NCBI GenBank assembly: GCA_905160935.1
Contig: CAJHZI010000517.1
Coordinates: 1,559,001-1,623,000, forward strand
Origin: Enchytraeus crypticus
Lineage: Eukaryota; Annelida; Clitellata; Enchytraeida; Enchytraeidae
DNA: 64,000 bases
Reading direction: 5' to 3'
A model generated the notes under the pieces. That model was given only the letters and a program-made list of their open reading frames with translations. It was not told where the DNA came from and ran no database searches. Each line of letters starts with the position of its first letter. The stretch's first letter is position 1. The position numbers and the translations under genes were made by a program. This document shows, piece after piece, positions 1 through 64,000 of this stretch.

Positions 1-197
1 TTCCCCCTAACGAGAAATGCGTGACCTGTAGATGTCAGGCCGGAGACCCAGGGGTCAGGGATTCTAAATACGGTCAGGCCTCGTGTCGCCGCTTGGGGGG
101 TAGGGACGATTGCCCCCTTTTGACGTGCTCCCCCGAAAACAACCAAACCTTTATTTCACCGACAACCTGCTGCCCGGAATGCGTTAAACCATGCGGG
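1..197 (+). CDS. Exon with the end of a VWC domain
   Basis: Read in the frame of the GTG at 21, the exon gives a cysteine pattern with EKCVTCRC near its start and CCPEC at its end, as in von Willebrand type C domains. A donor GTAAGG follows the codons for KPCG. The frame stays open to 602, but beyond the donor I see no domain. The left end lies outside the window. Confidence 0.6.
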
Positions 198-3100
198 GTA
201 AGGATAACCGACTGTCCCAAAGCACCCATGCGCCTGGAGTTACTGGAATATGCTAGCTATGCGATCCTGGAGTATCTGCCGACAGTTAAGGATTGTCTGG
301 GACTGTCTAGGGAGATCCAGTTATCCAGAGATCCACCAACTTCCGTTTTCTTCTACACAGGACCAGGAAAGATGCAGGATGTGATTATGACCGCAAGGAC
401 AGCATTGGGAGGGGATTGGGACGTTTGCAGGATTCAACTGGAAGTCGTAGGTGGGACATGGTTTCACTCATACCTTAGATTATTACTATATACTACAACG
501 GGATGTAATGCGCTGCGATATAATGCACTGCAATACGATAGCATACAATACATTGGCTTGCGAAATAACGATGTACAAAAATTTAATAATAAAAAATATT
601 GAACTATTAATTTGCCTGCCGTTGACTGTTTTACACATACAACAGGTTAGACAAGAAAGCGCAATGCTACTTTTTATAAAAATCCCTTTCATTTTAGTAA
701 CATTTCTTTCATTCATACATGTGGGTTTAACGTCAAGGTTAGAAGCTTGAAGGGCTTCTCTTCAAGATCGCAGGTGTACCGTTTTACCATTAAAAGTGAA
801 TGTTCAAGATTTTACTCTCTGCTCAGCTCTACTGGGAATTGATACGTGACCTCATTGCTCTAAGGCTGTTTTTTCCTACTTATAAGTAAATCTCTGTATT
901 ATGTATTTCAGACACAACTCCGCCAACTATAAAATGTCCAGATGACGTCACGCTGTATACGTTACAAGGCAAAACTGCGGTCACCTGGGTCGCTCCTGAG
1001 GTAATGATGAGTAAATGAACGTTTAATAAATGAATTAATCAATCAATCAATAAATCAATAGTCTATATATCAATAAAGCAATATTTAATATAAATTTTAA
1101 ATCAAATATAGATATCATATAAAGAAATGTATAAAAATATAAATAATTAAATTAACCAATCAATAAATTAATAAAATTCAGTAAATTGATACTAACATCA
1201 TGGAATTATTAACTTTTTCCTACAATCAATCAGTGGTTCATTCATTTCACATTTGATGTATGCATCTAGGCCCAGTGTTTTTACTTACATATGTTTAAAT
1301 TAAAAAATAATTTCACTTTGTTCAAACTCAGACCTCAGGGAATAAGTCAATTTTATTCGTCCCATCTTAAATGAATTTCAACTGGTTCTAGCCGTTGATG
1401 ATGGTGTTTAGGCACTGAGCACATACTCATTTCAGGTTTATGATAATGGGGTTTGATTGATTGATTGATTGATTGACTGATTGTTTGATTGATTGACTGA
1501 TTGATTGATGTACTCACTTCAGGTTTATGATAATGGGGGATTGGCGGAGGGGTACCCTAAACCCAGCTTTGGGTGATTGTTTGATTGTTTGATTGATTGA
1601 TTGATTGATTTACTCACTTCAGGTTTATGATAATGGGGGATTGGCGGAAGGCTACCCTAAACCCAGCATTGATTGGGGCAGTGAGCTAAGTCTGGGGTCT
1701 CATCTGATTAGATACACTGTGAGGGATAGAGCAGGTCTAGAGGCTTCCTGTCACTTCACTGTCAATGTGGAAAAATCTATCGGTGAGTTAAAGGAATCCT
1801 TAATGTTATCTAACTTGATTAACTTGTGTCCCTTCGATTTCTTTTTAGGGACCCCGATTAAAAAATTTCATAGTTAAATTAATTATAACTTAAACTATGA
1901 TTTAAGTTATATCATAGTTTAAATTAATGTACTTGGCCTACTTGTATATTCGTATATTAAATAATAGCTTTGTGTTTCCTGATACTAGGCAATACTTCTT
2001 CTTCTTCTAGTGCACTGCCTAACGGCAGGTCCATGGCATATAACTACACATATGCTATCCTCTGCCTTTCTGTTCATATCAAGATTGGTTTTATAGATCA
2101 TCAAATCATCCAGCATCCCAATTCTCAGTCTCTCTATAATGTTATTCCGTCTATTATTCCCTCAATTGCCTATTTTAGTAAACCAATCCTGCTCAGAACA
2201 CGATGACCCGTTCCTCTGTTTATTCCTTATGATATTTATCAATTGTCCATTTATGCCAACCCACTTTCAGTGCACTTTCAGAGCACTTTCAGTTTCCAAA
2301 TATCCTCCTTTCTTAACTTTCATGTTTCACAGCCGTAATTGGTATAATATTATGCAGTTAGTATTAAATTTCCATACATATAAATGTAGGCTAAAGCCGA
2401 TAAAAAGATTTTTAAATATGTCTTCAAAGCCTTCCATCGTTAGAGACTAGTATCCGTATGTGATGCAAGCTAAATTAAACTATGACATTAAAGGAGCTAT
2501 TTTCGTGTGTTGTATGAATATTTATCAAAGTGAAATTTCCATACGTCTTAAAATCGTCTGAAATAATTATAAATAAAATTAATATATGTAATGAATTTAT
2601 ATGACGTTCCATTATTTCTGTATGGGTATTATATATCACATTTTATTAGGATATAAATATGATATATATAGATGTTATATGGACTTTTCTACATTGCTGC
2701 AGACACGGAGGTAGGTTGCCCACTGCCTAGGCTGCTGAACGCTGATTTCCAGTGCGACTTCAACCATAGAACAGAGGAAGACAGAGAAACGACGAGTATA
2801 GACACACACACACAGAGCGATAGGAGTGGTTATAGCTGCTCCATCAGATGCAAGAATGGTTATACGTCTGTAGAAGATTTTGGCAGGATCACGTGTGATA
2901 ATGGAAAATGGTCGAGGCATTTCGATCAAGGGTTCAACCCCTGCTTGAGTAAGGGTCATGATATTATAATCTATTTCTCTCTCTCTGGTGTTCTTTCAAG
3001 TGGCAGATCCAAGGTATTCGAGCTTAATTAGGAGGCATTTTGTGGACACTGGATCCAAGGTACTAGGTCCTAGGTACATATTTATATTCACAGTCTGCTT

Positions 3101-6100
3101 TCGAATGGAGTGCGCTTTAAAGAGCATTCCATCTATTAAAAAGTTAATTCCTTTACAAAAGGCTATGCCTTATCCACACTTTAGTGAAGCCAATAGCCAA
3201 ATAGCCCGGGATTTATGAATTTTGAGGTGGTTTCCCATTGCTTTCTTCCGTGATAATAAAATAACTTCGAAACATTAACCGTTTCTATACATCAACCTCA
3301 AGTTGTTAATTAATTCACCCGTAGGCGTTTAATTGAATTGATGAAATTAAGTTGCTAGCCAATGGACGACTGTTGTCGAGAGAAACTTGCTGAAAAGTTA
3401 GTCAATACCTAATAAGATTGAATTTATTTGAATTAAATAGTCAATCTAACCACATTTCTTTTCCTATTTTACAGTAGTTAATAAGTCACTATATTCTCTG
3501 ATAATCTAGTGATATTCTATGACGTCCCTGACATCATCCTTGTATGAGAAAACGGACGTTAAACCTATATTATTATTGTTATTATTATAAATATTTTGTA
3601 TAAAGTGTTGATTTATTGAAATAGTTGAACAATCATGTATCAGTACCCGAATCAGTATTTGCGGGGTTCAAATCCGGGGCTCGCCCGTCACTGTCATCGC
3701 TTTCGAGTGAGGAAACTTACGTTAACATTAGCTTTATCTCTTAGCTTTTAAATAATAAATTTTTAAATTACAGTGCTACCTTTACCCAACTTTCAACTGA
3801 CATAAGTGATAACTAGCTAACCATCAAATCATGCACTTTATCATATCATTGACACACAAAATTAAAATTCGCATTCCGTGTTTCCCTGATTTGTTATTTA
3901 TCTTACACACCCTTATACTTGATCTTCGATTTGCTTATATTCATCCACCAGAGCGTCAGCGATCTGTAGCAGGAGGAATTACTGTGACAGCGCCCAATGC
4001 TTGCGGTAAGAATGTCTACCTACAGTTCACGGAGGATTTCTTGAAGCAAAAGATCTACAATAGATTTCTAAAAGATGCTAACTATTCATTCACCGCAAGG
4101 GTCAAGGCTACTGGCTGCAGTGGCTCTTCGAGCTACCGTCAGTTACCAGGAGACGTGGTGATCGTTACCATCATAGTGTCAGCTGATATCAGGTTAGTTT
4201 ATATTTTCAGTTATTTTCCGTTTTCAGTTGATAGATATCAACATAGTTGATCAGTTCATTATAATGCTGTTACCATGTTTACTTTGAAGTAAATACGTAA
4301 ACAGTATTATAATGAAATGATCAGCTATTTTGATATCTGTGCCTTTTAATACCACATACAGATAACCAACGAATCCGCTATCACCGGCCACGTAGAGTAG
4401 AATATCGCCTTCAGCTTCTACAAAGTAAACAAAGTAAAAACACACATTATAGTGAAATGATCAACTATGTTGATATCTATCACTTTTAATACCACATGTT
4501 TAAACCGTTAGGCAATTTAGACCATTTTTCGTATAACCAGTCAAGTGAATGTCCGAGATTTTACTCTCAGATCTGCGCGGCTGGGATTCGAACCCGCGAG
4601 AGTTCAATTCACCTCAGGATCTGTCATTTAAAGCTTCATGACGTTACCACTACGCTATTGAGACAGACATGTTTAAACCGTTAGGCAATTTAAACAATTT
4701 TCCATGTAACCAGTCCAGTGAATGTCCGATTTTACTCTCTGATCAGCGCGACTGGGATTCGAACCCGCGAGAGTTCAATTCACCTCAGGATCGGTCGCTT
4801 AAAATATTATGAGGTTACCTGACGCCTCTGAAACGGCGCCGGTCCGGTGGTTTTTTATCACCGGACCGGCACCGTTTAGGATCTCTCTTATTTCGCTTCA
4901 GCACATTTTTAGATCGTTTAGTTGAAACGATTTGTAGTGACATATGGCGGCGGAACGTTCCTGACATCATCCTTGTATGAGGAAGCGGACCTTTACTATT
5001 ATTATTATTTTTTATTTATTTATTTTTTATTATTATACTAATATTATGATATATTTGTATATTATTTTTATGACTAATGTAAAGGGATGACAGAACAGCG
5101 GAAGATGTGAAGGCAGAGTTGTCCAGATTGCTGGATAGCATTGACGAAGATCTGAAGAGAGGCTTCCTCGTGATACTCTTCGCTAACGTTGAGGGACTCT
5201 TCTCAGCAGACAATCCCGTGACAAGGATTACAAATCCTTCATTCGTCTGCCAACCCGGATCTGTTACAAGAGACGACCACTGTGGTATGTGTGAGTCAAT
5301 CAGTCGATAATTAATTAATTACTAATATAATTATATTAGTAATTAATTAATAATGGAGGGCTCTCGACCCATTGGCTCGTAGGTAATTTCTTAAGCTATA
5401 GATTTTCATTGCGTTCTTGCCTATTTGTATGTTTAAATGTTTAATTAGTAATTAGTTATTTATTGTGGTGGTCAGCTAGATAGAGCACATTGTGCACTCT
5501 CAGATGGACAAGTGATTTAATGAATTAAATACTTAGTTCTGATTTAAATGTTTCATACATTTATATTCTTTATATCATGTTTGCATGTCGTGTCATTATG
5601 ATGCTATTTTATTTCATTTATTTTATTTTTGGTTCTAATAAACTCAAAAACTCAAACAATGAATTATTTAATATATCAATCACTCAGTCAATCAATCAAT
5701 AAAGTAATTAATCAATCGAGTAATTGATTGATTGATTGATTGATTGATTATCGATAGATTGATTGATCGATTTCATGATTAATTAGATATTCCGTTGATT
5801 GACTGATTTGCTAATCTGAACGTTCTACTGATCGCTCTACTAATTCTTCTATATTTTTTATCGAATGATTGATTGACTTTTTAATTAACTGACATAAAGT
5901 TGGATTGCTAGATTCATTAGTTTATTGATTTCTATCCTATTGGATGATGGACTATTTAATCTCTATCAATTAATGAATCTGTTAATTGATTTAATTATCT
6001 GTTAATTAATCAATCTGTTAATTGATTGATATGTTAATTAATTAATCTGTTAATTGATTGATGTGTTAATTAATCAATCTGTTAATTGAGTGATATGTTA

Positions 6101-7814
6101 ATTAATTAATCTGTTAATTGATTGATATGTGAATTAATTATTCTGTTAATTGATTGATGTGTTAATTAATTAATCCGTTAATTGATTGATATGTTAATTA
6201 ATTAATCTGTTAATAGATTGATATGTTAATTAATTAATCTGTTAATTGATTGATATGTTAGTTAATTATTCTGTTAATTGATTGATTGACAACAGTTTAC
6301 TGTCCTCGCGGCTCGTATGAGCACAGGACGTTGAGTATGAGCGAGTGTAAGATCTGCCCCGCCAACACCTACAGTGAACGGGAGGGGGCGACCAACTGTA
6401 CGCCCTGTCCTGCTGGTCGAGTGTCCGCCCCTGGGTCCTACATCCATCATCAGTGTGCGTATATATAATATATATTTTAAATACATATACACGCATATAT
6501 ATATATATATATATGTTATATCTCGCTCTTAGTGCACTACCTACTGGCAAGTCCATGGTATATAACGCCTCCGCTCTTCTCTGTCGTCCGTTTTCCTCTT
6601 CATGTCCACATACGAGTGGATCTTTAAATTATTTATAACATTCCTTGTGATGTACCATTATTCTTGGTGGATTCTGCTTATGATGGGATGGCCCCCTATG
6701 CCTTACTCCTATATCTTAAATGACTTTATATGTCATTTATATGACTTTATATGTCTTGTATATGTCTTTATACGTCTTTATATGACTTTATACGTCTTTA
6801 TATGACTTCATTTGTCTTGTATATGACTTTATATGTCTTGTATATGTCTTTATACGTCTTTATATGACTTTATACGTCTTTATATGACTTCATTTGTCTT
6901 GTATATGACTTTATATGTCTTGTATATGTCTTTATACGTCTTTATATGACTTTATACGTCTTTATATGACTTTATACGTCTTTATATGACTTTATACGTC
7001 TTTATATGACTTTATACGTCTTTATATGACTTTATACGTCTTTATATGACTTTATACGTCTTTATATGACTTTATATGTCTTGTATATGTCTTTATACGT
7101 CTTTATATGACTTTATACGTCTTTATATGACTTTATACGTCTTTATATGACTTTATACGTCTTTATATGACTTTATACGTCTTTATATGACTTTATACGT
7201 CTTTATATGACTTTATACGTCTTTATATGACTTTATACGTCTTTATATGACTTCATTTGTCTTGTATATGACTTTATATGTCTTGTATATGTCTTTATTT
7301 GTCTTTATATGACTTTATATGTTTTTATATGACTTCCTATGACTCTATATGTTTGGAATTTTGTTGTATATTTTCAGGCCTTGAGAAAGAAGAGGAAAAG
7401 ATTCCGGGACTTCCATTCTGGATCATAGTCTGCGGAGCGGCTGGCGGCCTTCTAATCCTTGTCCTCATCATTGCTCTGATCATCAAGTCAAGAAGACAAA
7501 GGAAAACTATCTATGAGAGACCGGCATTTACTATGGCAGAATACCACAGCAGTCCAGAGACCTGCCTGATTTCCGGTGGAAGAGTGAGGGAGGAAAGGAA
7601 AGAAGAGAAATTGTCTGGATACGATGAACTCTGTGAGGACGTCTATGATTTGCCTACTGAAGATACAGCCTTTAGCAAGCCGGACTCAAACAGTGACAGC
7701 CTGAAGAAAAGAAGCAACAACGAGAAGAATGGTGCAGAAGGGGGTTCTAGTGATCCAAGAGGTCCGAAAGTTAAATCTGTTATGAATGACTATTACCTTG
7801 AGCCAAACGAGTGA
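1..7814 (+). CDS. VWC/HYR/sushi/ephrin-receptor-like single-pass membrane protein (3' part of gene)
   Basis: Eight exons are visible: 1-197, 912-1000, 1623-1782, 2703-2948, 3952-4192, 5085-5284, 6296-6454 and 7378-7814. The gene starts left of the window. Domain order is VWC, HYR (split over two exons), sushi/CCP, a segment I do not recognise over two exons, a GCC2/GCC3 (ephrin-receptor-like) cysteine module, one transmembrane helix, and a cytoplasmic tail of about 110 residues. From 912 to the stop all phases agree (0, 1, 1, 2, 1, 1) and the length is a whole number of codons once one base from the previous exon is added. Such modules are known from cell-surface adhesion and recognition proteins, so an extracellular binding role with intracellular signalling is inferred. 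The join from the first exon (phase 0) to 912 (phase 1) does not fit, so a small exon is missing or the first donor is wrong. I cannot name an orthologue. Confidence 0.75.
198..911 (+). other. Probable intron
   Basis: No clear exon. The open frame from the VWC exon runs on to 602 without recognisable content. A fragment of the SINE-B family is at about 797-835 (minus) and of another short repeat at about 725-785. A small exon needed to repair the phase may hide here; one weak candidate is the 16 bases before the GTAGGT at 448. Confidence 0.4.
912..1000 (+). CDS. HYR domain, first half
   Basis: After the acceptor TTTCAG the exon reads DTTPPTIKCPDDV and continues to TWVAPE before a GTAATG donor. 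This is the usual opening of a hyalin repeat (HYR), an immunoglobulin-like fold of extracellular proteins. The first base of the D codon must come from the preceding exon. Confidence 0.8.
1423..1622 (+). repeat. Partial copies of HYR exon 5' end among GATT repeats
   Basis: The segment TACTCACTTCAGG plus the start of the exon occurs at 1511-1574, exactly 100 bases before the true copy at 1611. A shorter version is at 1423-1451. The copies are separated by GATT/GTTT tetranucleotide runs. The 1511 copy covers about 50 exon bases with a few substitutions and then breaks off at TGATTG. Confidence 0.85.
1623..1782 (+). CDS. HYR domain, second half
   Basis: Begins VYDNGG after CTTCAG and ends at a GTGAGT donor in phase 1. 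It completes the HYR fold (SLGSHLIRYTVRDRAG then CHFTVNV). Two degenerate copies of its 5' end lie just upstream at 1423-1451 and 1511-1574. Confidence 0.85.
1783..2702 (+). other. Intron with LINE remains
   Basis: AT-rich intron. It holds a degraded minus-strand LINE 3' end (about 2007-2345) and no other recognisable feature. Confidence 0.6.
2007..2345 (-). mobile_element. LINE 3' end fragment, degraded
   Basis: Starts with the motif GTGCACTGCCTAACGGCAGG shared by all LINE tails of this window, followed by the complement of the conserved tail codons. Later parts match the 37.5-38.1 kb copy only loosely. Confidence 0.6.
2703..2948 (+). CDS. Sushi/CCP domain exon
   Basis: Acceptor CTGCAG at 2702, donor GTAAGG after 2948, phase 1 at both ends, which is typical for sushi modules. 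The translation starts DTEVGCPLP and ends with CDNGKW and a final cysteine, with further cysteines between. The stretch rich in T, D and S between the second and third cysteines is longer than usual. Confidence 0.75.
2990..3238 (-). repeat. Interspersed repeat F
   Basis: Shares phrases with 54630-54915 and 59349-59560: a GTGGCAGRTCCAAGGTA start, a 'cttacaaaggctatgccttatcc'-like middle and a 'gaggtggtttcccattgc'-like end. It is degenerate; the first 50 bases are partly duplicated. Confidence 0.6.
3518..3600 (+). repeat. Repeat C tail
   Basis: Carries GACGTCCCTGACATCATC, then GAAAACGGACGTTAAACC and a TATTATT tail. At least eight relatives occur in this window, and the T/A-rich end marks it as the 3' tail of a retroposed element. 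Confidence 0.7.
3648..3752 (+). mobile_element. tRNA-derived SINE-A copy, 5' truncated
   Basis: Contains the B-box-like GGTTCAAATCC followed by the family body 'ggctcgcccgtcac' and the AGTGAGGAAAC tail. Lies in the intron after the sushi exon. Confidence 0.8.
3952..4192 (+). CDS. Exon of unrecognised extracellular segment, part 1
   Basis: Acceptor CACCAG at 3951, donor GTTAGT after 4192; enters in phase 1 and leaves in phase 2. Reads RQRSVAGGITVTAPNACGK and on to DVVIVTIIVSADIR. It resembles the juxta-module regions of other HYR/sushi proteins but I cannot assign a family. Confidence 0.7.
4226..4345. repeat. Inverted repeat of SINE-B tails
   Basis: Two SINE-B 3' tails face each other with arms of about 40 bases and a few mismatches ('gatatcaacatagttgatca' against its complement). 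It could fold into an imperfect hairpin. Confidence 0.65.
4440..4668 (-). mobile_element. SINE-B copy
   Basis: Minus-strand copy of a second tRNA-like SINE. On the minus strand it has the B box GGTTCGAATCC, then CAGCCGCGCAGATC and a tail ending in 'ttaatatcaacatagttgatc'-type sequence. Confidence 0.75.
4669..4832 (-). mobile_element. SINE-B copy, second in tandem
   Basis: Directly abuts the previous copy in the same orientation, starting again at ATGTTTAAACCGTTAGGCAA. Probably an insertion next to, or duplication of, the first. Confidence 0.7.
4831..4877. repeat. GC-rich inverted repeat (19-bp arms)
   Basis: Arms AAACGGCGCCGGTCCGGTG (4831-4849) and 4859-4877 are reverse complements with one mismatch, around a 9-base T-rich loop. 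It stands out against the AT-rich intron. Confidence 0.85.
4905..5040 (+). repeat. Repeat C copy just upstream of an exon
   Basis: Begins 'cgcttcagcacattttt', carries 'cctgacatcatccttgtatg' and ends in a (TATT)n tail. The same longer form is at 32230-32395. The exon acceptor at 5084 lies about 45 bases after the tail. Confidence 0.7.
5085..5284 (+). CDS. Exon of unrecognised extracellular segment, part 2
   Basis: Phase 2 in, phase 1 out; donor GTATGT. Reads DDRTAEDVKAELSRLLDSID and on to PGSVTRDDHC, leading into the cysteine-rich module. The start follows TAAAG, a weak acceptor, but phase fits exactly with the exon before and after. Confidence 0.7.
5285..6295 (+). repeat. Intron filled by GATT-type simple repeats and a 32-bp minisatellite
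   Basis: From about 5690 the intron is made of ATTGATTG words. From about 5980 to 6290 a 32-base unit (TTAATTGATTGATATG plus TTAATTAATTAATCTG) repeats about nine times right up to the acceptor. Confidence 0.85.
6296..6454 (+). CDS. GCC2/GCC3 ephrin-receptor-like module exon
   Basis: Symmetric phase-1 exon. The sequence has YCPRGSYEH, CKICPANTYSEREGATNC and CTPCPAGRVSAPGS, the hallmark of the GCC2/GCC3 (ephrin-rec-like) cysteine module found in Eph receptors and SVEP1/SCUBE-type proteins. The donor is after the first base of TGT (T/GTGCGT); splicing restores a cysteine codon with the next exon. Confidence 0.85.
6527..6650 (-). mobile_element. LINE 3' end fragment
   Basis: GTGCACTACCTACTGGCAAG followed by the complement of the conserved LINE C-terminal codons (WTCQ stop). 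Preceded by a (TA)n run at 6495-6515. Confidence 0.7.
6715..7345 (+). repeat. 20-bp minisatellite
   Basis: About 30 units of TTTATATGACTTTATACGTC with variants (TTGTATATGACTTTATATGTC). It fills the intron before the last exon. Confidence 0.95.
7378..7814 (+). CDS. Transmembrane and cytoplasmic exon, stop at 7812-7814
   Basis: Acceptor TTTTCAG at 7377. After LEKEEEKIPGLP comes a hydrophobic helix (FWIIVCGAAGG to LIIALII) and a stop-transfer KSRRQRK. The tail of about 110 residues has five tyrosines or tyrosine pairs, three in YxxP context (YERP, YDLP, YLEP), and ends EPNE. The tail is acidic and serine-rich and has no enzymatic domain. Confidence 0.85.
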
Positions 7815-7959
7815 TTAACTTAACCTCTTCCAAATCTCTGCTACTTTTAAGGCATTTCTTACATCATAAATTTTTTTTTTTTTTTTACGAGCGAAGGTAC
7901 GAACGTTAACCTATTAGACAGAACTTATTTACCCTATTTAGACAGAAACATTTTTACCC

Positions 7960-8085
7960 TTACCATTCACTGGACTGGTTAAACGGAAAATGGTCTAAAT
8001 TGCCTAGCGGTTTAAACATGTGGTATTAAAAGTGATACATATCAACTTAGTTGATCATTTCACTGTAATACGTATTTACATTTTT
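7960..8085 (+). mobile_element. SINE-B 3' part
   Basis: Matches the SINE-B tail from 'ttcactggactggttaa' to 'gtattaaaagtgatacatatc' and the TTGATCATTTCACTG end. The tRNA-like head is missing. Confidence 0.75.
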
Positions 8086-8097
8086 TTAACTTTTATT

Positions 8098-8103
8098 AAT
8101 AAA
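8098..8103 (+). terminator. Candidate polyadenylation signal AATAAA
   Basis: First canonical hexamer I find after the stop at 7814, about 285 bases downstream, at the end of a SINE-B remnant. Confidence 0.35.
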
Positions 8104-8109
8104 GAAACT

Positions 8110-8578
8110 TATTTACCCAATTTAGAAAGAACCCAATTTAGAAAGAGACTTTACTAGAAAGAAACGCAATTATTCGGAAAATTTAACAATTATTAATTGC
8201 GTATTTCAAAGTGTAGGCCTATAGACTTTTAAAACATTACATTTAACCTGATCGCAATGAAATAGAGTCATTGTCGTTTAAAGCAATTAACTCTTTCAAA
8301 TAAAATAATTATTCCATGAATCATTACGACGCCACCTGTCGCGTGGTTTTGTGGTTGAAGAAACTGTACAAACTAAATCCTGTGACTATTGTTAAATCCT
8401 AGTTTGCATCGATTTCTTTTACGAACTTAACCTGATGTAGACTCTATACAAGCGATTGTATTTCACGCTAATACAATTACATTGAATATAAAGTAATTTC
8501 TATCTCTCTCACTTTCTCGCTCTCTCTCTGTCTCTCTTTTACTTTCCGTCTTTATTTTTTTCTCTCTCTCTCACGCTC

Positions 8579-8615
<37 letters not shown>

Positions 8616-9425
8616 ATATTTTCAATTCTAGTGCTGAAACCCACGGATGAAGCCGAACATTTCAATAGAGGGAAATTATTAACAAATTAATTCTCCCGTT
8701 TCTTTTACTGAACACTCATAATCGATCCAACTAAGTTTAAGAAGCTGATACTGATACCGCACGGAAAATGATATGTTATACGCTATTGATAAAACAATAT
8801 ACTCCAATGAAGATCACTGAGGTGGTCATCCTTAATTGTTTTAACTGCATTAGCAAGCATCACTGAAACACAGAACGTTTACGGTTGATTTATCTCTAAC
8901 ACTTGGGCAAATCATGAGACTTTTTATAAAAATTATGGTTAAAACGTTGCTTTGTGTTGAGCTAGCTTACACGTATGCACTGCAGTATCACGACATCAGC
9001 GTACAATTATCATTACACATAGCAATATTAATAAACGTATAAGTAGACGATAAACCTCAAGAGTGATCGATGTTTTAAGTTCTAATTATTCAAGTCTAAC
9101 ATGCGAGTATACTAAGAAAAATCCAGAGCAACAACAGACAGTCATTAAATTAAAAAGTAAATGACCGAAGTAGCCTCAATTCATCAATCAATCAATCAAT
9201 CACTAATCCAGACAGTCTATAAATATTTTCATCCCGTAAAATAATTTTAACATCCATTGCCTCCATTTCATAATCCGACAGTGAATATTAATTATGTAAT
9301 TTATCTTTGATAGAAATAGTGTTAGATCGTACAATTCGAATTAATCAGTAGATCAACAGCATAATCGCATTACGCCAGTCAAAATCAATATTAACTTCGA
9401 GCACTTTCTTATAATAGAATATCGC
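8110..9425. other. Intergenic, AT-rich, no gene seen
   Basis: A CT-rich microsatellite at 8500-8620 and a short (TCAA)n at 9182-9200 are the only features I see. Confidence 0.6.
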
Positions 9426-9426
9426 G

Positions 9427-9632
9427 GATAAATTAGTCATCATCATCTTCTTCCCTTTAATCCCAGTTTAACTAGGATAGGGTTTTGGAACATTTGGTAG
9501 CAATTTCTGGAGCCTATAGCACTCACTAACTGAATGCCCTTACTGACCTTAGTTTGCATCTTAATTCTTTGTCTCCATTTTCGACACTTGCAGTCTACGT
9601 TTGACCTATTCTTCAGAAACCCGGACATAACA
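9427..9632 (+). repeat. Interspersed repeat E
   Basis: Shares order and wording with 53080-53285 ('ggagcctatagcactcac', 'cttaattctttgtc', 'aacccggacataa'). Shorter relatives are at about 31960-32075 (minus), 40320-40460 and 47915-47965, often ending in GATGATGATG. Confidence 0.65.
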
Positions 9633-9699
9633 AGGAATATCTATTGCGTATTAATTAGTAAAGCAAATAAATTCAAACATCGTTCAATACAATCTATCG

Positions 9700-10358
9700 T
9701 TGAATTGATCAATCAATCAGTGAATTGATCAATCAATTAGTGAATTATCAATCAAACACTGAATTAATTAATCTAAAACTGAATTAATTAATAAATCACT
9801 GAATTAATTAATCGATCACAGAATTTCTCCGTTGTTCAAGGAACATTTCAATCACATAGCTAATCAATAAACAAATTAATCAATATACAAATAAATCATT
9901 TAATCACGTTAATTAGTTTGCATCAGCTATGACAAAAGATATGGTTTCTCAATCACAAGGAAGATAAGAAAGTACAAAACATCATTCACTGCTTATAAAT
10001 TACTCTCGAAGACCACACCAGGTTCCAACACGGCTAAGGAAGTCAGTTTGCAAAAAGAAAACAACAGATAATCTGAATAGACAAAATAGGCGAAGATATC
10101 GACAGGTAAATAAATTAACCAATCAATCGATCGATCGATTAATCAATCAAGCAAGCAAGCAATTAACCAGTCAATTAATCAATTAATTAATCAATCAATT
10201 AATCAATCAATCAATTAATCAATAGAATTTTCCCAACCCTAGTTAAACTGGGATTCAATGGAAGATATTGATCAATCGATCAATCAATCAATCGATCAAT
10301 CAATAGATCAATCAATCGATCAATCAATCAATCGATCAATCAATCACTCGATCGATCA
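9700..10358. repeat. (TCAA)n / (GATC)n-type simple-repeat field
   Basis: Dense ATCAATCAATC and ATCGATCAATC words, densest at 10105-10350, ending directly at the stop codon of the profilin-like gene. Confidence 0.85.
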
Positions 10359-10627
10359 CTAGCGCCCATTTTTGATCATGTAATTAGCTGCTGTAGCAGC
10401 TGCCTGCAAGGCTGCCTCTGCGTGAGACTCATAGAAGACGATGAGAACACATTTCTCAGTGGCGTGTATCACACAGCCCCCCGTGTTCCCATCACTGCAG
10501 TAGATGATCCTCCCATTGTCGTCCATCTTACCAGGGGTATAGACCCCCGTGCCCCCCCTCAGAGACACCCCCCTCTCCTCCAGGCCTTCCAGCCTACCCC
10601 TCAGCGCCTCCACCACGTCCTGAATCC
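10359..10627 (-). CDS. Profilin-like exon 2 with stop
   Basis: Acceptor CATTGCAG, phase 1, stop TAG at 10361-10359. GC-richer than its surroundings, as expected for coding sequence. Encodes IQDVVEALRGRLEGLEERG through the C-terminus. Confidence 0.8.
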
Positions 10628-10653
10628 CTGCAATGTGGAAAAGAGTGGATTTG

Positions 10654-10706
<53 letters not shown>

Positions 10707-11988
10707 TTTAAATCAGGTAAACGTTGTCAAAATTAAATATGTTATTGGATGTAATTTACATGTAATTTACTGATCATATTCTCCTCTAACTATAGAAAAG
10801 CTCTCTCCATGTTATTCTATGTGGAACCAAAAATAAACAACCTTAGGACGCCCTCACTTTATGTGGACCTGCCTATAGTCAGGGTTTGCGTGGACCTGTC
10901 TATAGTCAGTGTTTATGAGGACCTGCCTATAGTCAGTGTTTACGAGGACCTGCCTATAGTCAATGTTTACGAGGACCTGCCTATAGTCAGTGTTTACGAG
11001 GACCTGCCTACAGTCAGTGTTTAGGTGGACCAGCCTATAGTCAGTGTTTACATGGACCTGTCTATAGTCAGTGTTTATGAGGACCTGCCTATAGTCAGTG
11101 TTTACGAGGACCTGCCTATAGTCAGTGTTTACGTGGACCTGCCTATAGTCAGTGTTTACGTGGACCTGCCTATAGTCAATGTTTACGTGGACCTGCCTAT
11201 AGTCAATGTTTACGCTTCACGTCGTCATGTGAGAATTCTCTATAAACAAACGTCATATGATCAACATCGCACTATTTGTACATTAAAGCTAAAAGCTGAT
11301 AAAGCTGATGTTAACGTGAGTTTCCTCACTCGAAAGCAATGTCACTGACGGGAGAGCCCAGGATTTGAACCCCGCACATACTGATCCGCGATCGAGTATC
11401 TTACCGACATCGGCACTGGCTCCAGCCAGTCATTAAAGACACATGTCCGCGACAACATAGAACTCTCTCTCTAATCGAAGTTTCGTTTTATGTAGAAGCT
11501 TACGAGTCCTAGTCGTCATCGTAACGGACTGCGGATCAGTAGATGCGGGTTTCAACTAATAGACTAACCAGTCACTGACATCATTTTAGATCAACGTAAC
11601 TGACGTTGAATTAGCTTTTGAAAACAAATTGCAACAACTTTTAAAATGAAATAATACAAAATAACAATAGTAAAGCTGGAATTAATGAGTAAACAATATA
11701 TATAATAAATATAAATAATTATATAAATATCAAATAATAATAAACTCCATGGATACCTAATTCGTCTGGAACGAACGTAGCAGGCTGTACGGCCATGATG
11801 GAGCCGTCAGTTTTATCCACAATAACAGAGTGTGTGATGAGACCGGTGGAATAGAGCTGCTTCTGAAGAAGCTTTCGTTCCCAGGCATATCCACGTTTAT
11901 TTGATCCACGATTCTTCTTCTTTCCGTCCTTCTTCTTCTCTTTACCCTCCTCCCTACGCTTAGATTTCTTTGCAGCTGTGTTTCCCAT
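10359..11988 (-). CDS. Profilin-like protein with basic N-terminal extension
   Basis: Two exons on the minus strand, 11988-11757 and 10627-10359, phase 1 at the junction, 501 coding bases, 166 residues. Profilins bind actin monomers, poly-proline and phosphoinositides. The order of conserved elements fits: an N-terminal helix with W (AWERKLL), TGLITHSVIVDKTDGSIMA, FVPDEL, GVSLRGGTGVY, then TEKCVLIVFYES and a C-terminal helix ending NYMIKNGR. Ordinary profilins are about 125-140 residues and start near the W; here about 35 extra residues precede it, beginning MGNTAAKKSKRREEGKEKKK. The ATG at 11988 is the first after an in-frame TAA at 12018-12016. Gly2 plus a basic cluster suggests N-myristoylation and membrane binding, which is inference. 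Divergence is strong, so a profilin-fold relative rather than a canonical profilin is possible. Confidence 0.75.
10657..10702. repeat. (ATT)n microsatellite in profilin intron
   Basis: ATT triplets passing into TTTA tetranucleotides. Confidence 0.9.
10858..11218 (+). repeat. 27-bp minisatellite in profilin intron
   Basis: About 13 units close to GAGGACCTGCCTATAGTCAG plus TGTTTAC. The unit length is a multiple of three, so the plus strand stays open as a nine-residue repeat (DLPIVSVYE). I treat this as a by-product of period 27 rather than a gene. Confidence 0.9.
11285..11428 (-). mobile_element. SINE-A copy (minus)
   Basis: Complete-looking copy from CTGGCTCCAGCC at its 5' end to the AAAGCTGATAAAGCT tail. 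Lies in the profilin intron, antisense to plus and sense to the gene. Confidence 0.85.
11757..11988 (-). CDS. Profilin-like exon 1
   Basis: Start ATG at 11988-11986; donor GTATCC after 11757. It encodes the K/R-rich extension (about residues 1-33) and the first third of the profilin fold up to PDEL. Confidence 0.8.
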
Positions 11989-12018
11989 TGGTTGAATGTT
12001 ATTCAATCGATTTAATTA

Positions 12019-14300
12019 ATAATGTCTGAGCTGTTATAAATTAATATTTTTACTGCAGACTTATTGTCGTGATTAAGATATCAATTTCTGCAGCAATATT
12101 TTAATAAATAATTATTTTCACTTTTCTTAATCTATTTATTGGGTCCATATATCTAGATCATCTCATAAGTAGTTTTCTAATACATATGTTAAATTATGAA
12201 ATTTTTTATAATAATAAATACCACAAAATAATTGATGGTTATGCCTTAAATATGTAAGCTAATAATAATTACTTAATGAGCTTCGTTTCCTTCTCTTAAA
12301 TAAAAATATGAAAAATTATAAAGTTACATGCAGGTAACTCGCCAGTAATTTAATGATACCTTAATCTTTGTGACGGTAGCTCGAGTGTGTCGAGTATGTA
12401 TGTACAAATTAATACAATTTTATTAACTCTAATGGTTCACAATAATATAGTTAAATAATAGATCGAGATTCTATGCGATATCTATTGCCATTTCTTTAAA
12501 TACACTTCCTAAACAGTTTTTGGCATTGATCAGCTTTAGCGTAACAATGAAAGCGCTCCCCATTGCCAATCCTGATGTAGTGTGTTTGATTTCTACAAGC
12601 GTCATTTTCTTTTTTATATAAATTTTATTAAGTTTTTACATTTTATAGAGTTACGGTGTGGAGTTATGGTTTAGGGTTTAGTATTGGGATTATGGTTTAA
12701 CAAAAACCCTTGTTGATAATTTACTAATAAGCCTACTTAATTATAATTGATAATAATTGCAAGCAAAACAACGGCAAATGAAATCTACCTCCGCTGATTG
12801 ACTCAAGTCCAATGGATTTCAATTTTAATTACAAAGTATATTCATGGATTTAAACTACAGTTTTGCTGGCTGTCAATTAGATAGGGTATACATACCCTCT
12901 TTGATGACCTTGTGATTGTATGTATACTTGTATGTGTACTTCAATAAACATAGTTCTCTCTCTCTCTCTCTCTCTCTCTCTTTACAGTACGTATGAAATG
13001 TAAACCAAGAGAACAGTAGACTATTAACTATTTAATCTCAGCGATAGAATTTATGCTTCAATCTCTTAATTAATTTAATTGAAGTAGTATTAAAAATCTA
13101 TATTTATAAATAGTGTTTGAGACTTTGAGTTATCAGAGTAGTTAATTCATACTAGCACCTTAGCAGCTTATATACTAGTACAGACTCTTCTACATGAGAC
13201 TGTGTATTGTAATTAAATGAACTGATCTCAGTTTACTATATCAAGAGCTAAAATAGTCGTAATTGCTTTTAACGAACTGTGATGAGCAATGCGTCACTTT
13301 CATGCGACTGTATCTACAGTATATGACTAAACACTCGGGTACAACATTGCACTTAACAATACTCTGACTACAATTAGGTACAATTAGGTACAACAACAGC
13401 AACATCAGCCCGGTTATGATCTACGCCTATTATACTTACAGCTGCTGTGATTGTAGATGAATTAGCCACAGCCGGAGATGTACTCTCCTACTTATTACAA
13501 CTACATGGAGTGTTGTTGAGTAAATACTGCTATACATGGGCGCATGATCAGAGGGCTTCCCTTTACTTAGATTACGGGGCGAGATTTAGCGCACTTGGTT
13601 TAGCGAAATTAACAAATCTGGCAAATAGGCCTACGTGCTGGAGCTTATCATGTTTATGAAAAAAGTAGTTAACCATCTTTACAGTCAGAATGCGAGCGTG
13701 TGTATATGTGTATGTGTGTGCATAAATGTGCATGGTTTTATACGATAAACATAGATCTACGATAAATCTGTTTAACTTGATTCATCCCCTCCCCATTCTA
13801 GGATACATTACAGCAACATTAGACTTAGGCCTGTACAACAAATATTGCACAATGCTTACTAGTAACCTATACTTGTCATTGTTATCAGTTTTTGTAATGA
13901 AGCTAATGATTATATTTGTTTTTGAGTCGTTATATAATCATTGATTGTATTATGATTGCTGATAAGAAACATTTTACAAAGTCTGTTTATGCAATTAAAA
14001 ATCGACCTCAACAGTCTTCTAGATTGCTATACTTTTCAAAATTTTCAAAGTTGTTGGATAAATTCTAATTTGAATTACACTGCATTCGGTTATATTATAA
14101 ATTGTACTAAAATAGTTTGATGCTATCAAATTGTTGTTAATCAAATTAACTCACATCAGTGATGTTAATATAAACTTCTGTTTCATTTTCTCTCATAATA
14201 ATATATTGCATACCATTAAAATATATTTGTTTAGTGTTTTCTGTAGGTAATGCATTAATCAATGCGTTATATAACTACAATTCAGATATTGAAATTATTG
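12019..14300. other. Intergenic, AT-rich, no gene seen
   Basis: Holds a short reverse-oriented repeat fragment at 12361-12393 ('ctcgagtgtgtcgag' as at 47.4 and 63.3 kb) and a (CT)n run at 12956-12982. Short open frames at 13447-13659 and 13726-13944 show no domain or splice support. Confidence 0.6.
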
Positions 14301-14308
14301 TTTAAAAT

Positions 14309-14499
14309 CAGTGGTTAAAATGGGAAATCAGAGCTTGTGGAACTCACAAAAATTGTGGGGTCCCTTCCATTACGCGGGGCCCCTAGTATAACTCGTGTGT
14401 GTCTCATAAAGTGCGTTCCCTAGCGGCGGAACGCACTTCGGATAAAAATAACAGCTAGTGGAACTGAGTTCTCATGCGTTCCCTTCACTTGAACCCCTG
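14309..14499. mobile_element. Probable hAT-type MITE
   Basis: Starts CAGTGGTTAAAATG and ends CACTTGAACCCCTG, whose complement CAGGGGTTCAAGTG matches the start in most positions. Flanks TTTAAAAT and TTTACTAT share six of eight bases, as for a decayed 8-bp target duplication. Confidence 0.6.
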
Positions 14500-14509
14500 T
14501 TTACTATCA

Positions 14510-15305
14510 TTGATTCACGAGCTACAATATGTACCTTGGACCTGGTATTTTGTATGAACCAGCAAAGTGTCATATTGAGAGAGTTATAGGTATCTATATT
14601 TGTCGCTGAACTACTGAGCTTTTGCTGTCTGAGAGTCGCGTTCAGTTGCTGATGTATGACTCTAATTATTTACAGATGCCTTTATTATATATGCTTTTAC
14701 TGTTGACATTGTTTTCAGAAATCATATTGCTTGTACTACGACAAAAAACACAGTTTTATCGAGATTTAATCAAAGGAACACTGCAACTATTATGTTACAT
14801 AATCGTAAATGAGGGTAGATGTGAGAAATGCAATTTTTCGCAATTATACTATACTTACACATAATTATACAATATCAATCCATGATTATGCAATAATAAA
14901 TACACTTATAGACAATCACAAGCCCTCTTATAGACTCTGTCTGGTTATAACTTTACATTACTCTCATTTTACTTGAATTTGCGTTACTTACACTTCGCTT
15001 CAATTAACACCATTTGTTTGCGTAAACAATTTCTTATTTATGCTTCAGGCTGGAAGACGATAATTAAGTCCTGGCAAATAGGAAAGCCTGATGACAGCAT
15101 TGATCACGTGAAGCCCAAATTGATTGACTCATCATCGGCGCATGACTTGCTACTGAAAACAACGCTTTGTACTTAACTGAGCGGACAAAGATTTATGACT
15201 TCACCACAATTCTATGGTGATACATAATTAGAAGAAAATTCTTTCTGATAAAGGCGTCGAGATCTGCATCTTTTCGAAGAGCAAGGTGTAAACTACGCTA
15301 CGAAG
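14510..15305. other. Intergenic, no gene seen
   Basis: AT-rich; open frames at 14622-14864 and 14973-15176 are not supported by any domain. Confidence 0.5.
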
Positions 15306-15324
15306 GTTGATATGAGTATTATCT

Positions 15325-15575
15325 ACGCATTATCTGCGCCAAGAAGACACCAATAATCTGCACTAATAAGACACCCATTATCTGCGCCACGAAGTACCCA
15401 TGATTTGCGTCAAGAAGATACCCATGATTTGTGCCAAGAAGATATCCATGATTTGACCCAAGAAGATACCCATGATTTGACCCAAGAAGATACATATGAT
15501 TTGCGCCAAGAAGACACCAATTATCTGCGCCAAGAAGTACCCATGATTTGCGCCAAGAAGACACCCATGACGCAT
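15325..15575 (-). repeat. 24-27-bp minisatellite
   Basis: About ten units related to GATTTGCGCCAAGAAGATAC plus CCAT. The minus strand reads as a repeating ANHGYLLG-like peptide, which I regard as accidental. Confidence 0.9.
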
Positions 15576-15873
15576 GATTGATCATGTGCAGCAGGCCTGG
15601 GCGATGGATAACAACAAAAATAACAGAAATGATCATATATCTGGTGTAAAACCTAGAATGCTCCAGTTCTTGATATTGACTCTGTAATCCAACATTGAAG
15701 CTCACATTTCATTTGCATCTCAATTCAATATTTCATTCCTTTTGTTATTTTCTACGAGTCATAACCGTAGAATATTGCAGATATTATTTAGGAGTTGAGA
15801 ATTCCTGTGTAATTCTAAAGTTTATATCGTGCCTTTTCAGGACTAAATCTTGCTATAAGTTGTTATTCCTCGA

Positions 15874-16608
15874 CAGGGGCGGGTCCAGGAATTTTTTTAA
15901 CGGGGGGGCCGAAAAATTCTTTTGGACAGTGTACATATTTTTACTTACGCCCCGCCTTCTTCGGGACGTGACTTAACCAGAAAAAATGCTGTGTGGGGGG
16001 CTCACAATTTTTCAGCATACTACGCTCGGCTCATGGAGTGAGTATATCCCCGTATCTTACCCCCCCCCCCCTCATACCCGTTCTAAAGTGAGAGGAAAAC
16101 CTAAAATGCCTAAAATCCTACCTTTTTTTGGAAAAAAAGTAGGTTAATTTATTCACCTCTGAGGCTCTGACGAAACTCAGCGGATCTGGACCAATTGCAA
16201 AAGTGACCTTTGGCGGACGATGCGGGGGGGGGGCTTAAGGCCCTCGATCCCAGCCAAGGCGGTTTGCACCACTGTTCCGGGAGAGAGTTCACATTTTTTA
16301 TTTGCACTTTTTTTCCTTTAATACAGTGGCTAAAGTGAAAATTGAGAGCTAGTGAAACGGTCAACATTTTTCGCCCCCCCCCTTTCGTTATATGGGCCCC
16401 TAGTGGGGCCCATATTTGAAAAAAATACAGGTAGTCGGACTGTTCGAGTTCCCTCTTGAACCCACCTCCCCTCTAACCCTCCTAACGCCCTTAAAACATA
16501 TTTACATCTAGAAATTACATAGAAACAATGAAAATATTGTTTAAAACTTTTTATCGTCGAGCCTAAGGGGGGGCCCGAGCCCTCTGGCCCCCCCTGGATT
16601 CGCCACTG
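15874..16608. mobile_element. Non-autonomous hAT-type element with perfect 8-bp target duplication
   Basis: Left end CAGGGGCGGGTCCAGG, right end complement CAGTGGCGAATCCAGG. The 8-bp flanks TTCCTCGA at 15866-15873 and 16609-16616 are identical. The 735-base body has G-tracts, no transposase frame, and an internal part (16325-16460) resembling the 14.3 and 23.2 kb elements, so it may be composite. Confidence 0.85.
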
Positions 16609-16616
16609 TTCCTCGA

Positions 16617-18120
16617 GAAATTTTTCATTTAATTTCTGAGCTTCATCCACCTTCTGCTTTCATTTCACTTCAAGATCAATAACAATTAAACAGCCAGAAG
16701 CTTTTCAAAAATTGTAATGTTTTTTCTAAAGTTTAACAGTTAGCAGTTACTTTTTTGAAGACTTTTTCATCCTTTATTATTGACATTAATTTGGTTTTAT
16801 CTTGATTAATTTTCAATCCAGACTTTGGTCTGCTGCAATCTAAATAAACCAAATGAAGCTCGAAGCTTTTATTGACGACAACAGCAGTTTAGCATTGCTG
16901 CTTCTAAAGCACTTTTATATATTGCGTCATTGTTAAATTAATATTTTCTGCGACTAATTTCTTTATCAAAAGCTGCAGATCAAACCTCTCTCTCTTTGAT
17001 TAATATCTAAAGAATTTCTTATTAATTGACTGGAACAAAACATAAACAAGAAGAATAGACCGACAACAAATAAGAACAATGTTTATAAACAATAATCAGC
17101 TGGTATTAATTGAAGTCTTTAAATGTGAACACTTTCGTATCATAAATTATAATTAATACTGCGTAACTACCTTTATATATAAAAACTTATGAATATATAT
17201 ATTCCGTGAAATACAATATGGTAAATATTTAGGAAACGGCTACGATAGGATTCTTATAGAATAAACGTTAAATTAAATGTTAAATTAATTATATTATTCA
17301 AGTGATGAGATATAATCGTTTGTACGTGGTTTTCTTTGTAAAAGAAATAATCGTGACAAAGTGAATCTTATCTTTTTAATATAATTCTCGATCGGCTATA
17401 GAAAATCTACGATAGTATATAGCATTGTTGAAATTACTGAATTGCTTAAAATTAATTTTTAATAATAATGTCTTTTGTGCCTATGGGTTAATTCTGCTTG
17501 TATAAATATAATGTTTTATTTCTTTTCATGTGCTTGGAAGTTTTCAAGCCCATGTTTAATGTAAAATATCTAAATAATTTATGTGATACCGTATTAAATT
17601 AAAAGTACCCATAGCTTATTATATATAAATGAACAGCTATGCTACTGTTTCTCCATCTTCTTACCGTAGACTGAAACCATATTACAGTCAATTTTTCATT
17701 TACTCATTTCTTCATGTTCTTTATATTTAAATTCTCTTTTATAACTAATTTTCGTTATTTCCGCAATTATCATTAATCGTTGCCTATAAACAGTACAATG
17801 CAGTCTGCACATATTAAGAATAACTTTTCAATGTCCCAGGTTTCTATTCATTTCTGTGAACACTCCGTCTTTCAATATGAACGAGGATCCATGCACTACC
17901 CGGTCTTGCTTAACTTCATTGATGATGATAGCATTTTAATAGCATCTGTGTCAAATATGCTTAACACCATAGTTCTAATGTTAAATAATTAACAATTTAA
18001 ATAATAATAAATAATATTTATTGTTTTTAATTTCCTACTATAATATATTTATTTTAACATTTAATCATCTTTTCATTTATTTTTTTCAGATATTTACTTT
18101 TAACTTTAACCTGTGGTCTG
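16617..18120. other. Intergenic, AT-rich, no gene seen
   Basis: No repeats, RNA genes or coding exons recognised; an open frame at 17780-17992 has no support. The promoter of the VKOR gene probably lies in its last few hundred bases, but no TATA or other element stands out. Confidence 0.5.
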
Positions 18121-18154
18121 AACTAGCTGCCAGTAAATCACTATATAGGGCGCC

Positions 18155-18312
18155 ATGAGAACGAGGGTTTTCACTTCGACGCTATGTTGTTTGGGCGTGG
18201 CTCTGGCAGCTTACGCTCTATACGTGGAGATGAAGAAGGAACAAGACTCTAAGTACACGGCAGGATGTGATATTAGTGCCAGCATCAGTTGCAGCAAAGT
18301 CTTCACCTCAAA
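18155..18312 (+). CDS. VKOR exon 1
   Basis: ATG in GGCGCCATGA; donor GTATAA after 18312, leaving phase 2. It covers helix 1 and the loop cysteines up to KVFTS. Confidence 0.92.
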
Positions 18313-20723
18313 GTATAACCAAAATACTATTTTCTCTCCTGAAGAATGATTTTTAAAGTTTCTATGTATTTTGCATAAATTTTATAATGTATATTTTATA
18401 ATGTATATTTTATAATGTATATTTTATAATGTATTTTTTATAATGTATATTTTATAATGTATATTTTATAATGTATATTTTATAATGTATATTTTATAAT
18501 GTATATTTTATAATGTATATTTTATAATGTATATTTTCAATATTTTGTTATGTCTCTTATACTCTAACCCAAGTTTTAAAAATATTTATCATATTGACTT
18601 TTAGAAAGTTATCAAAGATTGAGCCTAATTTAAATTTTAATAGCTGATAAAATTTTCCTGAAGCTTATTTATTTTATTTTATCTCTGTATATACTATGTA
18701 TAAATTTAAAGTTTCTAGAAATTGTCAAAATCATCAAAGTCTTCACCTCAAAGTATAACTAAAATATATTTTTCTCTCTTGAAAAATGTTTTTTAAATTT
18801 CTAAATATTTTGCATAAATTTTGTCATGTTTATTGTGTTATGTCTTTCATACTTTAACCCAAGTTTTTTAATAGTTATCATGTCAATATTTAGAAGCTTA
18901 TTGAAGATTGAGCTTAATTTAATTTTAACTGCTGATAAAAATTTCTAGAAGCTTATTTGGTTTGTTGTATCTCTATGTATACTGTGTCTAATTTTAAAGT
19001 ATTTTTAAATTGTTAAGAACTAAAGTACTACTTTATTATGTTGAGGTTCTGCTATTTAAAAAGATGCAGCCTATAGTATAGTTTTCTTTCCTCAATAAGT
19101 AGTACATTTCTTCTATATTTTATGGGCCAAACCAAAAGCCTTATTCTCTTTAGGTACTATTACTTTAAATATCGCTTCATTTGCTTGTTTATTTATTTGC
19201 TTCAATTTGTTACTAGATTATTTTGTACATCCAGCTAAAGAGTTGTCTATGGTATCAGTGCGGTAACGCTGTGATGTTTGTGGAGTAGATATGGACATTG
19301 GTTATGGTTTCTTGGAATATATCATTGGTAAAAAAAGCTAAGGTTAACATCAGTTTCCTCACTTGAAAGCGATTTTAGTGACGGGCAAGCTCAGGATTTG
19401 AACCCGCACATACTGATCCGCGGTCGAATATCTTACCGACTTGCCACTGGCTCCAGCCGGTAATACAGTGTTGTATGTTGAGTAGATATGGACGTGGGTT
19501 TGGTCTACTGGAGTATATCATTGGTACGGATCACCCGCTGAATCTACCTAACAGTGTGTTTGGCCTGGTTTTCTATGCACTTCAAGTCATTCTAGGTAAT
19601 ATGATGATAATAGCAATAATTAGAAATTAAATTTTGAAATAATAATAATTATTATTATTATGATTAATAATTTAATTACTAAATTATTATTATTATTTTG
19701 ATATGATCAATATAATGATAAAATCAATATGTTGATAAAATCAATGTGATGATAAGATCAATATGTTGATAAGATCATTGTGATGATAAAATCAATATGT
19801 TGATAAGATCAATGTGATGATAAGATCAATATGTTGATAAGATCAATGTAATGATAAAATCAATATGTTGATAAGATCAATGTGATGATAAGATCAATAT
19901 GATGATAAAATCAATGTAATGATATTTTTAATATCATTATAAAAATGTTTAAAGTGGTATTTCCAGTGGTGTTTCTGTGACAGTCAATAGCTGTTCATAT
20001 AGTGTTATTAAATCTTAATTTTTGGCTTAATTAAATACTAAATGACAGTGTAGAAAGTTGCTAAAGCTATATGAAAAACTATTTTCATATGGAATAAGTT
20101 AAATATTACAAAATATTTATTATGAATAGAAAAATGTGTTAAATGTTGATATAAAAGTTTATTTTTGCCTATTCAGTCATTTTGATTTATAATTATACGA
20201 AATAAGGTATAATCAAGTGAATAATAAATATGAATTACTCTGTATGAATGTGTCCAACAAATAATTAATTTATGAATGTACTGTATAATGAATATTCAAT
20301 GAATAATGAATGTACTAATGTATAATGAATGCTAAAAGAGATAATAAATAATAAATGTACAACGAATGTTCAATGAATAATGAATGTACTAATGTGTAAT
20401 GAATGCTTAAAGAGATAATAAATAATAAATGTACGACGAATGTTCAATGAATAATTTTTATTTTATTTTACTTAGAAATCACGGAAAGTCTTTCTAGTGT
20501 AAAGGCTCAGCTCGGCATGTGTGTCCTCGCTAACCTGGGCTCAATCTATCTGGCCTCGATCTTGATCTTTGTTCTTGAGGATCTCTGCGTGGTCTGCGTG
20601 ACAACCTACGTGGTCAACTTCCTTCTTCTTCTTTCTAATATCATCCGGTGGCGACATCTGTCCAGTCAGCAGAAGAAATCCTCTGCTAAACGCCGCACAA
20701 ACGGTGCTAAGAAACGTCAATGA
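18155..20723 (+). CDS. Vitamin K epoxide reductase (VKORC1/VKORC1L1 family)
   Basis: Three exons, 18155-18312, 19486-19595 and 20476-20723; 516 coding bases, 171 residues; junction phases 2 and 1. The enzyme is a four-helix ER membrane protein that reduces vitamin K epoxide and quinone using a CXXC pair. Seen here: [10 protein letters not shown] with a first hydrophobic helix, the loop cysteines C38 and C46 ([10 protein letters not shown]), [33 protein letters not shown], and the active site C127-V-V-C130 followed by TTY (132-134), the segment tied to warfarin binding in vertebrates. The C-terminus is basic ([16 protein letters not shown]), as in vertebrate homologues. Length is between human VKORC1 (163) and VKORC1L1 (176). 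The 110-base middle exon agrees with my recollection of vertebrate genes. All catalytic residues are present, so the gene is likely active. Which vertebrate paralogue is closer is not decided. Confidence 0.95.
18296..19017 (+). repeat. Tandem duplication of exon 1 end plus intron start
   Basis: The first copy begins at 'caaagtcttcacctcaaagtata' (exon 1 end and donor, from 18296). The second begins with nearly the same words at 18733. Both continue in parallel through 'attttgcataaatttt' to 'gcttattt...atctct...tata'. Copy 1 is longer because of the 14-bp array. Confidence 0.9.
18378..18535 (+). repeat. 14-bp minisatellite in VKOR intron 1
   Basis: About eleven units of TTTATAATGTATAT, one with a T-rich variant. 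Present only in the first copy of the duplication. Confidence 0.95.
19271..19330 (+). pseudogene. Decayed copy of VKOR exon 2 5' end
   Basis: GGAGTAG then ATATGGACATTGGTTATGG and on to ATATATCATTGGTA repeats the acceptor and first 42 exon bases with substitutions and one extra base that shifts the frame. It stops exactly where SINE-A begins. Confidence 0.85.
19331..19460 (-). mobile_element. SINE-A copy (minus) next to VKOR exon 2
   Basis: Full-length family match from CTGGCTCCAGCC back to AAAAAAGCTAAGGTTAAC. GGTAA flanks it on both sides, a possible short target duplication. Its edge is about 25 bases from the exon 2 acceptor. Confidence 0.85.
19486..19595 (+). CDS. VKOR exon 2
   Basis: Acceptor GTTGAGTAG, donor GTAATA. 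Enters in phase 2, leaves in phase 1, 110 bases. Encodes [19 protein letters not shown] and [16 protein letters not shown]. Confidence 0.93.
19685..19930 (+). repeat. GATGATAAGATCAATATGTT-type minisatellite in VKOR intron 2
   Basis: Units of about 17 and 34 bases with alternating AATATGTTGATAA and AATGTGATGATAA. Confidence 0.9.
20220..20458 (+). repeat. Roughly 100-bp tandem repeat near VKOR exon 3
   Basis: Two long copies of GAATGTTCAATGAATAATGA followed by TGTACTAATG and AGAGATAATAAATAATAAATG, the last running into the acceptor region. Confidence 0.8.
20476..20723 (+). CDS. VKOR exon 3 with stop
   Basis: Acceptor TTACTTAG, phase 1, TGA at 20721-20723. Holds the CXXC ([10 protein letters not shown]) and the last two helices. 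Confidence 0.95.
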
Positions 20724-21659
20724 TAAACTTGTCGCGATATGCTGCTCTTCTTCGTGTGACAATATATTGTGACACTGTTTCACTGTAATGTGTTTAATTA
20801 TGTTAAGTACACTGATGTGTTTTATTGTATTATGTGTGGTAGTTGTTTAATCAAAATTTTTATTATTTTATTTTATTTAAGGCTCAGTGATTGATTTACT
20901 TTATATTTGCTTGCCATCATTTATATTAAAAGTTAAACTTTCAAGATATATTTTAAATAAATCACTGTTTTATTTTTTAAAAGCAAACACTTTTGCGTAT
21001 GAAGTTTTTAGTTTCTTTATATCAAAATATATACCTGCTGGCATTCTATCAAAGAAGTGTGTATTTGTTTTTCTCTATCTTGTATACCATTTTTATCAAA
21101 TAGACTAAATTTATTCTAAATTACTCTTGCTATTAATTACTGAATTAATATATAGATAATTTGTACTTATATCATTTCTAAATTTTTTTCAATATTCGCC
21201 CATAAAATTTCTGAAATTATCTAGGTATATTACTAGGTATATTAGACGATATTAAACAATAGAAAGGGTATATACTCTGTATACTTTAAATTTTAATATT
21301 GTTTGAAGGTATAAATTAAATTTTTAGATTTAATTTATACTAGTGTAACTATAATTGATAATTTATTTATTTAATATAAATTTATTTCCAATTAGCCTAC
21401 TGAAAGCGTAGTATATCTATGTCATACTTCTATAAATGTAATAAATATTTATTATTATCTGATTGCGTGTAATCTTCATTGATAAATTTTGATTCTTATT
21501 GTGTTGTAGATATTGAGTTATCAAATTTTTATTCAGTTAAATTAATATAAAAGACGATATTAAACAATAAAAAGGGTATATACTCTGTATACTTTAAATT
21601 TTAATACTGCTTGAAGTTCAAAGTTAATTTCAGCCTTTGCATATCTATCCTCATGCATT

Positions 21660-21721
<62 letters not shown>

Positions 21722-22150
21722 ATATATATATATATATATATATATAACTTATATTCCACCATTCAGGTAGCAAGACAAGAAACAAACTACAGCACAATCA
21801 TACAAATAAACACAAAAATAGCGCAGAAAAAAAAATCGAAGCAAGTATACACTCAATCAATCAACTAAAAATTAAAAACTAACAATTAATTAAATGATTT
21901 CCAGCGAATGTTCAAAGTAGTTTCGCAATAATGACTTCCAGTCAAGTCTCTCAACCTGGAAGTCCTTTGTCAAGATTCACTTAGTACTCTTGTTGACGCA
22001 GTATTTATTAATCAATGGCAACAACTCTCAATTGAAACAGTTAAAGTATTTACAACAAGTATATCTGAAAGACAAATAAGTGGGCCAAGAACCTCACCCT
22101 TATTTCAAAACTCGTGTAATTTTATTTGTCCAAACCTTTCAGTACTGTTT
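20724..22150. other. Intergenic, AT-rich, no gene seen
   Basis: A (TA)n run at 21663-21747 and a duplicated phrase 'gggtatatactctgtatac' at 21268 and 21573 are the only features recognised. Confidence 0.6.
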
Positions 22151-22154
22151 CATT

Positions 22155-22225
22155 TTTGACGTCCCTGATATTGCCTTATGGCGAGGTGCCGGACGTTAAA
22201 TTCTTATTGATTGATTGATTTTGAT
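22155..22225 (+). repeat. Repeat C tail
   Basis: TTTTTGACGTCCCTGATATT then GGTGCCGGACGTTAAATTC and a (TTGA)n tail. Confidence 0.7.
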
Positions 22226-22784
22226 GTGGTCTCAATAATGAATTTTTAAGATTCTTCTAAGACATCTTTGTTGAAAACAATTTAGTTTGTGTTGTAGTTT
22301 ACTAGTACTTTCCCAGGTTTCACACGCATACATCAAGACGGCAGCATTTCTTTAGTCCCACATCAATTCTATTACCCTTCCTTCTCCGCACCGAACTTTA
22401 AAATATTCATTTTTTGACGTCATCATTCTCTTCTTTAAAGCTAATATATTTACTAAAGCTAAAATAATTATCAATGGATTTAGTTTAGCATTATATCGTG
22501 TGGTTTTATATATGGTCAATTTAAAATTAATGGTTGGTCTCCTTTGACCAGTTTTAATGTGTAATTAAATATCAAGGGGAAAAGCATAATTCTCTTCTGA
22601 GAATAAATCTAAAATTCTCTACTTCCACATTCCATGCGCTTGTGTCGTGGCACAAAATAATCATCTCTGCCACCTCACTATCTCGCTCAGAATCACATCG
22701 ATGTGTAACAATACAATGAGCAAACCATCGATTAACTTGATGAAACTTATTCGATTGAATTTTAATACACCGGCTACACTGGTA

Positions 22785-22905
22785 AAGCCGGTAAAGCTAA
22801 AGTTAACGTCAGTTTCCTCTCTCGAAAGCGATGTCAGTTACGGGCGAGCCCAGGATTTTGAAACCCGCACATGCTGATCCGCGGTCGAATATCTTACACT
22901 GACGC
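22785..22905 (-). mobile_element. SINE-A copy (minus), truncated
   Basis: From AAAGCTAAAGTTAACGTCAG through the complement of the B box to CGGTCGAATATCTTAC; lacks the tRNA-like 5' end. Confidence 0.8.
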
Positions 22906-23171
22906 TCTAAAATAGAAAACAACTTAATCGCATTGGTCCCCCTTATGAATAAAACGTATTCCAAATTGTCATTTAAACTGCGTGAGAAATACAGAACTTG
23001 GCCACCAATACCATTGGTTACGCAGGCCAATGTAGGCCTGACAAATCGATAGATGTAGTTTATCAGTATTTACACGCCCAGTAGCTCCAGCCTGGATAAC
23101 TATAATAACTACTAGAGCACTACCCGAGTCGCAAGGACTTTTCTATTTTAGATTATTTTATTTACTTTTTA

Positions 23172-23335
23172 CAGTGGTTAAAGTGGGGGGAGGGACGCAG
23201 GGAATTACGTTCCCCTAGCTCTCAATCTTTTTGAGGTGCGTTTCCCTGCTAGGGTCCCATAAGCTGCATTTAACGTACATCCCTGATATCATACCTGGAT
23301 GAGGAAACGGACGTTAAGCCTTTATTTATTTTTAT
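23172..23335 (+). mobile_element. MITE remnant joined to Repeat C tail
   Basis: CAGTGGTTAAAGTGG at 23172 matches the 14.3 kb MITE end, with G-rich sequence after it. The right part is a Repeat C tail (CATCCCTGATATCATACC, then CGGACGTTAAGCC). Confidence 0.55.
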
Positions 23336-23746
23336 TAATTTACTTTACTTGCAGACAGATGCATAATTGCATATAGATAACAAAATCAGCAAGGTAGGGA
23401 ACTATTATGAGACACTACAGGTGGAGGAATTGTATTTGGTATCAGTTTATCTACGCAGCAAAGTAGTAACCTGAAAAAAGTTTTAAAAAACTAAAATCCA
23501 TCTGATCGAAAAGTTAATATTAATTATATTCTCAGTATGCCGCCTAACGGCAGGTTTTTGACGTAACTTCACGTATCTTCATTCTCTATTTTGCTTAGCC
23601 ATAATAAATAATTTTAATTTAGTATCCGATTTCTAATCTCGGTCTTCCTCGATTTCTTTGAATTCGTCGTCCTCGTACATTTCTTTAGAAAAAACTATTG
23701 TCGTAGAACTGAATCTAGTAACGATCGTTCATACGGACGATCATTT

Positions 23747-23882
23747 GGCTGGAGTCAGTGGCGAAGTCGGTAAGATACTCGATCGCGGATCAGTATGTGC
23801 GGAGTTCAAATCCTGGGCTCGCCCGTCACTGACATCGCTTTCGAGTGAGGAAACTGACGTTAACCTTAGCTTTAGCTTTTTT
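23747..23882 (+). mobile_element. SINE-A copy
   Basis: GGCTGGAGTCAGTGGCGAAG start, B-box region GTTCAAATCC, AGCTTTAGCTTTTT end. Near full length. Confidence 0.85.
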
Positions 23883-23889
23883 ACCATAC

Positions 23890-24600
23890 ACGTCGCAAAA
23901 CTTAATCTTGAAGATGTCATTACAATTATTATTTTTCTCTAAACCTACTACTCTTTAGTCTCTTTAATTTGTATTTAAGTATTTAGGATAGCTGCCATTA
24001 GCTTTATATGGAAAAGTGCCGCTGGTAATGCAAATGTCATTTGGTATATTAATTACCCTACAGTTTATTCCGTAACTCACTTAACTTGTGCCAATTCAGT
24101 AAAGGTGGCACGAAATGCTTTATCTTGAAGAGAAGCTTTGTGCTTCTGACATTGACGTTAAGCACACTACAACCCAGCTACTATTACTTTGCGTTAGTGA
24201 GTACACCATTTAACTGCTGCACTGACGCAGTTAAAGCTAGTTTAGAGGGATCTGTTAGATTCTGGATATCTCAGTTAATTTTACCGTACGTGAAAGTCCA
24301 CATACGCAACTAAGACGTTCTTGCAATCTGGATGCGAGAGAGACCAATTTCCCAAAATGCTCAGCATCCAAACTGACAAATAGCGTCGCTTTATTCTAGT
24401 TCCAAAAATAAATCCTGGTAAAGAAAGTGTTACAGCAATCTTTAGTATCACATTGTATCCTTGAATACAATCTTTCAGCTAATTTATATTGAACTAAGGA
24501 AAAAGTTGGTACTGCCAATAATTTTGCTTTAACCTAGCTTTAAGCTTTAAGCTTTTTTAGGTGAACTTATCTATACATATGAGACTAGATCAGTTTATCG
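23890..24600. other. Intergenic, no gene seen
   Basis: Unremarkable; an open frame at 24086-24313 shows no domain. Confidence 0.45.
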
Positions 24601-25180
24601 ATTAATTGAGTGGCTATTTGATTGATTGATTGATTTGTTGGTTCATTGATCGATATCACTGACTATATGATTGATTGATAAGCAATTTATCGAATGACTG
24701 ATTGACTTTCCTACTGTCTGACTACTGCATATCTTGAGTGATTGATTGATTGATGGTCATGTTGATTTATTAACTGATTGAATGACTGATTGCTGGATTG
24801 ATTGGTTTATTGGTTTAGTTAGTATTTGATTGAGAGACTGATAAATTGATTGATTAATTATCTAAATGGTTGGCTGATTGTTTCATTGATTCATATAGTA
24901 TTATTTATTAATTTAGTGGTTGATTAAATGAGAGATTGATTGACGGATAAATCGACTGATTATGTGATTGATTAACAAATTGATTGATTGATAGGGGTCT
25001 ATCATTATTTCATACATTTATTGATTAATTTTACATTTATCATAGATTCATGGATGAATCGATTAATTTACTTGATTGGTTAACGGATTGATTGATATGG
25101 CATAGTTCTATCAATTTTTTTCATTTATTAAAGATTTATTTGACTTTTTGCTTGACTAATTGATTGATTGATTGCATGGC
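24600..25180 (+). repeat. Degenerate (GATT)n field
   Basis: ATTGATTGATTG words in varied contexts up to the SINE-A copy upstream of the aquaporin start. Confidence 0.8.
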
Positions 25181-25211
25181 GACTGAGCACACCAACAAAG
25201 CTTGCTCAGTC

Positions 25212-25315
25212 GACGCGTATCAGTGTGTGCGGGGTTCAAATCCTGGGTTCGCCCGTCACTGGCATCGCTTTCGAGTGAGGAAACTGACGTTAACATTAGA
25301 TTTATCAGCTTTACA
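25212..25315 (+). mobile_element. SINE-A copy about 100 bases before the aquaporin start codon
   Basis: GTGCGGGGTTCAAATCCTGG, then GAGTGAGGAAACTGACGTTAAC. The 5' third is missing. It lies in the probable 5' UTR or promoter. Confidence 0.8.
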
Positions 25316-25419
25316 ATTGATTAATTGCTACAGATAACTGAATGATTGCTGCAGACAACTGATTGATTGATTGATCTATGGATTGATCTGTTGATAACTC
25401 GATAGCTGCACGTCTAGAG

Positions 25420-25566
25420 ATGGCGCCAGGTGTCCTATCAGACATCATTGCGAGTAGCGAGACATTTGATAGACCTTGGAGAGAGAGACTTAGAGACAGA
25501 CTTAGACTATCTAACAGAGTCATCATCGAGGGTCTGGCGGAGTTCATCGGTACCTTGGTCCTGCTG
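25420..25566 (+). CDS. Aquaporin exon 1
   Basis: ATG after CTAGAG (purine at -3, G at +4); donor GTAGGC, phase 0. Encodes a charged N-terminus (WRERLRDRLRLSNR) and the start of helix 1. Confidence 0.9.
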
Positions 25567-25602
25567 GTAGGCTTTCTTCTGATTTCTTCTTAGAAGCTGT
25601 CT

Positions 25603-25640
<38 letters not shown>

Positions 25641-25719
25641 CTCTCTCTCTCTCTCTCTTGCTCTCTCTCTCTCACTCTATCTATCTGTCGTTTCTCTCTC
25701 GCTCTCTCACTCTCACTCA

Positions 25720-25761
<42 letters not shown>

Positions 25762-26287
25762 TTTGACCCTAGGGAATATTTTTATGTTGTTGACTTATCT
25801 GGTCTTTGAAAACAGTCCACTTGTTACCGAGGCGAACACTCTAACCTCTACGCCATATGCCTTAAATTATTTACAACTCATTATTATGTGTTTCTACTAT
25901 CAAATCAATTAGCATATACACCGGTTTCAAATAAGACCCACGCATCTGATGTAATACTATGGGGCTGCGTACAATTGGATTCGCACTAGCTGTTGAGAGC
26001 GTTATTGATTGATTTTAAAGTTGCACATTTGTTCTGAACACCTTATGCTTGAGGACGTGACAGAGCATACAGTAACACTAAAAGATGTTGACGTTCAGAA
26101 GATGAAAACAACAAATTGTAGCTCAGTCCCGTTGTTACAGATTCAAGAGGTCCACAACCCCTAAACTTATAAATGCTGTCATTATTTGAATAGGCTTCAA
26201 TCACGCTTCCGAGCTGAGTTGATGATGATGATGATGATGATGATGTTGATAACAATGATGACGATGACGACGACGACGATGATGACG

Positions 26288-26319
<32 letters not shown>

Positions 26320-28461
26320 GATGATGATGAGATGATGAAAGGATGTTTATATACTGAGTGGTGTACACCGCCCAGTTTTCTAGTCATGAACGACGGTATC
26401 ACTCGAACTGTTCTTGCTATTGGCAGATATTTGGCTATGGCTGTGTGGCTCAGTTAGTTCTAAGCAGGGTGGGCACCCCCCTGATCACGGTGCCGGCCCT
26501 ACATTGGGGTTGGGCTATAGGCGTGGCCATGGGTGTATGGGTGTCTGCAGGGGTGAGCGGTGAGTCTAGCGCAGAGACACGATTAATCTGTCGCTCTTGC
26601 TTCCATTTTAATGTATCTATATTACTTTTATAACTATAAGTGTAACTATGTTTATAACTCTAAGTCTAACTGTAACTCTAACTATAACTATAACTATAAT
26701 TGTAACCATAACTACAAAAATAACTATAACTGCAATCATAACTATAATTAAAACTATAACTATAACTCTAAACATAACTATAAATATAACTGCAATTAAA
26801 ACTATAACTATAACAATAATTATACCTATAACTATAAACATAACTATAAGCTTTACTGTAACTATAATTATAACTGTAAATGTAACTAAACTATGACTAT
26901 GACAAAAGCCATTGCCATAACTATAACTATAACCAGTATAGATCAGTATGTGCGGGGTCCAAATCCTGGGCTCGCCCGTCACTGACATCACTTTCGTGTG
27001 AGGAAACTGACGTTAACACCATCTTTACCAGCTTTTTGTAACTATAACTAAGCTGTACAACAATAACTGCAGGTATTGCTATTAATTGTTATACCATAGT
27101 GAGCCGTAAACTGTCGTCATATTGACATATTAATTTTTTTGGAGAATTTTTCAAGGCTTCGCCAGAGGCGCCACGTGTTCGATTATTTTTACAGAATGAT
27201 TGACTGATTGATTAGCTAGTTTATTGATTAACTTATTTACTCCTTGCTACAGAGATTGCTACTTGCAAATTGGCTTCGTTGGTTTGCGTACATCCTTACA
27301 GTCACAACATTAATTAATATTTTAAAATATTGAATAAAAATCTTAAAATCAACTGGAAAAAATTTATTTCAGGATCAAGCCAGACCAAGGATTCGAACCT
27401 CTGTCAATCACTACTGAAGCGCTTACATCTAATCCATATGACTATATTGATTTATTGCGTGTAATAGATACGTTAAGCTATTAGCAATTACTGCATAAAT
27501 CAGTAATTTATAATAGCATAACCGAGAATTTAGAGGCTTATTATCCTGACTATTTGGACTTTATATCGTATAAAAGAAAATATTCCACTGAGAGTCAGGA
27601 CTCATTGGCCTGTATCAGGTATAAATTTTGGAATTATTTTAAAGAGTTATTGCCATAACTAATACTAATGATATATGAGAAAGGATTGCGTTTGGTACTT
27701 TAGTTATATATATTTACTTTTTTATTTTCTTTACGTTGATTTGTGTTATGTTTTATTTCTGTGGTACGTGTTTCTTACTGCCATTAATTTGGTGAATTAA
27801 AGATTGTAATAGATTTATTATTTCACTTCCAGGAGGTCACTTGAACCCTGCTGTGACACTGACAATGGCTGTGCTGGGTAGACTGCAGTGGCGCAAGGTT
27901 CCAGTCTACTGGCTCGCCCAGTATCTCGCGGGATTCGTCGCCGCTTTCGTCGTCTACATCGTTTATCTGGGTACAACCAAACACTATAGCCTCGTGTTGT
28001 TATATTGATAGTGAAAACTTTGGTTTGAACCACACTATTGTATGGGTGGAAACATGGACCTTCTGGGAGGAAGATATTAGGAAACTGGAGGCGCTGGAAA
28101 TGTGGATATGGAGAAGAATGGAAAGGATTAGCTTGACTCAAAGTTACAAATGCGGAAGTTCTGGAGATAGTTGGTATCAATAGACAATTGATAAATGTAT
28201 CAGGAAATTTAAATGTATACAGAAACACATTCTAAGGGGGCCTTCTAAAGTCCATTAAAAGGGGTCATAGAAAGTGGAATGGAAAGGAAAAGAGGCAGAG
28301 GCAGGCCGAGAATAGGTATGTTAGATGATTTAAAGACCCACGCATATGTGGACATGAAAAGGAAAGCGGACGAGAGAGAAGAGTGGAGGCGTTATATACC
28401 ATGGACCTGCCAGTAGCCAGTACACTGAGAGAGAGAGAGAAAGAGAAAGAGAGAGAGAGAA

Positions 28462-28496
<35 letters not shown>

Positions 28497-28523
28497 AAGA
28501 AAGAGAGAGAGAGAGAAAGAGAA

Positions 28524-28568
<45 letters not shown>

Positions 28569-31500
28569 AAGAGAAAGAGAGAGAGAGAAAGAGAGAGAGA
28601 GAGAAAGAAAGATAACCATTTCATCGCCCAACAAGATAACTTCGACGAAAGTGTCCAGGAGTCGAACCCCGTACATTATGACACGAGCCCCGTACTCTTA
28701 CCAGAGAGACAAACAAGAGATTTTTGGTTCCAAAGTCAATTCGAATATTTCGTACACTAAACTTTTGGTTTAAAGCTTTTTATCTAAAGTTTTACGTTAG
28801 TTTCTGGCCAGGCACTATATTTTAACCCTAAAAGTACTGGTCCTCAGTCAGATACCTGTAAATATGGATTACATCTATAAATCAAAAAGAATTTAACCGG
28901 TTCTTCGCCACAAGGCAACGTCAAACAATCAATAAGAATTTAACGTTCGGTTCCTCGGCAAAAGGCATGTCAGTGACGTCAATGGCTCAACCAAGTGGTT
29001 TCCTTATCGTAGATTAAGTCGGGAGGGAATTTAGGTTAATTGAAATTAATTTCATTAATAAAATTAATTGCAGATTTATTGAAATACAATTTAGCCTGCG
29101 TGTGACGACATTCCTCACTGCATGGAACAGCAGTGGGTGTAACCTCGATTTGCTGATTGGGTCGAATTTATTGTTCAATTTGATGACTTTGATTGATTGA
29201 ATAATTAGTTGATTGATGTACACTTAAGCCAAACAATTCTAGTTTAATCTATCTACAATTCTGGCTGGATCCAGTGGCGATATTGGTAATGTACTCGACC
29301 GCGGATCAGTATGTGCGTGGTTCAAATCCTGGGCTCTCCCGTCACTGACATCGCTTTCGAGTGAGGAAACTGACGTTAACATTAACTTTACCAGCTTTTT
29401 ACCAGAATACACTTTACATGTATATTAAATAATATATTTATAATAATTTATTCTATCTACAATTTATCACACACAGACGCTCTGAATGAGTTCGACGGAG
29501 GGGTGAGACAAGTGGTGGATCATCCAAATGCCACTGGAGGGATATGGGCCACCTACCCCCAGCCTTACGTCACAGTGCTCGGTGGTATCATAGATCAGGT
29601 TAGCCTATAGTTGATTGGAGCCAGTGGCGATGTCGGTAAACTATTCACAAGCGCATCAGTATGTGCGGGGTTTAAATCCTGAGCTCACCCGTCACTGACA
29701 TCGCCTTCGAGTGAGGAAACTGATGTTAACATCGGCTTTACCGCTTTTAACATTTTACGAAACTTAATTAATACCAATTTTTATCTATTTTTAGCTATTT
29801 CTCTATTTCATTTAGTAGTTGCGCTAATTGTAGAATAAATAATTTTTATATAGATTGCTTGATTGATTGTAACAGAGCGTAGTCGTTTGATTGTAACGTT
29901 TAGGATATGTTTCCTTAGGCCAATGACCTTGTGTACGCTGGTGGATCTGATAAATTATCAGATGAATTAATTGATTGATTGATATTATTGGACAGTTTGA
30001 TTTGATCGATTAATTAATTAATGTATTTAGAGGGTAGTAAATGATTGATTAACAACAGATTATTTGTTTTCTTGATTGAATTGATCAGTTTATTGATTGA
30101 TTCATTCATTAATCGGCTGACTGATTGATGAATTGATCAATTGATTGATCGACTCAATGATTGACTGACTGATTGAATAATTGATCAACGGAGTGATTAA
30201 CGAAATGATCGATCAATTTATTGATTGATTGTCTCAGACACTTGGCACAGCCCTGCCGATGCTCTGTGTCAATGATTGGTTGATTGATTGATTGATTGAC
30301 TGACTGATTGAGTGATTTATTTATTGACTGGCTCAGTCTGGCTAATTGAATGATTGATTGATTGTCTCAGATACTTGGCACGGCCCTGCTCGTGCTGTGT
30401 GTATGCGCTGTGACAGATCTCAACAACACTGCGCCCTCTGGAGGGCTCGCCCCACTCGCTATAGGCCTGGTGGTGCTGGGTATCGGGGTGTCTCTGGGGT
30501 TCAACTGTGGGTACCCCATCAACCCAGCCAGGGACCTCTCAGCCCGGCTCTTCACCGCAGTGGCTGGGTGGGGCACTCCAGTCTTCACGTGAGTAGCCGT
30601 TTTGAATCAGTATGTGCGGGGTTCAAATCCTGGGCTCGCCCGTCACTGACATCACTTTCGAGTGGGGGAAATTGAAGCTAACGATAGCTTTTAGATTTTT
30701 TCTCTATTTTGGAATTGCACCGTTTTTGGACCTTCTTTTGCTCACCGGCTTGGATTTGTCTCAATAGTGCTCGATGTTGTCATTGATGACAATAGACTTT
30801 AATTCCTATTATTATAATAAAGAATATCGATTGAGCCGGTAGCAAGTTGATAAGATGTCCTACTGAAGGTCGATTGATGCAGGATTCAAATCCAGTGCTC
30901 TCTCCCAGTTGCTGATATGCTGTTGAGATTGAAACGGACGCCAAACAATTGACAGTGGCTTCAGTCGAGATAAAACTTAAATCTAATTGCGCAGTAAAAC
31001 TACGCGATCACAATGGTGATTTGACACCTCTGTGGAAAGCTAAATGATTAGACTATAATTAAATCATCGACTTTGTGAAGGATTAACTTGCTGATCTAAG
31101 GAGTGCTCTTATGGAGCGAGAAGGCAGACTTTGAGTATGAATATGTACCTTGAACCTGCCACTTGGCAGTGCACTGAAGCAGATAAGAAGAATTAATTCA
31201 TATGATATCTAATAGTTAATTTATTAGATATTTATTAGAGCTTTCAATTAATAATATATAATAATAATAACCTCCGATAACTTCTATAGCGGTGTCATGA
31301 CCGGTGTCCGGTCTTCGAGACCGCTTTATAGGTTCCTGGAAGGTTATTATTAATCCTTTCCATGGTTAATCATATGTTTGCTATTGGTAGCGCCAATCGG
31401 CAGGAAGCACCGATACAAGATTAACCTTCCATGGGCCTTCAAGGGGATATCCATCATTACTTGACTGATCTTGACTGAATTGATTGATTGATTGATGCAT

Positions 31501-32592
31501 GAACACCACTGTAGAGCACGTAACTACTGGTGTTGGGTACCTGTGATCATTCCTCACTTCGGCGCTCTGCTGGGAGCTCTGTTCTATAAACTATTCATCG
31601 ACCTTCACCTTCCATACGTCATCAGTGACGTCACTATCACGCCATCACGTGATCACGGAGCGAGCAGGAGTGGTTCATATGCACCGTGTTAGTAAAAATA
31701 ATAGTGCTCGATGTTGTCATGGACGACAGTAGCGCGGTAGTTGTTGGCTTGTTGCTATGTTATGTCTAGACGATATATTGCTGAACTACTGTTAATAGTA
31801 AAAGAATAAGGAGTAAATCAATTATGAAATACGATAATTATTTAGTTATCGTTTTAACTCCTCGTGTTGTGTCCGTCCCCGTGTTGTGTCCGGTTTGTTG
31901 GAAGAAGCCCGACCGGATACTGCAAGTGTCGTAGTCGTAGAAGGCGACAAAGCACTAAGATCCAAACCAACGTCAGCACTGGCATTCCTTTGGTGAGCGC
32001 TTAGGCTCCAGAAATTGCTACAATATTTCCTAATCCCGACCATAGTTAAACAGGAAACAAGGAACGATGATGATGTTGATCAAAGTATTTATAGTATCCG
32101 AAGTAAAATGTTAGAAAACTCAGAACAAATAGTACAAGTATCTTTATGTTAGTCAAAATAAAGATACTGATAGAATTGCTTGAATGAATTTATTTATCTC
32201 ATTTCAAAGTCAATAGGCCTACTTCAGTTAATTTTTTAACATTTATATCGTTTTCTTACTTCTCCTCAGCACATTTCTTTTGCAGATTGGTCTGGGTGAA
32301 CTGATCTGTAGTGATGTGTGCTGTTGGGGACGTCCCTGACATCATAATTTAATGAGGAAACGGACGTTAAACCTTTATTATTATTATTTTTATTTGAACA
32401 GATATGGATGGAATAATCAACGCACATTTCAACGACTCTCAACAGGCTCCTGACGCAGCCCCGAGAAAGATTAAGAAAGACGGGGGAACAACAGAGGGGG
32501 GTGTGTACCCCGGGGAGTCTCTGAGTCTTGCACCTCTCAAAGAGCTTCCCCCCTTGGATCCGAGAAAAACTGAATACTCGCACCGTCTATAG
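25420..32592 (+). CDS. Aquaglyceroporin (aquaporin, GlpF/AQP3-like)
   Basis: Seven exons: 25420-25566, 26427-26559, 27833-27970, 29477-29598, 30371-30588, 31515-31687 and 32402-32592; junction phases 0, 1, 1, 0, 2, 1; 1122 bases, 373 residues. It is a six-helix channel for water and small solutes such as glycerol. Seen: AEFIGTLVLL in helix 1; GHLNPAVT with the first NPA at 98-100; ATYPQPYV in loop C; GYPINPARD with the second NPA at 231-233; Asp after NPAR, the aquaglyceroporin mark. Aligned by eye to GlpF, the ar/R filter is W78, G219, Y228, R234, which suggests glycerol permeability. A sequon NAT at 157 lies in loop C, where AQP3 is glycosylated. The 60-residue C-terminus after YAP comes from exon 7. 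If exon 6 is not spliced, it ends at TAG 31690-31692 and the protein is 311 residues. Introns carry SINE-A copies and microsatellites. Confidence 0.93.
25600..25760 (+). repeat. (CT)n microsatellite in aquaporin intron 1
   Basis: CTCTCT runs broken by TTGCTC and TCACTC. Confidence 0.95.
26218..26338 (+). repeat. (GAT)n microsatellite in aquaporin intron 1
   Basis: GATGATGACGACGATG variants over 120 bases, ending 85 bases before the exon 2 acceptor. Confidence 0.95.
26427..26559 (+). CDS. Aquaporin exon 2
   Basis: Acceptor TTGGCAG; donor GTGAGT, phase 1. Encodes IFGYGCVAQLVLSRVGTP and HWGWAIGVAMGVWVSAGVS, helices 1-2. Confidence 0.92.
26635..26935 (+). repeat. (TAACTA)n degenerate microsatellite in aquaporin intron 2
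   Basis: About 45 TAACTATAAC-type units. It runs into a SINE-A copy. Confidence 0.9.
26938..27036 (+). mobile_element. SINE-A copy, 5' truncated
   Basis: GATCAGTATGTGCGGGGTCC, then the family body and TTTACCAGCTTTTT end. Confidence 0.85.
27833..27970 (+). CDS. Aquaporin exon 3
   Basis: Acceptor CACTTCCAG; donor GTACAA, phase 1 on both sides. Encodes GHLNPAVTLTMAVLGRLQW and helix 3. Confidence 0.94.
28015..28430 (+). mobile_element. LINE 3' end fragment in aquaporin intron 3
   Basis: Plus-strand remains of a LINE ORF2 C-terminus with frameshifts: 'aagatattaggaaactgg', 'gaagaatggaaaggattag', then 'agacccacgcatatgtgg' and CCATGGACCTGCCAGTAG. Matches the 51.5-52.1 kb copy in order. Confidence 0.85.
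28428..28612 (+). repeat. (GA)n microsatellite as LINE tail
   Basis: GAGAGAGAAAGA variants that start immediately after the LINE 3' end. Confidence 0.95.
28905..28985 (-). repeat. Repeat C tail (minus)
   Basis: AATTTAACGTTCGGTTCCTC and TGTCAGTGACGTC, the complement of the tail at 22155. Confidence 0.55.
29266..29402 (+). mobile_element. SINE-A copy in aquaporin intron 3
   Basis: GGCTGGATCCAGTGGCGATA through GTTCAAATCCTGGGCTC to TTTACCAGCTTTTT; full length. Confidence 0.9.
29477..29598 (+). CDS. Aquaporin exon 4
   Basis: Acceptor CACACAG; donor GTTAGC, phase 0. Encodes loop C with NATGGIWATYPQP and GGIIDQ. Confidence 0.92.
29614..29752 (+). mobile_element. SINE-A copy 16 bases after the exon 4 donor
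   Basis: TTGGAGCCAGTGGCGATGTC to CGGCTTTACCGCTTTT; full length with a few substitutions. Confidence 0.9.
29940..30370 (+). repeat. (GATT)n field with a copy of the exon 5 start
   Basis: Degenerate ATTGATTG sequence. At 30221-30273 the acceptor and first 35 or so bases of exon 5 appear once as a diverged copy (GTCTCAGACACTTGGCACAG). Confidence 0.85.
30371..30588 (+). CDS. Aquaporin exon 5
   Basis: Acceptor TGTCTCAG; donor GTGAGT, phase 2. Encodes ILGTALLVLCVCAVTDL, helix 5 and GYPINPARDLSARLFTAVAG. Confidence 0.94.
30604..30702 (+). mobile_element. SINE-A copy 16 bases after the exon 5 donor
   Basis: GAATCAGTATGTGCGGGGTT to GATAGCTTTTAGATTTTTT; 5' truncated. Confidence 0.85.
30715..30810 (+). 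repeat. Repeat D copy
   Basis: 'ggaccttcttttgctcaccg' to 'agtgctcgatgttgtcattg'. Relatives at 31700, 43520, 48475 (minus), 49828 (minus) and 58255 (minus). Confidence 0.75.
31080..31190 (+). repeat. Repeat F fragment (opposite to the 54.6 kb copy)
   Basis: 'aaggagtgctcttatggagc' to 'ccacttggcagtgcactgaa' is the complement of the 54.6 kb repeat start. Confidence 0.65.
31515..31687 (+). CDS. Aquaporin exon 6
   Basis: Acceptor CACTGTAG, phase 2. Encodes NYWCWVPVIIPHFGALLGAL (helix 6). Donor GTTAGT after 31687 in phase 1; without it the frame ends at TAG 31690-31692. Confidence 0.88.
31700..31750 (+). repeat. Repeat D fragment
   Basis: AGTGCTCGATGTTGTCATGG then 'gacagtagcgcggtag'. Begins 13 bases after the exon 6 end. 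Confidence 0.7.
31840..32080 (-). repeat. Repeat E copy (minus)
   Basis: Complement of the 53 kb repeat: 'tggtgagcgcttaggctccag', 'taatcccgaccatagttaaac', ending ATGATGATG. Confidence 0.6.
32230..32395 (+). repeat. Repeat C copy directly before aquaporin exon 7
   Basis: Longer form as at 4905: 'ctcagcacatttctttt', 'gacgtccctgacatcataa', GGACGTTAAACC and a (TATT)n tail that becomes the pyrimidine tract of the exon 7 acceptor. Confidence 0.75.
32402..32592 (+). CDS. Aquaporin exon 7 (C-terminal tail)
   Basis: Acceptor TTTGAACAG; phase 1 joins TAT (Y) and MDGIINAHFNDSQQAPDAAP. Stop TAG at 32590-32592. The tail is hydrophilic and has no known motif; support is phase, position and length only. 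Confidence 0.65.
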
Positions 32593-32599
32593 TTACCAT

Positions 32600-33015
32600 C
32601 TCTACAGAAAAACTTTAGAAAAAACTAAAAAAAATCGATATCCCCAGAAAAATTTCAGACAACCAAAACCAGAAAAGTTTCAGAAAACCCCAAAATATCG
32701 ATATCATCTGAAAAACATTAAGAAAACCCCCAAAAATATCGATAACACCAGAACAACTTACGAAAACCCAAGAAATAATCAAGATCACAGAAAAAAGTTG
32801 TAAAAGAACCCAGAATATATCAATATCACCTAAAAAGCTTCAGAAAACCATAGAAACAATCAGTATCTCAGGAAAACGTGTAAAAATCCAGAAAATATCG
32901 ATATCGCCCGAAAAGCTTCAGAAAACCCCAGAAACATTCAATATCTCTGGAAAAAGTGTAAGAAACCCAGAAAATATCGATATCACCTGAAAAGTTTCAG
33001 ACAACCCCAGAAGAG
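32600..33015 (+). repeat. Degenerate ~48-bp tandem repeat after the aquaporin stop
   Basis: Units of AATATCGATATCACC plus TGAAAAGTTTCAGAAAACCC. Probably within the 3' UTR. Confidence 0.85.
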
Positions 33016-33433
33016 AGGACAGAGGCGTGTCGACCAAAAGACTGTGAACTCTCTGACGATACAAAAATCAGAATTTTCAAAAATATACCTTTTGAAATGA
33101 AATACAATATTTTCTAAAGCATGATCAAAATTATTAGGCAGCTGACTTTCAAACCTGACTGACGTTCAAACCTTTAGTTGATTTATTTCAATCAGTGAAA
33201 TGGTATAGGAGAACAAATTAATTACCACAGCAAAAACAATCTGTTATTTTACAGCCATGTAGCTCTTTGTATCATTAAATACATGTAGATTGATTTGGAT
33301 AATAACTAGTTTTATTAAATTAATTAATTACCAATCCGGGAAAATAAATTTAAACGAAACAAATTAGTCCGTATAGTGGATTAATTTAGCCTATAATTAA
33401 TTTTAGTAGATTCATATATAATGTCTACATTGC

Positions 33434-33530
33434 GTAGGAGTAACGTCATGAAGTTTTAAATGACAGATTCTGAGCGAATTGAACTTTCGTGGGCTCAAAT
33501 CCCATCCGCGCTGATCTGAGAGCATTACTG
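33434..33530 (+). mobile_element. SINE-B 5' part
   Basis: GTAACGTCATGAAGTTTTAA to the B-box-like GGGCTCAAATCCC and CCGCGCTGATCTGAGAG; lacks the 3' tail. Confidence 0.7.
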
Positions 33531-33559
33531 TCATTCAGTATTACTGTATTTAGTAATGT

Positions 33560-34320
33560 TAGTATTTAGCATTTACTGTCTGCGTCAACACATCCGAGTT
33601 GATCCAACCACCTACTACAGTATTGTAGCATACATGTATATTTCAAAAATTCCTTTAATGAAATCATAAAAAATTGGCATTCTTCATACACAATTATTCC
33701 AGAATCATTACAGAATAATTTAGGACTTCGATATTCTATTTTATATTTCAACATATATTTAACGCGTTTGCACATCTCAAAGGACAATAGATTAGACTAA
33801 TAGATTTGCACATCATAAATGCATAAAAACCTCCACAAAAGGTATAAAATTATAAATCAGTGAGAATTTAAAGTCCTCACATATAATAGGCATAAGTGGC
33901 ACAAATAAATGTTTCACAAAATAAATTGTTTGAGAGTTCAGTAGCTGATTAACTAAATTCAGTTAATTAGTTTGTACCTGGCGGTTTCTAGGCGAAAGAA
34001 GTTATTGGCTACACACCTTTATTTCGATAAATAATGATAGCATATTTACATAGACTAACACTATTAACACTTATTAACACTCAATTAAACAATATACAAA
34101 AAATTGTCCAAAAGTATTAAAAAATGTATCATTTACAGCCACTCAGATAATCTAGTTTCAGAAGCTATTTGCTCTTTATATTTATAATGCACTTTATAAT
34201 TTATTTTAATTTTATATAATTTAATTAATATTTAAATATTAATATTTAAATATTTAGAATATATTTAATTTATATTTTTAAATTATATAATTTTTATATT
34301 ATATAATTATATTTATAATA
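33560..34320. other. Intergenic, AT-rich, no gene seen
   Basis: AT-rich to the point of (ATTTAAAT)-type runs at 34200-34320; nothing else recognised. Confidence 0.55.
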
Positions 34321-34329
34321 GAAGCTATT

Positions 34330-34660
34330 TAATCTCGTAAGTTTCAGCAGCTATTCGCCAATTCTTGGACACCTTTTTTTAGACAATTATTGATTAATTA
34401 ATGTCGTTAATCTATTTATTTGATCTACTTACTCATGTGTTTTCGGCAGCTATTCGCCCATTCCTGGACACATTTTTTAGAAAAATATTGACTAAATTAC
34501 TTTAGTTAATCTACTTATTTGATCTATTTAATCTTGTAAGTTTCGGCAGCAATTCGCCCGTTCTTGGACACCTTTTTTAGAAAAATATTGATTAAATTAA
34601 TTTCGTTAATCTATTTTATCTACTTATTCTTGTGAGTTTCGGCAGCTATTCGCCTGTCTC
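34330..34660 (-). repeat. ~100-bp tandem repeat that includes the end of TM6SF exon 7
   Basis: Four copies of TTTCGGCAGCTATTCGCC with following TTCTTGGACACCTTTTTTAG spaced about 100, 100 and 95 bases. The rightmost copy is the last coding part and stop of the TM6SF gene. Confidence 0.85.
34415..34420 (-). terminator. Candidate polyadenylation signal for the TM6SF gene
   Basis: AATAAA on the minus strand, about 200 bases after the stop, inside the ~100-bp repeat. Confidence 0.3.
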
Positions 34661-34808
34661 TCGAGTTATCCGCCAGACATCTCAAGGCGAGCAGATGAGG
34701 CTGGATGAGTAGGAAGACGTTGACGAGAAAGAATATGGACTGAGACGAGGAAGGTATGCGATACTCTGGAGCTGTGCTGGAATAGAAGGGTGCTAGGATA
34801 TGTGGAAA
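34620..34808 (-). CDS. TM6SF exon 7 with stop
   Basis: Acceptor GGCTCAG; 63 codons including TAG at 34622-34620. FPHILAPFYSSTAPEYRIP and NVFLLIQPHLLALRCL align with the end of human TM6SF2; the last residues are THKNK. Confidence 0.9.
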   Translation of the reverse strand, partial: FPHILAPFYSSTAPEYRIPSSSQSIFFLVNVFLLIQPHLLALRCLADNSRDRRIAAETHKNK

Positions 34809-34970
34809 CTGAGCCTATTAATCAATCAATCAATCAATCAATAAAATCAATCAATCAATAAATGATTTATTTCAATGTTATTCTGATAGATATTTGATAT
34901 ATTGATTGATTGCTTGTTTGATTCATTGATTGAATGATTGATTGATTGATTGCTTAATTGATGGACCAAC

Positions 34971-35014
<44 letters not shown>

Positions 35015-38000
35015 TGATTAACTGATTGATTGATTGATTGATTGACAAATCGTACCTGAGCGGCCGCTCCGGCACAAAGTATTGACCAGTCAGTTAACCA
35101 GCTGGACATGGATGGACCGTTAGAAATCAAAGATGATACAGACATGACGTAGAACGGTACAAAGTAGAACAAGTAGACTAGCATCTACACAGACAAACAG
35201 TAGAACAAGTAGACTAGCATCTACACAGACAAGCAGTAGAACAAGTAGAGTAGCATCTACACAGACAAACAGTAAAACAAATAGACTAACATCTACACAG
35301 ACAAACAGTAGAACAAGTAGACTAAAATCCACACACACACACAGTTGAACAATTTATTTAATCCTCAATCAATTTATATATATATATAAATTATATATAT
35401 ATTTTTTATTTATTAATTAATTTAAAGTAATTTATATATATACATATATATAAATTATATATGTCGAGATTAGGTATGTTAGAAGATTTAAAGACCCACT
35501 CATGTGTGGAAATGAAGAGGAAGGCGGAAGAGAAGAGTGGAGGCGTCATATACCATGGACCTGCCAGTAGACAGTGCACTAAGAGAGAGAGAGATATATA
35601 TATACATTGGCTGGAGCCAACATTAGCGATGTCGGTAAAATATTCGACCGCGGATCAGTATGTGCAGGATTCAAATCCTGGGCTCAACCGTCTCTGACTT
35701 CGCTTTCGTGTGAGGAAACTGATCTTTTCTAATTTCTGTAGAAAATATCAACAAAAAGCAGAGAAATCAACGTTTGTCCAACGATTTTTATATAATTAAA
35801 GTAAATTAAATGATACAATTCCAGTTTGAGTTTTGTCATATTGGATACAAAAAGCAACAAAATTTAAATTAGAAATATGTATGAAGATTAAAATAAATAA
35901 GATTAAACTTAAAAAAATGGAAATATTAATAATGTTAAGATGTACCTGCACTTTAGGAAAGGCCACAGGATCGTTGAGATACGGCTCATAGTTCTTTATA
36001 TAGTTCTTTGTAACGTCATGTGAGCAACCAAGAACAGCCTGACAAAGAATGGATTACGCATAGATTAAAATTATGGATTAGGAATAGATTAGAATAATGG
36101 ATTATGCATAGATTAGAATAGTGAATTATGCATAGATTAGAATAATGGATTATGCATAGATTAGAATAATGGATTATGCATAGATTAGAATAATGAATTA
36201 TGCATAGATTAGAATAATGGATTATGCATAGATTAGAATAAAAGATTATGCATAGATTAGAATAAAAGATTATGCATAGATTAGAATAATGGACTAGAAG
36301 AGTGTAGAAAAATGAACATTGAATATTACTCATGAATTGAAAAATTACAGCGTTAATCAATCAATTATGATAGAATCAGATCACTTACTTAATTAGTAAA
36401 TGATACTGAAGATAAATTATTTATAGCAAATTTTATAAATAATTCAGCTCAGTATATAATGATCAAACAAATGAAAGAAGTAATTAAGAATTAATGAATG
36501 TGTGAAGAGATTTAGTAAATGATAAAAAAGCTAAAATGAAGCTAATTAAAGAAAACTAAACTTAACCAATCAGAAATTAATAACCTGAAGGCACATAAAA
36601 CACGCAATCTACCATAATTATGTAGCCTAATTAAATATAAATTTCCAAACTTTTCATTAACTGTAACTCTTCATTATCAGTATATTTCATGCTACTTGTA
36701 AATTTTGTATACTATTTTATGTGTTGAACAATCTACGGACGTCAGATTATGTGATGAAACAACGAGGAATTGATTGTAGTTTGTTACTGTCAAGGCAATG
36801 CAAGATATTGACATAATAGCAATAACAATATAGAACAAATAAAAATCAAATAGACTAATATATAATAATTGTGACAACTATGGCGAGGAACCGGACGTTT
36901 AATTCTTATTGATTGATTGATTGAGCTTGGAGAAGAATAGGTCTAAACAGAGTATTTCATGCAGACACAGCTGACAGCCACTTATCTCTGCACTGTCTTA
37001 TCTACGCACGAAGATTTACAACCTCTGATTAGAGTAATAGCGAGCAACTTACAAAGCCTCGAAACAGAGCTATCAGCAATGACAAGACTAGAGAGATGAT
37101 AAGAACTAGGTCAATAGGTCTACTTCCTAGACCTTGACCTTTCTGTGTGACCCCCTTTCTCGTAGAATTTCCCTCCCTATATTCCTGTCGGGGATTTCCC
37201 ATGCTATTAATAGATCTATAATCTGTGGAGGGATAAGAAGACGAAGGTCGTTGGTTTAGAAATTGCGCCGCAGACAGGAATGGGAAGAACATGTAGGGCA
37301 CGTTCAGCAATACTGACCATCTCACTCCAAACTTACCTGGAAAATAGTTAGGCTAAATATTAACAAAATATATTTACATATATTTCGTCCCTGACATTGG
37401 CTTATGGCGAGGAACCGGACGTTAAATTCTCATTGATTGATTGATTGATATTAACAAATATCTCTCTCTCTCTCTCTTAGTGCACTGCCTACCGGCAGGT
37501 TCATGGCATATAACGCCTCCACTCTTCTCTGTCTTTAGCTTTCCTCTTCATGTCCACATATGAGTGGGTCTTTAAACCATCTAACATACCTAATCTCGGC
37601 CTGTCTCTGCCTCTACTTCCTTCCATTCTACTTTCTATGACCTCTTTTAGTAGACCTTCCCCCCTTAGAATGTGTGCTATCCAACTCTTCTTTCTATTTC
37701 TTAATACATTTATCAACTGCCTATCTGTATCAACTTTTCCAGAACTTCCTCATTTGTAACCTTTTGAGCCCAGCTAATCCTCTCCATTCTTTCCACATTT
37801 CCACATTACACATTTCCACAGACATCCACATTTCCAATGCCTCCAGTTCCTAATATCTTCCTTCCTTAAGGTCCATGTTTCACAACCATACAATAGCGTG
37901 GTCCAAACCAAGGTTTTCACTATCTTTATCTTTGTGTCTTTCTGTAGACTTTTTGTTAAAAGATTTTTCCTATTACTGAAGGCCACTTTTGCTTTTGTGC

Positions 38001-40130
38001 AATCCTACAGCATATTTCAGTCTCACATTTCCCATCATCGGTTATAGTATGACCCAAATATTTGAAACTCCTTACCTGTTCCAATTTCGTATCATTTATT
38101 GTGATATTAACTTCACCACGGGACACTCTCATCGCTTTGGTGAAGGAGTTATCTAATATAATTAGAATTGCCAAAAAAACATTCCCAAAGTTATGAAAGA
38201 CAACATAATGAACCAATGGTATTTTACCTTCATAAACCTTTTACAAATAAACTCAACATTGCCCAGCAGTCTAAGTGTGTACATTGTATAATCATTTACA
38301 GGTTAATTGTCAGTTAACAGCTCAGAACAACTGATAAAGGGTTTTATCTAGCAATGGCTATAGAACAGAGGACAATCTGCAAATACTGATCAGCAATTAT
38401 CAGAATGCAATTATATTCTGACAGGTTAAGACTATAGCAAGGAACAATAGAAGCTAGTGTTAACGTCAGTTTCCTCACTCAAAAGTGATATCGGTGACGG
38501 GCGAGCCCAGGAATTGAACCCCGCACATACTGATCCGTGGTCGAGTATCTTATCGACATGGCCACTGGCTCCAGCCAAGCCAAAAACATCTTATCAAATA
38601 TAATATTTAGAATCTACATTTCAGCTCAATTTCATTTCATACACTCCTCTTCGGCACTAATTAGATCCTAGGCAAAAATTTCCGACTAAAACTCTACATT
38701 TTAATTAATTAATGGGCGTAGATCTTTAATCGTTGTTCAATCACTGAACTGAATGTTTCTAGCACATCATTTATCTCTATTTTCCTTTTAAAATTTACTA
38801 AAACAAAACTGATATTTCATACTGAAATGGTCTTCACAAATTGGTTGAATGCGTCTACTAGAATTAGTCTGGATATTGTGTGTTTATGTAAATTACTTTG
38901 AAATACTACAAGCAACAAGAACCAACCAATCACAGCTCCTGGAATGAGGATAAACATGCTGTGACCTATTGACCCGGCCCAGTATAAACCTACGTTCCTG
39001 TAATCCTTCCTACAGATAAAACATCAGTTCATTTAATTATAATTTAACAATTGTTAATTATTTAAGTATAACATATGTATAGTGTAGACTATGGAAGCAA
39101 AGTTCTTCACTATAAGTAATTTAGTACAAGTCACAACTCATGAAATATCTGGCGACTGTGCTACTATGATTATTAATATATTACGATATTGGCTGGAGTC
39201 AGTGGCGATGTGGGTAAGATATTCGACCGCGGATCGGTATGTGCGGGGTTCAAATCCTGGGCTCGCCCATCACTGACATCGTTTTTGAGTGAGGAAACTA
39301 ACGTTAACCATATCTTTACCAGCTTTCGCTTTAAATTCAACACGAGTGCAAAGCTGTCCACTAACTTGAAGGCCATTGAGGAAAGCATGATGGCGTAGAG
39401 GAGGTAGTGAACGATTCCATCCCAGTAGCAGATGAGAGCACCGTGAGGAGTGTTGAGGTAGGGTTCTCCCTTCCTCAGGTACATCATCATGAATCCACTC
39501 ACAAAGCCATCAGCCTCCAGGGCAGTCGTTATATCCACCGCAGAGGCAAAAGTCCCGAGCACTAGAGCTTCAATAAACCATAAATCAATAAATTTATTGA
39601 TTAAATAAATTAATTCATTAATTTATTAATTTATTTTAAATTTATTTTCTCTCTCTCTTAGTGCACTGCCTACTGGCACGTCCATGGCACATAACGCCTT
39701 CACTCTTCTCTGTCTTCCGCCTTCCTCTTCATTTCCACATATGAGTGGGTCTTTAAATCATCTAACATACTTAAAATTTATTTTAAATTTATAAATTTAC
39801 AGATTTAACTTATAGACTATTAATTTAATTTATAGATCATAATAAATTTATAAATTTAGAGATTTAACTTTAATGAATCGACTCATTGAGCTACCATTAG
39901 AGCATGACTCCATCAAATAAACCCTTTCTTCTATAAACCGAATGCCTTAGTCGCCTCTTAAATATACGACTCTATATGACTCTAACTGCGAAATGAACTC
40001 GGAACATTTTCCTTTAAATCCAAGCTTAAAATATTTTTATGCAGTTGAGTGGATTGGGACTAGTGTGCTGAGTTTTTTCCCTACCTACAATTGAAAGTGT
40101 TGCTTGCACACATCCGTGCGCAGAAGTGCA

Positions 40131-40165
<35 letters not shown>

Positions 40166-41119
40166 GTACTACCATCGAATAAAAACTACGTGTTGGCCAA
40201 AACTAAAAGTAGCAAACTCTTTCTCTTTGAAACTCTATCTCTTTGAAAACTGTTGCATGGAAGTCATATTATGATTACTTAACTATATTAGAGAGTAACT
40301 TCATTTGATACAGGTCTATTCGTATCCCGACCCGAGTTAAGCTGGGATTCAAGGGGCGATAATGATGATGATTAAATAGTAACTATACGAATATGCCTAT
40401 TCGAATCCTGACCCAAGTTAAACCGGGATTAAAGGGAAGAATAAGAAGATGATGATGATGATGATTAGAGAGTAACTAAATAGGCGACTGGGATGAGCCA
40501 GTAGCCTATAGTTAAGTTGTTCGATAGTGGATCAGTAGGCTCTGCATTCAAACCCATCTGAATGTTCACAGGTCAAAGGTCATAGGTTCACAGGTCAGTC
40601 AAAAGCTTTACGGACAGCAAACTGAAGTTTAACTAGGCTATAGCATTTACTGCAGTAGCATTATTTACTAGCAAATACTGCAGTATGACAAAGCAAAGTG
40701 GCAGCAATATTTGCAAAGACAGAATAAAGTGAGAACAAAATAAAGATTGAGAGGTGCTAAAGAATAAGAAATAAGAAAGGTACATAAAATTTTCTTATTA
40801 ATTGAACCAATGCGGAAACAAAACGATGGAAACCAGACCGTTTCTCTAAATTTGTTTTCCAGCAAACAGATACTTGCACAAGTACTAATTTCAAAGATCG
40901 GCTACATAGCTACTTACCCAAGAGAAACCACGTTGGTTCTGATATGTCGCAGAAATATTTAATAGCGATGTAGTTAACTAGACAGACAGTTGTTAAAGCC
41001 ACTGCGCCAGCTATAAACAGTGCAGCCTCTCCGTGCATTGACTGCACTGCACTGACGCCTGCCATCATTGGTAGCGCCAGCAACGAGCTGAACAGAATGA
41101 TGAATGGTCCGTATTCCAT
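34620..41119 (-). CDS. TM6SF1/TM6SF2 homologue (transmembrane 6 superfamily)
   Basis: Seven minus-strand exons: 41119-40918, 39567-39366, 39009-38927, 37336-37053, 36038-35946, 35184-35056 and 34808-34620; junction phases 1, 2, 1, 0, 0, 0; 1182 bases, 393 residues (human proteins about 370-377). The family are multi-pass ER/Golgi or lysosomal membrane proteins; human TM6SF2 acts in lipid droplet and lipoprotein handling, and the fold has two EXPERA domains related to EBP. Seen: DITTALEADGFVSGFM, KGEPYLNTPHGALICYWDG and VHYLLYAIML; YRNVGLYWAGS; GKFGVRWSVLLNVPY; DLVLIISLVLSLLIALFRGF; NYEPYLNDPVAFPKVQ; MLVYLFYFVPF; YRIPSSSQSIFFLVNVFLL and QPHLLALRCL, each in the family order. The protein is otherwise hydrophobic with an extra polar loop around RPSSSYPSTDYRS. 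Which paralogue is closer is undecided. Confidence 0.94.
34815..35045. repeat. (TCAA)n, (GATT)n and (ACAG)n microsatellites in TM6SF intron 6
   Basis: Successive short arrays; ACAG repeats at 34974-35012. Confidence 0.95.
35056..35184 (-). CDS. TM6SF exon 6
   Basis: Acceptor TCTGTGTAG; donor GTACGA; 43 codons, MLVYLFYFVPFYVMSVSS to WSILCAGAAAQ. The upstream acceptor region is the seed of the 36-bp array. Confidence 0.92.
35163..35342 (-). repeat. 36-bp minisatellite made of the TM6SF exon 6 start
   Basis: Five units of AGTAGAACAAGTAGACTAGC plus ATCTACACAGACAAAC. The unit at 35163-35198 straddles the real exon edge: about 22 coding bases plus the acceptor. Every unit repeats this acceptor. 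Confidence 0.95.
35461..35602 (+). mobile_element. LINE 3' end fragment in TM6SF intron 5
   Basis: 'ggtatgttagaagatttaaag' to CCATGGACCTGCCAGTAG, then a GA-rich tail. Antisense to the gene. Confidence 0.85.
35609..35725 (+). mobile_element. SINE-A copy next to the LINE tail
   Basis: GGCTGGAGCCAACATTAGCG, then CAGGATTCAAATCCTGG and TGAGGAAACTGATC. Confidence 0.85.
35946..36038 (-). CDS. TM6SF exon 5
   Basis: Acceptor TTTGTCAG; donor GTACAT; 31 codons with NYEPYLNDPVAFPKVQ, matching the family's YEPYLRDPVAYPKVQ. Confidence 0.94.
36045..36298 (+). repeat. 24-bp minisatellite in TM6SF intron 4
   Basis: About ten units of GGATTATGCATAGATTAGAA plus TAAT, starting within ten bases of the exon 5 acceptor. 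Confidence 0.95.
36875..36925 (+). repeat. Repeat C tail
   Basis: GGCGAGGAACCGGACGTTTA then (TTGA)n. Confidence 0.6.
37053..37336 (-). CDS. TM6SF exon 4
   Basis: Acceptor ATTTTCCAG; donor GTAAGT, phase 0. Encodes a helix (LLNVPYMFFPFLSAAQ), a polar loop and a helix ending ALFRGF. Confidence 0.92.
37383..37455 (+). repeat. Repeat C tail
   Basis: TTTCGTCCCTGACATTGGC, GGAACCGGACGTTAAATTC and (TTGA)n. Confidence 0.7.
37476..38160 (-). mobile_element. LINE ORF2 C-terminal remains
   Basis: Minus-strand fragments with frameshifts. They include KLEQVRSFKYLGHTITDDGK, KTLVWTTLLYGCETWTLRKE, NVLRNRKKSWIAHILRGEG and RPRLGMLDGLKTHSYVDMK. These are the post-RT motifs of endonuclease/reverse-transcriptase LINEs. 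The longest copy in the window together with 51.5 kb. Confidence 0.9.
38451..38577 (-). mobile_element. SINE-A copy (minus)
   Basis: AGCTAGTGTTAACGTCAGTT to CACTGGCTCCAGCC; full length. Lies in TM6SF intron 3. Confidence 0.88.
38927..39009 (-). CDS. TM6SF exon 3
   Basis: Acceptor TATCTGTAG; donor GTTGGT, phase 1. 83 bases: KDYRNVGLYWAGSIGHSMF and ILIPGAVI. Confidence 0.92.
39190..39332 (+). mobile_element. SINE-A copy about 30 bases from the TM6SF exon 2 donor
   Basis: GGCTGGAGTCAGTGGCGATG to TCTTTACCAGCTTTCGCTTT; full length, antisense to the gene. Confidence 0.88.
39366..39567 (-). CDS. TM6SF exon 2
   Basis: Acceptor TATTGAAG; donor GTTAGT, phase 2. Carries the family's best-conserved stretch, GEPYLNTPHG then CYWDGIVHYLLY. 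Confidence 0.95.
39650..39775 (-). mobile_element. LINE 3' end fragment in TM6SF intron 1
   Basis: CTCTCTCTTA tail, GTGCACTGCCTACTGGCACG and complement of the conserved C-terminal codons. Confidence 0.8.
40135..40165. repeat. (ACT)n microsatellite
   Basis: Ten ACT triplets in TM6SF intron 1. Confidence 0.95.
40918..41119 (-). CDS. TM6SF exon 1
   Basis: ATG in GAACATGG; donor GTAAGT, phase 1. Encodes MEYGPFIILFSSLLALPMM and two hydrophobic helices to PTWFLL. Confidence 0.9.
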
Positions 41120-42546
41120 GTTCAGAAGTGTTCTTGTTCTTTATTCTAATACGATTTCGTAACAGATATCCGAAAGTCTCACAGCTGAATTATTGATAAT
41201 TGATAAATATATTAATAAACTATCAGCAGTAGCTAGGCTGCTGTCAATATTTAATTGTTTTTTGTATTTGTCATTTCTGCAAGTGCCAATAAAGAAGCAA
41301 GTAAGGCAGAACTCAAAGAAAACTGTAGAAGACTAAAATTAACGAAACCAAGAAAACGAAGAATTTGACTCAAAATGGAATCAAGATAGGCAGTAAGTGT
41401 ATATATATATATTTCAAGGTAACATTTATATATTTAAGGGAGATATAAGTAACTATTTCATGCAACATATTATAAAAGCACGTATATTAAATGTTATACT
41501 ACAGCAGGAACGAGACTGGGTTAGGCCCTTTGAGCTGTTATGCTCAGTCCCCCCCAAGCTTTCAATCCATTGCCTATATACGCTAAATAGTGGCTAGAAT
41601 CATCATGTCACCCCCCTATTTCATGACCATAGTCTAGGCCCTCTACTACAGTTGAGTCTCTGTTGTTGATTATACGATGAATAGTTTTAAAAACAAGCTG
41701 GATGTTGTAATCATGTATGATTGGAGATTGAAATAAGCCATTGGCTTTCTGCCCTTATTCCTGCTACCTTAGTTTGATGAAGGATTGGAATAACGAAAGA
41801 TGGCAGTTCTGGTAAATTCTGGTCAATTCTATATAACAAGTTGTTTTATTATTAAGCTACCACTAGCACTCGCGGAAGCATTTATTACCGAATTGAAATA
41901 CAACATTGTAGTTATATGCAGGTTCTTACTATAAATAGCAAGATAACCTTTTGTCGGATTCTCAGAGATTTAGACCTACAAATTTCGACTAAATGAGTAC
42001 ATCGATTGCAACGTAAGCTAAGGATGGTAAGGCAAAATATGGATACAGTCTAAAAATTTCACTTATAGGCCTACCATTTAGCAATAACTTGAAAGTTGGA
42101 CATCAGCAAGTATCGTTACTAATAACGAAATATCGTTTAAACGACACGAAGCACATCGTATTTGAAACGGATGGATTTTACTCTTCTTATCTACAGTAGA
42201 TAAGGATTTTACATGTCCCAGATTTTATAAAATCGTAGCAAAATTTCTGAAAAGTTATAATTCTTTCAGTCAGATAGAAAACTTCTCGTGCATGACATTT
42301 TATTATTTAAAACTATCAATTTTCTATGCACCGTTTTTATTTCTCTATATTATTGATAATAGATCATACAAATAAATCAAACAAATTTTATATCAAATTC
42401 TGTACTTTAAAACAGCTCTGTTTACTTTATGAGATGTTTACCATCTACTTTGAGCAAAACTTTGTTTACAGCATTATGAAATTTTATGATTTCGAAATGA
42501 TTTTTGACAAAAGTATTTCTTCTGATTAGACAGTTTTTATAACTTA
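41120..42546. other. Intergenic between TM6SF and Sp genes, no gene seen
   Basis: Upstream (promoter side) of TM6SF. Apart from a short TA run at 41398-41412 I recognise nothing; open frames at 41397-41597 and 42326-42529 are unsupported. Confidence 0.5.
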
Positions 42547-42554
42547 CAGGTATG

Positions 42555-42882
42555 CAGGGGCGGACTGGCCTGGTGAGGGACTGAGGGATCCCTCAGTGGG
42601 CCCCCTCACCCTGTGGACCCCATGGGCCCCCTGCAGCAACAAAATTAAATGAAAACGAAAGAAAAATTTGAATTTGAACGGTAAAAATGTGAAATTTGAC
42701 CACTTGAGATCAGGCTAAAACCGACGAATAAATATTCGGAGCGGGAGGAGGAGTAGTGAAAGAATATAATATCACAACGTTGCCAAAATAACTGCTGCAT
42801 GAAATTACAGGTTCTGTTGTAATTTGATTCTTCTTGTCGCAAAAATTTCCTCAGTGGGCCTTTGGGAGCCAGTCCGCCACTG
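42555..42882. mobile_element. hAT-type MITE with perfect 8-bp target duplication
   Basis: Ends CAGGGGCGGACTGGCC and complement CAGTGGCGGACTGGCT, 16-base terminal inverted repeats with two mismatches. Identical flanks CAGGTATG at 42547-42554 and 42883-42890. 328 bases, non-coding. Confidence 0.92.
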
Positions 42883-43519
42883 CAGGTATGCGTTATACTT
42901 TTAGAGCTTAATGCCTTTAAAACCATTATGATCAGTGATTGACGTTTAAACTCAAAGGCTAACTTTTAAATTTCTAGATTCGAGTTATAAATTCTCATTT
43001 GTGATGGGCAATATACTTTTCAAAAACTTGTTGAAAATACTTCAAAAAATACTTTTTACAAGTATTTTAAAAACAGTCAAAACCTTGAAGTACTGACTGT
43101 CAATACCCTGAAGTACTGACTGTCAATACCCTGAAGTATTGACAGTCAAATTTGCTGGTTGTTGATTTTCTCAAGGCCTTTGAATTTGTAGGCCTAAATT
43201 TTGCTTTTTCTAATTTGGAACACATAATTGATATTTAATTATTTTGAAACTAAAATGATCCGAAGTTCATCTATATCAAGTGCGGAATATGCAAATTATT
43301 GAAAGACAAGTTACCGGGCCTTTACTGCCGTTTCTCGCATACTTCAACTTTTAGAGTTTTGCAACCGTTCAAAGCGTTTCTATAAGTCTGTTCTGTATGC
43401 TGTAATTTAAAATAAATTAATTTAATTTTTTTAAATTAATTTTAAAAATTAAATTATACTCTCGATATCGAATTTGTGCAGTCTTTAGAACACTTCATGA
43501 TTTCTCGACGGCTTGTCTT

Positions 43520-43580
43520 TGGTTCTATAGTGCTGGATGTTGTCGCTGAAGACGGTAGCGCTCCGATTAAGTGTTACTAT
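43520..43580 (+). repeat. Repeat D fragment
   Basis: 'tggttctatagtgctggatg' then 'gacggtagcgctccg'. Confidence 0.65.
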
Positions 43581-43659
43581 AATTTTTGTTTTTATTTTAT
43601 GCCGCATGAATGCCGAATACTTCGCTGTGAGCTGAGCCTTTAGCGATTGTTTACTCCGT

Positions 43660-43970
43660 TATAAAGTGCAATATAAGTGCAATATAGTAAACTATATTAT
43701 AACTGTTCACTCCAATATAGTTGTTTATGCTATTATAGTTGTTTACTCCGCTATAATTGTTTTCTCCATCGCAATTATTTACCCTTTCTAATTGTTTACA
43801 AATTTATATTTGTTACTCTTGTATAATGGTTTACTCCAGTATAATTGTTTACTCCATTATAAACTTCAATAAGCTCACAATGTTTTACCATATTATAATT
43901 GTTCACTACAATTTAATTGTTTAATCTTTTACAATTGCTTACTCAAATGTAATTGTTTACTCCCAGACAA
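43660..43970. repeat. Degenerate AATTGTTTACTCC repeat
   Basis: About a dozen loosely spaced ATAATTGTTTACTCC units between the two minus-strand genes, downstream of the Sp stop. Confidence 0.8.
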
Positions 43971-44020
43971 TATGTAATTAATTAAATAATTAATCAAATC
44001 TAGATAATTTTAATTCGATA

Positions 44021-44544
44021 CTAGTTCTTTACCAACGCCCCCTTCTTTATTCTCGTGTCGCATGGCGTCACTTCCTGTCTAGCAGACAATTTCCTGGGAG
44101 ACAGCGTGACGTCATAGGTATCTGTGTATACGTCACAACGGTTTTGGGCGGAGTATTTACAACTTGGGGCACGATCTGAAGCTAGCAGCCCTCCTCCGGG
44201 CATCGAATGGGCAGATGAATCCACCCCACGATACCCTATCTCATCAGGGGCCCCCTCAGGGGCCTGGGTCACCCCCGAAACTCTTGATTTTGTCGGAGAG
44301 AGGTCTGAGAAACCAAGCGATGGGGGGTGATTGTTGGTAGGGTCACCATCCTCTTCTTTGATGCCCCCCTCTGTGTGTGTTCGGATGTGTTTATTGAGGT
44401 GGTCGCTCCTCGTGAACTTCTTGTCACACACACTGCAGGCAAATCTTTTCTCACCCGTGTGGGTTCTCAGATGGCGCTGTAGCTCGTCTGACCTCGTAAA
44501 GCGCTTACCACAGAATAGCCAATTACACACAAACGATCGCTCTC
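44021..44544 (-). CDS. Sp-type factor exon 2 with stop
   Basis: Acceptor ATTTCAG; starts [16 protein letters not shown]. Holds fingers 2 and 3 and a tail ending GALVKN, stop TAG at 44023-44021. Confidence 0.94.
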
Positions 44545-46690
44545 CTGAAATATATAACAATTTATATATTTATAAATTTTTATTTGTTTATTACACTAAT
44601 CGCATCATACACTTTTAAATATGACCAGATATTTTACAGGAATAATTAACAGTCCCCAAGTATGAGTTAAACGGTTCATAAAGGCTACGTATATACGCGC
44701 TATCCGTAGCCTTTATGAACCGTTTAACTCATTCCGCAATTGTTAGTATTTAAGCGGTAAGTGAAGTCAAAGTTGTGTAGATAAATATGTTTTAAATATC
44801 GTTAGACGTTTTACTTAATTTGATAGTTCAAAATATTAGCAGATACAAAGCAACAAAAAAGCTACGGTTAACTTCAGTTTAATCACTAGAAAGCTATATC
44901 AGTGACGGTCGAGCATGCTATATCAGTGACGGGCGATCTCAGGATTTGAACCCCGCACATACTGATCCGCTATCAAACGACATCGCCACTAACTCCAGCC
45001 ATATAGGTTTAAAATGTTATCTGTGATTTGTATTCAATATTTATTGTATGGATTTTTACAATAAATTTGTTAAATAGAAGCGTGCAGATGATAAAATTGA
45101 CTTAAATGAAAAAATAAAATAAACATAGGCCTAGGCCTATTTAAAAGATGCAAAATTATTTCTTAAGAAAATTTTGACGTCACATTTTTAACCAATTTTC
45201 AAAATGTTCAACTGAAGTTGCCATAACTGCCATGACCAAGAGAAGCTACAGGAGTACTACGAATTATATGTGAACGCAGCTTAGAGAAGGATAATTATGA
45301 GGTCTTTATTTGTCTTCACGACTTTGAGAAAGCTTTTGACAGCGTAAACTGGTTAAATATGTTAAACGTAAACTGGTTAATATGTTAGACAATTTTAGAA
45401 AATTGCAGTGGACTGGAAAGATTTGCAGATTACTAATGCAGCTCTACATAGATTAAAAGGCAATTATCAATTTTAACATGAGGTACCGAAAGAAGGAGGA
45501 ATAAGAAGGGGAGTAAGACATGACTGATGCATGTCATCACTTCTATTGAACATCTACGCAGAGGAAAAGTGATGTTAAAAGCAATTTTTTAAACGTGAGT
45601 TTGCTACTATTTAAATTTAATTAACTTAATTAAATCTCAATTAATTAAATCCCAACTAACAATTACCTGTATGCCAGCGAAGATGAGCTTTGAGATGTGA
45701 TGTTTTGTTATAAACTTTTCCACATCCAGGTATATGGCAACAGTGTTGAATGGACTTCCTCAGATAGTCTCCGGCCAGTCCCAGTCTGTCCATCTCCTGA
45801 CAGTTGGGACACTCGCACGAAGGTCTTCCAGGCAGGTAACGTCTCGGTGGTCTATTCGCCAGGGCGGCGCCACCGGCAGACGTCTGTGAAATGGGCTGAC
45901 TCGTTGGCACGTTGCCAATTCTGGATGATAGATACGAATCGTCCATAAAATAGCCCCCACCTCCCATATCTAAGGATTTAGATTTCTCTCTGGAGGTTAT
46001 GTCTGATAGGTAGGGGGAAGAGTTTGTTGATCCCGGAAATCCCGATGGATTGAACATTGAATGATCTAATCCTGGTGGGACAATCCCTCCGGAAACTTCA
46101 GATAACCATCCGATAGTCCCCCCAAACCCTCCGGACCCTGAGATTCCGCATGCTGACGGATACATATCCCACAAACTGGAATGACTTCCGGTTCCTATGG
46201 AGAGACTAACGGGTGGAATGACCGCTGAACTCTGCTTCTTATCTTTCGGCGTGGAACTTCTCGACTCAACTCCGGGTTGACTACTGAAATTCCCTGCTGA
46301 CGGAAGATGGAACGGCCAGGAGTCGTAGAAATGACCGCTGGCAACCCCTGCCAGACGAGAATAGACCGCAGAGTATTGGGCGTCAAACCCAAACGAAGAT
46401 TTATTCGGGAGACTCTCTCCACCGATGCAGCCTGCCGCCAAACTAGCGTACGATGGAAAGTCTCGAATACAACCTCCACTTGAGCTGGAGTTAGGATGGA
46501 CTGGAGGTTTTGGGAAGGTCTCTTTATCCGGAGCTGGACTCCTTCTAATGCTACCGTTGTAGTCACTTGGGTACGGCTCAGAGGGGAGGCGTGGTTTATC
46601 TGGGAGATCGAGAGAGGGCGGAGTTTCGAGCTTGGACATTTTGGCGCAGTATTTCCACTGAGGGAATTGTTTGTTCAGAATGTCATCCAT
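44021..46690 (-). CDS. Sp-family zinc-finger transcription factor (Sp6-9/buttonhead type)
   Basis: Two minus-strand exons, 46690-45667 and 44544-44021, phase 1 junction, 1548 bases, 515 residues. Sp factors bind GC/GT boxes; the Sp6-9 group controls limb, appendage and head development. Seen: WDMY (174) and GWLSEV (194), resembling the WWDxH...GWLxEV motif of Sp6-9; a buttonhead box [16 protein letters not shown] (289-304); three C2H2 fingers starting at C318 ([19 protein letters not shown]), C348 ([19 protein letters not shown]) and C378 ([17 protein letters not shown]). Finger contact residues are those of Sp/KLF proteins. The N-terminal SP box is weak (YASLAAGC at 81). The intron interrupts the HTG/ER linker between fingers 1 and 2. 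The C-terminus after the fingers is long (about 115 residues). A further 5' exon cannot be excluded. Confidence 0.93.
44663..44731. repeat. Perfect 27-bp inverted repeat in the Sp intron
   Basis: Arms 44663-44689 (TGAGTTAAACGGTTCATAAA and on) and 44705-44731 are exact reverse complements around a 15-base loop. Transcribed in either direction it would form a long hairpin. Confidence 0.97.
44857..45001 (-). mobile_element. SINE-A copy (minus) with internal duplication
   Basis: The phrase 'gctatatcagtgacgg' occurs twice (44892 and 44918). The copy otherwise runs to CACTAACTCCAGCC. Confidence 0.85.
45241..45600 (+). mobile_element. LINE reverse-transcriptase fragment in the Sp intron
   Basis: Encodes [15 protein letters not shown], the region around the first catalytic Asp of a LINE reverse transcriptase, followed by frameshifted sequence ('gaaagaaggaggaataagaag'). 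Not intact. Confidence 0.85.
45667..46690 (-). CDS. Sp-type factor exon 1
   Basis: ATG at 46690-46688 ([15 protein letters not shown]); donor GTAATT in phase 1. Serine/glycine/proline-rich activation region, buttonhead box and first finger. Confidence 0.93.
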
Positions 46691-46789
46691 AGTTAAGAGA
46701 CGTACTAGTGAACTCTGTTAGAATTGTAGCTGTGAAATTTAAATGCTGTAATGGAACAAACAATCTTTTTAAAGTAAGTAAACACACAT

Positions 46790-47012
46790 TATAGTGAATA
46801 ATCAACTATGTTGATATCTATCACTTTTAAAACCACATGTTTAATCAGTTAGGCAATTTAGACCATTTTCCGTATAACCAGTCCAGTGAATGTCCGAGAT
46901 TTTACTTTCACATCAGCGCGGCTGAAATTCGAAACCACGAGGGTTCAATTCACCTCAGGATTTGTCATTTAAAACTTCATGACGTTACCCCTACGCTATT
47001 TAGACATTTTAC
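46790..47012 (-). mobile_element. SINE-B copy upstream of the Sp gene
   Basis: TCAACTATGTTGATATCTATC start, GTTAGGCAATTTAGACC, complement of a decayed B box, ATGACGTTACCCCTACGC end. About 100 bases upstream of the ATG. Confidence 0.8.
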
Positions 47013-47019
47013 TGTTGTA

Positions 47020-48100
47020 AGCAAGCCAATTAATGGTTTCCTGTTCTAAGTCACTTATATCGGTTTTAAATAATTTAAATAAGTAAAAGTTAAATAAATT
47101 TAGTTAAATCGTTTCCTACTCGATCTGTCCACTGATTGATTATTTTAACAATGTGGTCCCATGTCTAGCGTTTTATTCAGGATTTCTACTGAGAGATATA
47201 GGATTGAGGTGGGCATGACGCCCCGTGGGTACGAAATATATAATTTGTCTATTGAAATAAATACGCCTATCCTATATTACGTGTGCTTGATTTTGGAAAT
47301 ATTTATAAAGAATTAACTTCACGCGTGCAATAGCTTGTTTGCATTGTCAGAGCCCTGCACTTGTTACGTAGTTTGTAGTGTGTTTAACGTCAAGGTTCAG
47401 AAGCACAAGGCTTCTCTTCAAGACGACTCGACACACTCGAGCTACCGTCACAAAAATTAAGGCAACAGTAAGTTACCGTTAGTAATAATAACTAACAAGT
47501 TAACTGTCAGTAACGTATAATATTCTTCTAGTGAAATACTCTATGAAAATTCTAAAAAATGGTGGTTTATTTTAACAAGAAAAAATATAACTTACAGAAT
47601 AAATCTTTTTAAATCTTTAATTGCTACTTTCACGTTCAGTAATATTATTGTTTCTATTTTAATTTTTAAAAGAGTATTGATTGTTTAGAATTCTTCTAAA
47701 TTCTGGTATTTTTCGTTTAAAAATATGACAAATTTTCATCACACAACATTGCAACCTAATTACATAGATGTCAGTCAAGTTAAGTAATTTTCTAACTCAC
47801 TTAACCTCTCTCGCCTGCTTCATTTTTTGATTGCTATGTTAACATAGCTTTATTTAATTTTAATTTTTTTTAATCATATAATTTTATTTAATAATATAGT
47901 TTTCGTTATTTCCATTTTCTAATCCCGGTGCTAATAAAATTGAGATTCAAGAGAAGAGGATGATGACGATGATGATGTTACACAGCCATTAGATATTTTT
48001 GAGTTTTAACAGTGCATTGATTGAAGAAGGTGCCGATTTAAGAATATTCTTCCAACGTCTAGAGGGTTTTTCACACAAAGCTGTTAACAGTCGACCTTTC
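47020..48100. other. Upstream region of the Sp gene, no gene seen
   Basis: Contains a short repeat at 47389-47460 ('gacacactcgagctaccgtc', also at 63299) and a Repeat E end at 47915-47975. No promoter element is clear. Confidence 0.5.
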
Positions 48101-48104
48101 AAGG

Positions 48105-48412
48105 CGATATGATCTGATGCGATGTGTTGTGATGTGATATGATGTGATGCGATGTGATGTGATGTGATACGATGTGATGTGATCTGATGTGATGTGATTT
48201 GATGCGATGTGATGTGATTTGATGCGATGTGATGCGATGATATGCTATGATGTGATGTGATTTGATGCGATGCGATGTGATGTGATGTGATGTGATGCGA
48301 TGTGATGCGATATGATGTGCTGTGATGTGATGTGATCTGATGTGATGTGATTTGATGCGATGTGCTATGATGTGATGTGATGCGATGCGATGTGATGCGA
48401 TTTCAAGATGCT
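48105..48412. repeat. Pentanucleotide (GATGT/GATGC)n satellite
   Basis: About sixty GATGTGATGTGATGC units with scattered changes. Confidence 0.95.
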
Positions 48413-48469
48413 CCGTCATAAAGTAACTAGTTGTGTCTAGATAACCAAATACCACACTCGATAATAAGA

Positions 48470-48602
48470 ACAACAATTAAAGTGCTACAGTCATCAATGA
48501 CAACATCGAGCACTATTGAGACAAAATCAAGCCAGCGAGCAAAAAGAAGGTCCAAAAACGGTGCAAATTCCAAAATCCAGATAATCAGTCCAAAGTAATG
48601 GG
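48470..48602 (-). repeat. Repeat D copy (minus)
   Basis: 'aagtgctacagtcatcaatg', 'gagcaaaaagaaggtcc' and 'caaaatccag'; matches 58255-58380. Confidence 0.8.
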
Positions 48603-48954
48603 AATTAAAGAAAAGGTGGTTAGGCGCAAATGTGGCAAACATGGTAAGATAAGAACAACGACTCAACTAGAGGGGACATGGGGGGCCTCAATGAGAAACA
48701 AGAGGTTCCCTCTCCAGTTTTGCGCCAAGAAATATCTTCATTATAAAAATGTAAACACACATTGGAGTGAAATGAGAGTCCATGATATTACCTATCACTC
48801 TCAGTATAACATGCTAAATTATAAGGCATTTAAAAATCAGCTGTTAGTGTGGGTATCAGTCTTTTGACCATCAGAGATTCTCTGATAGGCTTACACAGGA
48901 ATCGATCTCAGGACCTCAGGAACAGCCGTTACCTTACCTGCAGTTCTCATATGT

Positions 48955-49190
48955 CTTAATAGCGTAACGGTAAAGTCATGAAGCTCTAAATGACAGATCC
49001 TGAGGTGAATTGAACCATCGTGCGTTCAAATAACAGCCGCGCTGATCTGAGAGTAAAGTCTCGGACATTCACTGGACTGGTTATACTGAAAACGGTCTAA
49101 ATTGTCTAACGGTTTAAACCTGTGGTATTAAAAGAAGTGAAAGATATCAACATAGTTGATCATTTCACAATAATGCGTATTAACTGTTTA
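48955..49190 (+). mobile_element. SINE-B copy, near full length
   Basis: TAATAGCGTAACGGTAAAGTC start, GTGCGTTCAAATAACAGCCG (B box changed), GGACATTCACTGGACTGG, AGTTGATCATTTCAC end. Confidence 0.8.
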
Positions 49191-49199
49191 ATTTTACAA

Positions 49200-50640
49200 T
49201 CTGATCTATTTATACATTCAGCAGTGTTACGCATAATTTTGCTACTAAGCCTACATTCACATGGTTGACACTCATTTCTGTTCGCAGATAACTGGACATT
49301 AAGAAAGCGGCCGATTTTGAAGTTGATCGAGCCATTTGTAACATACGCGTGTAGAGTCCGGGGCCGTTGAAACAGTCTAGCTGTTAACTAACTGTTAAAA
49401 GAGATTCAACGAGAACTGCGAAAGCAATGGGAAATTACCTCAGAAGAGAATTTTTCTCAAGCTAAAGACTATATATTAATGGCTACATCACGGCTCTGAC
49501 ATTTGGACTGACACTCAAGAGAGATACGCAATGGTTGTAGGCTTGCGTTCTCACACTTTCACACATAATTATATTGCCGTCACATTGCATCACAGAAGAG
49601 ATTATCACGTGAACGTGATGAAAGCAAATAGTCGTCGTGTAGGAAGCGGGTGAGGAAATAATTACGTGAGATGAGTGAGTGGCGTAAAGAGAAAGTGTGA
49701 AGATTCACACAAGGTATTGCGCAACTGTGTGATCATCTTGAATTAAGCCATGATGATATCAGGTACCACGCTAAAGCCATAGCTTGGGTGCAGCTTTTAG
49801 CTAAATTACGAATAATATCGACAGTGAGAATGCTGCTGTCGTCCATGGCAATATCGAGCACTATTGAGACAAATCTAAGGCGTAATTTAGTTTAATCGTA
49901 ATTTAGCTAAAATCCGCACCCAAGCTGTGGCTTTCATTAACGTGAAGATAGAGATCTTCTTGACTGTATCTGGCATCCCGTTAAACAACAATACCCTAAG
50001 GGTAATCGTAATCAAAATTAATTAAGATGTCTTTGGTTATGGTAAAACTAAGATACTAAATTAAAATAATAAAATCAGATACCCAATTTAAAATAACAAA
50101 TAAGATCCTAAATTAAGATGCTAAATAAAAATATTGAAACTCTGATTACTTGATATTCAAATATTATCTCTTTGACCTCATCGTATGCTAATCAAAGTCG
50201 TAATATCTTTAATATTAAACGTTACTAAATGGATAATAGTTAATTTTAAGCTAAGGAAATAGCCGTACACTAAATATATACGTATACGTATTAGTTTAGT
50301 CGTAAACTAAATGGTGGTAAATGGTGCTGATATTCATTCCATGAGCGTGTTGAAGAAACAACCGCTCAGGGATGATATGTACAATTTTCAAATACTTAAG
50401 ATTGGTAAACACCAGTTTTTCGAGCTAATTTGTTAAATATATAAAAAATTATTTATATGCGAAAAGTAGTATACATGTAGTACTGTTTGACTCTGTGGTA
50501 AAAAAGCTATCCTTTGAATTTATGCCATATTTAATATGCGCTAATGACGTATTAATCCTAATAGAGCCCTTTTATAAAACCAAAGTATTACAATAAAGTA
50601 CTTTTTCATTAAATTATTACAATAAATGATTTCAATAAAA
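49200..50640. other. Intergenic, no gene seen
   Basis: Repeat D fragment (minus) at 49828-49890; otherwise nothing recognised. Confidence 0.5.
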
Positions 50641-50700
50641 GCACTCAATCCAAGCCCACTATGACACTAGCGAGTCTACGGCTACCAGTCAAGGGCTACC

Positions 50701-50716
50701 TAGCGCCATCTATCGA
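50701..50716 (-). promoter_or_regulatory. CTCF-like motif
   Basis: Minus strand CGATAGATGGCGCTA fits the core AGRKGGCGCTR of the animal insulator protein CTCF. It lies in a short GC-richer stretch (50640-50940) that also has CCAAT (50841). One match is weak evidence. Confidence 0.3.
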
Positions 50717-50940
50717 GTGACGACAGGGAACAACAGTCGCTCTATTTCTCGGCGCTTTTCCTTCAGAGACGCCATGTCCAGTCAATAGTTGAGGATTCTA
50801 GGCGGTAGCTAATTTGACGTTTTCTCTCAGCCAATGGCAGACCTGTTTGCATTGACGGATAGTTAGTACTTATTATCGCTCATGAAGAGATCAGGAATGA
50901 TCGTTATTAACACGCCCATAAAACAACGAGCTCGTGAGAA

Positions 50941-51085
50941 ATGTTACTACCAAGAAGTTATCAAAAATATTCTGTTATCAGAAATAAGTTACCAGAATTA
51001 AGTTATCAGAAATATTCTGTTATCAGAAATATGTTACCAGAAATATGTTACCAGAAATATGTTATCAGAAAGGTATTATCAACAA
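50941..51085 (+). repeat. Degenerate repeat of GTTATCAGAAATATTCTGTT
   Basis: Seven or more units of RTTAYCAGAAATA. Confidence 0.85.
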
Positions 51086-51352
51086 AAAATTGGTTAAGTA
51101 AAAATGTGATCAGTTTGATGTTCGCATGCATATATTGACACCTTTGATCAAGTTGCTATCAATCCAATGTATAAATAGCTCATTGTGCAAAGCGACAAGT
51201 AACATTACGAAATGCTAAAAGATAGCTCCAGCGTCCTCTTTGATGGCCTAGTGTTTGATTTTGTTTGTCTGCAAATGCTGCTTTATTATTTATAGTCTGA
51301 TTACGATGTGTTTGTTACTTATTCATTGATGTTGTGATTGAATTAAACGTAT

Positions 51353-51354
<2 letters not shown>

Positions 51355-51401
<47 letters not shown>

Positions 51402-51410
51402 CTGTCTCTC
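51355..51410 (+). repeat. (CT)n microsatellite
   Basis: Uninterrupted CTCTCT for about 40 bases. Confidence 0.95.
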
Positions 51411-51489
51411 CCTCTCTCGTTTTGGTTTTTCGATCATCGAACATGACAACTACTGTTTGATATAAAATGTCATATATGTTCTACATATA

Positions 51490-52140
51490 AAAAAGACCAA
51501 GGTTATGAGAGTGTCTAATAATAAAGGTGAAGTTAATATCACAATAAGTGGTACGAAATTGGAACAGGTAAGGAGTTTCAAATATTTGGGTTATACTATA
51601 ACCGATGATGGGAAATGTGAGACGGAAATATGCAGTAGGATTACAAAAGCAAAATTGGTCTTCGGTAACTTTTAATAAATGGTCTAAAGAAAGACACAAA
51701 GATAAAGATAGTGAAAACCTTTGCTAGGACTACGCTATTGAATGGATGTGAAACACGAACCTTAAGGAAGGAAGATATTAGGAAACTGGAGGCACTGGAG
51801 ATCTGGATTTGGAGAAGAATGGAGAGGATTAGCTAGACTCGAAACTTTACAAATAAGGAAATTCTGGAGAGAGTTGTTACAGATAGACAGTTGATAAATG
51901 TATTAAGAAATAGGAAGAAGAGGTGGATAGGACACATTGTAAGAGGTGAAGGTCTATTAAAAGAGGTCATAGAAGGTAGAATGGAAGGAAAAAGAAGCAG
52001 GGACAGGCCGAGACTAGGTATATTAGATGATTTAAAGACCCACTCATACGTGGAAATGAAGAGGATGGCGGAAGACAGAGAAGAGTGGAGGCGTTATGTA
52101 CCATGGACCTGCCAGTAGGCAGTGCACTAAGAGATGTTCT
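51490..52140 (+). mobile_element. LINE ORF2 C-terminal remains
   Basis: Plus-strand copy with a few frameshifts. Recognisable pieces include TKLEQVRSFKYLGYTITDDG, NVLRNRKKRWIGHIVRGEGL and RPRLGILDDLKTHSYVEMK, ending WTCQ stop and GTGCACTAAGAG. Confidence 0.92.
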
Positions 52141-52187
52141 ACGTTTATAAAGTATGATGAATGGTAACTTAACTTTACTAGTCCTTT

Positions 52188-52470
52188 AAACCTTTACCAC
52201 TATTAGATATCGATCAATCAATCACAATGCTAGTCTTTTAAACTTTTATCACTATTAGATATCGATCAATCAATCACAATGCTAGTCTTTTAAACTTTTA
52301 TCACTATTAGATATCGATCAATCAATCACAATGCTAGTCTTTTAAACTTTTATCACTATTAGATATCGATCAATCAATCACAATGCTAGTCTTTTAAACT
52401 TTTATCACTATTAGATATCGATCAATCAATCACAATGCTAGTCTTTTAAACTTTTATCACTATCAAATAT
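52188..52470 (+). repeat. 52-bp tandem repeat, five near-identical units
   Basis: Unit ATATCGATCAATCAATCACA plus ATGCTAGTCTTTTAAAC and TTTTATCACTATTAG. The internal units are identical, so the array is young. It starts about 50 bases after a LINE 3' end. Confidence 0.95.
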
Positions 52471-52499
52471 CGATCAATAAAATTTAATCACAAGGGATC

Positions 52500-52990
52500 A
52501 AATCATGATAACAAATTTGCACAAATTAATCAATCAATTTTATAATTCCGAAATACTTTAAAAAATTGTATAATATTTTGATTTATCGCTAATATTATGC
52601 TTCATTATTTACAAAATATTTATAACAAAATTGACTATGCATTCCTTAACAAATTGATCTAACTATTTCTATAATGTGTAATGTTTTACCAAATCTTTAC
52701 TGTGACTTAATTAATACTCAGTTGAAGTAATTTAGTTACATGTATATATATATGCTTTAAAATTTTCTAGATACCCTTTTCTTGCACGTTTCGCTGTTTA
52801 TAATAAGGTTCTCACTATATTTTTTTATCTGTATGTTCCTGGCTTGCACTCTTAAGCACTATAATGTTGACTGCACATCAAGAAGGGAAATTTTAAATTT
52901 TATGAAGACACTAATCGCTCTAGAACTGCAAACTTATGAAAATTATAATGACTCCACTTAAATGTCGTATCGAGTGATTAATAATAGTAG
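52500..52990. other. Intergenic, AT-rich, nothing recognised
   Basis: No gene, RNA or repeat family seen. Confidence 0.5.
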
Positions 52991-52994
52991 TAAT

Positions 52995-53045
52995 AATAAA
53001 GGTTTAACGTCCGTTTCCTCATACAAGGATGATACCGAATGATTC
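52995..53045 (-). repeat. Repeat C tail (minus)
   Basis: AATAAAGGTTTAACGTCCGT, then TCATACAAGGATGATACC. Confidence 0.7.
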
Positions 53046-53079
53046 CGACAATGTCGCATAGTAAGATAGAAAAAACTTG

Positions 53080-53285
53080 ATCATAATCATCATCATTATC
53101 TTACCTCGAATCCAAGTTTATCCAGGGTCAGGATAAAAAAATGTTACAACAATTTTGGAGCCTAGGAGCACACCAACCGAATGATTTTTCTGACGTTGGC
53201 TAGGATCTTAATTAATGATTTGTCGCCTTTTATTAAACATACAGTCCAAGGTTGATCTAGTCTTCACCAACCCGGACATAAATAG
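53080..53285 (+). repeat. Repeat E copy
   Basis: 'tcgaatccaagtttatccag', 'ggagcctaggagcacacc', 'caacccggacataaat'. Pairs with 9427-9632. Confidence 0.7.
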
Positions 53286-53289
53286 GGTA

Positions 53290-54620
53290 ACGGGTGTTGG
53301 GTCAGGGTTCTTTTAAAAAACCAATACTATTAATCCTATCCAAACTTTTAAAAATTAAAATATATTTTCTTTTCCAAACTTTTCACATTTTTAACATTTG
53401 AAAGTTGATGAACTCCAATACCCCTCCTCTCAGTTCCTATCCATCAAATGCAGCTAACCTGATACCTGACGATTCCCTGACAGGGTATGAGGGCCTGACA
53501 GCCCTGAATCTTGATGTGGTCCCCCACTGAGTAGTACAACACGCTTTTCACGAGCCTGTCAGCGCTTCAAAGAGCCCAAAATAGCCCCAATATGAGCCCC
53601 ACATGAGCCCCATATGAGTTCACTGTCACATTTGATTATGTGGAAGTGTGAAGAGACGACAAATAGCCCCAATGAGGTTTATCTCATCAAAGGCTTGATT
53701 GGTATTTTAATTTCTTTCAATTCCATTGGAGCCAATGATGGTAAGTAACTACGTTTTATTTCTAGTTTCACCTGATCTTCATTCTTATGTTCTGTCATGG
53801 TGCTGTCAATCCACTCATTGAAGATTAGCTCAATCTATAGACACAAGTAACACAAATAAGAATAGTAATGGTTTAACGTTCGTTTCCTCACACGCAGGCG
53901 TTTGTCAGGGACCTCATCGCATCAGATTTGAGTCGGTTAAACCCAAACTAAGAATATATTATTACTATTATTTCTTAAATTGTGTTATCTTATTTTTAGT
54001 GACTTGGGCTCTATAGGGCCCTGGGCTAAAAAACAAGAAAAAGAAAAAAAGAGACTTTATTTAATTAAATCCTAATTAAACTCATTAAAATTTAGGTAAT
54101 ATTATAAGTAATCTTAGTGTAATATAAGTAATAATATTAGTAATAATATAAGTAATAGTATATGTAATAATATAATTAATAATATAGGATTTTTAAGATT
54201 TTACCTTTTCTCTTCATTCCATGGCATCGGCCTGTTTTGCATGGAGCTGAAGAATTCTGCAACATTTCATAAGAGCTGATGAGGGGGGAACCATCGATCA
54301 AATAGGGTGGGTGGAGAAGGAATCGAATGCGGGGGGAGTGAGGAATCATGATGGGAAGGGTGGAGCGATCAAGAAGCGGAGAGCGATCAGAAGCAATTGT
54401 TGGCTGGATGGAGTGGCCGGAACCTCGGAGAATTGTTGAGACATTCCGGAAACATTTGTGGAAAATGAGAGGTTTCTTGCTGGAATAACAAGCTGACTGT
54501 TGGTCCATCATGCTATCGCTAGCTAATGGCGACTAATTGATTCATCATCAAATGGTCCAGCTATTGATTCATCAGCAAATGGTCTAGCTCTATCTCCTGA
54601 TTGATGTTTGGTTGAGTGCA
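53290..54620. other. Intergenic, no gene accepted
   Basis: A short stretch of GAGCCCCATATGAG-type repeats at 53570-53625, a Repeat C tail (minus) at 53865-53925 and (ATAATA)n at 54095-54185. The 111-codon minus frame at 54511-54176 has no recognisable domain. Confidence 0.45.
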
Positions 54621-54629
54621 GGTCTTTTT

Positions 54630-54915
54630 CAGCGCACTGCCAAGTGGCAGGTCCAAAGTATATATTCATTCTCAAAGTCTGCTTTCTCGCTTCATAAGAG
54701 CACTCCTTAGATCAACAACCTAATCCCTTCACAAAGTCTATGCCTTATCAATACCTGTGTAGCCAATAGCTTGGGAAACGTATGGCTTCTGAGGTGGTTT
54801 CACGCCTTCCTCAGTTAGATTGATTAATTGCCATTTTATCCTGGGGGAAAGTATTTCATGATGACGTGGGGCCCCTCTTGCCATCCTCAGATCCTGCCTT
54901 AGTCGCCTCTTACTT
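54630..54915 (-). repeat. Interspersed repeat F, longest copy
   Basis: 'agcgcactgccaagtggcag', 'agagcactccttagatcaac', 'cttcctcagttagattgatt', then 'gatgacgtggggcccctctt'. Relatives at 2990, 31080, 59349 and 62560. Confidence 0.75.
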
Positions 54916-55064
54916 ACTCACAGCAGATTGTTTGCGGTTATCCTATTCTGCAGTGGTTTAACCACACCCGAGCACAACACGGAGGTATAAGGCTAAAATT
55001 CTTGCAATAAATCAAATCCAGCTTCTTCTTAGCATTTCATTTAAATATTTTGTGAATCTCTGTC

Positions 55065-55082
55065 TCCCTCTCTCTCTCTCTC

Positions 55083-55146
<64 letters not shown>

Positions 55147-55162
55147 TCCCCCTCCCTCCCCC

Positions 55163-55214
<52 letters not shown>

Positions 55215-55215
55215 A
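55065..55215. repeat. (CT)n-(TA)n-(CT)n compound microsatellite
   Basis: CT runs flank 56 bases of TA. Confidence 0.97.
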
Positions 55216-55219
55216 GAAC

Positions 55220-55460
55220 AATTACTCCACTACTCCTGGTAACAACCTTTTATCGTGTCCGATTAGACGGAAATCGACTGGAGTCTCGCATGTCATGGAC
55301 GACGGAGCGACGGCTGGTCGAGCAATTTGACGGGCGGCCAGTGGATGACGGTCATTACCCGGCCCTAATGATACCCCGTCACGTCGCTGCCTGGTCGCCG
55401 CGCTGAGCGACACTAATTTTAATCGACCGCTCCTCGGCGTGCTCCGGTCCTGTTAGTTTT
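55220..55460. other. GC-richer island, function unknown
   Basis: The stretch has an unusually high GC and CpG content for this window. A 63-codon minus frame exists without domain support. Confidence 0.3.
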
Positions 55461-55592
55461 CTCAGAGAAAAGAGCTGAGGGTTGAGATCTGGATGGGAGT
55501 CTCAAATCCTGTTGACTCTCTCTTCGTAATATAAATAATAATTTTTAAGAACAAATCAGTGAAAAACGGAATGAACGAGAGTGAAACAGATC

Positions 55593-55742
55593 AATGTCAC
55601 TGGCTGGAGCCAGTGGCGAAGTACGTTAGGTATTCGACCGCGGATTAGTATGTGGTGGTTCAAATCCTAGACTCGCCCGTCACTTTCGAGTGAGGAAACT
55701 GTCGTTAACCTTAGCTTTACCAGCTTTTAGCTTTAGCTTTTT
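55593..55742 (+). mobile_element. SINE-A copy
   Basis: CTGGCTGGAGCCAGTGGCGA to CCAGCTTTTAGCTTTAGC; full length with a small gap before the tail. Confidence 0.9.
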
Positions 55743-55779
55743 AAATAATATAGATAATAGTGTTTGTCATACATTCAGA

Positions 55780-55917
55780 GGCAGGCCTAGAATAGAACTG
55801 TTAGATGATTTAAAGACCCACTCGTTTGTGGACATGAAGAGAAAAGCGGAAGACAGAGAAGCGTGGAGGTGTTATATACCATGGACCTGCCAGTAGGCAG
55901 TGCACTAAGAGAGAGAT
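55780..55917 (+). mobile_element. LINE 3' end fragment
   Basis: AGGCAGGCCTAGAATAGAAC, KTHSFVDMKRKAEDRE and PWTCQ stop, then GA repeats. Confidence 0.9.
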
Positions 55918-55919
55918 AT

Positions 55920-56760
55920 ACATTCAGTATTTTGATTACTTGCTAAATTTTCTTCGGTTCTTTAATATCAAATTTATGGTTTTAAAAAAGTTTAGAAAGG
56001 ATGAAAAGGATTAGGTCGGATTAAATTTAAATTTCATCTCTTATATTTTAACGATTATACTATTTGTAATTAAATTTGCAATGTCATTTCTGTACTGTAA
56101 CTTTATGCAGTTTTTCAGATTGGAATGAAGTAAAAAATATAGTATTTTTTAGTTTTCTTGTCTTAATAAGTCAATCTAGTACTAGATATTAATCAACAAA
56201 TCAATCATGTACTAGTTATTTTCAATCTATAGATTATAGTTATCATTCATGTATTGGTCTTGTACCCATTGTAATTTCAACAGAGTTATTTAAACTCTTT
56301 GGTGATGTTTATATATTTTCCTAGGTTGGTTTGAACTGTTAAATTTGGAACGTCTGAATTGATCTCCTTAATTTAGATTGCGTTTTATTTACATAATTTG
56401 TGGTTGGAGCTCGCTATTCACTTTTTGAATTTGTCGTTTCATTTTTTCATTTGTTGGACTATTGTGTTGTGTTTGTTCAGACTAATAAACCATTGTAAAT
56501 GGAAAAATCAATAAATCAATCAATTAGTAGTTAAACGACAGGTTAACAATATCATAGTGGCTAATAAATAACAAAACGACTACAGATAAGAAGTATTTTA
56601 CTGTAAACCTATTGTGTGTAATCTATTAAACTTAATTCATTTTAATTCCAATTTATTTCAAAAATTAAAATAACATAATTTATAAACACACTGACGCTTC
56701 TTGTTATATATTTTGGATTATTCTTTGTATAATAATACTAATTTAATTCAATGAAACATT
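55920..56760. other. Intergenic, AT-rich, nothing recognised
   Basis: No gene or repeat family seen. Confidence 0.5.
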
Positions 56761-56764
56761 TAGT

Positions 56765-57050
56765 ATATCCAGGCAATAGTACCAACCGGCTATGCCACTT
56801 CTCGTCACAGGGCTGGACACTACAGCAGAAAACCCTGACAGAGTTTTTGATACCTAACCCTCGCGCATAGCTCCTGTGTTATTAGATGTAATTGTGACGT
56901 GCTAGTCTAACATGTTTTCCCTTCAGATCATCTGCCGGTGTAGCTTCGTACTACAGCTCGGCTGTCGAGCGGTCGTTACCGGGAATCGAACCCCGGTCGC
57001 TAATTATAGGGGATAACCTTCCTGCCAGCTTGCTACGTTGTATTTTATCT
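56765..57050 (-). mobile_element. tRNA-derived SINE of a third family with intact Pol III boxes
   Basis: On the minus strand TAGCAAGCTGG (57035-57025 area) fits an A box and GGTTCGATTCC (56997-56980 area) is a perfect B box, inside a T-arm-like CCGGG/CCCGG stem. The body continues about 200 bases to 'tagccggttggtactattg'. No tRNA acceptor stem forms, so it is not a tRNA gene. Confidence 0.7.
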
Positions 57051-57125
57051 GTGCGATGCCCCGGGGGTTTGATTGCTTTAGGGTTTTAATGTGATTAGCA
57101 GTTTGAGGTTTGACTTGACAGTTGG

Positions 57126-57140
57126 GGGGGGGGGGGGGGT
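57126..57140 (+). repeat. Poly-G run
   Basis: About 14 consecutive G. Confidence 0.95.
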
Positions 57141-57197
57141 TTAGTAAAAAGAAAATTCTTAAACGTTAATCTATCTTTTAAAGATCTTGAAAATATC

Positions 57198-57252
57198 CCT
57201 CTCTCTCTCTCTCTCTCTCTCTCTTAGTGCACTGCCTACTGGCAGGTCTATT
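57198..57252 (-). mobile_element. LINE 3' end with (CT)n tail
   Basis: CTCTCTCTTAGTGCACTGCC TACTGGCAGGTC; only the last codons remain. Confidence 0.75.
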
Positions 57253-57734
57253 ATATATATACAAATATATGAATTTAAAAAGGTGCCAGGAGTAAAGCAG
57301 TCTCGAAGACCAGTCACTGCCAAAGAGTTCTATAGATATGGTAGCTTCAAAAAGATAAATTTCCAAGGCCGAAGCTTTAACTTCAATTAGCGAATCTTCG
57401 AATCAGAGATATATGTTTAATAATAATAGAGAGGCCACTAAATAGGCTGCAAAATTCTTAGAAAAATTATTGAATTTGTTTGCGAGTCAATTTCAATTTT
57501 CTTGGAACCAGAAAAGCCTAAGTTTGATGTTCGATGGGAGATTCGTACTCAAAAACTAACAGATAATTATTATCTCGCTCCATTGGTTGCGAAAGATCGA
57601 GATTTGCTCATCCGAGATGTCCTTTCTATTTAATTACTAGGAGTGCGTTCAGGAGTCTTCGAGAATTGTTAGAGAATGTAGAACATATTTGGCTATACTA
57701 GCATTTCAGACCATCTAAGCGTTAGTTTGATAGA

Positions 57735-57815
57735 GGTTTAAATCCTGGGCTCGCCCGTTACTGACGTCGCTTTCGAGTGAGGAAACTGACGTTAACCTTA
57801 GCTTTACCAGCCAGT
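57735..57815 (+). mobile_element. SINE-A copy, 5' truncated
   Basis: AGGTTTAAATCCTGGGCTCG to TTAGCTTTACCAGCC. Confidence 0.85.
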
Positions 57816-58254
57816 TTGAGGATATTTTCTGCTGGTAAATTTCTACTGAATACATTTAAGTAAATCTGAGTTTAACGAATAATTAATTCATATAGATTTA
57901 CTACGTACAATAGTCACAATGCTTAAATTTTCAAATTAACTGTTTCCTTTATTAAAATTCGGAACCGAAAAATTAAAATTTACCTAAAACCTTTAGCCAA
58001 TATATAAGCAGCGTCTAATTATTTTAGAAGATTTCATTATTTTCCCAGAAGTTTTACAACATTTATTTTCGTTGAAAATGACTAATATTTGTTTAACAAA
58101 TATATTTTATTATCACATAGAATCGAATAATCGCCAAGCCATATAGTGATTTCGAACTTTAGTTAAGTGGTAATGGTAAAGTGTCTATATCACCAATAGG
58201 CCTTAATATGAAGTCACTTCTCTCTCTAATAATAATAATAATATAACAATAACA

Positions 58255-58382
58255 ACAATTACAGTGCTGCCGTCGTCCAAGATATCACCGAGCACTATTG
58301 AGATAAATCCAAGCCACTGGGCAAAAAGAAGGTCCAAAACGGTGCCAATTTCAAAATCCAAAAGAATCAATCCAAAGATAAC
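58255..58382 (-). repeat. Repeat D copy (minus)
   Basis: 'acagtgctgccgtcgtccaa', 'gagcactattgagataaatc', 'aaaagaaggtccaaaacgg'. Confidence 0.8.
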
Positions 58383-58401
58383 AAGTATTAATAAAATATC
58401 T

Positions 58402-58570
58402 CTCTCTTAGTGCACTGCCTACTGGCAGGTCCATGATATATAACGCCTCCACTCTTCTCTGCCTTCCGCTTCATATCCAAATATGAATGGGTCTTTAAAT
58501 CATCTAACATATATAATATCGGTCTGCCTCTGCCTCTTTTTCCTTCCATTCTACCTTCTAATCAAATGTA
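58402..58570 (-). mobile_element. LINE 3' end fragment
   Basis: CTCTCTCTTAGTGCACTGCC, then complement of the C-terminal codons to 'tttttccttccattctac'. Confidence 0.85.
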
Positions 58571-58920
58571 TCAAATCTCATACATATTTTTAGAATGTTT
58601 TGCAATTGGGAATGGCATGGTCCCTCTATTTTTGAGAAGGGGCCGGGTTAGCTGGGAGGGGACCACACGGAATCAATCGAGCCAGGTGTTTGTCTGCCGG
58701 TCAGTCCATTCAACTCCGTGTTGAGAAGGTGACCAGGCTAATCGTAGGGAGTGACCACAAGGCTTGACCATTCAATACCTTTTATATGCACGCTCAAGTG
58801 AACGCAAAACTGGTGTTTATCTTTTGTTCGCTTTGAAGACAAAAATGTCTTGTCAGCGTTAGACAAATCAAACTGACGACCCTGTTGTAGGGATTAAAAG
58901 GGTTGGTTTATTTCAGCCTT
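58570..58920. other. Intergenic, nothing recognised
   Basis: Unique-looking sequence without coding signal. Confidence 0.45.
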
Positions 58921-58923
58921 TTA

Positions 58924-58925
<2 letters not shown>

Positions 58926-59004
<79 letters not shown>

Positions 59005-59005
59005 A
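58926..59005 (+). repeat. (CT)n microsatellite
   Basis: CTCTCT with two TTTCTC interruptions. Confidence 0.97.
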
Positions 59006-59344
59006 TTATTGACAATCTTAAGTAAACACCAACCTGCAGAAGTAAATTCAGAAGTAATAAATGATGCAGAAGTTCAGAAGTTCTGAAATCTCGGTCATAC
59101 AAATTTCGATAATATCTCAACGACGTATGAAACAGACGTTAAATTAAATTTACGTTCAATATAATTATTGCTCTCTGCTCCTGGTTTGGTTATAGATAAA
59201 AGGTGCCCGATATTATCACGAACGACGGTAGAAACTCTGATCGTGTTGTTGTTGTTAGTAGTAGTCAATTAGTATACTAGTTAAATTGTTGTATTTATTA
59301 TAATTACATTTTATTAGTGAATTATCATATCATAGGCCATCTCT

Positions 59345-59560
59345 CTTCTCTTCAGTGCACTGCCAAGTGGCAGGTTCAAGGTACATATTCATACTCAAAG
59401 TCCGCTATCTCATTCCATAAGAGCACTCCTTAGATCAACAAATTAATCCCTTCACAAAGTCTATGCCTTATCCATACCTTATGTAGCCTATAGCTTGGGA
59501 AAAGTTGGCTTCTGATGTGGTTTCCCGTTGCCTTCCTCAGTTAGGTGGATTAATTATCAT
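59345..59560 (-). repeat. Interspersed repeat F copy
   Basis: 'cttcagtgcactgccaagtg' to 'ttgccttcctcagttaggtg'; aligned with 54630-54850. Confidence 0.8.
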
Positions 59561-60009
59561 TTAATCATAGGCTATAGTACATATTATCTGAGAGATCTGT
59601 CAATATTATAACGAATTGAGTAAGTTATGATAAAGCAATAGCATTTTTTTGTATTTTTGTATTTTATCATTAGTTGCTCTTGAGCGAGATTGATAAGAAA
59701 CAGTAATAAGAAATCTATGCCTTGAACAAGTCGACGTATTTGACCCTGCTTCAGAAATAGCACGGTACAAGATGCTGTGGCGATTATTACGAAGATGCTT
59801 AATAGGACGATACTTAACGGCTGCAGACAAGCACTTGATCACGTGACGCGCATTGTTAGTGGACTGATATAGAGCACAACATTGTTGTGAAGAGAACAAC
59901 AACAATGATGGCTAGAGATAGGCTCGTCACCCGGTAGGGAGTAGCAGAGGCGTCAACGTTTAGCCCCACTGGATGGCTCTAGTGCTTTGTATTTTGAGCT
60001 CTTTTAGAT

Positions 60010-60221
60010 TGTCTCAGCAGCGTAGGGGTAACGTCATGAAGTTTTAAATGACAGATCATGAGGTGGATTAAACCCTCGTGGGTTCGAATCCCAGCCGCGC
60101 TGATCTAAGAGTAAAATCTCGGACATTCACTGGACTCGTTATATGGAAAATGGTCTAAATTGCCAAACGGTTTAAAAATGCGGGATTAAAAAGTAATATA
60201 TTAAACATATGGTATTGAAAA

Positions 60222-60283
<62 letters not shown>

Positions 60284-60310
60284 CATAGTTGATCAATTCA
60301 CTGTGATGCG
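60010..60310 (+). mobile_element. SINE-B copy with a (TA)n expansion near its end
   Basis: GCAGCGTAGGGGTAACGTCA, intact B box GGTTCGAATCC (60080), CAGCCGCGCTGATC. The 3' tail is interrupted by about 55 bases of TA before AACATAGTTGATC. Confidence 0.88.
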
Positions 60311-61300
60311 TGTTTAGTTATTTACTCTACCGAACTACATATTTAAAGCACTTATAGTTATTCTATCATCTGATGTTGTACTCTTTAAATAGCACACCAT
60401 CTATCAGTTAATTCGTATGAGCTGCTTCTTGCAGATTATTAGAGACCAAATTATAGACTTTAAGATTAACTTAGGTTAAGTCACTCACCGATAACAAACT
60501 CAAAAACAGATTGCAAATTCACCGATCATAATAAAATTAAGCATATGATAATTCGCATCATAATAATAAAGTCCTCATGTTCACCAGCAATGGTGGTTTA
60601 CCTTCCTGCTTGAGCACGAGGAAGGCAGGCTTCAGATATTATAATTATAATCTATCTGTAGTATATATCATATATAATTTATAATAGGCTTCATTTTGTG
60701 TTCGCTTCAAGCCAAACATCAAGCCATAGAGCTACAGAGTCTAATGCCTAGTGCTTGTAAGGCTATGGCTAGGTTTAGCGTCATTTTCTGCTCGAATTGC
60801 ATATCAGTGACGGAGATGGCACTGGATGTGAACCGCTGATTCGCTGTCGAACAACTTGCCAATAAGCCACCGGATCAATAAGGTTGCAGTGTGCTTAACG
60901 CCTTTATTCTGAAACACAAGACTTTTCTTCAAGTCGGCTCGACTCACTCGAGCTATTGTAAAAAGACTATTAAAATCTATGGTCCTGATTTCAGGATCCA
61001 AAATTATCTCAGATTACAATTTTTAGCATTTTTCATCATTTATTGTTACAACAGCAACGAAAAGAAGGTAGTATTTAGTCAATTAATTATCGTTGTGACA
61101 TCACGTAGCGGGAACATGCCATTTTAAAAAGAATAAAAAGTTATTGGTTTCGTCCGCGACTACCAGAAAATTATAAACTTCAACACGTATTGCGACTTTA
61201 AGTCTATGTCTGCAGGATAATCAATTAATTCCTAATAACACCTTACGCGACATCGTATGATTTCTAATCTCTGAATTCTGCCTGATCTCTAATCTCAATC
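60310..61300. other. Intergenic, no gene seen
   Basis: A decayed SINE-A-like stretch (minus) at about 60785-60865 and the short 'ctcactcgagctattgt' repeat near 60950. Nothing else recognised. Confidence 0.5.
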
Positions 61301-61479
61301 CAGCCAACGATAACTTGACTTAATTCAGTTTCATTCAGCAGAAATGACCCGTCGAGTATTATCAATATCTCCAAACAATCTTAATCCTAGCTTGTGTTAA
61401 TGAGATTTCGATTTTGCCCATATAACTCGTGGTTTGAGTCAGGTACAGGGGTATCAAAGACTTAACGATGGCGCATATC

Positions 61480-61750
61480 AATAAGAAAATCACGAATTTC
61501 TTTCGCCGGCAAACAATCGCTGCGGTGCGGCGTTGCGGTGCGGCGTAGTGACAGCGTGTCATTAGCGTCGAATCAAAGCGAGCAGCGAGAACAATGGGAA
61601 AACAGTGAGATCAGGGCTTCCCTTCAGATTCAGAGCGCTCTTTCGGCGGATTCCTTCGACTAAAATTATAGTATTTTAGGACTGGAGTGAGTCTGCAATG
61701 GAATGATGCGCTCGCATTCTGCGTAGCGCGTATTAGCGTATGATTAAAAT
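61480..61750. promoter_or_regulatory. GC/CpG-richer stretch, possible promoter or enhancer
   Basis: Contains GCGGTGCGGCG twice and many CG dinucleotides in an otherwise AT-rich region. No coding exon could be assigned. Confidence 0.25.
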
Positions 61751-61769
61751 GAGCTAAGAAAATTTTTCT

Positions 61770-61890
61770 CTCTCCACGCTTCCTTTCTCTCTCTCTCTCT
61801 CCCTCTTTCTTTCTCTTTGTCTTTCTCTTTTCTCAATATCTTTCCCTCTCTCTCTTTATCTTTCTTTCTTTCTCCCTCTCTCTCTCTCTT

Positions 61891-61935
<45 letters not shown>
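61770..61935 (+). repeat. (CT)n/(CTTT)n microsatellite
   Basis: Long pyrimidine tract with TTTCTC variation. Confidence 0.97.
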
Positions 61936-61937
<2 letters not shown>

Positions 61938-62049
61938 GCACGCTGACATATAATTAGCCTCTCGATCAACAAGGGGTCCTAATGTCAGGCGATCAGCGCG
62001 TCTACTCCCAATCCTCAACTGCAGCACAACCCGTCGCTTCCTTGAATCT

Positions 62050-62220
62050 GCTAGAGATTCCTGTAGCTTCCTGTAGCTTCCTGGAGCTTCCTATAGCTTC
62101 CTGGAGCCTCTTAGGGCTTCCTGAAGCTTCCTAAAGCTTCCTATAGCTTCTTGGAGCTTACAGGAGCCTCCTGGATCTTCCCGGAACCTCTTGGAGCATA
62201 CTGGAGCTTTCTGGAGCATG
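62050..62220 (+). repeat. 10-12-bp repeat of AGCTTCCTGG
   Basis: About fifteen AGCTTCCTRK units. Confidence 0.95.
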
Positions 62221-62734
62221 GTCGTAAAAGTTGGGATTGGGTAACGCTAGTAGCAAGAGGTTTCTAAAATTCTTCACAAATATTTTAAGATCAGATTAAA
62301 GTATAATTCTAATTAATTATAATTTATAATTTATTAAAATTACAGTTAGGGCCTATATTTGATTCTTTATAACAGAATAATTTTCGATAAATTTTCACGT
62401 ACTAACATATATACTCAATATATCAACAGTAACCTGTGTGCGTCTTAAGCATGCTTGAAACTGAGGAAGGTATTGGAAAAGTACCTTAGTGTCCTCCGAA
62501 GTCATATATGTCATGATACAGGCTACGTTAGGTTTACTTTTGTGATTAGATCATCTTCTTGATCACTGAAGCGCTCTTAAAGAGTGTGAAAACTGCAAAA
62601 ATGTGTGCCTTGGACTTGCCACTTTAGAGAATTCAGAGAAATTCTGTTTACAAAGTCATAGCTTGATTTGGTCGCCTCTAACAGTCACATCGGCCTGACA
62701 AAAGAACTTTTTATTCTCATTAAAATCGCGATTT

Positions 62735-62830
62735 AATGAACGAATGAATGAATGCATGAATGCATGAATGTATGAATGAATGAATTAATTTAATGAATGA
62801 ATGAATGAATGAACGAAAAAATTAATTAAA
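62735..62830 (+). repeat. (GAAT)n microsatellite
   Basis: GAATGAATGAATG with GCAT variants. Confidence 0.95.
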
Positions 62831-63480
62831 TGAATAAAATGATTTCACATCATCCCGGGCTAGGCGTCACATTACATTTAGTCGCCTTGTCGATGGTACA
62901 GTAAAGACATGTAAATTAAAACGAAGCAAAGTTATACCATTTATTACTTCAGCAGAACCTGAGTGGCTATATTATACCCAGATTTACGGACTTTTGTAGA
63001 TACATATTTGCAGCTTTTTAGACTGCATTTCAGTAGATTATGCAATGTCTAATATGTATTTACTAACATAATTTCTAACTTCATATCGTAAATATGAATT
63101 CATTTTATTAATTTATAAACATGTCAGTGACACCCGTAAATCTTTCACATCTTTCTTTTAATAGCTGCAATTTTTACACACCTGTCAATAAATCTTCCTG
63201 TATTAATGCAAAATGACCCGAATATATAAATAAAAAACAATGCTTGTAAATACTAAAATATTCCGCAATTTAGGTGGATTGCATAGTGTTAATAAGGACA
63301 ACTCGACACACTCGAGCTACCGTCATAAAGACTTGTTGAGACTTACTAGCTAATTTGCCTCGTAAACATTGAGAATTTTAGCTGCAGTTCTATAGAAGAG
63401 CTAGTGAAGAACACTGGAATCTCAACGCTTTCGTGAGAACGTGAAGTAATTAAAATCATTCCTTTTGAGAAAAGAGTGTT
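62830..63480. other. Intergenic, nothing recognised
   Basis: Only the short repeat 'gacacactcgagctaccgtc' at 63302-63325. Confidence 0.5.
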
Positions 63481-63499
63481 TTTACCAAAATCACTCAAT

Positions 63500-63575
63500 A
63501 CAGCAGCAACTAATACTAATAATAACAATAATCATAACAATAATCATAACAATAATAATAATAATAATAATAAAG
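63500..63575 (+). repeat. (AAT)n/(AAC)n microsatellite
   Basis: AATAATAAC triplets passing into (AAT)n. Confidence 0.95.
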
Positions 63576-63779
63576 TTATTCCGGCTACCGTTGAAGCCAT
63601 GGGCCCCATGAATCCCGAAGGAGTTGACTTAATTATTGGCATAGGCAGACTTACTGCAGAGCAAACCGCCGATAAGCGAGAGACATCTTTTCTTTTGCAA
63701 AGGCTTTCCATGACTATGCAAAGATTTATTGCAGTCCGTTTCAGCAATTCTTTTAAGCCGCTTGATGACCTCGAGTAGC
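63576..63779 (+). mobile_element. Retroelement RT C-terminal fragment
   Basis: Open frame with VEAMGPMNPEGVDLIIGIG and ETSFLLQRLSMTMQRFIAV, ending FKPLDDLE stop. It resembles the VETLGP...LQR(L/I)S..LQR.NA signature at the end of many animal retrotransposon polymerases. The catalytic part is absent. Confidence 0.75.
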
Positions 63780-63924
63780 CGGGTGGCGATTCAGCGCGTA
63801 TTTCTCGAATCTTTTTTATCAAACCTCAGGTTCTTTACACCCGGGATAAAAAAAATTTAAAAAATATATATAAATAACCAAAATAATATTAATAATACTA
63901 ATAATGAATAATCTTGCAAACATA

Positions 63925-64000
63925 TATTTGTACCAATAGCCTTTGAGACCCTGGGCCCCCAACAATTCCGCAGACACAGACTTCTTTGATGTGATAGGCA
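63925..64000 (+). mobile_element. Second RT C-terminal fragment, cut by window end
   Basis: Reads PIAFETLGP and, after one extra base, NNSADTDFFDVIG, aligned with VEAMGP of the previous fragment. A frameshifted, diverged relative in the same orientation. Confidence 0.65.

Follow-up and report, generated by a model that had tools for sequence, protein, structure and literature searches.

Partial copies of exon edges in a 64-kb window of the Enchytraeus crypticus genome occur at the frequency expected from its local duplications

Six exons in four genes of the window, by which we mean the whole 64-kb stretch of Enchytraeus crypticus DNA analysed here, have partial copies of one of their edges nearby, and we show that such copies occur at chance frequency for the duplication load of the window. 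The copies are probably ordinary local duplications, diverse in origin, that crossed exon boundaries by chance. Within the window this is a clear negative result: partial exon copies are present at the rate expected in a repeat-rich genome, and no special mechanism is needed.

Exon-edge copies and their origins

Gene models were drawn by eye from the sequence, giving 28 exons and 44 splice sites in the 64-kb window, and copies of exon edges were verified by self-alignment (self-blastn) and pairwise alignment. The first-pass annotation had described six cases in four genes in which an exon edge with its splice site is copied. Five of the six are indeed splice-site edges (HYR, VKOR exons 1 and 2, aquaporin exon 5 and TM6SF exon 6), while the sixth, at TM6SF exon 7, is an array that copies the stop codon and 3' UTR without a splice edge. 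The features are as follows.

1424-1451 and 1511-1571, plus strand: upstream partial copies of the HYR exon c edge (self-blastn, alignment)
1449-1514 and 1569-1616, plus strand: ATTG arrays separating the HYR edge copies (array listing)
1611-1671, plus strand: real acceptor edge of HYR exon c (exon 1623-1782; self-blastn, alignment)
18292-18728, plus strand: VKOR exon 1 donor edge, copy 1 (exon 1 is 18155-18312)
18379-18537, plus strand: 14-bp minisatellite within VKOR exon 1 copy 1
18732-19016, plus strand: VKOR exon 1 donor edge, copy 2 (86% and 80% identity in two pieces)
19261-19330 and 19458-19526, plus strand: direct repeats of the VKOR exon 2 acceptor edge (68-70 bp, 81% identity)
19334..19458, minus strand: tRNA-type SINE, a complete element, between the VKOR exon 2 copies
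30220-30269, plus strand: upstream copy of the aquaporin exon 5 edge (90% identity to 30353-30402)
30269-30330 and 30342-30369, plus strand: aquaporin ATTG arrays (array listing)
30353-30402, plus strand: real acceptor edge of aquaporin exon 5 (exon 30371-30588)
34325..34657, minus strand: TM6SF exon 7 array, 3.4 copies of a 100-bp unit holding the C-terminus, stop codon and 3' UTR
35163..35352, minus strand: TM6SF exon 6 acceptor-edge minisatellite, 5.3 copies of a 36-bp unit (exon 35056-35184)

A single architecture had been proposed for all cases, and we find at least three different origins instead. Head-to-tail direct repeats containing the splice site and coding bases are present at HYR, VKOR exon 1, aquaporin exon 5 and TM6SF exon 6; the TM6SF exon 7 units lack a splice edge, and the VKOR exon 2 copies are separated by the SINE. 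That a copy holds the splice site plus some coding sequence follows from the geometry of any duplication with one exonic and one intronic breakpoint, and the copies in the six cases reach 49, 21, 41, 32, 22 and 35 bp into the exon. The upper size of about 100 bases given earlier is exceeded at VKOR exon 1, which is a tandem duplication of approximately 290-440 bp with a copy of 285 bp. Likewise, the description of the copies as embedded in GATT-type or minisatellite arrays holds for HYR and aquaporin exon 5, the only two tied to ATTG arrays, and for the minisatellites of TM6SF exons 6 and 7, but not for VKOR exon 2, where a complete SINE and no simple repeat lies between the copies, or for VKOR exon 1, where the minisatellite lies inside one copy rather than around it.

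Identity to the real edge is 89% for the HYR copy at 1424-1451 (32/36 columns, counting the gap) and 93.5% for the copy at 1511-1571 (72/77). The 160-base exon has just two GATTG sites, at 1639 and 1671, and the copies terminate at these sites or directly beside them. These break positions are what microhomology with the ATTG array would predict. There is no GATTG at the exonic break of aquaporin exon 5. At TM6SF exon 6, the real edge is preceded by four units that share 35, 35, 33 and 31 of 36 bases with it; the real edge and three of these units have the acceptor AG together with about 22 nt of exon, and the most upstream unit lacks the AG. The proposal that duplication was anchored in repeats survives in part, in that tandem duplication near repeats fits five of the six cases and the HYR breakpoints fall at GATTG.

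Aligned as stretches of 68-69 bp, the VKOR exon 2 repeats lie 0 bp from the 5' end of the SINE and 3 bp from its 3' end, and they are best read as a 68-bp target-site duplication of that element. Their flank score is 71; across 72 flank pairings between different SINE copies the median score was 16 and the 95th percentile 30, and the maximum, 168, comes from two neighbouring SINEs with 84 flank bases in common. The SINE diverges by 8.7% from the consensus built here, about half of the 18.6% between its direct repeats, as expected if the SINE and the repeats are equally old. Among nine near-full-length SINEs, the VKOR exon 2 element alone is bounded by a long repeat on both sides; a second element shows a 21-bp repeat that lies 2 and 44 bp from the element's ends and scores a marginal 32. 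The case suggests that insertion of a SINE can duplicate 68 bp at an exon edge. Among the literature matches listed, which covered few subscription journals, none reported a SINE target-site duplication of about this length. A SINE-like repeat with an ATTG terminus is present elsewhere in the window, near 22202, 36904 and 37428.

The copies had also been credited with supplying decoy splice sites. Decoys are present, but in silico they are blocked at present by in-frame stop codons, which would be met if any of the upstream acceptor copies (HYR, aquaporin exon 5, VKOR exon 2 and TM6SF exon 6) were used, or on read-through beyond the VKOR exon 1 donor. The stop codons arise within 21-54 nt across the decoys examined, and after 36 nt for the upstream TM6SF exon 6 units.

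Frequency of the copies against chance

Five of the 44 splice sites in the 64-kb window lie inside local duplications. When the gene models were slid circularly round the window, the mean was 3.80 (sd 1.99) and five or more were obtained in 34% of shifts; with interspersed repeats removed, the mean was 3.38 (P 0.27). Comparison with random intronic positions, a check that the first-pass annotation had called for genome-wide and that was made here for the window, likewise gave no excess, with 6.4-7.8 splice sites expected in duplications, above the five observed. We varied the maximum shift (150-1000) and the margins, and either kept or removed interspersed repeats. There was no excess at a maximum shift of 150 (3/44 edges), at 300 (4/44) or with wider margins (4/44); the circular P was 0.27-0.51 across all settings, with 0.266 as the lowest value for an excess. 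Five is a small count: its Poisson 95% interval, 1.6-11.7, is compatible with a threefold excess. Edge copying as a targeted process was dropped, given that neither circular shifts nor random intronic placement produced an excess at any setting.

Local duplications make up 8-9% of window bases and 16-19% of intron bases, and duplicated exon bases amount to 200 of 6665 bp (3%). Local duplications are commoner in introns than outside genes, with 14 of 21 hand-merged events in introns, which make up 36% of non-exonic bases (P 0.0055), or 12 of 19 events when two interspersed-repeat pairs are left out (P 0.028). Given this enrichment, some gene-linked duplication process could be at work.

The first-pass annotation had suggested a general process that preferentially copies exon edges into neighbouring introns. 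Five splice edges and one stop-codon edge are duplicated across four genes, and the GATTG microhomology at the HYR breakpoints would suit such a process, but the number of edges copied is at the level of random placement, and the variety of architectures, in particular the complete SINE flanked by the VKOR exon 2 copies and the missing splice edge at TM6SF exon 7, also speaks against it; we consider it quite improbable. That the copies are assembly artefacts is scarcely credible: such repeats misassemble easily, and the nearest TM6SF exon 6 units are one base in 36 away from the real edge, but the HYR, VKOR and aquaporin copies differ by 6-20% from the real edges, the TM6SF exon 7 units differ to a similar degree, and the SINE separates the VKOR exon 2 pair. 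Under our preferred reading, chance crossing of exon boundaries by ordinary local duplications, tandem duplication would have produced the copies at HYR, aquaporin exon 5, VKOR exon 1 and TM6SF exons 6 and 7, and in HYR at least the joins would involve short homology; the VKOR exon 2 copies would stem from target-primed insertion of the SINE, which left a long target-site duplication of about 68 bp. Duplications disrupting an exon outright would be purged by selection, which would be why the survivors all resemble edge copies beside an intact exon.

Repeat arrays at intron ends

Two of the edge-copy cases would lie within ATTG arrays because such arrays adjoin acceptors, in sense orientation, in this window, and this is a separate feature. 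The introns concerned are the following.

1001..1622, plus strand: HYR intron b-c, donor-side CAAT array at a distance of 24 nt, acceptor-side ATTG array at 6 nt
5285..6295, plus strand: HYR intron f-g, CAAT/ATTA-type donor end complementary to an ATTG acceptor end
29599..30370, plus strand: aquaporin intron 4-5, ATTG arrays reaching the acceptor
34815..35055, minus strand: TM6SF intron 6-7, sense CAAT arrays from 5 nt past the donor and a sense ATTG array to the acceptor

All statistics on arrays and intron ends are post hoc and refer to the 22 introns of one window. Sense ATTG arrays end at most 15 bp from 6 of 22 acceptors, against 0.2-0.3 expected, and five of these acceptors have arrays of at least 20 bp; none of the 22 donors has ATTG within 130 bp. 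CAAT is absent within 60 bp of all 22 acceptors, occurs within 130 bp of two (the chance level) and lies within 30 bp of 2 of the 22 donors (P 0.02-0.06). Other microsatellites are likewise enriched near intron ends. When TRF arrays were shuffled within their own introns, the acceptor count within 15 bp was 3/14 against 0.48 (P 0.01), and the donor counts were 1/14 within 15 bp (P 0.38) and 2/14 within 30 bp (P 0.24). The idea that the GATT arrays are SINE tails at acceptors was rejected, as inspection by eye of the sequence around the HYR acceptor array revealed no SINE-like repeat of this kind.

Complementary simple repeats are found at both ends of three of the 22 introns (HYR b-c, HYR f-g and TM6SF 6-7). 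End-to-end duplexes near -30 kcal/mol or lower occur in 4 of 22 introns, compared with 0.6% of 4000 random pairs. The complementary ends of HYR intron b-c reach -34.2 kcal/mol, those of HYR intron f-g -31.7 kcal/mol and those of aquaporin intron 4-5 -30.0 kcal/mol, the last mostly via non-repeat sequence. TM6SF intron 6-7 holds a perfect inverted repeat of 21 nt, its arms lying 10 nt (donor side) and 7 nt (acceptor side) from the splice sites; the minimum-energy fold of this intron uses an inner CAAT array, not the donor-side array. At a threshold of -25 kcal/mol the binomial P is 0.001-0.003, and a rank test of the whole group of introns against random pairs is weak (P 0.12 for all pairs, 0.04 for genic ones). 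Own ends paired better than swapped ends when 60-nt ends were used (0/20000 permutations), with P 0.016 and 0.08 for 100- and 150-nt ends. Compared with internal segments of the same introns, the ends gave P 0.07, and individually P 0.14 for HYR f-g and 0.13 for TM6SF 6-7, the inner segments pairing nearly as well. The effect vanishes without the six ATTG introns, and splice-site path length in whole-intron folds did not set ATTG/CAAT introns apart. A CAAT donor and an ATTG acceptor co-occur in one intron with a Fisher P of 0.013 when three donors are counted from pairing, and of 0.065 with the two donors from the array tracker; in three of the six ATTG introns the donor end showed no CAAT-type partner.

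As a proxy for independence from U2AF2, the pyrimidine tracts were compared. Pyrimidine runs are shorter at ATTG acceptors than at the others (3.2 vs 5.0, P 0.004, n=6 vs 16), partly because the array fills that stretch; on the same samples the pyrimidine fraction gave P 0.023 and U content did not differ (P 0.57). The branch-point motif is yUnAy, which TTGAT fits, and between -60 and -13 ATTG acceptors have 6.5 matches to it, compared with 1.5 at the others.

In this window ATTG arrays adjoin splice sites beyond expectation, and they may help to pair intron ends. One tentative account is that the acceptor arrays are functional and pair with donor CAAT arrays, the edge duplications being a by-product. 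The polarity of the arrays (sense ATTG at acceptors, CAAT at donors), the four strong duplexes, the advantage of own over swapped 60-nt ends and the shorter pyrimidine runs are consistent with this, but the observation is post hoc and from one window, the within-intron shuffle weakens the acceptor signal and erases the donor signal, and CAAT lies within 130 bp of two acceptors as well, at chance level. The pairing signal also fades with longer ends and against internal segments, depends on the six ATTG introns, and gives the binomial P stated above at -25 kcal/mol with a weak whole-group difference, while TM6SF intron 6-7 folds on its inner array and whole-intron folds do not discriminate. It is possible, and again tentative, that the arrays are expanded branch-point sequences, tolerated or favoured for the many branch points they supply, with pairing playing no role. 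The excess of yUnAy matches, the position of the arrays in the branch-point region and the three introns in which no donor partner was seen suit this account, but it leaves CAAT at 2 of 22 donors and the co-occurrence within one intron unexplained, and the enrichment near intron ends extends to other microsatellites.

Rather doubtful is the fuller proposal of an intron class bounded by CAAT on the donor side and ATTG on the acceptor side, whose ends would pair and define or help splicing as the AC/GT repeats of fish introns do, with the HYR and aquaporin exon 5 copies as by-products of unstable arrays kept by selection. We found no studies of CAAT/ATTG-bounded introns among the literature matches listed, which covered few subscription journals. 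If true, the proposal would add a further type of repeat and a further genome to those known for repeat-bridged introns.

Comparison with known systems

Tandem duplication across an exon boundary has a published precedent in the potato RdRp gene, where a tandem genomic duplication spans an intron-exon boundary and a further 83-bp tandem duplication is intronic (PMC4974935). As in the cases described here, the duplicated potato segment holds the 3' splice site and the exon start; the potato duplication gives a spliced new intron (PMC4974935), whereas our copies are known from sequence and the decoys examined lead to stop codons. Tandem repeats at exon-intron boundaries likewise have a precedent in human internal tandem repeats, in which minisatellite-like units at an exon-intron boundary alter gene structure, with units of about 30 bp in about 4 repeats, like TM6SF exon 6; the human repeats differ in lying in primate-specific segmental duplications and in having been found from transcripts (PMC2812944). 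The units of the TM6SF exon 6 array, which lies at an exon end, contain the splice site, as do those of the splice-donor minisatellite of human IFI6/6-16 (Turri et al. 1995, PMC4526556). The IFI6 donor sites are reported to be used in RNA, whereas those of TM6SF exon 6 are acceptor sites read from the genome (PMC4526556).

VKOR exon 2 resembles SINE insertions with a target-site duplication in having a complete SINE with direct repeats abutting both of its ends. Its duplication of about 68 bp contrasts with 4-14 bp for Aspergillus SINEs (PMC5063351) and with mostly 18-24 bp in the Entamoeba class read as youngest (PMC2996970).

Fish introns bounded by AC/GT repeats are reported to splice without U2AF2 (Lin et al. 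2016, via PMC9198270 and PMC7404189). The introns described here share with them complementary simple repeats at opposite ends that are able to pair, and differ in the tetranucleotide CAAT/ATTG and in the genome concerned (PMC9198270, PMC7404189). With CAAT/ATTG in place of AC/GT, they are not members of the fish class as defined, but may work like it.

Gene models and duplicated splice edges

The 64-kb window is AT-rich, with a G+C content of 35%, and its genes are of animal type. Six predicted in-frame gene models comprise 28 exons and 44 splice sites. For HYR exon g the donor is a corrected one, and the in-frame reading refers to the model before that correction.

Gene models and their Pfam support
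HYR-domain receptor-like gene: supported (HYR)
Profilin-like gene: supported (profilin)
VKOR gene: supported (VKOR)
Aquaporin gene: supported (MIP)
C2H2 zinc-finger gene: supported (zf-C2H2)
TM6SF-like gene: no match in the Pfam search; a putative TM6SF gene

The first-pass annotation had listed six exons with partial copies of one edge in a neighboring intron. Alignment bore out five of these as duplicated splice edges, namely the acceptors of HYR exon c (with two copies, both upstream), VKOR exon 2, aquaporin exon 5 and TM6SF exon 6, and the donor of VKOR exon 1. The sixth, at TM6SF exon 7, is not a splice edge: what its array repeats is the C-terminus together with the stop codon and 3' UTR. 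For HYR, VKOR and aquaporin, a divergence of 6-20% between copies and real edges speaks against assembly artefacts; the closest TM6SF exon 6 units show only one mismatch per 36 bases.

Origins of the copies

The single architecture that had been proposed for all six cases gives way to several origins: SINE flanks, tandem duplication, minisatellites and ATTG-linked duplication. At VKOR exon 2, a complete tRNA-type SINE lies in reverse orientation between the two edge copies, which form direct repeats of 68-69 bp, one abutting its 5' end (0 bp) and the other starting 3 bp beyond its 3' end. Their score of 71 compares with a median of 16 and a 95th percentile of 30 when flanks were paired across different SINE copies (72 pairs); the maximum among these, 168, came from two adjacent SINEs with 84 flank bases in common. 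This SINE differs from our own consensus by 8.7% and its flanking repeats differ from each other by 18.6%, as expected if all are equally old. We read the VKOR exon 2 copies as a long target-site duplication. Among the nine near-full-length SINEs, one other has a possible flanking repeat, of 21 bp, lying 2 and 44 bp from its ends and with a marginal score of 32; for the other seven, the top local matches score 13-25 and lie at least 14 bp from at least one end.

29263-29399: another SINE copy, possibly flanked by a 21-bp repeat whose downstream member lies just 5' of the aquaporin exon 4 acceptor

VKOR exon 1 is a 290-440 bp tandem duplication, with a 14-bp minisatellite acquired by its first copy. 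The TM6SF exon 6 case consists of a 36-bp minisatellite with a unit made of the acceptor and about 22 exon bases; the acceptor AG is kept in three upstream units and absent from the most upstream one. The exon 7 case of TM6SF is a minisatellite of the 3' UTR. The HYR and aquaporin exon 5 cases are duplications that take in an ATTG array. The exonic ends of the HYR copies lie at or adjoin 1639 and 1671, the sole two GATTG sites in the 160-base exon, which fits short-homology joining with the ATTG array; no GATTG site was found at the exonic break of aquaporin exon 5.

Other repeats were noted by eye. A second family, which includes a tRNA-like stretch and is probably also a SINE, occurs at 4494-4819 (two copies head to tail), 46800-47000, 48960-49180 and 60020-60290. 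A 27-bp minisatellite in the profilin intron (10858-11214) resembles the 3' end of LINE-like repeats at 35460-35590, 37480-37600 and 52000-52130, which would fit seeding by the end of a retroelement.

Frequency and predicted consequences of edge copies

After microsatellites were masked, local duplications (shift of at most 600 bp) cover 5964 bp, or 9.3% of the window, 19% of intron bases and only 3% of exon bases (200/6665 bp). They contain 5 of the 44 splice sites. When all gene models were shifted circularly round the window the mean was 3.80, with five or more in 34% of shifts; removal of interspersed repeats including SINE pairs, which dropped 3 of 60 local matches, gave a mean of 3.38 (P 0.27). 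Random intronic positions predict 6.4-7.8, and tighter settings left 3 or 4 of 44 splice sites in duplications, still without excess. Thus, edge copies are not above chance in the window, in a test whose power is low (Poisson 95% interval on the count of five, 1.6-11.7), and the general copying of exon edges that had been suggested finds no corresponding excess here. When a duplication breaks once within an exon and once within an intron, it necessarily leaves a whole exon and a partial copy with one splice site, and duplications that wreck an exon would presumably be lost. Local duplications are overrepresented within genes: 14 of 21 events merged by hand lie there, compared with 36% of non-exonic bases (P 0.0055), and 12 of 19 (P 0.028) with two interspersed-repeat pairs excluded.

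The copies had also been put forward as decoy splice sites or material for exon growth. We predicted decoy splicing in silico from the gene models, and every use tested runs into a stop codon. The distance to it is 21 and 54 nt for the two HYR decoys, 54 nt for aquaporin, 43 nt for VKOR exon 2 and 36 nt for TM6SF exon 6; on read-through beyond the VKOR exon 1 donor it lies at 18347. On these models, the decoys look like neutral relics that would at most yield unproductive transcripts.

ATTG and CAAT arrays at intron ends

Read along the direction of each gene, the position and orientation of the arrays do not look random, a pattern recognized post hoc in one window. Of 22 acceptors, 6 have a sense ATTG array of at least 16 bp that ends no more than 15 bp away, against 0.2-0.3 expected; with arrays of at least 20 bp, the count is 5 of 22.

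Acceptors with an ATTG array
1622: HYR exon c
6295: HYR exon g
30370: aquaporin exon 5
31514: aquaporin exon 6
34815: TM6SF exon 7
39568: TM6SF exon 2

Across 633 circular shifts the count stayed below six, and the binomial P is 1e-7 to 6e-6 with sites taken as independent. In a stricter control, each TRF array was randomly moved inside its own intron: 3 of the 14 AATC-class arrays lie within 15 bp of an acceptor, against 0.48 expected (P 0.01), and donors show no significant signal, with 1 of these arrays at 15 bp or less (P 0.38) and 2 at 30 bp or less (P 0.24). Two of the 22 donors have a CAAT array no farther than 30 bp away (0.2-0.4 expected, P 0.02-0.06). Of the 22 acceptors, none has one within 60 bp and two have one within 130 bp, about the chance number; no ATTG array lies within 130 bp of any of the 22 donors. 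Other microsatellite classes are likewise enriched near intron ends (all classes pooled, 5 of 31 microsatellites at most 15 bp from an acceptor, 0.77 expected). By eye, a SINE-like repeat at 22202, 36904 and 37428 has an ATTG-array tail and might have given rise to some of the ATTG arrays of this genome.

These arrays might bridge the two intron ends by complementarity, a reading that we consider rather unlikely. Among 60-nt ends, own-end pairing averages -16.5 kcal/mol against -11.4 for swapped ends (0 of 20000 permutations), but longer ends weaken this difference (P 0.016 at 100 nt, 0.08 at 150 nt). End pairing exceeds that of shuffled ends (P 0.03) and direct rather than inverted pairing (P 0.004), but hardly that of internal segments of the same introns (P 0.07). 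In four of the 22 introns the ends pair at about -30 kcal/mol or below, an energy attained by 0.6% of 4000 random end pairs with matched spacing (P ~1e-5); a threshold of -25 kcal/mol likewise yields four, but with P 0.001-0.003.

Introns with strongly complementary ends
1001-1622: HYR intron b-c
5285-6295: HYR intron f-g
29599-30370: aquaporin intron 4-5
34815-35055: TM6SF intron 6-7

In TM6SF intron 6-7 the donor and the acceptor lie 10 nt and 7 nt, respectively, from a perfect 21-nt inverted repeat, but the lowest-energy fold of this intron engages an inner CAAT array, and internal segments pair almost equally in this intron (P 0.13) and in HYR f-g (P 0.14). Taken as a whole group, the introns differ only weakly from random pairs (P 0.12; 0.04 against genic pairs), the effect disappears once the six ATTG introns are removed, and whole-intron folds fail to set these introns apart. 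Array placement and end pairing alike were recognized post hoc in this one window, and the internal-segment and within-intron-shuffle controls, weaker than the other tests, make bridging less probable. On the acceptor side, a simpler reading than pairing is that ATTG arrays supply branch-point-like motifs, in which they are rich (6.5 per ATTG acceptor vs 1.5 per other acceptor).

Comparison with known systems

Duplication across an intron-exon boundary is described as a route of intron gain in potato (PMC4974935), and tandem duplications are proposed for some novel introns in Drosophila (PMC2891723). Tandem repeats at exon-intron boundaries alter human genes (PMC2812944), and a minisatellite reportedly supplies splice donors in human IFI6 (PMC4526556). 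Reviews describe fish introns that carry AC and GT repeats at their ends and are spliced without U2AF2 (PMC9198270, PMC7404189). The arrays in the window are not members of this class as defined, since the repeats differ and U2AF2 independence is only putative, but by analogy the CAAT and ATTG arrays may work like those that bound the fish introns.
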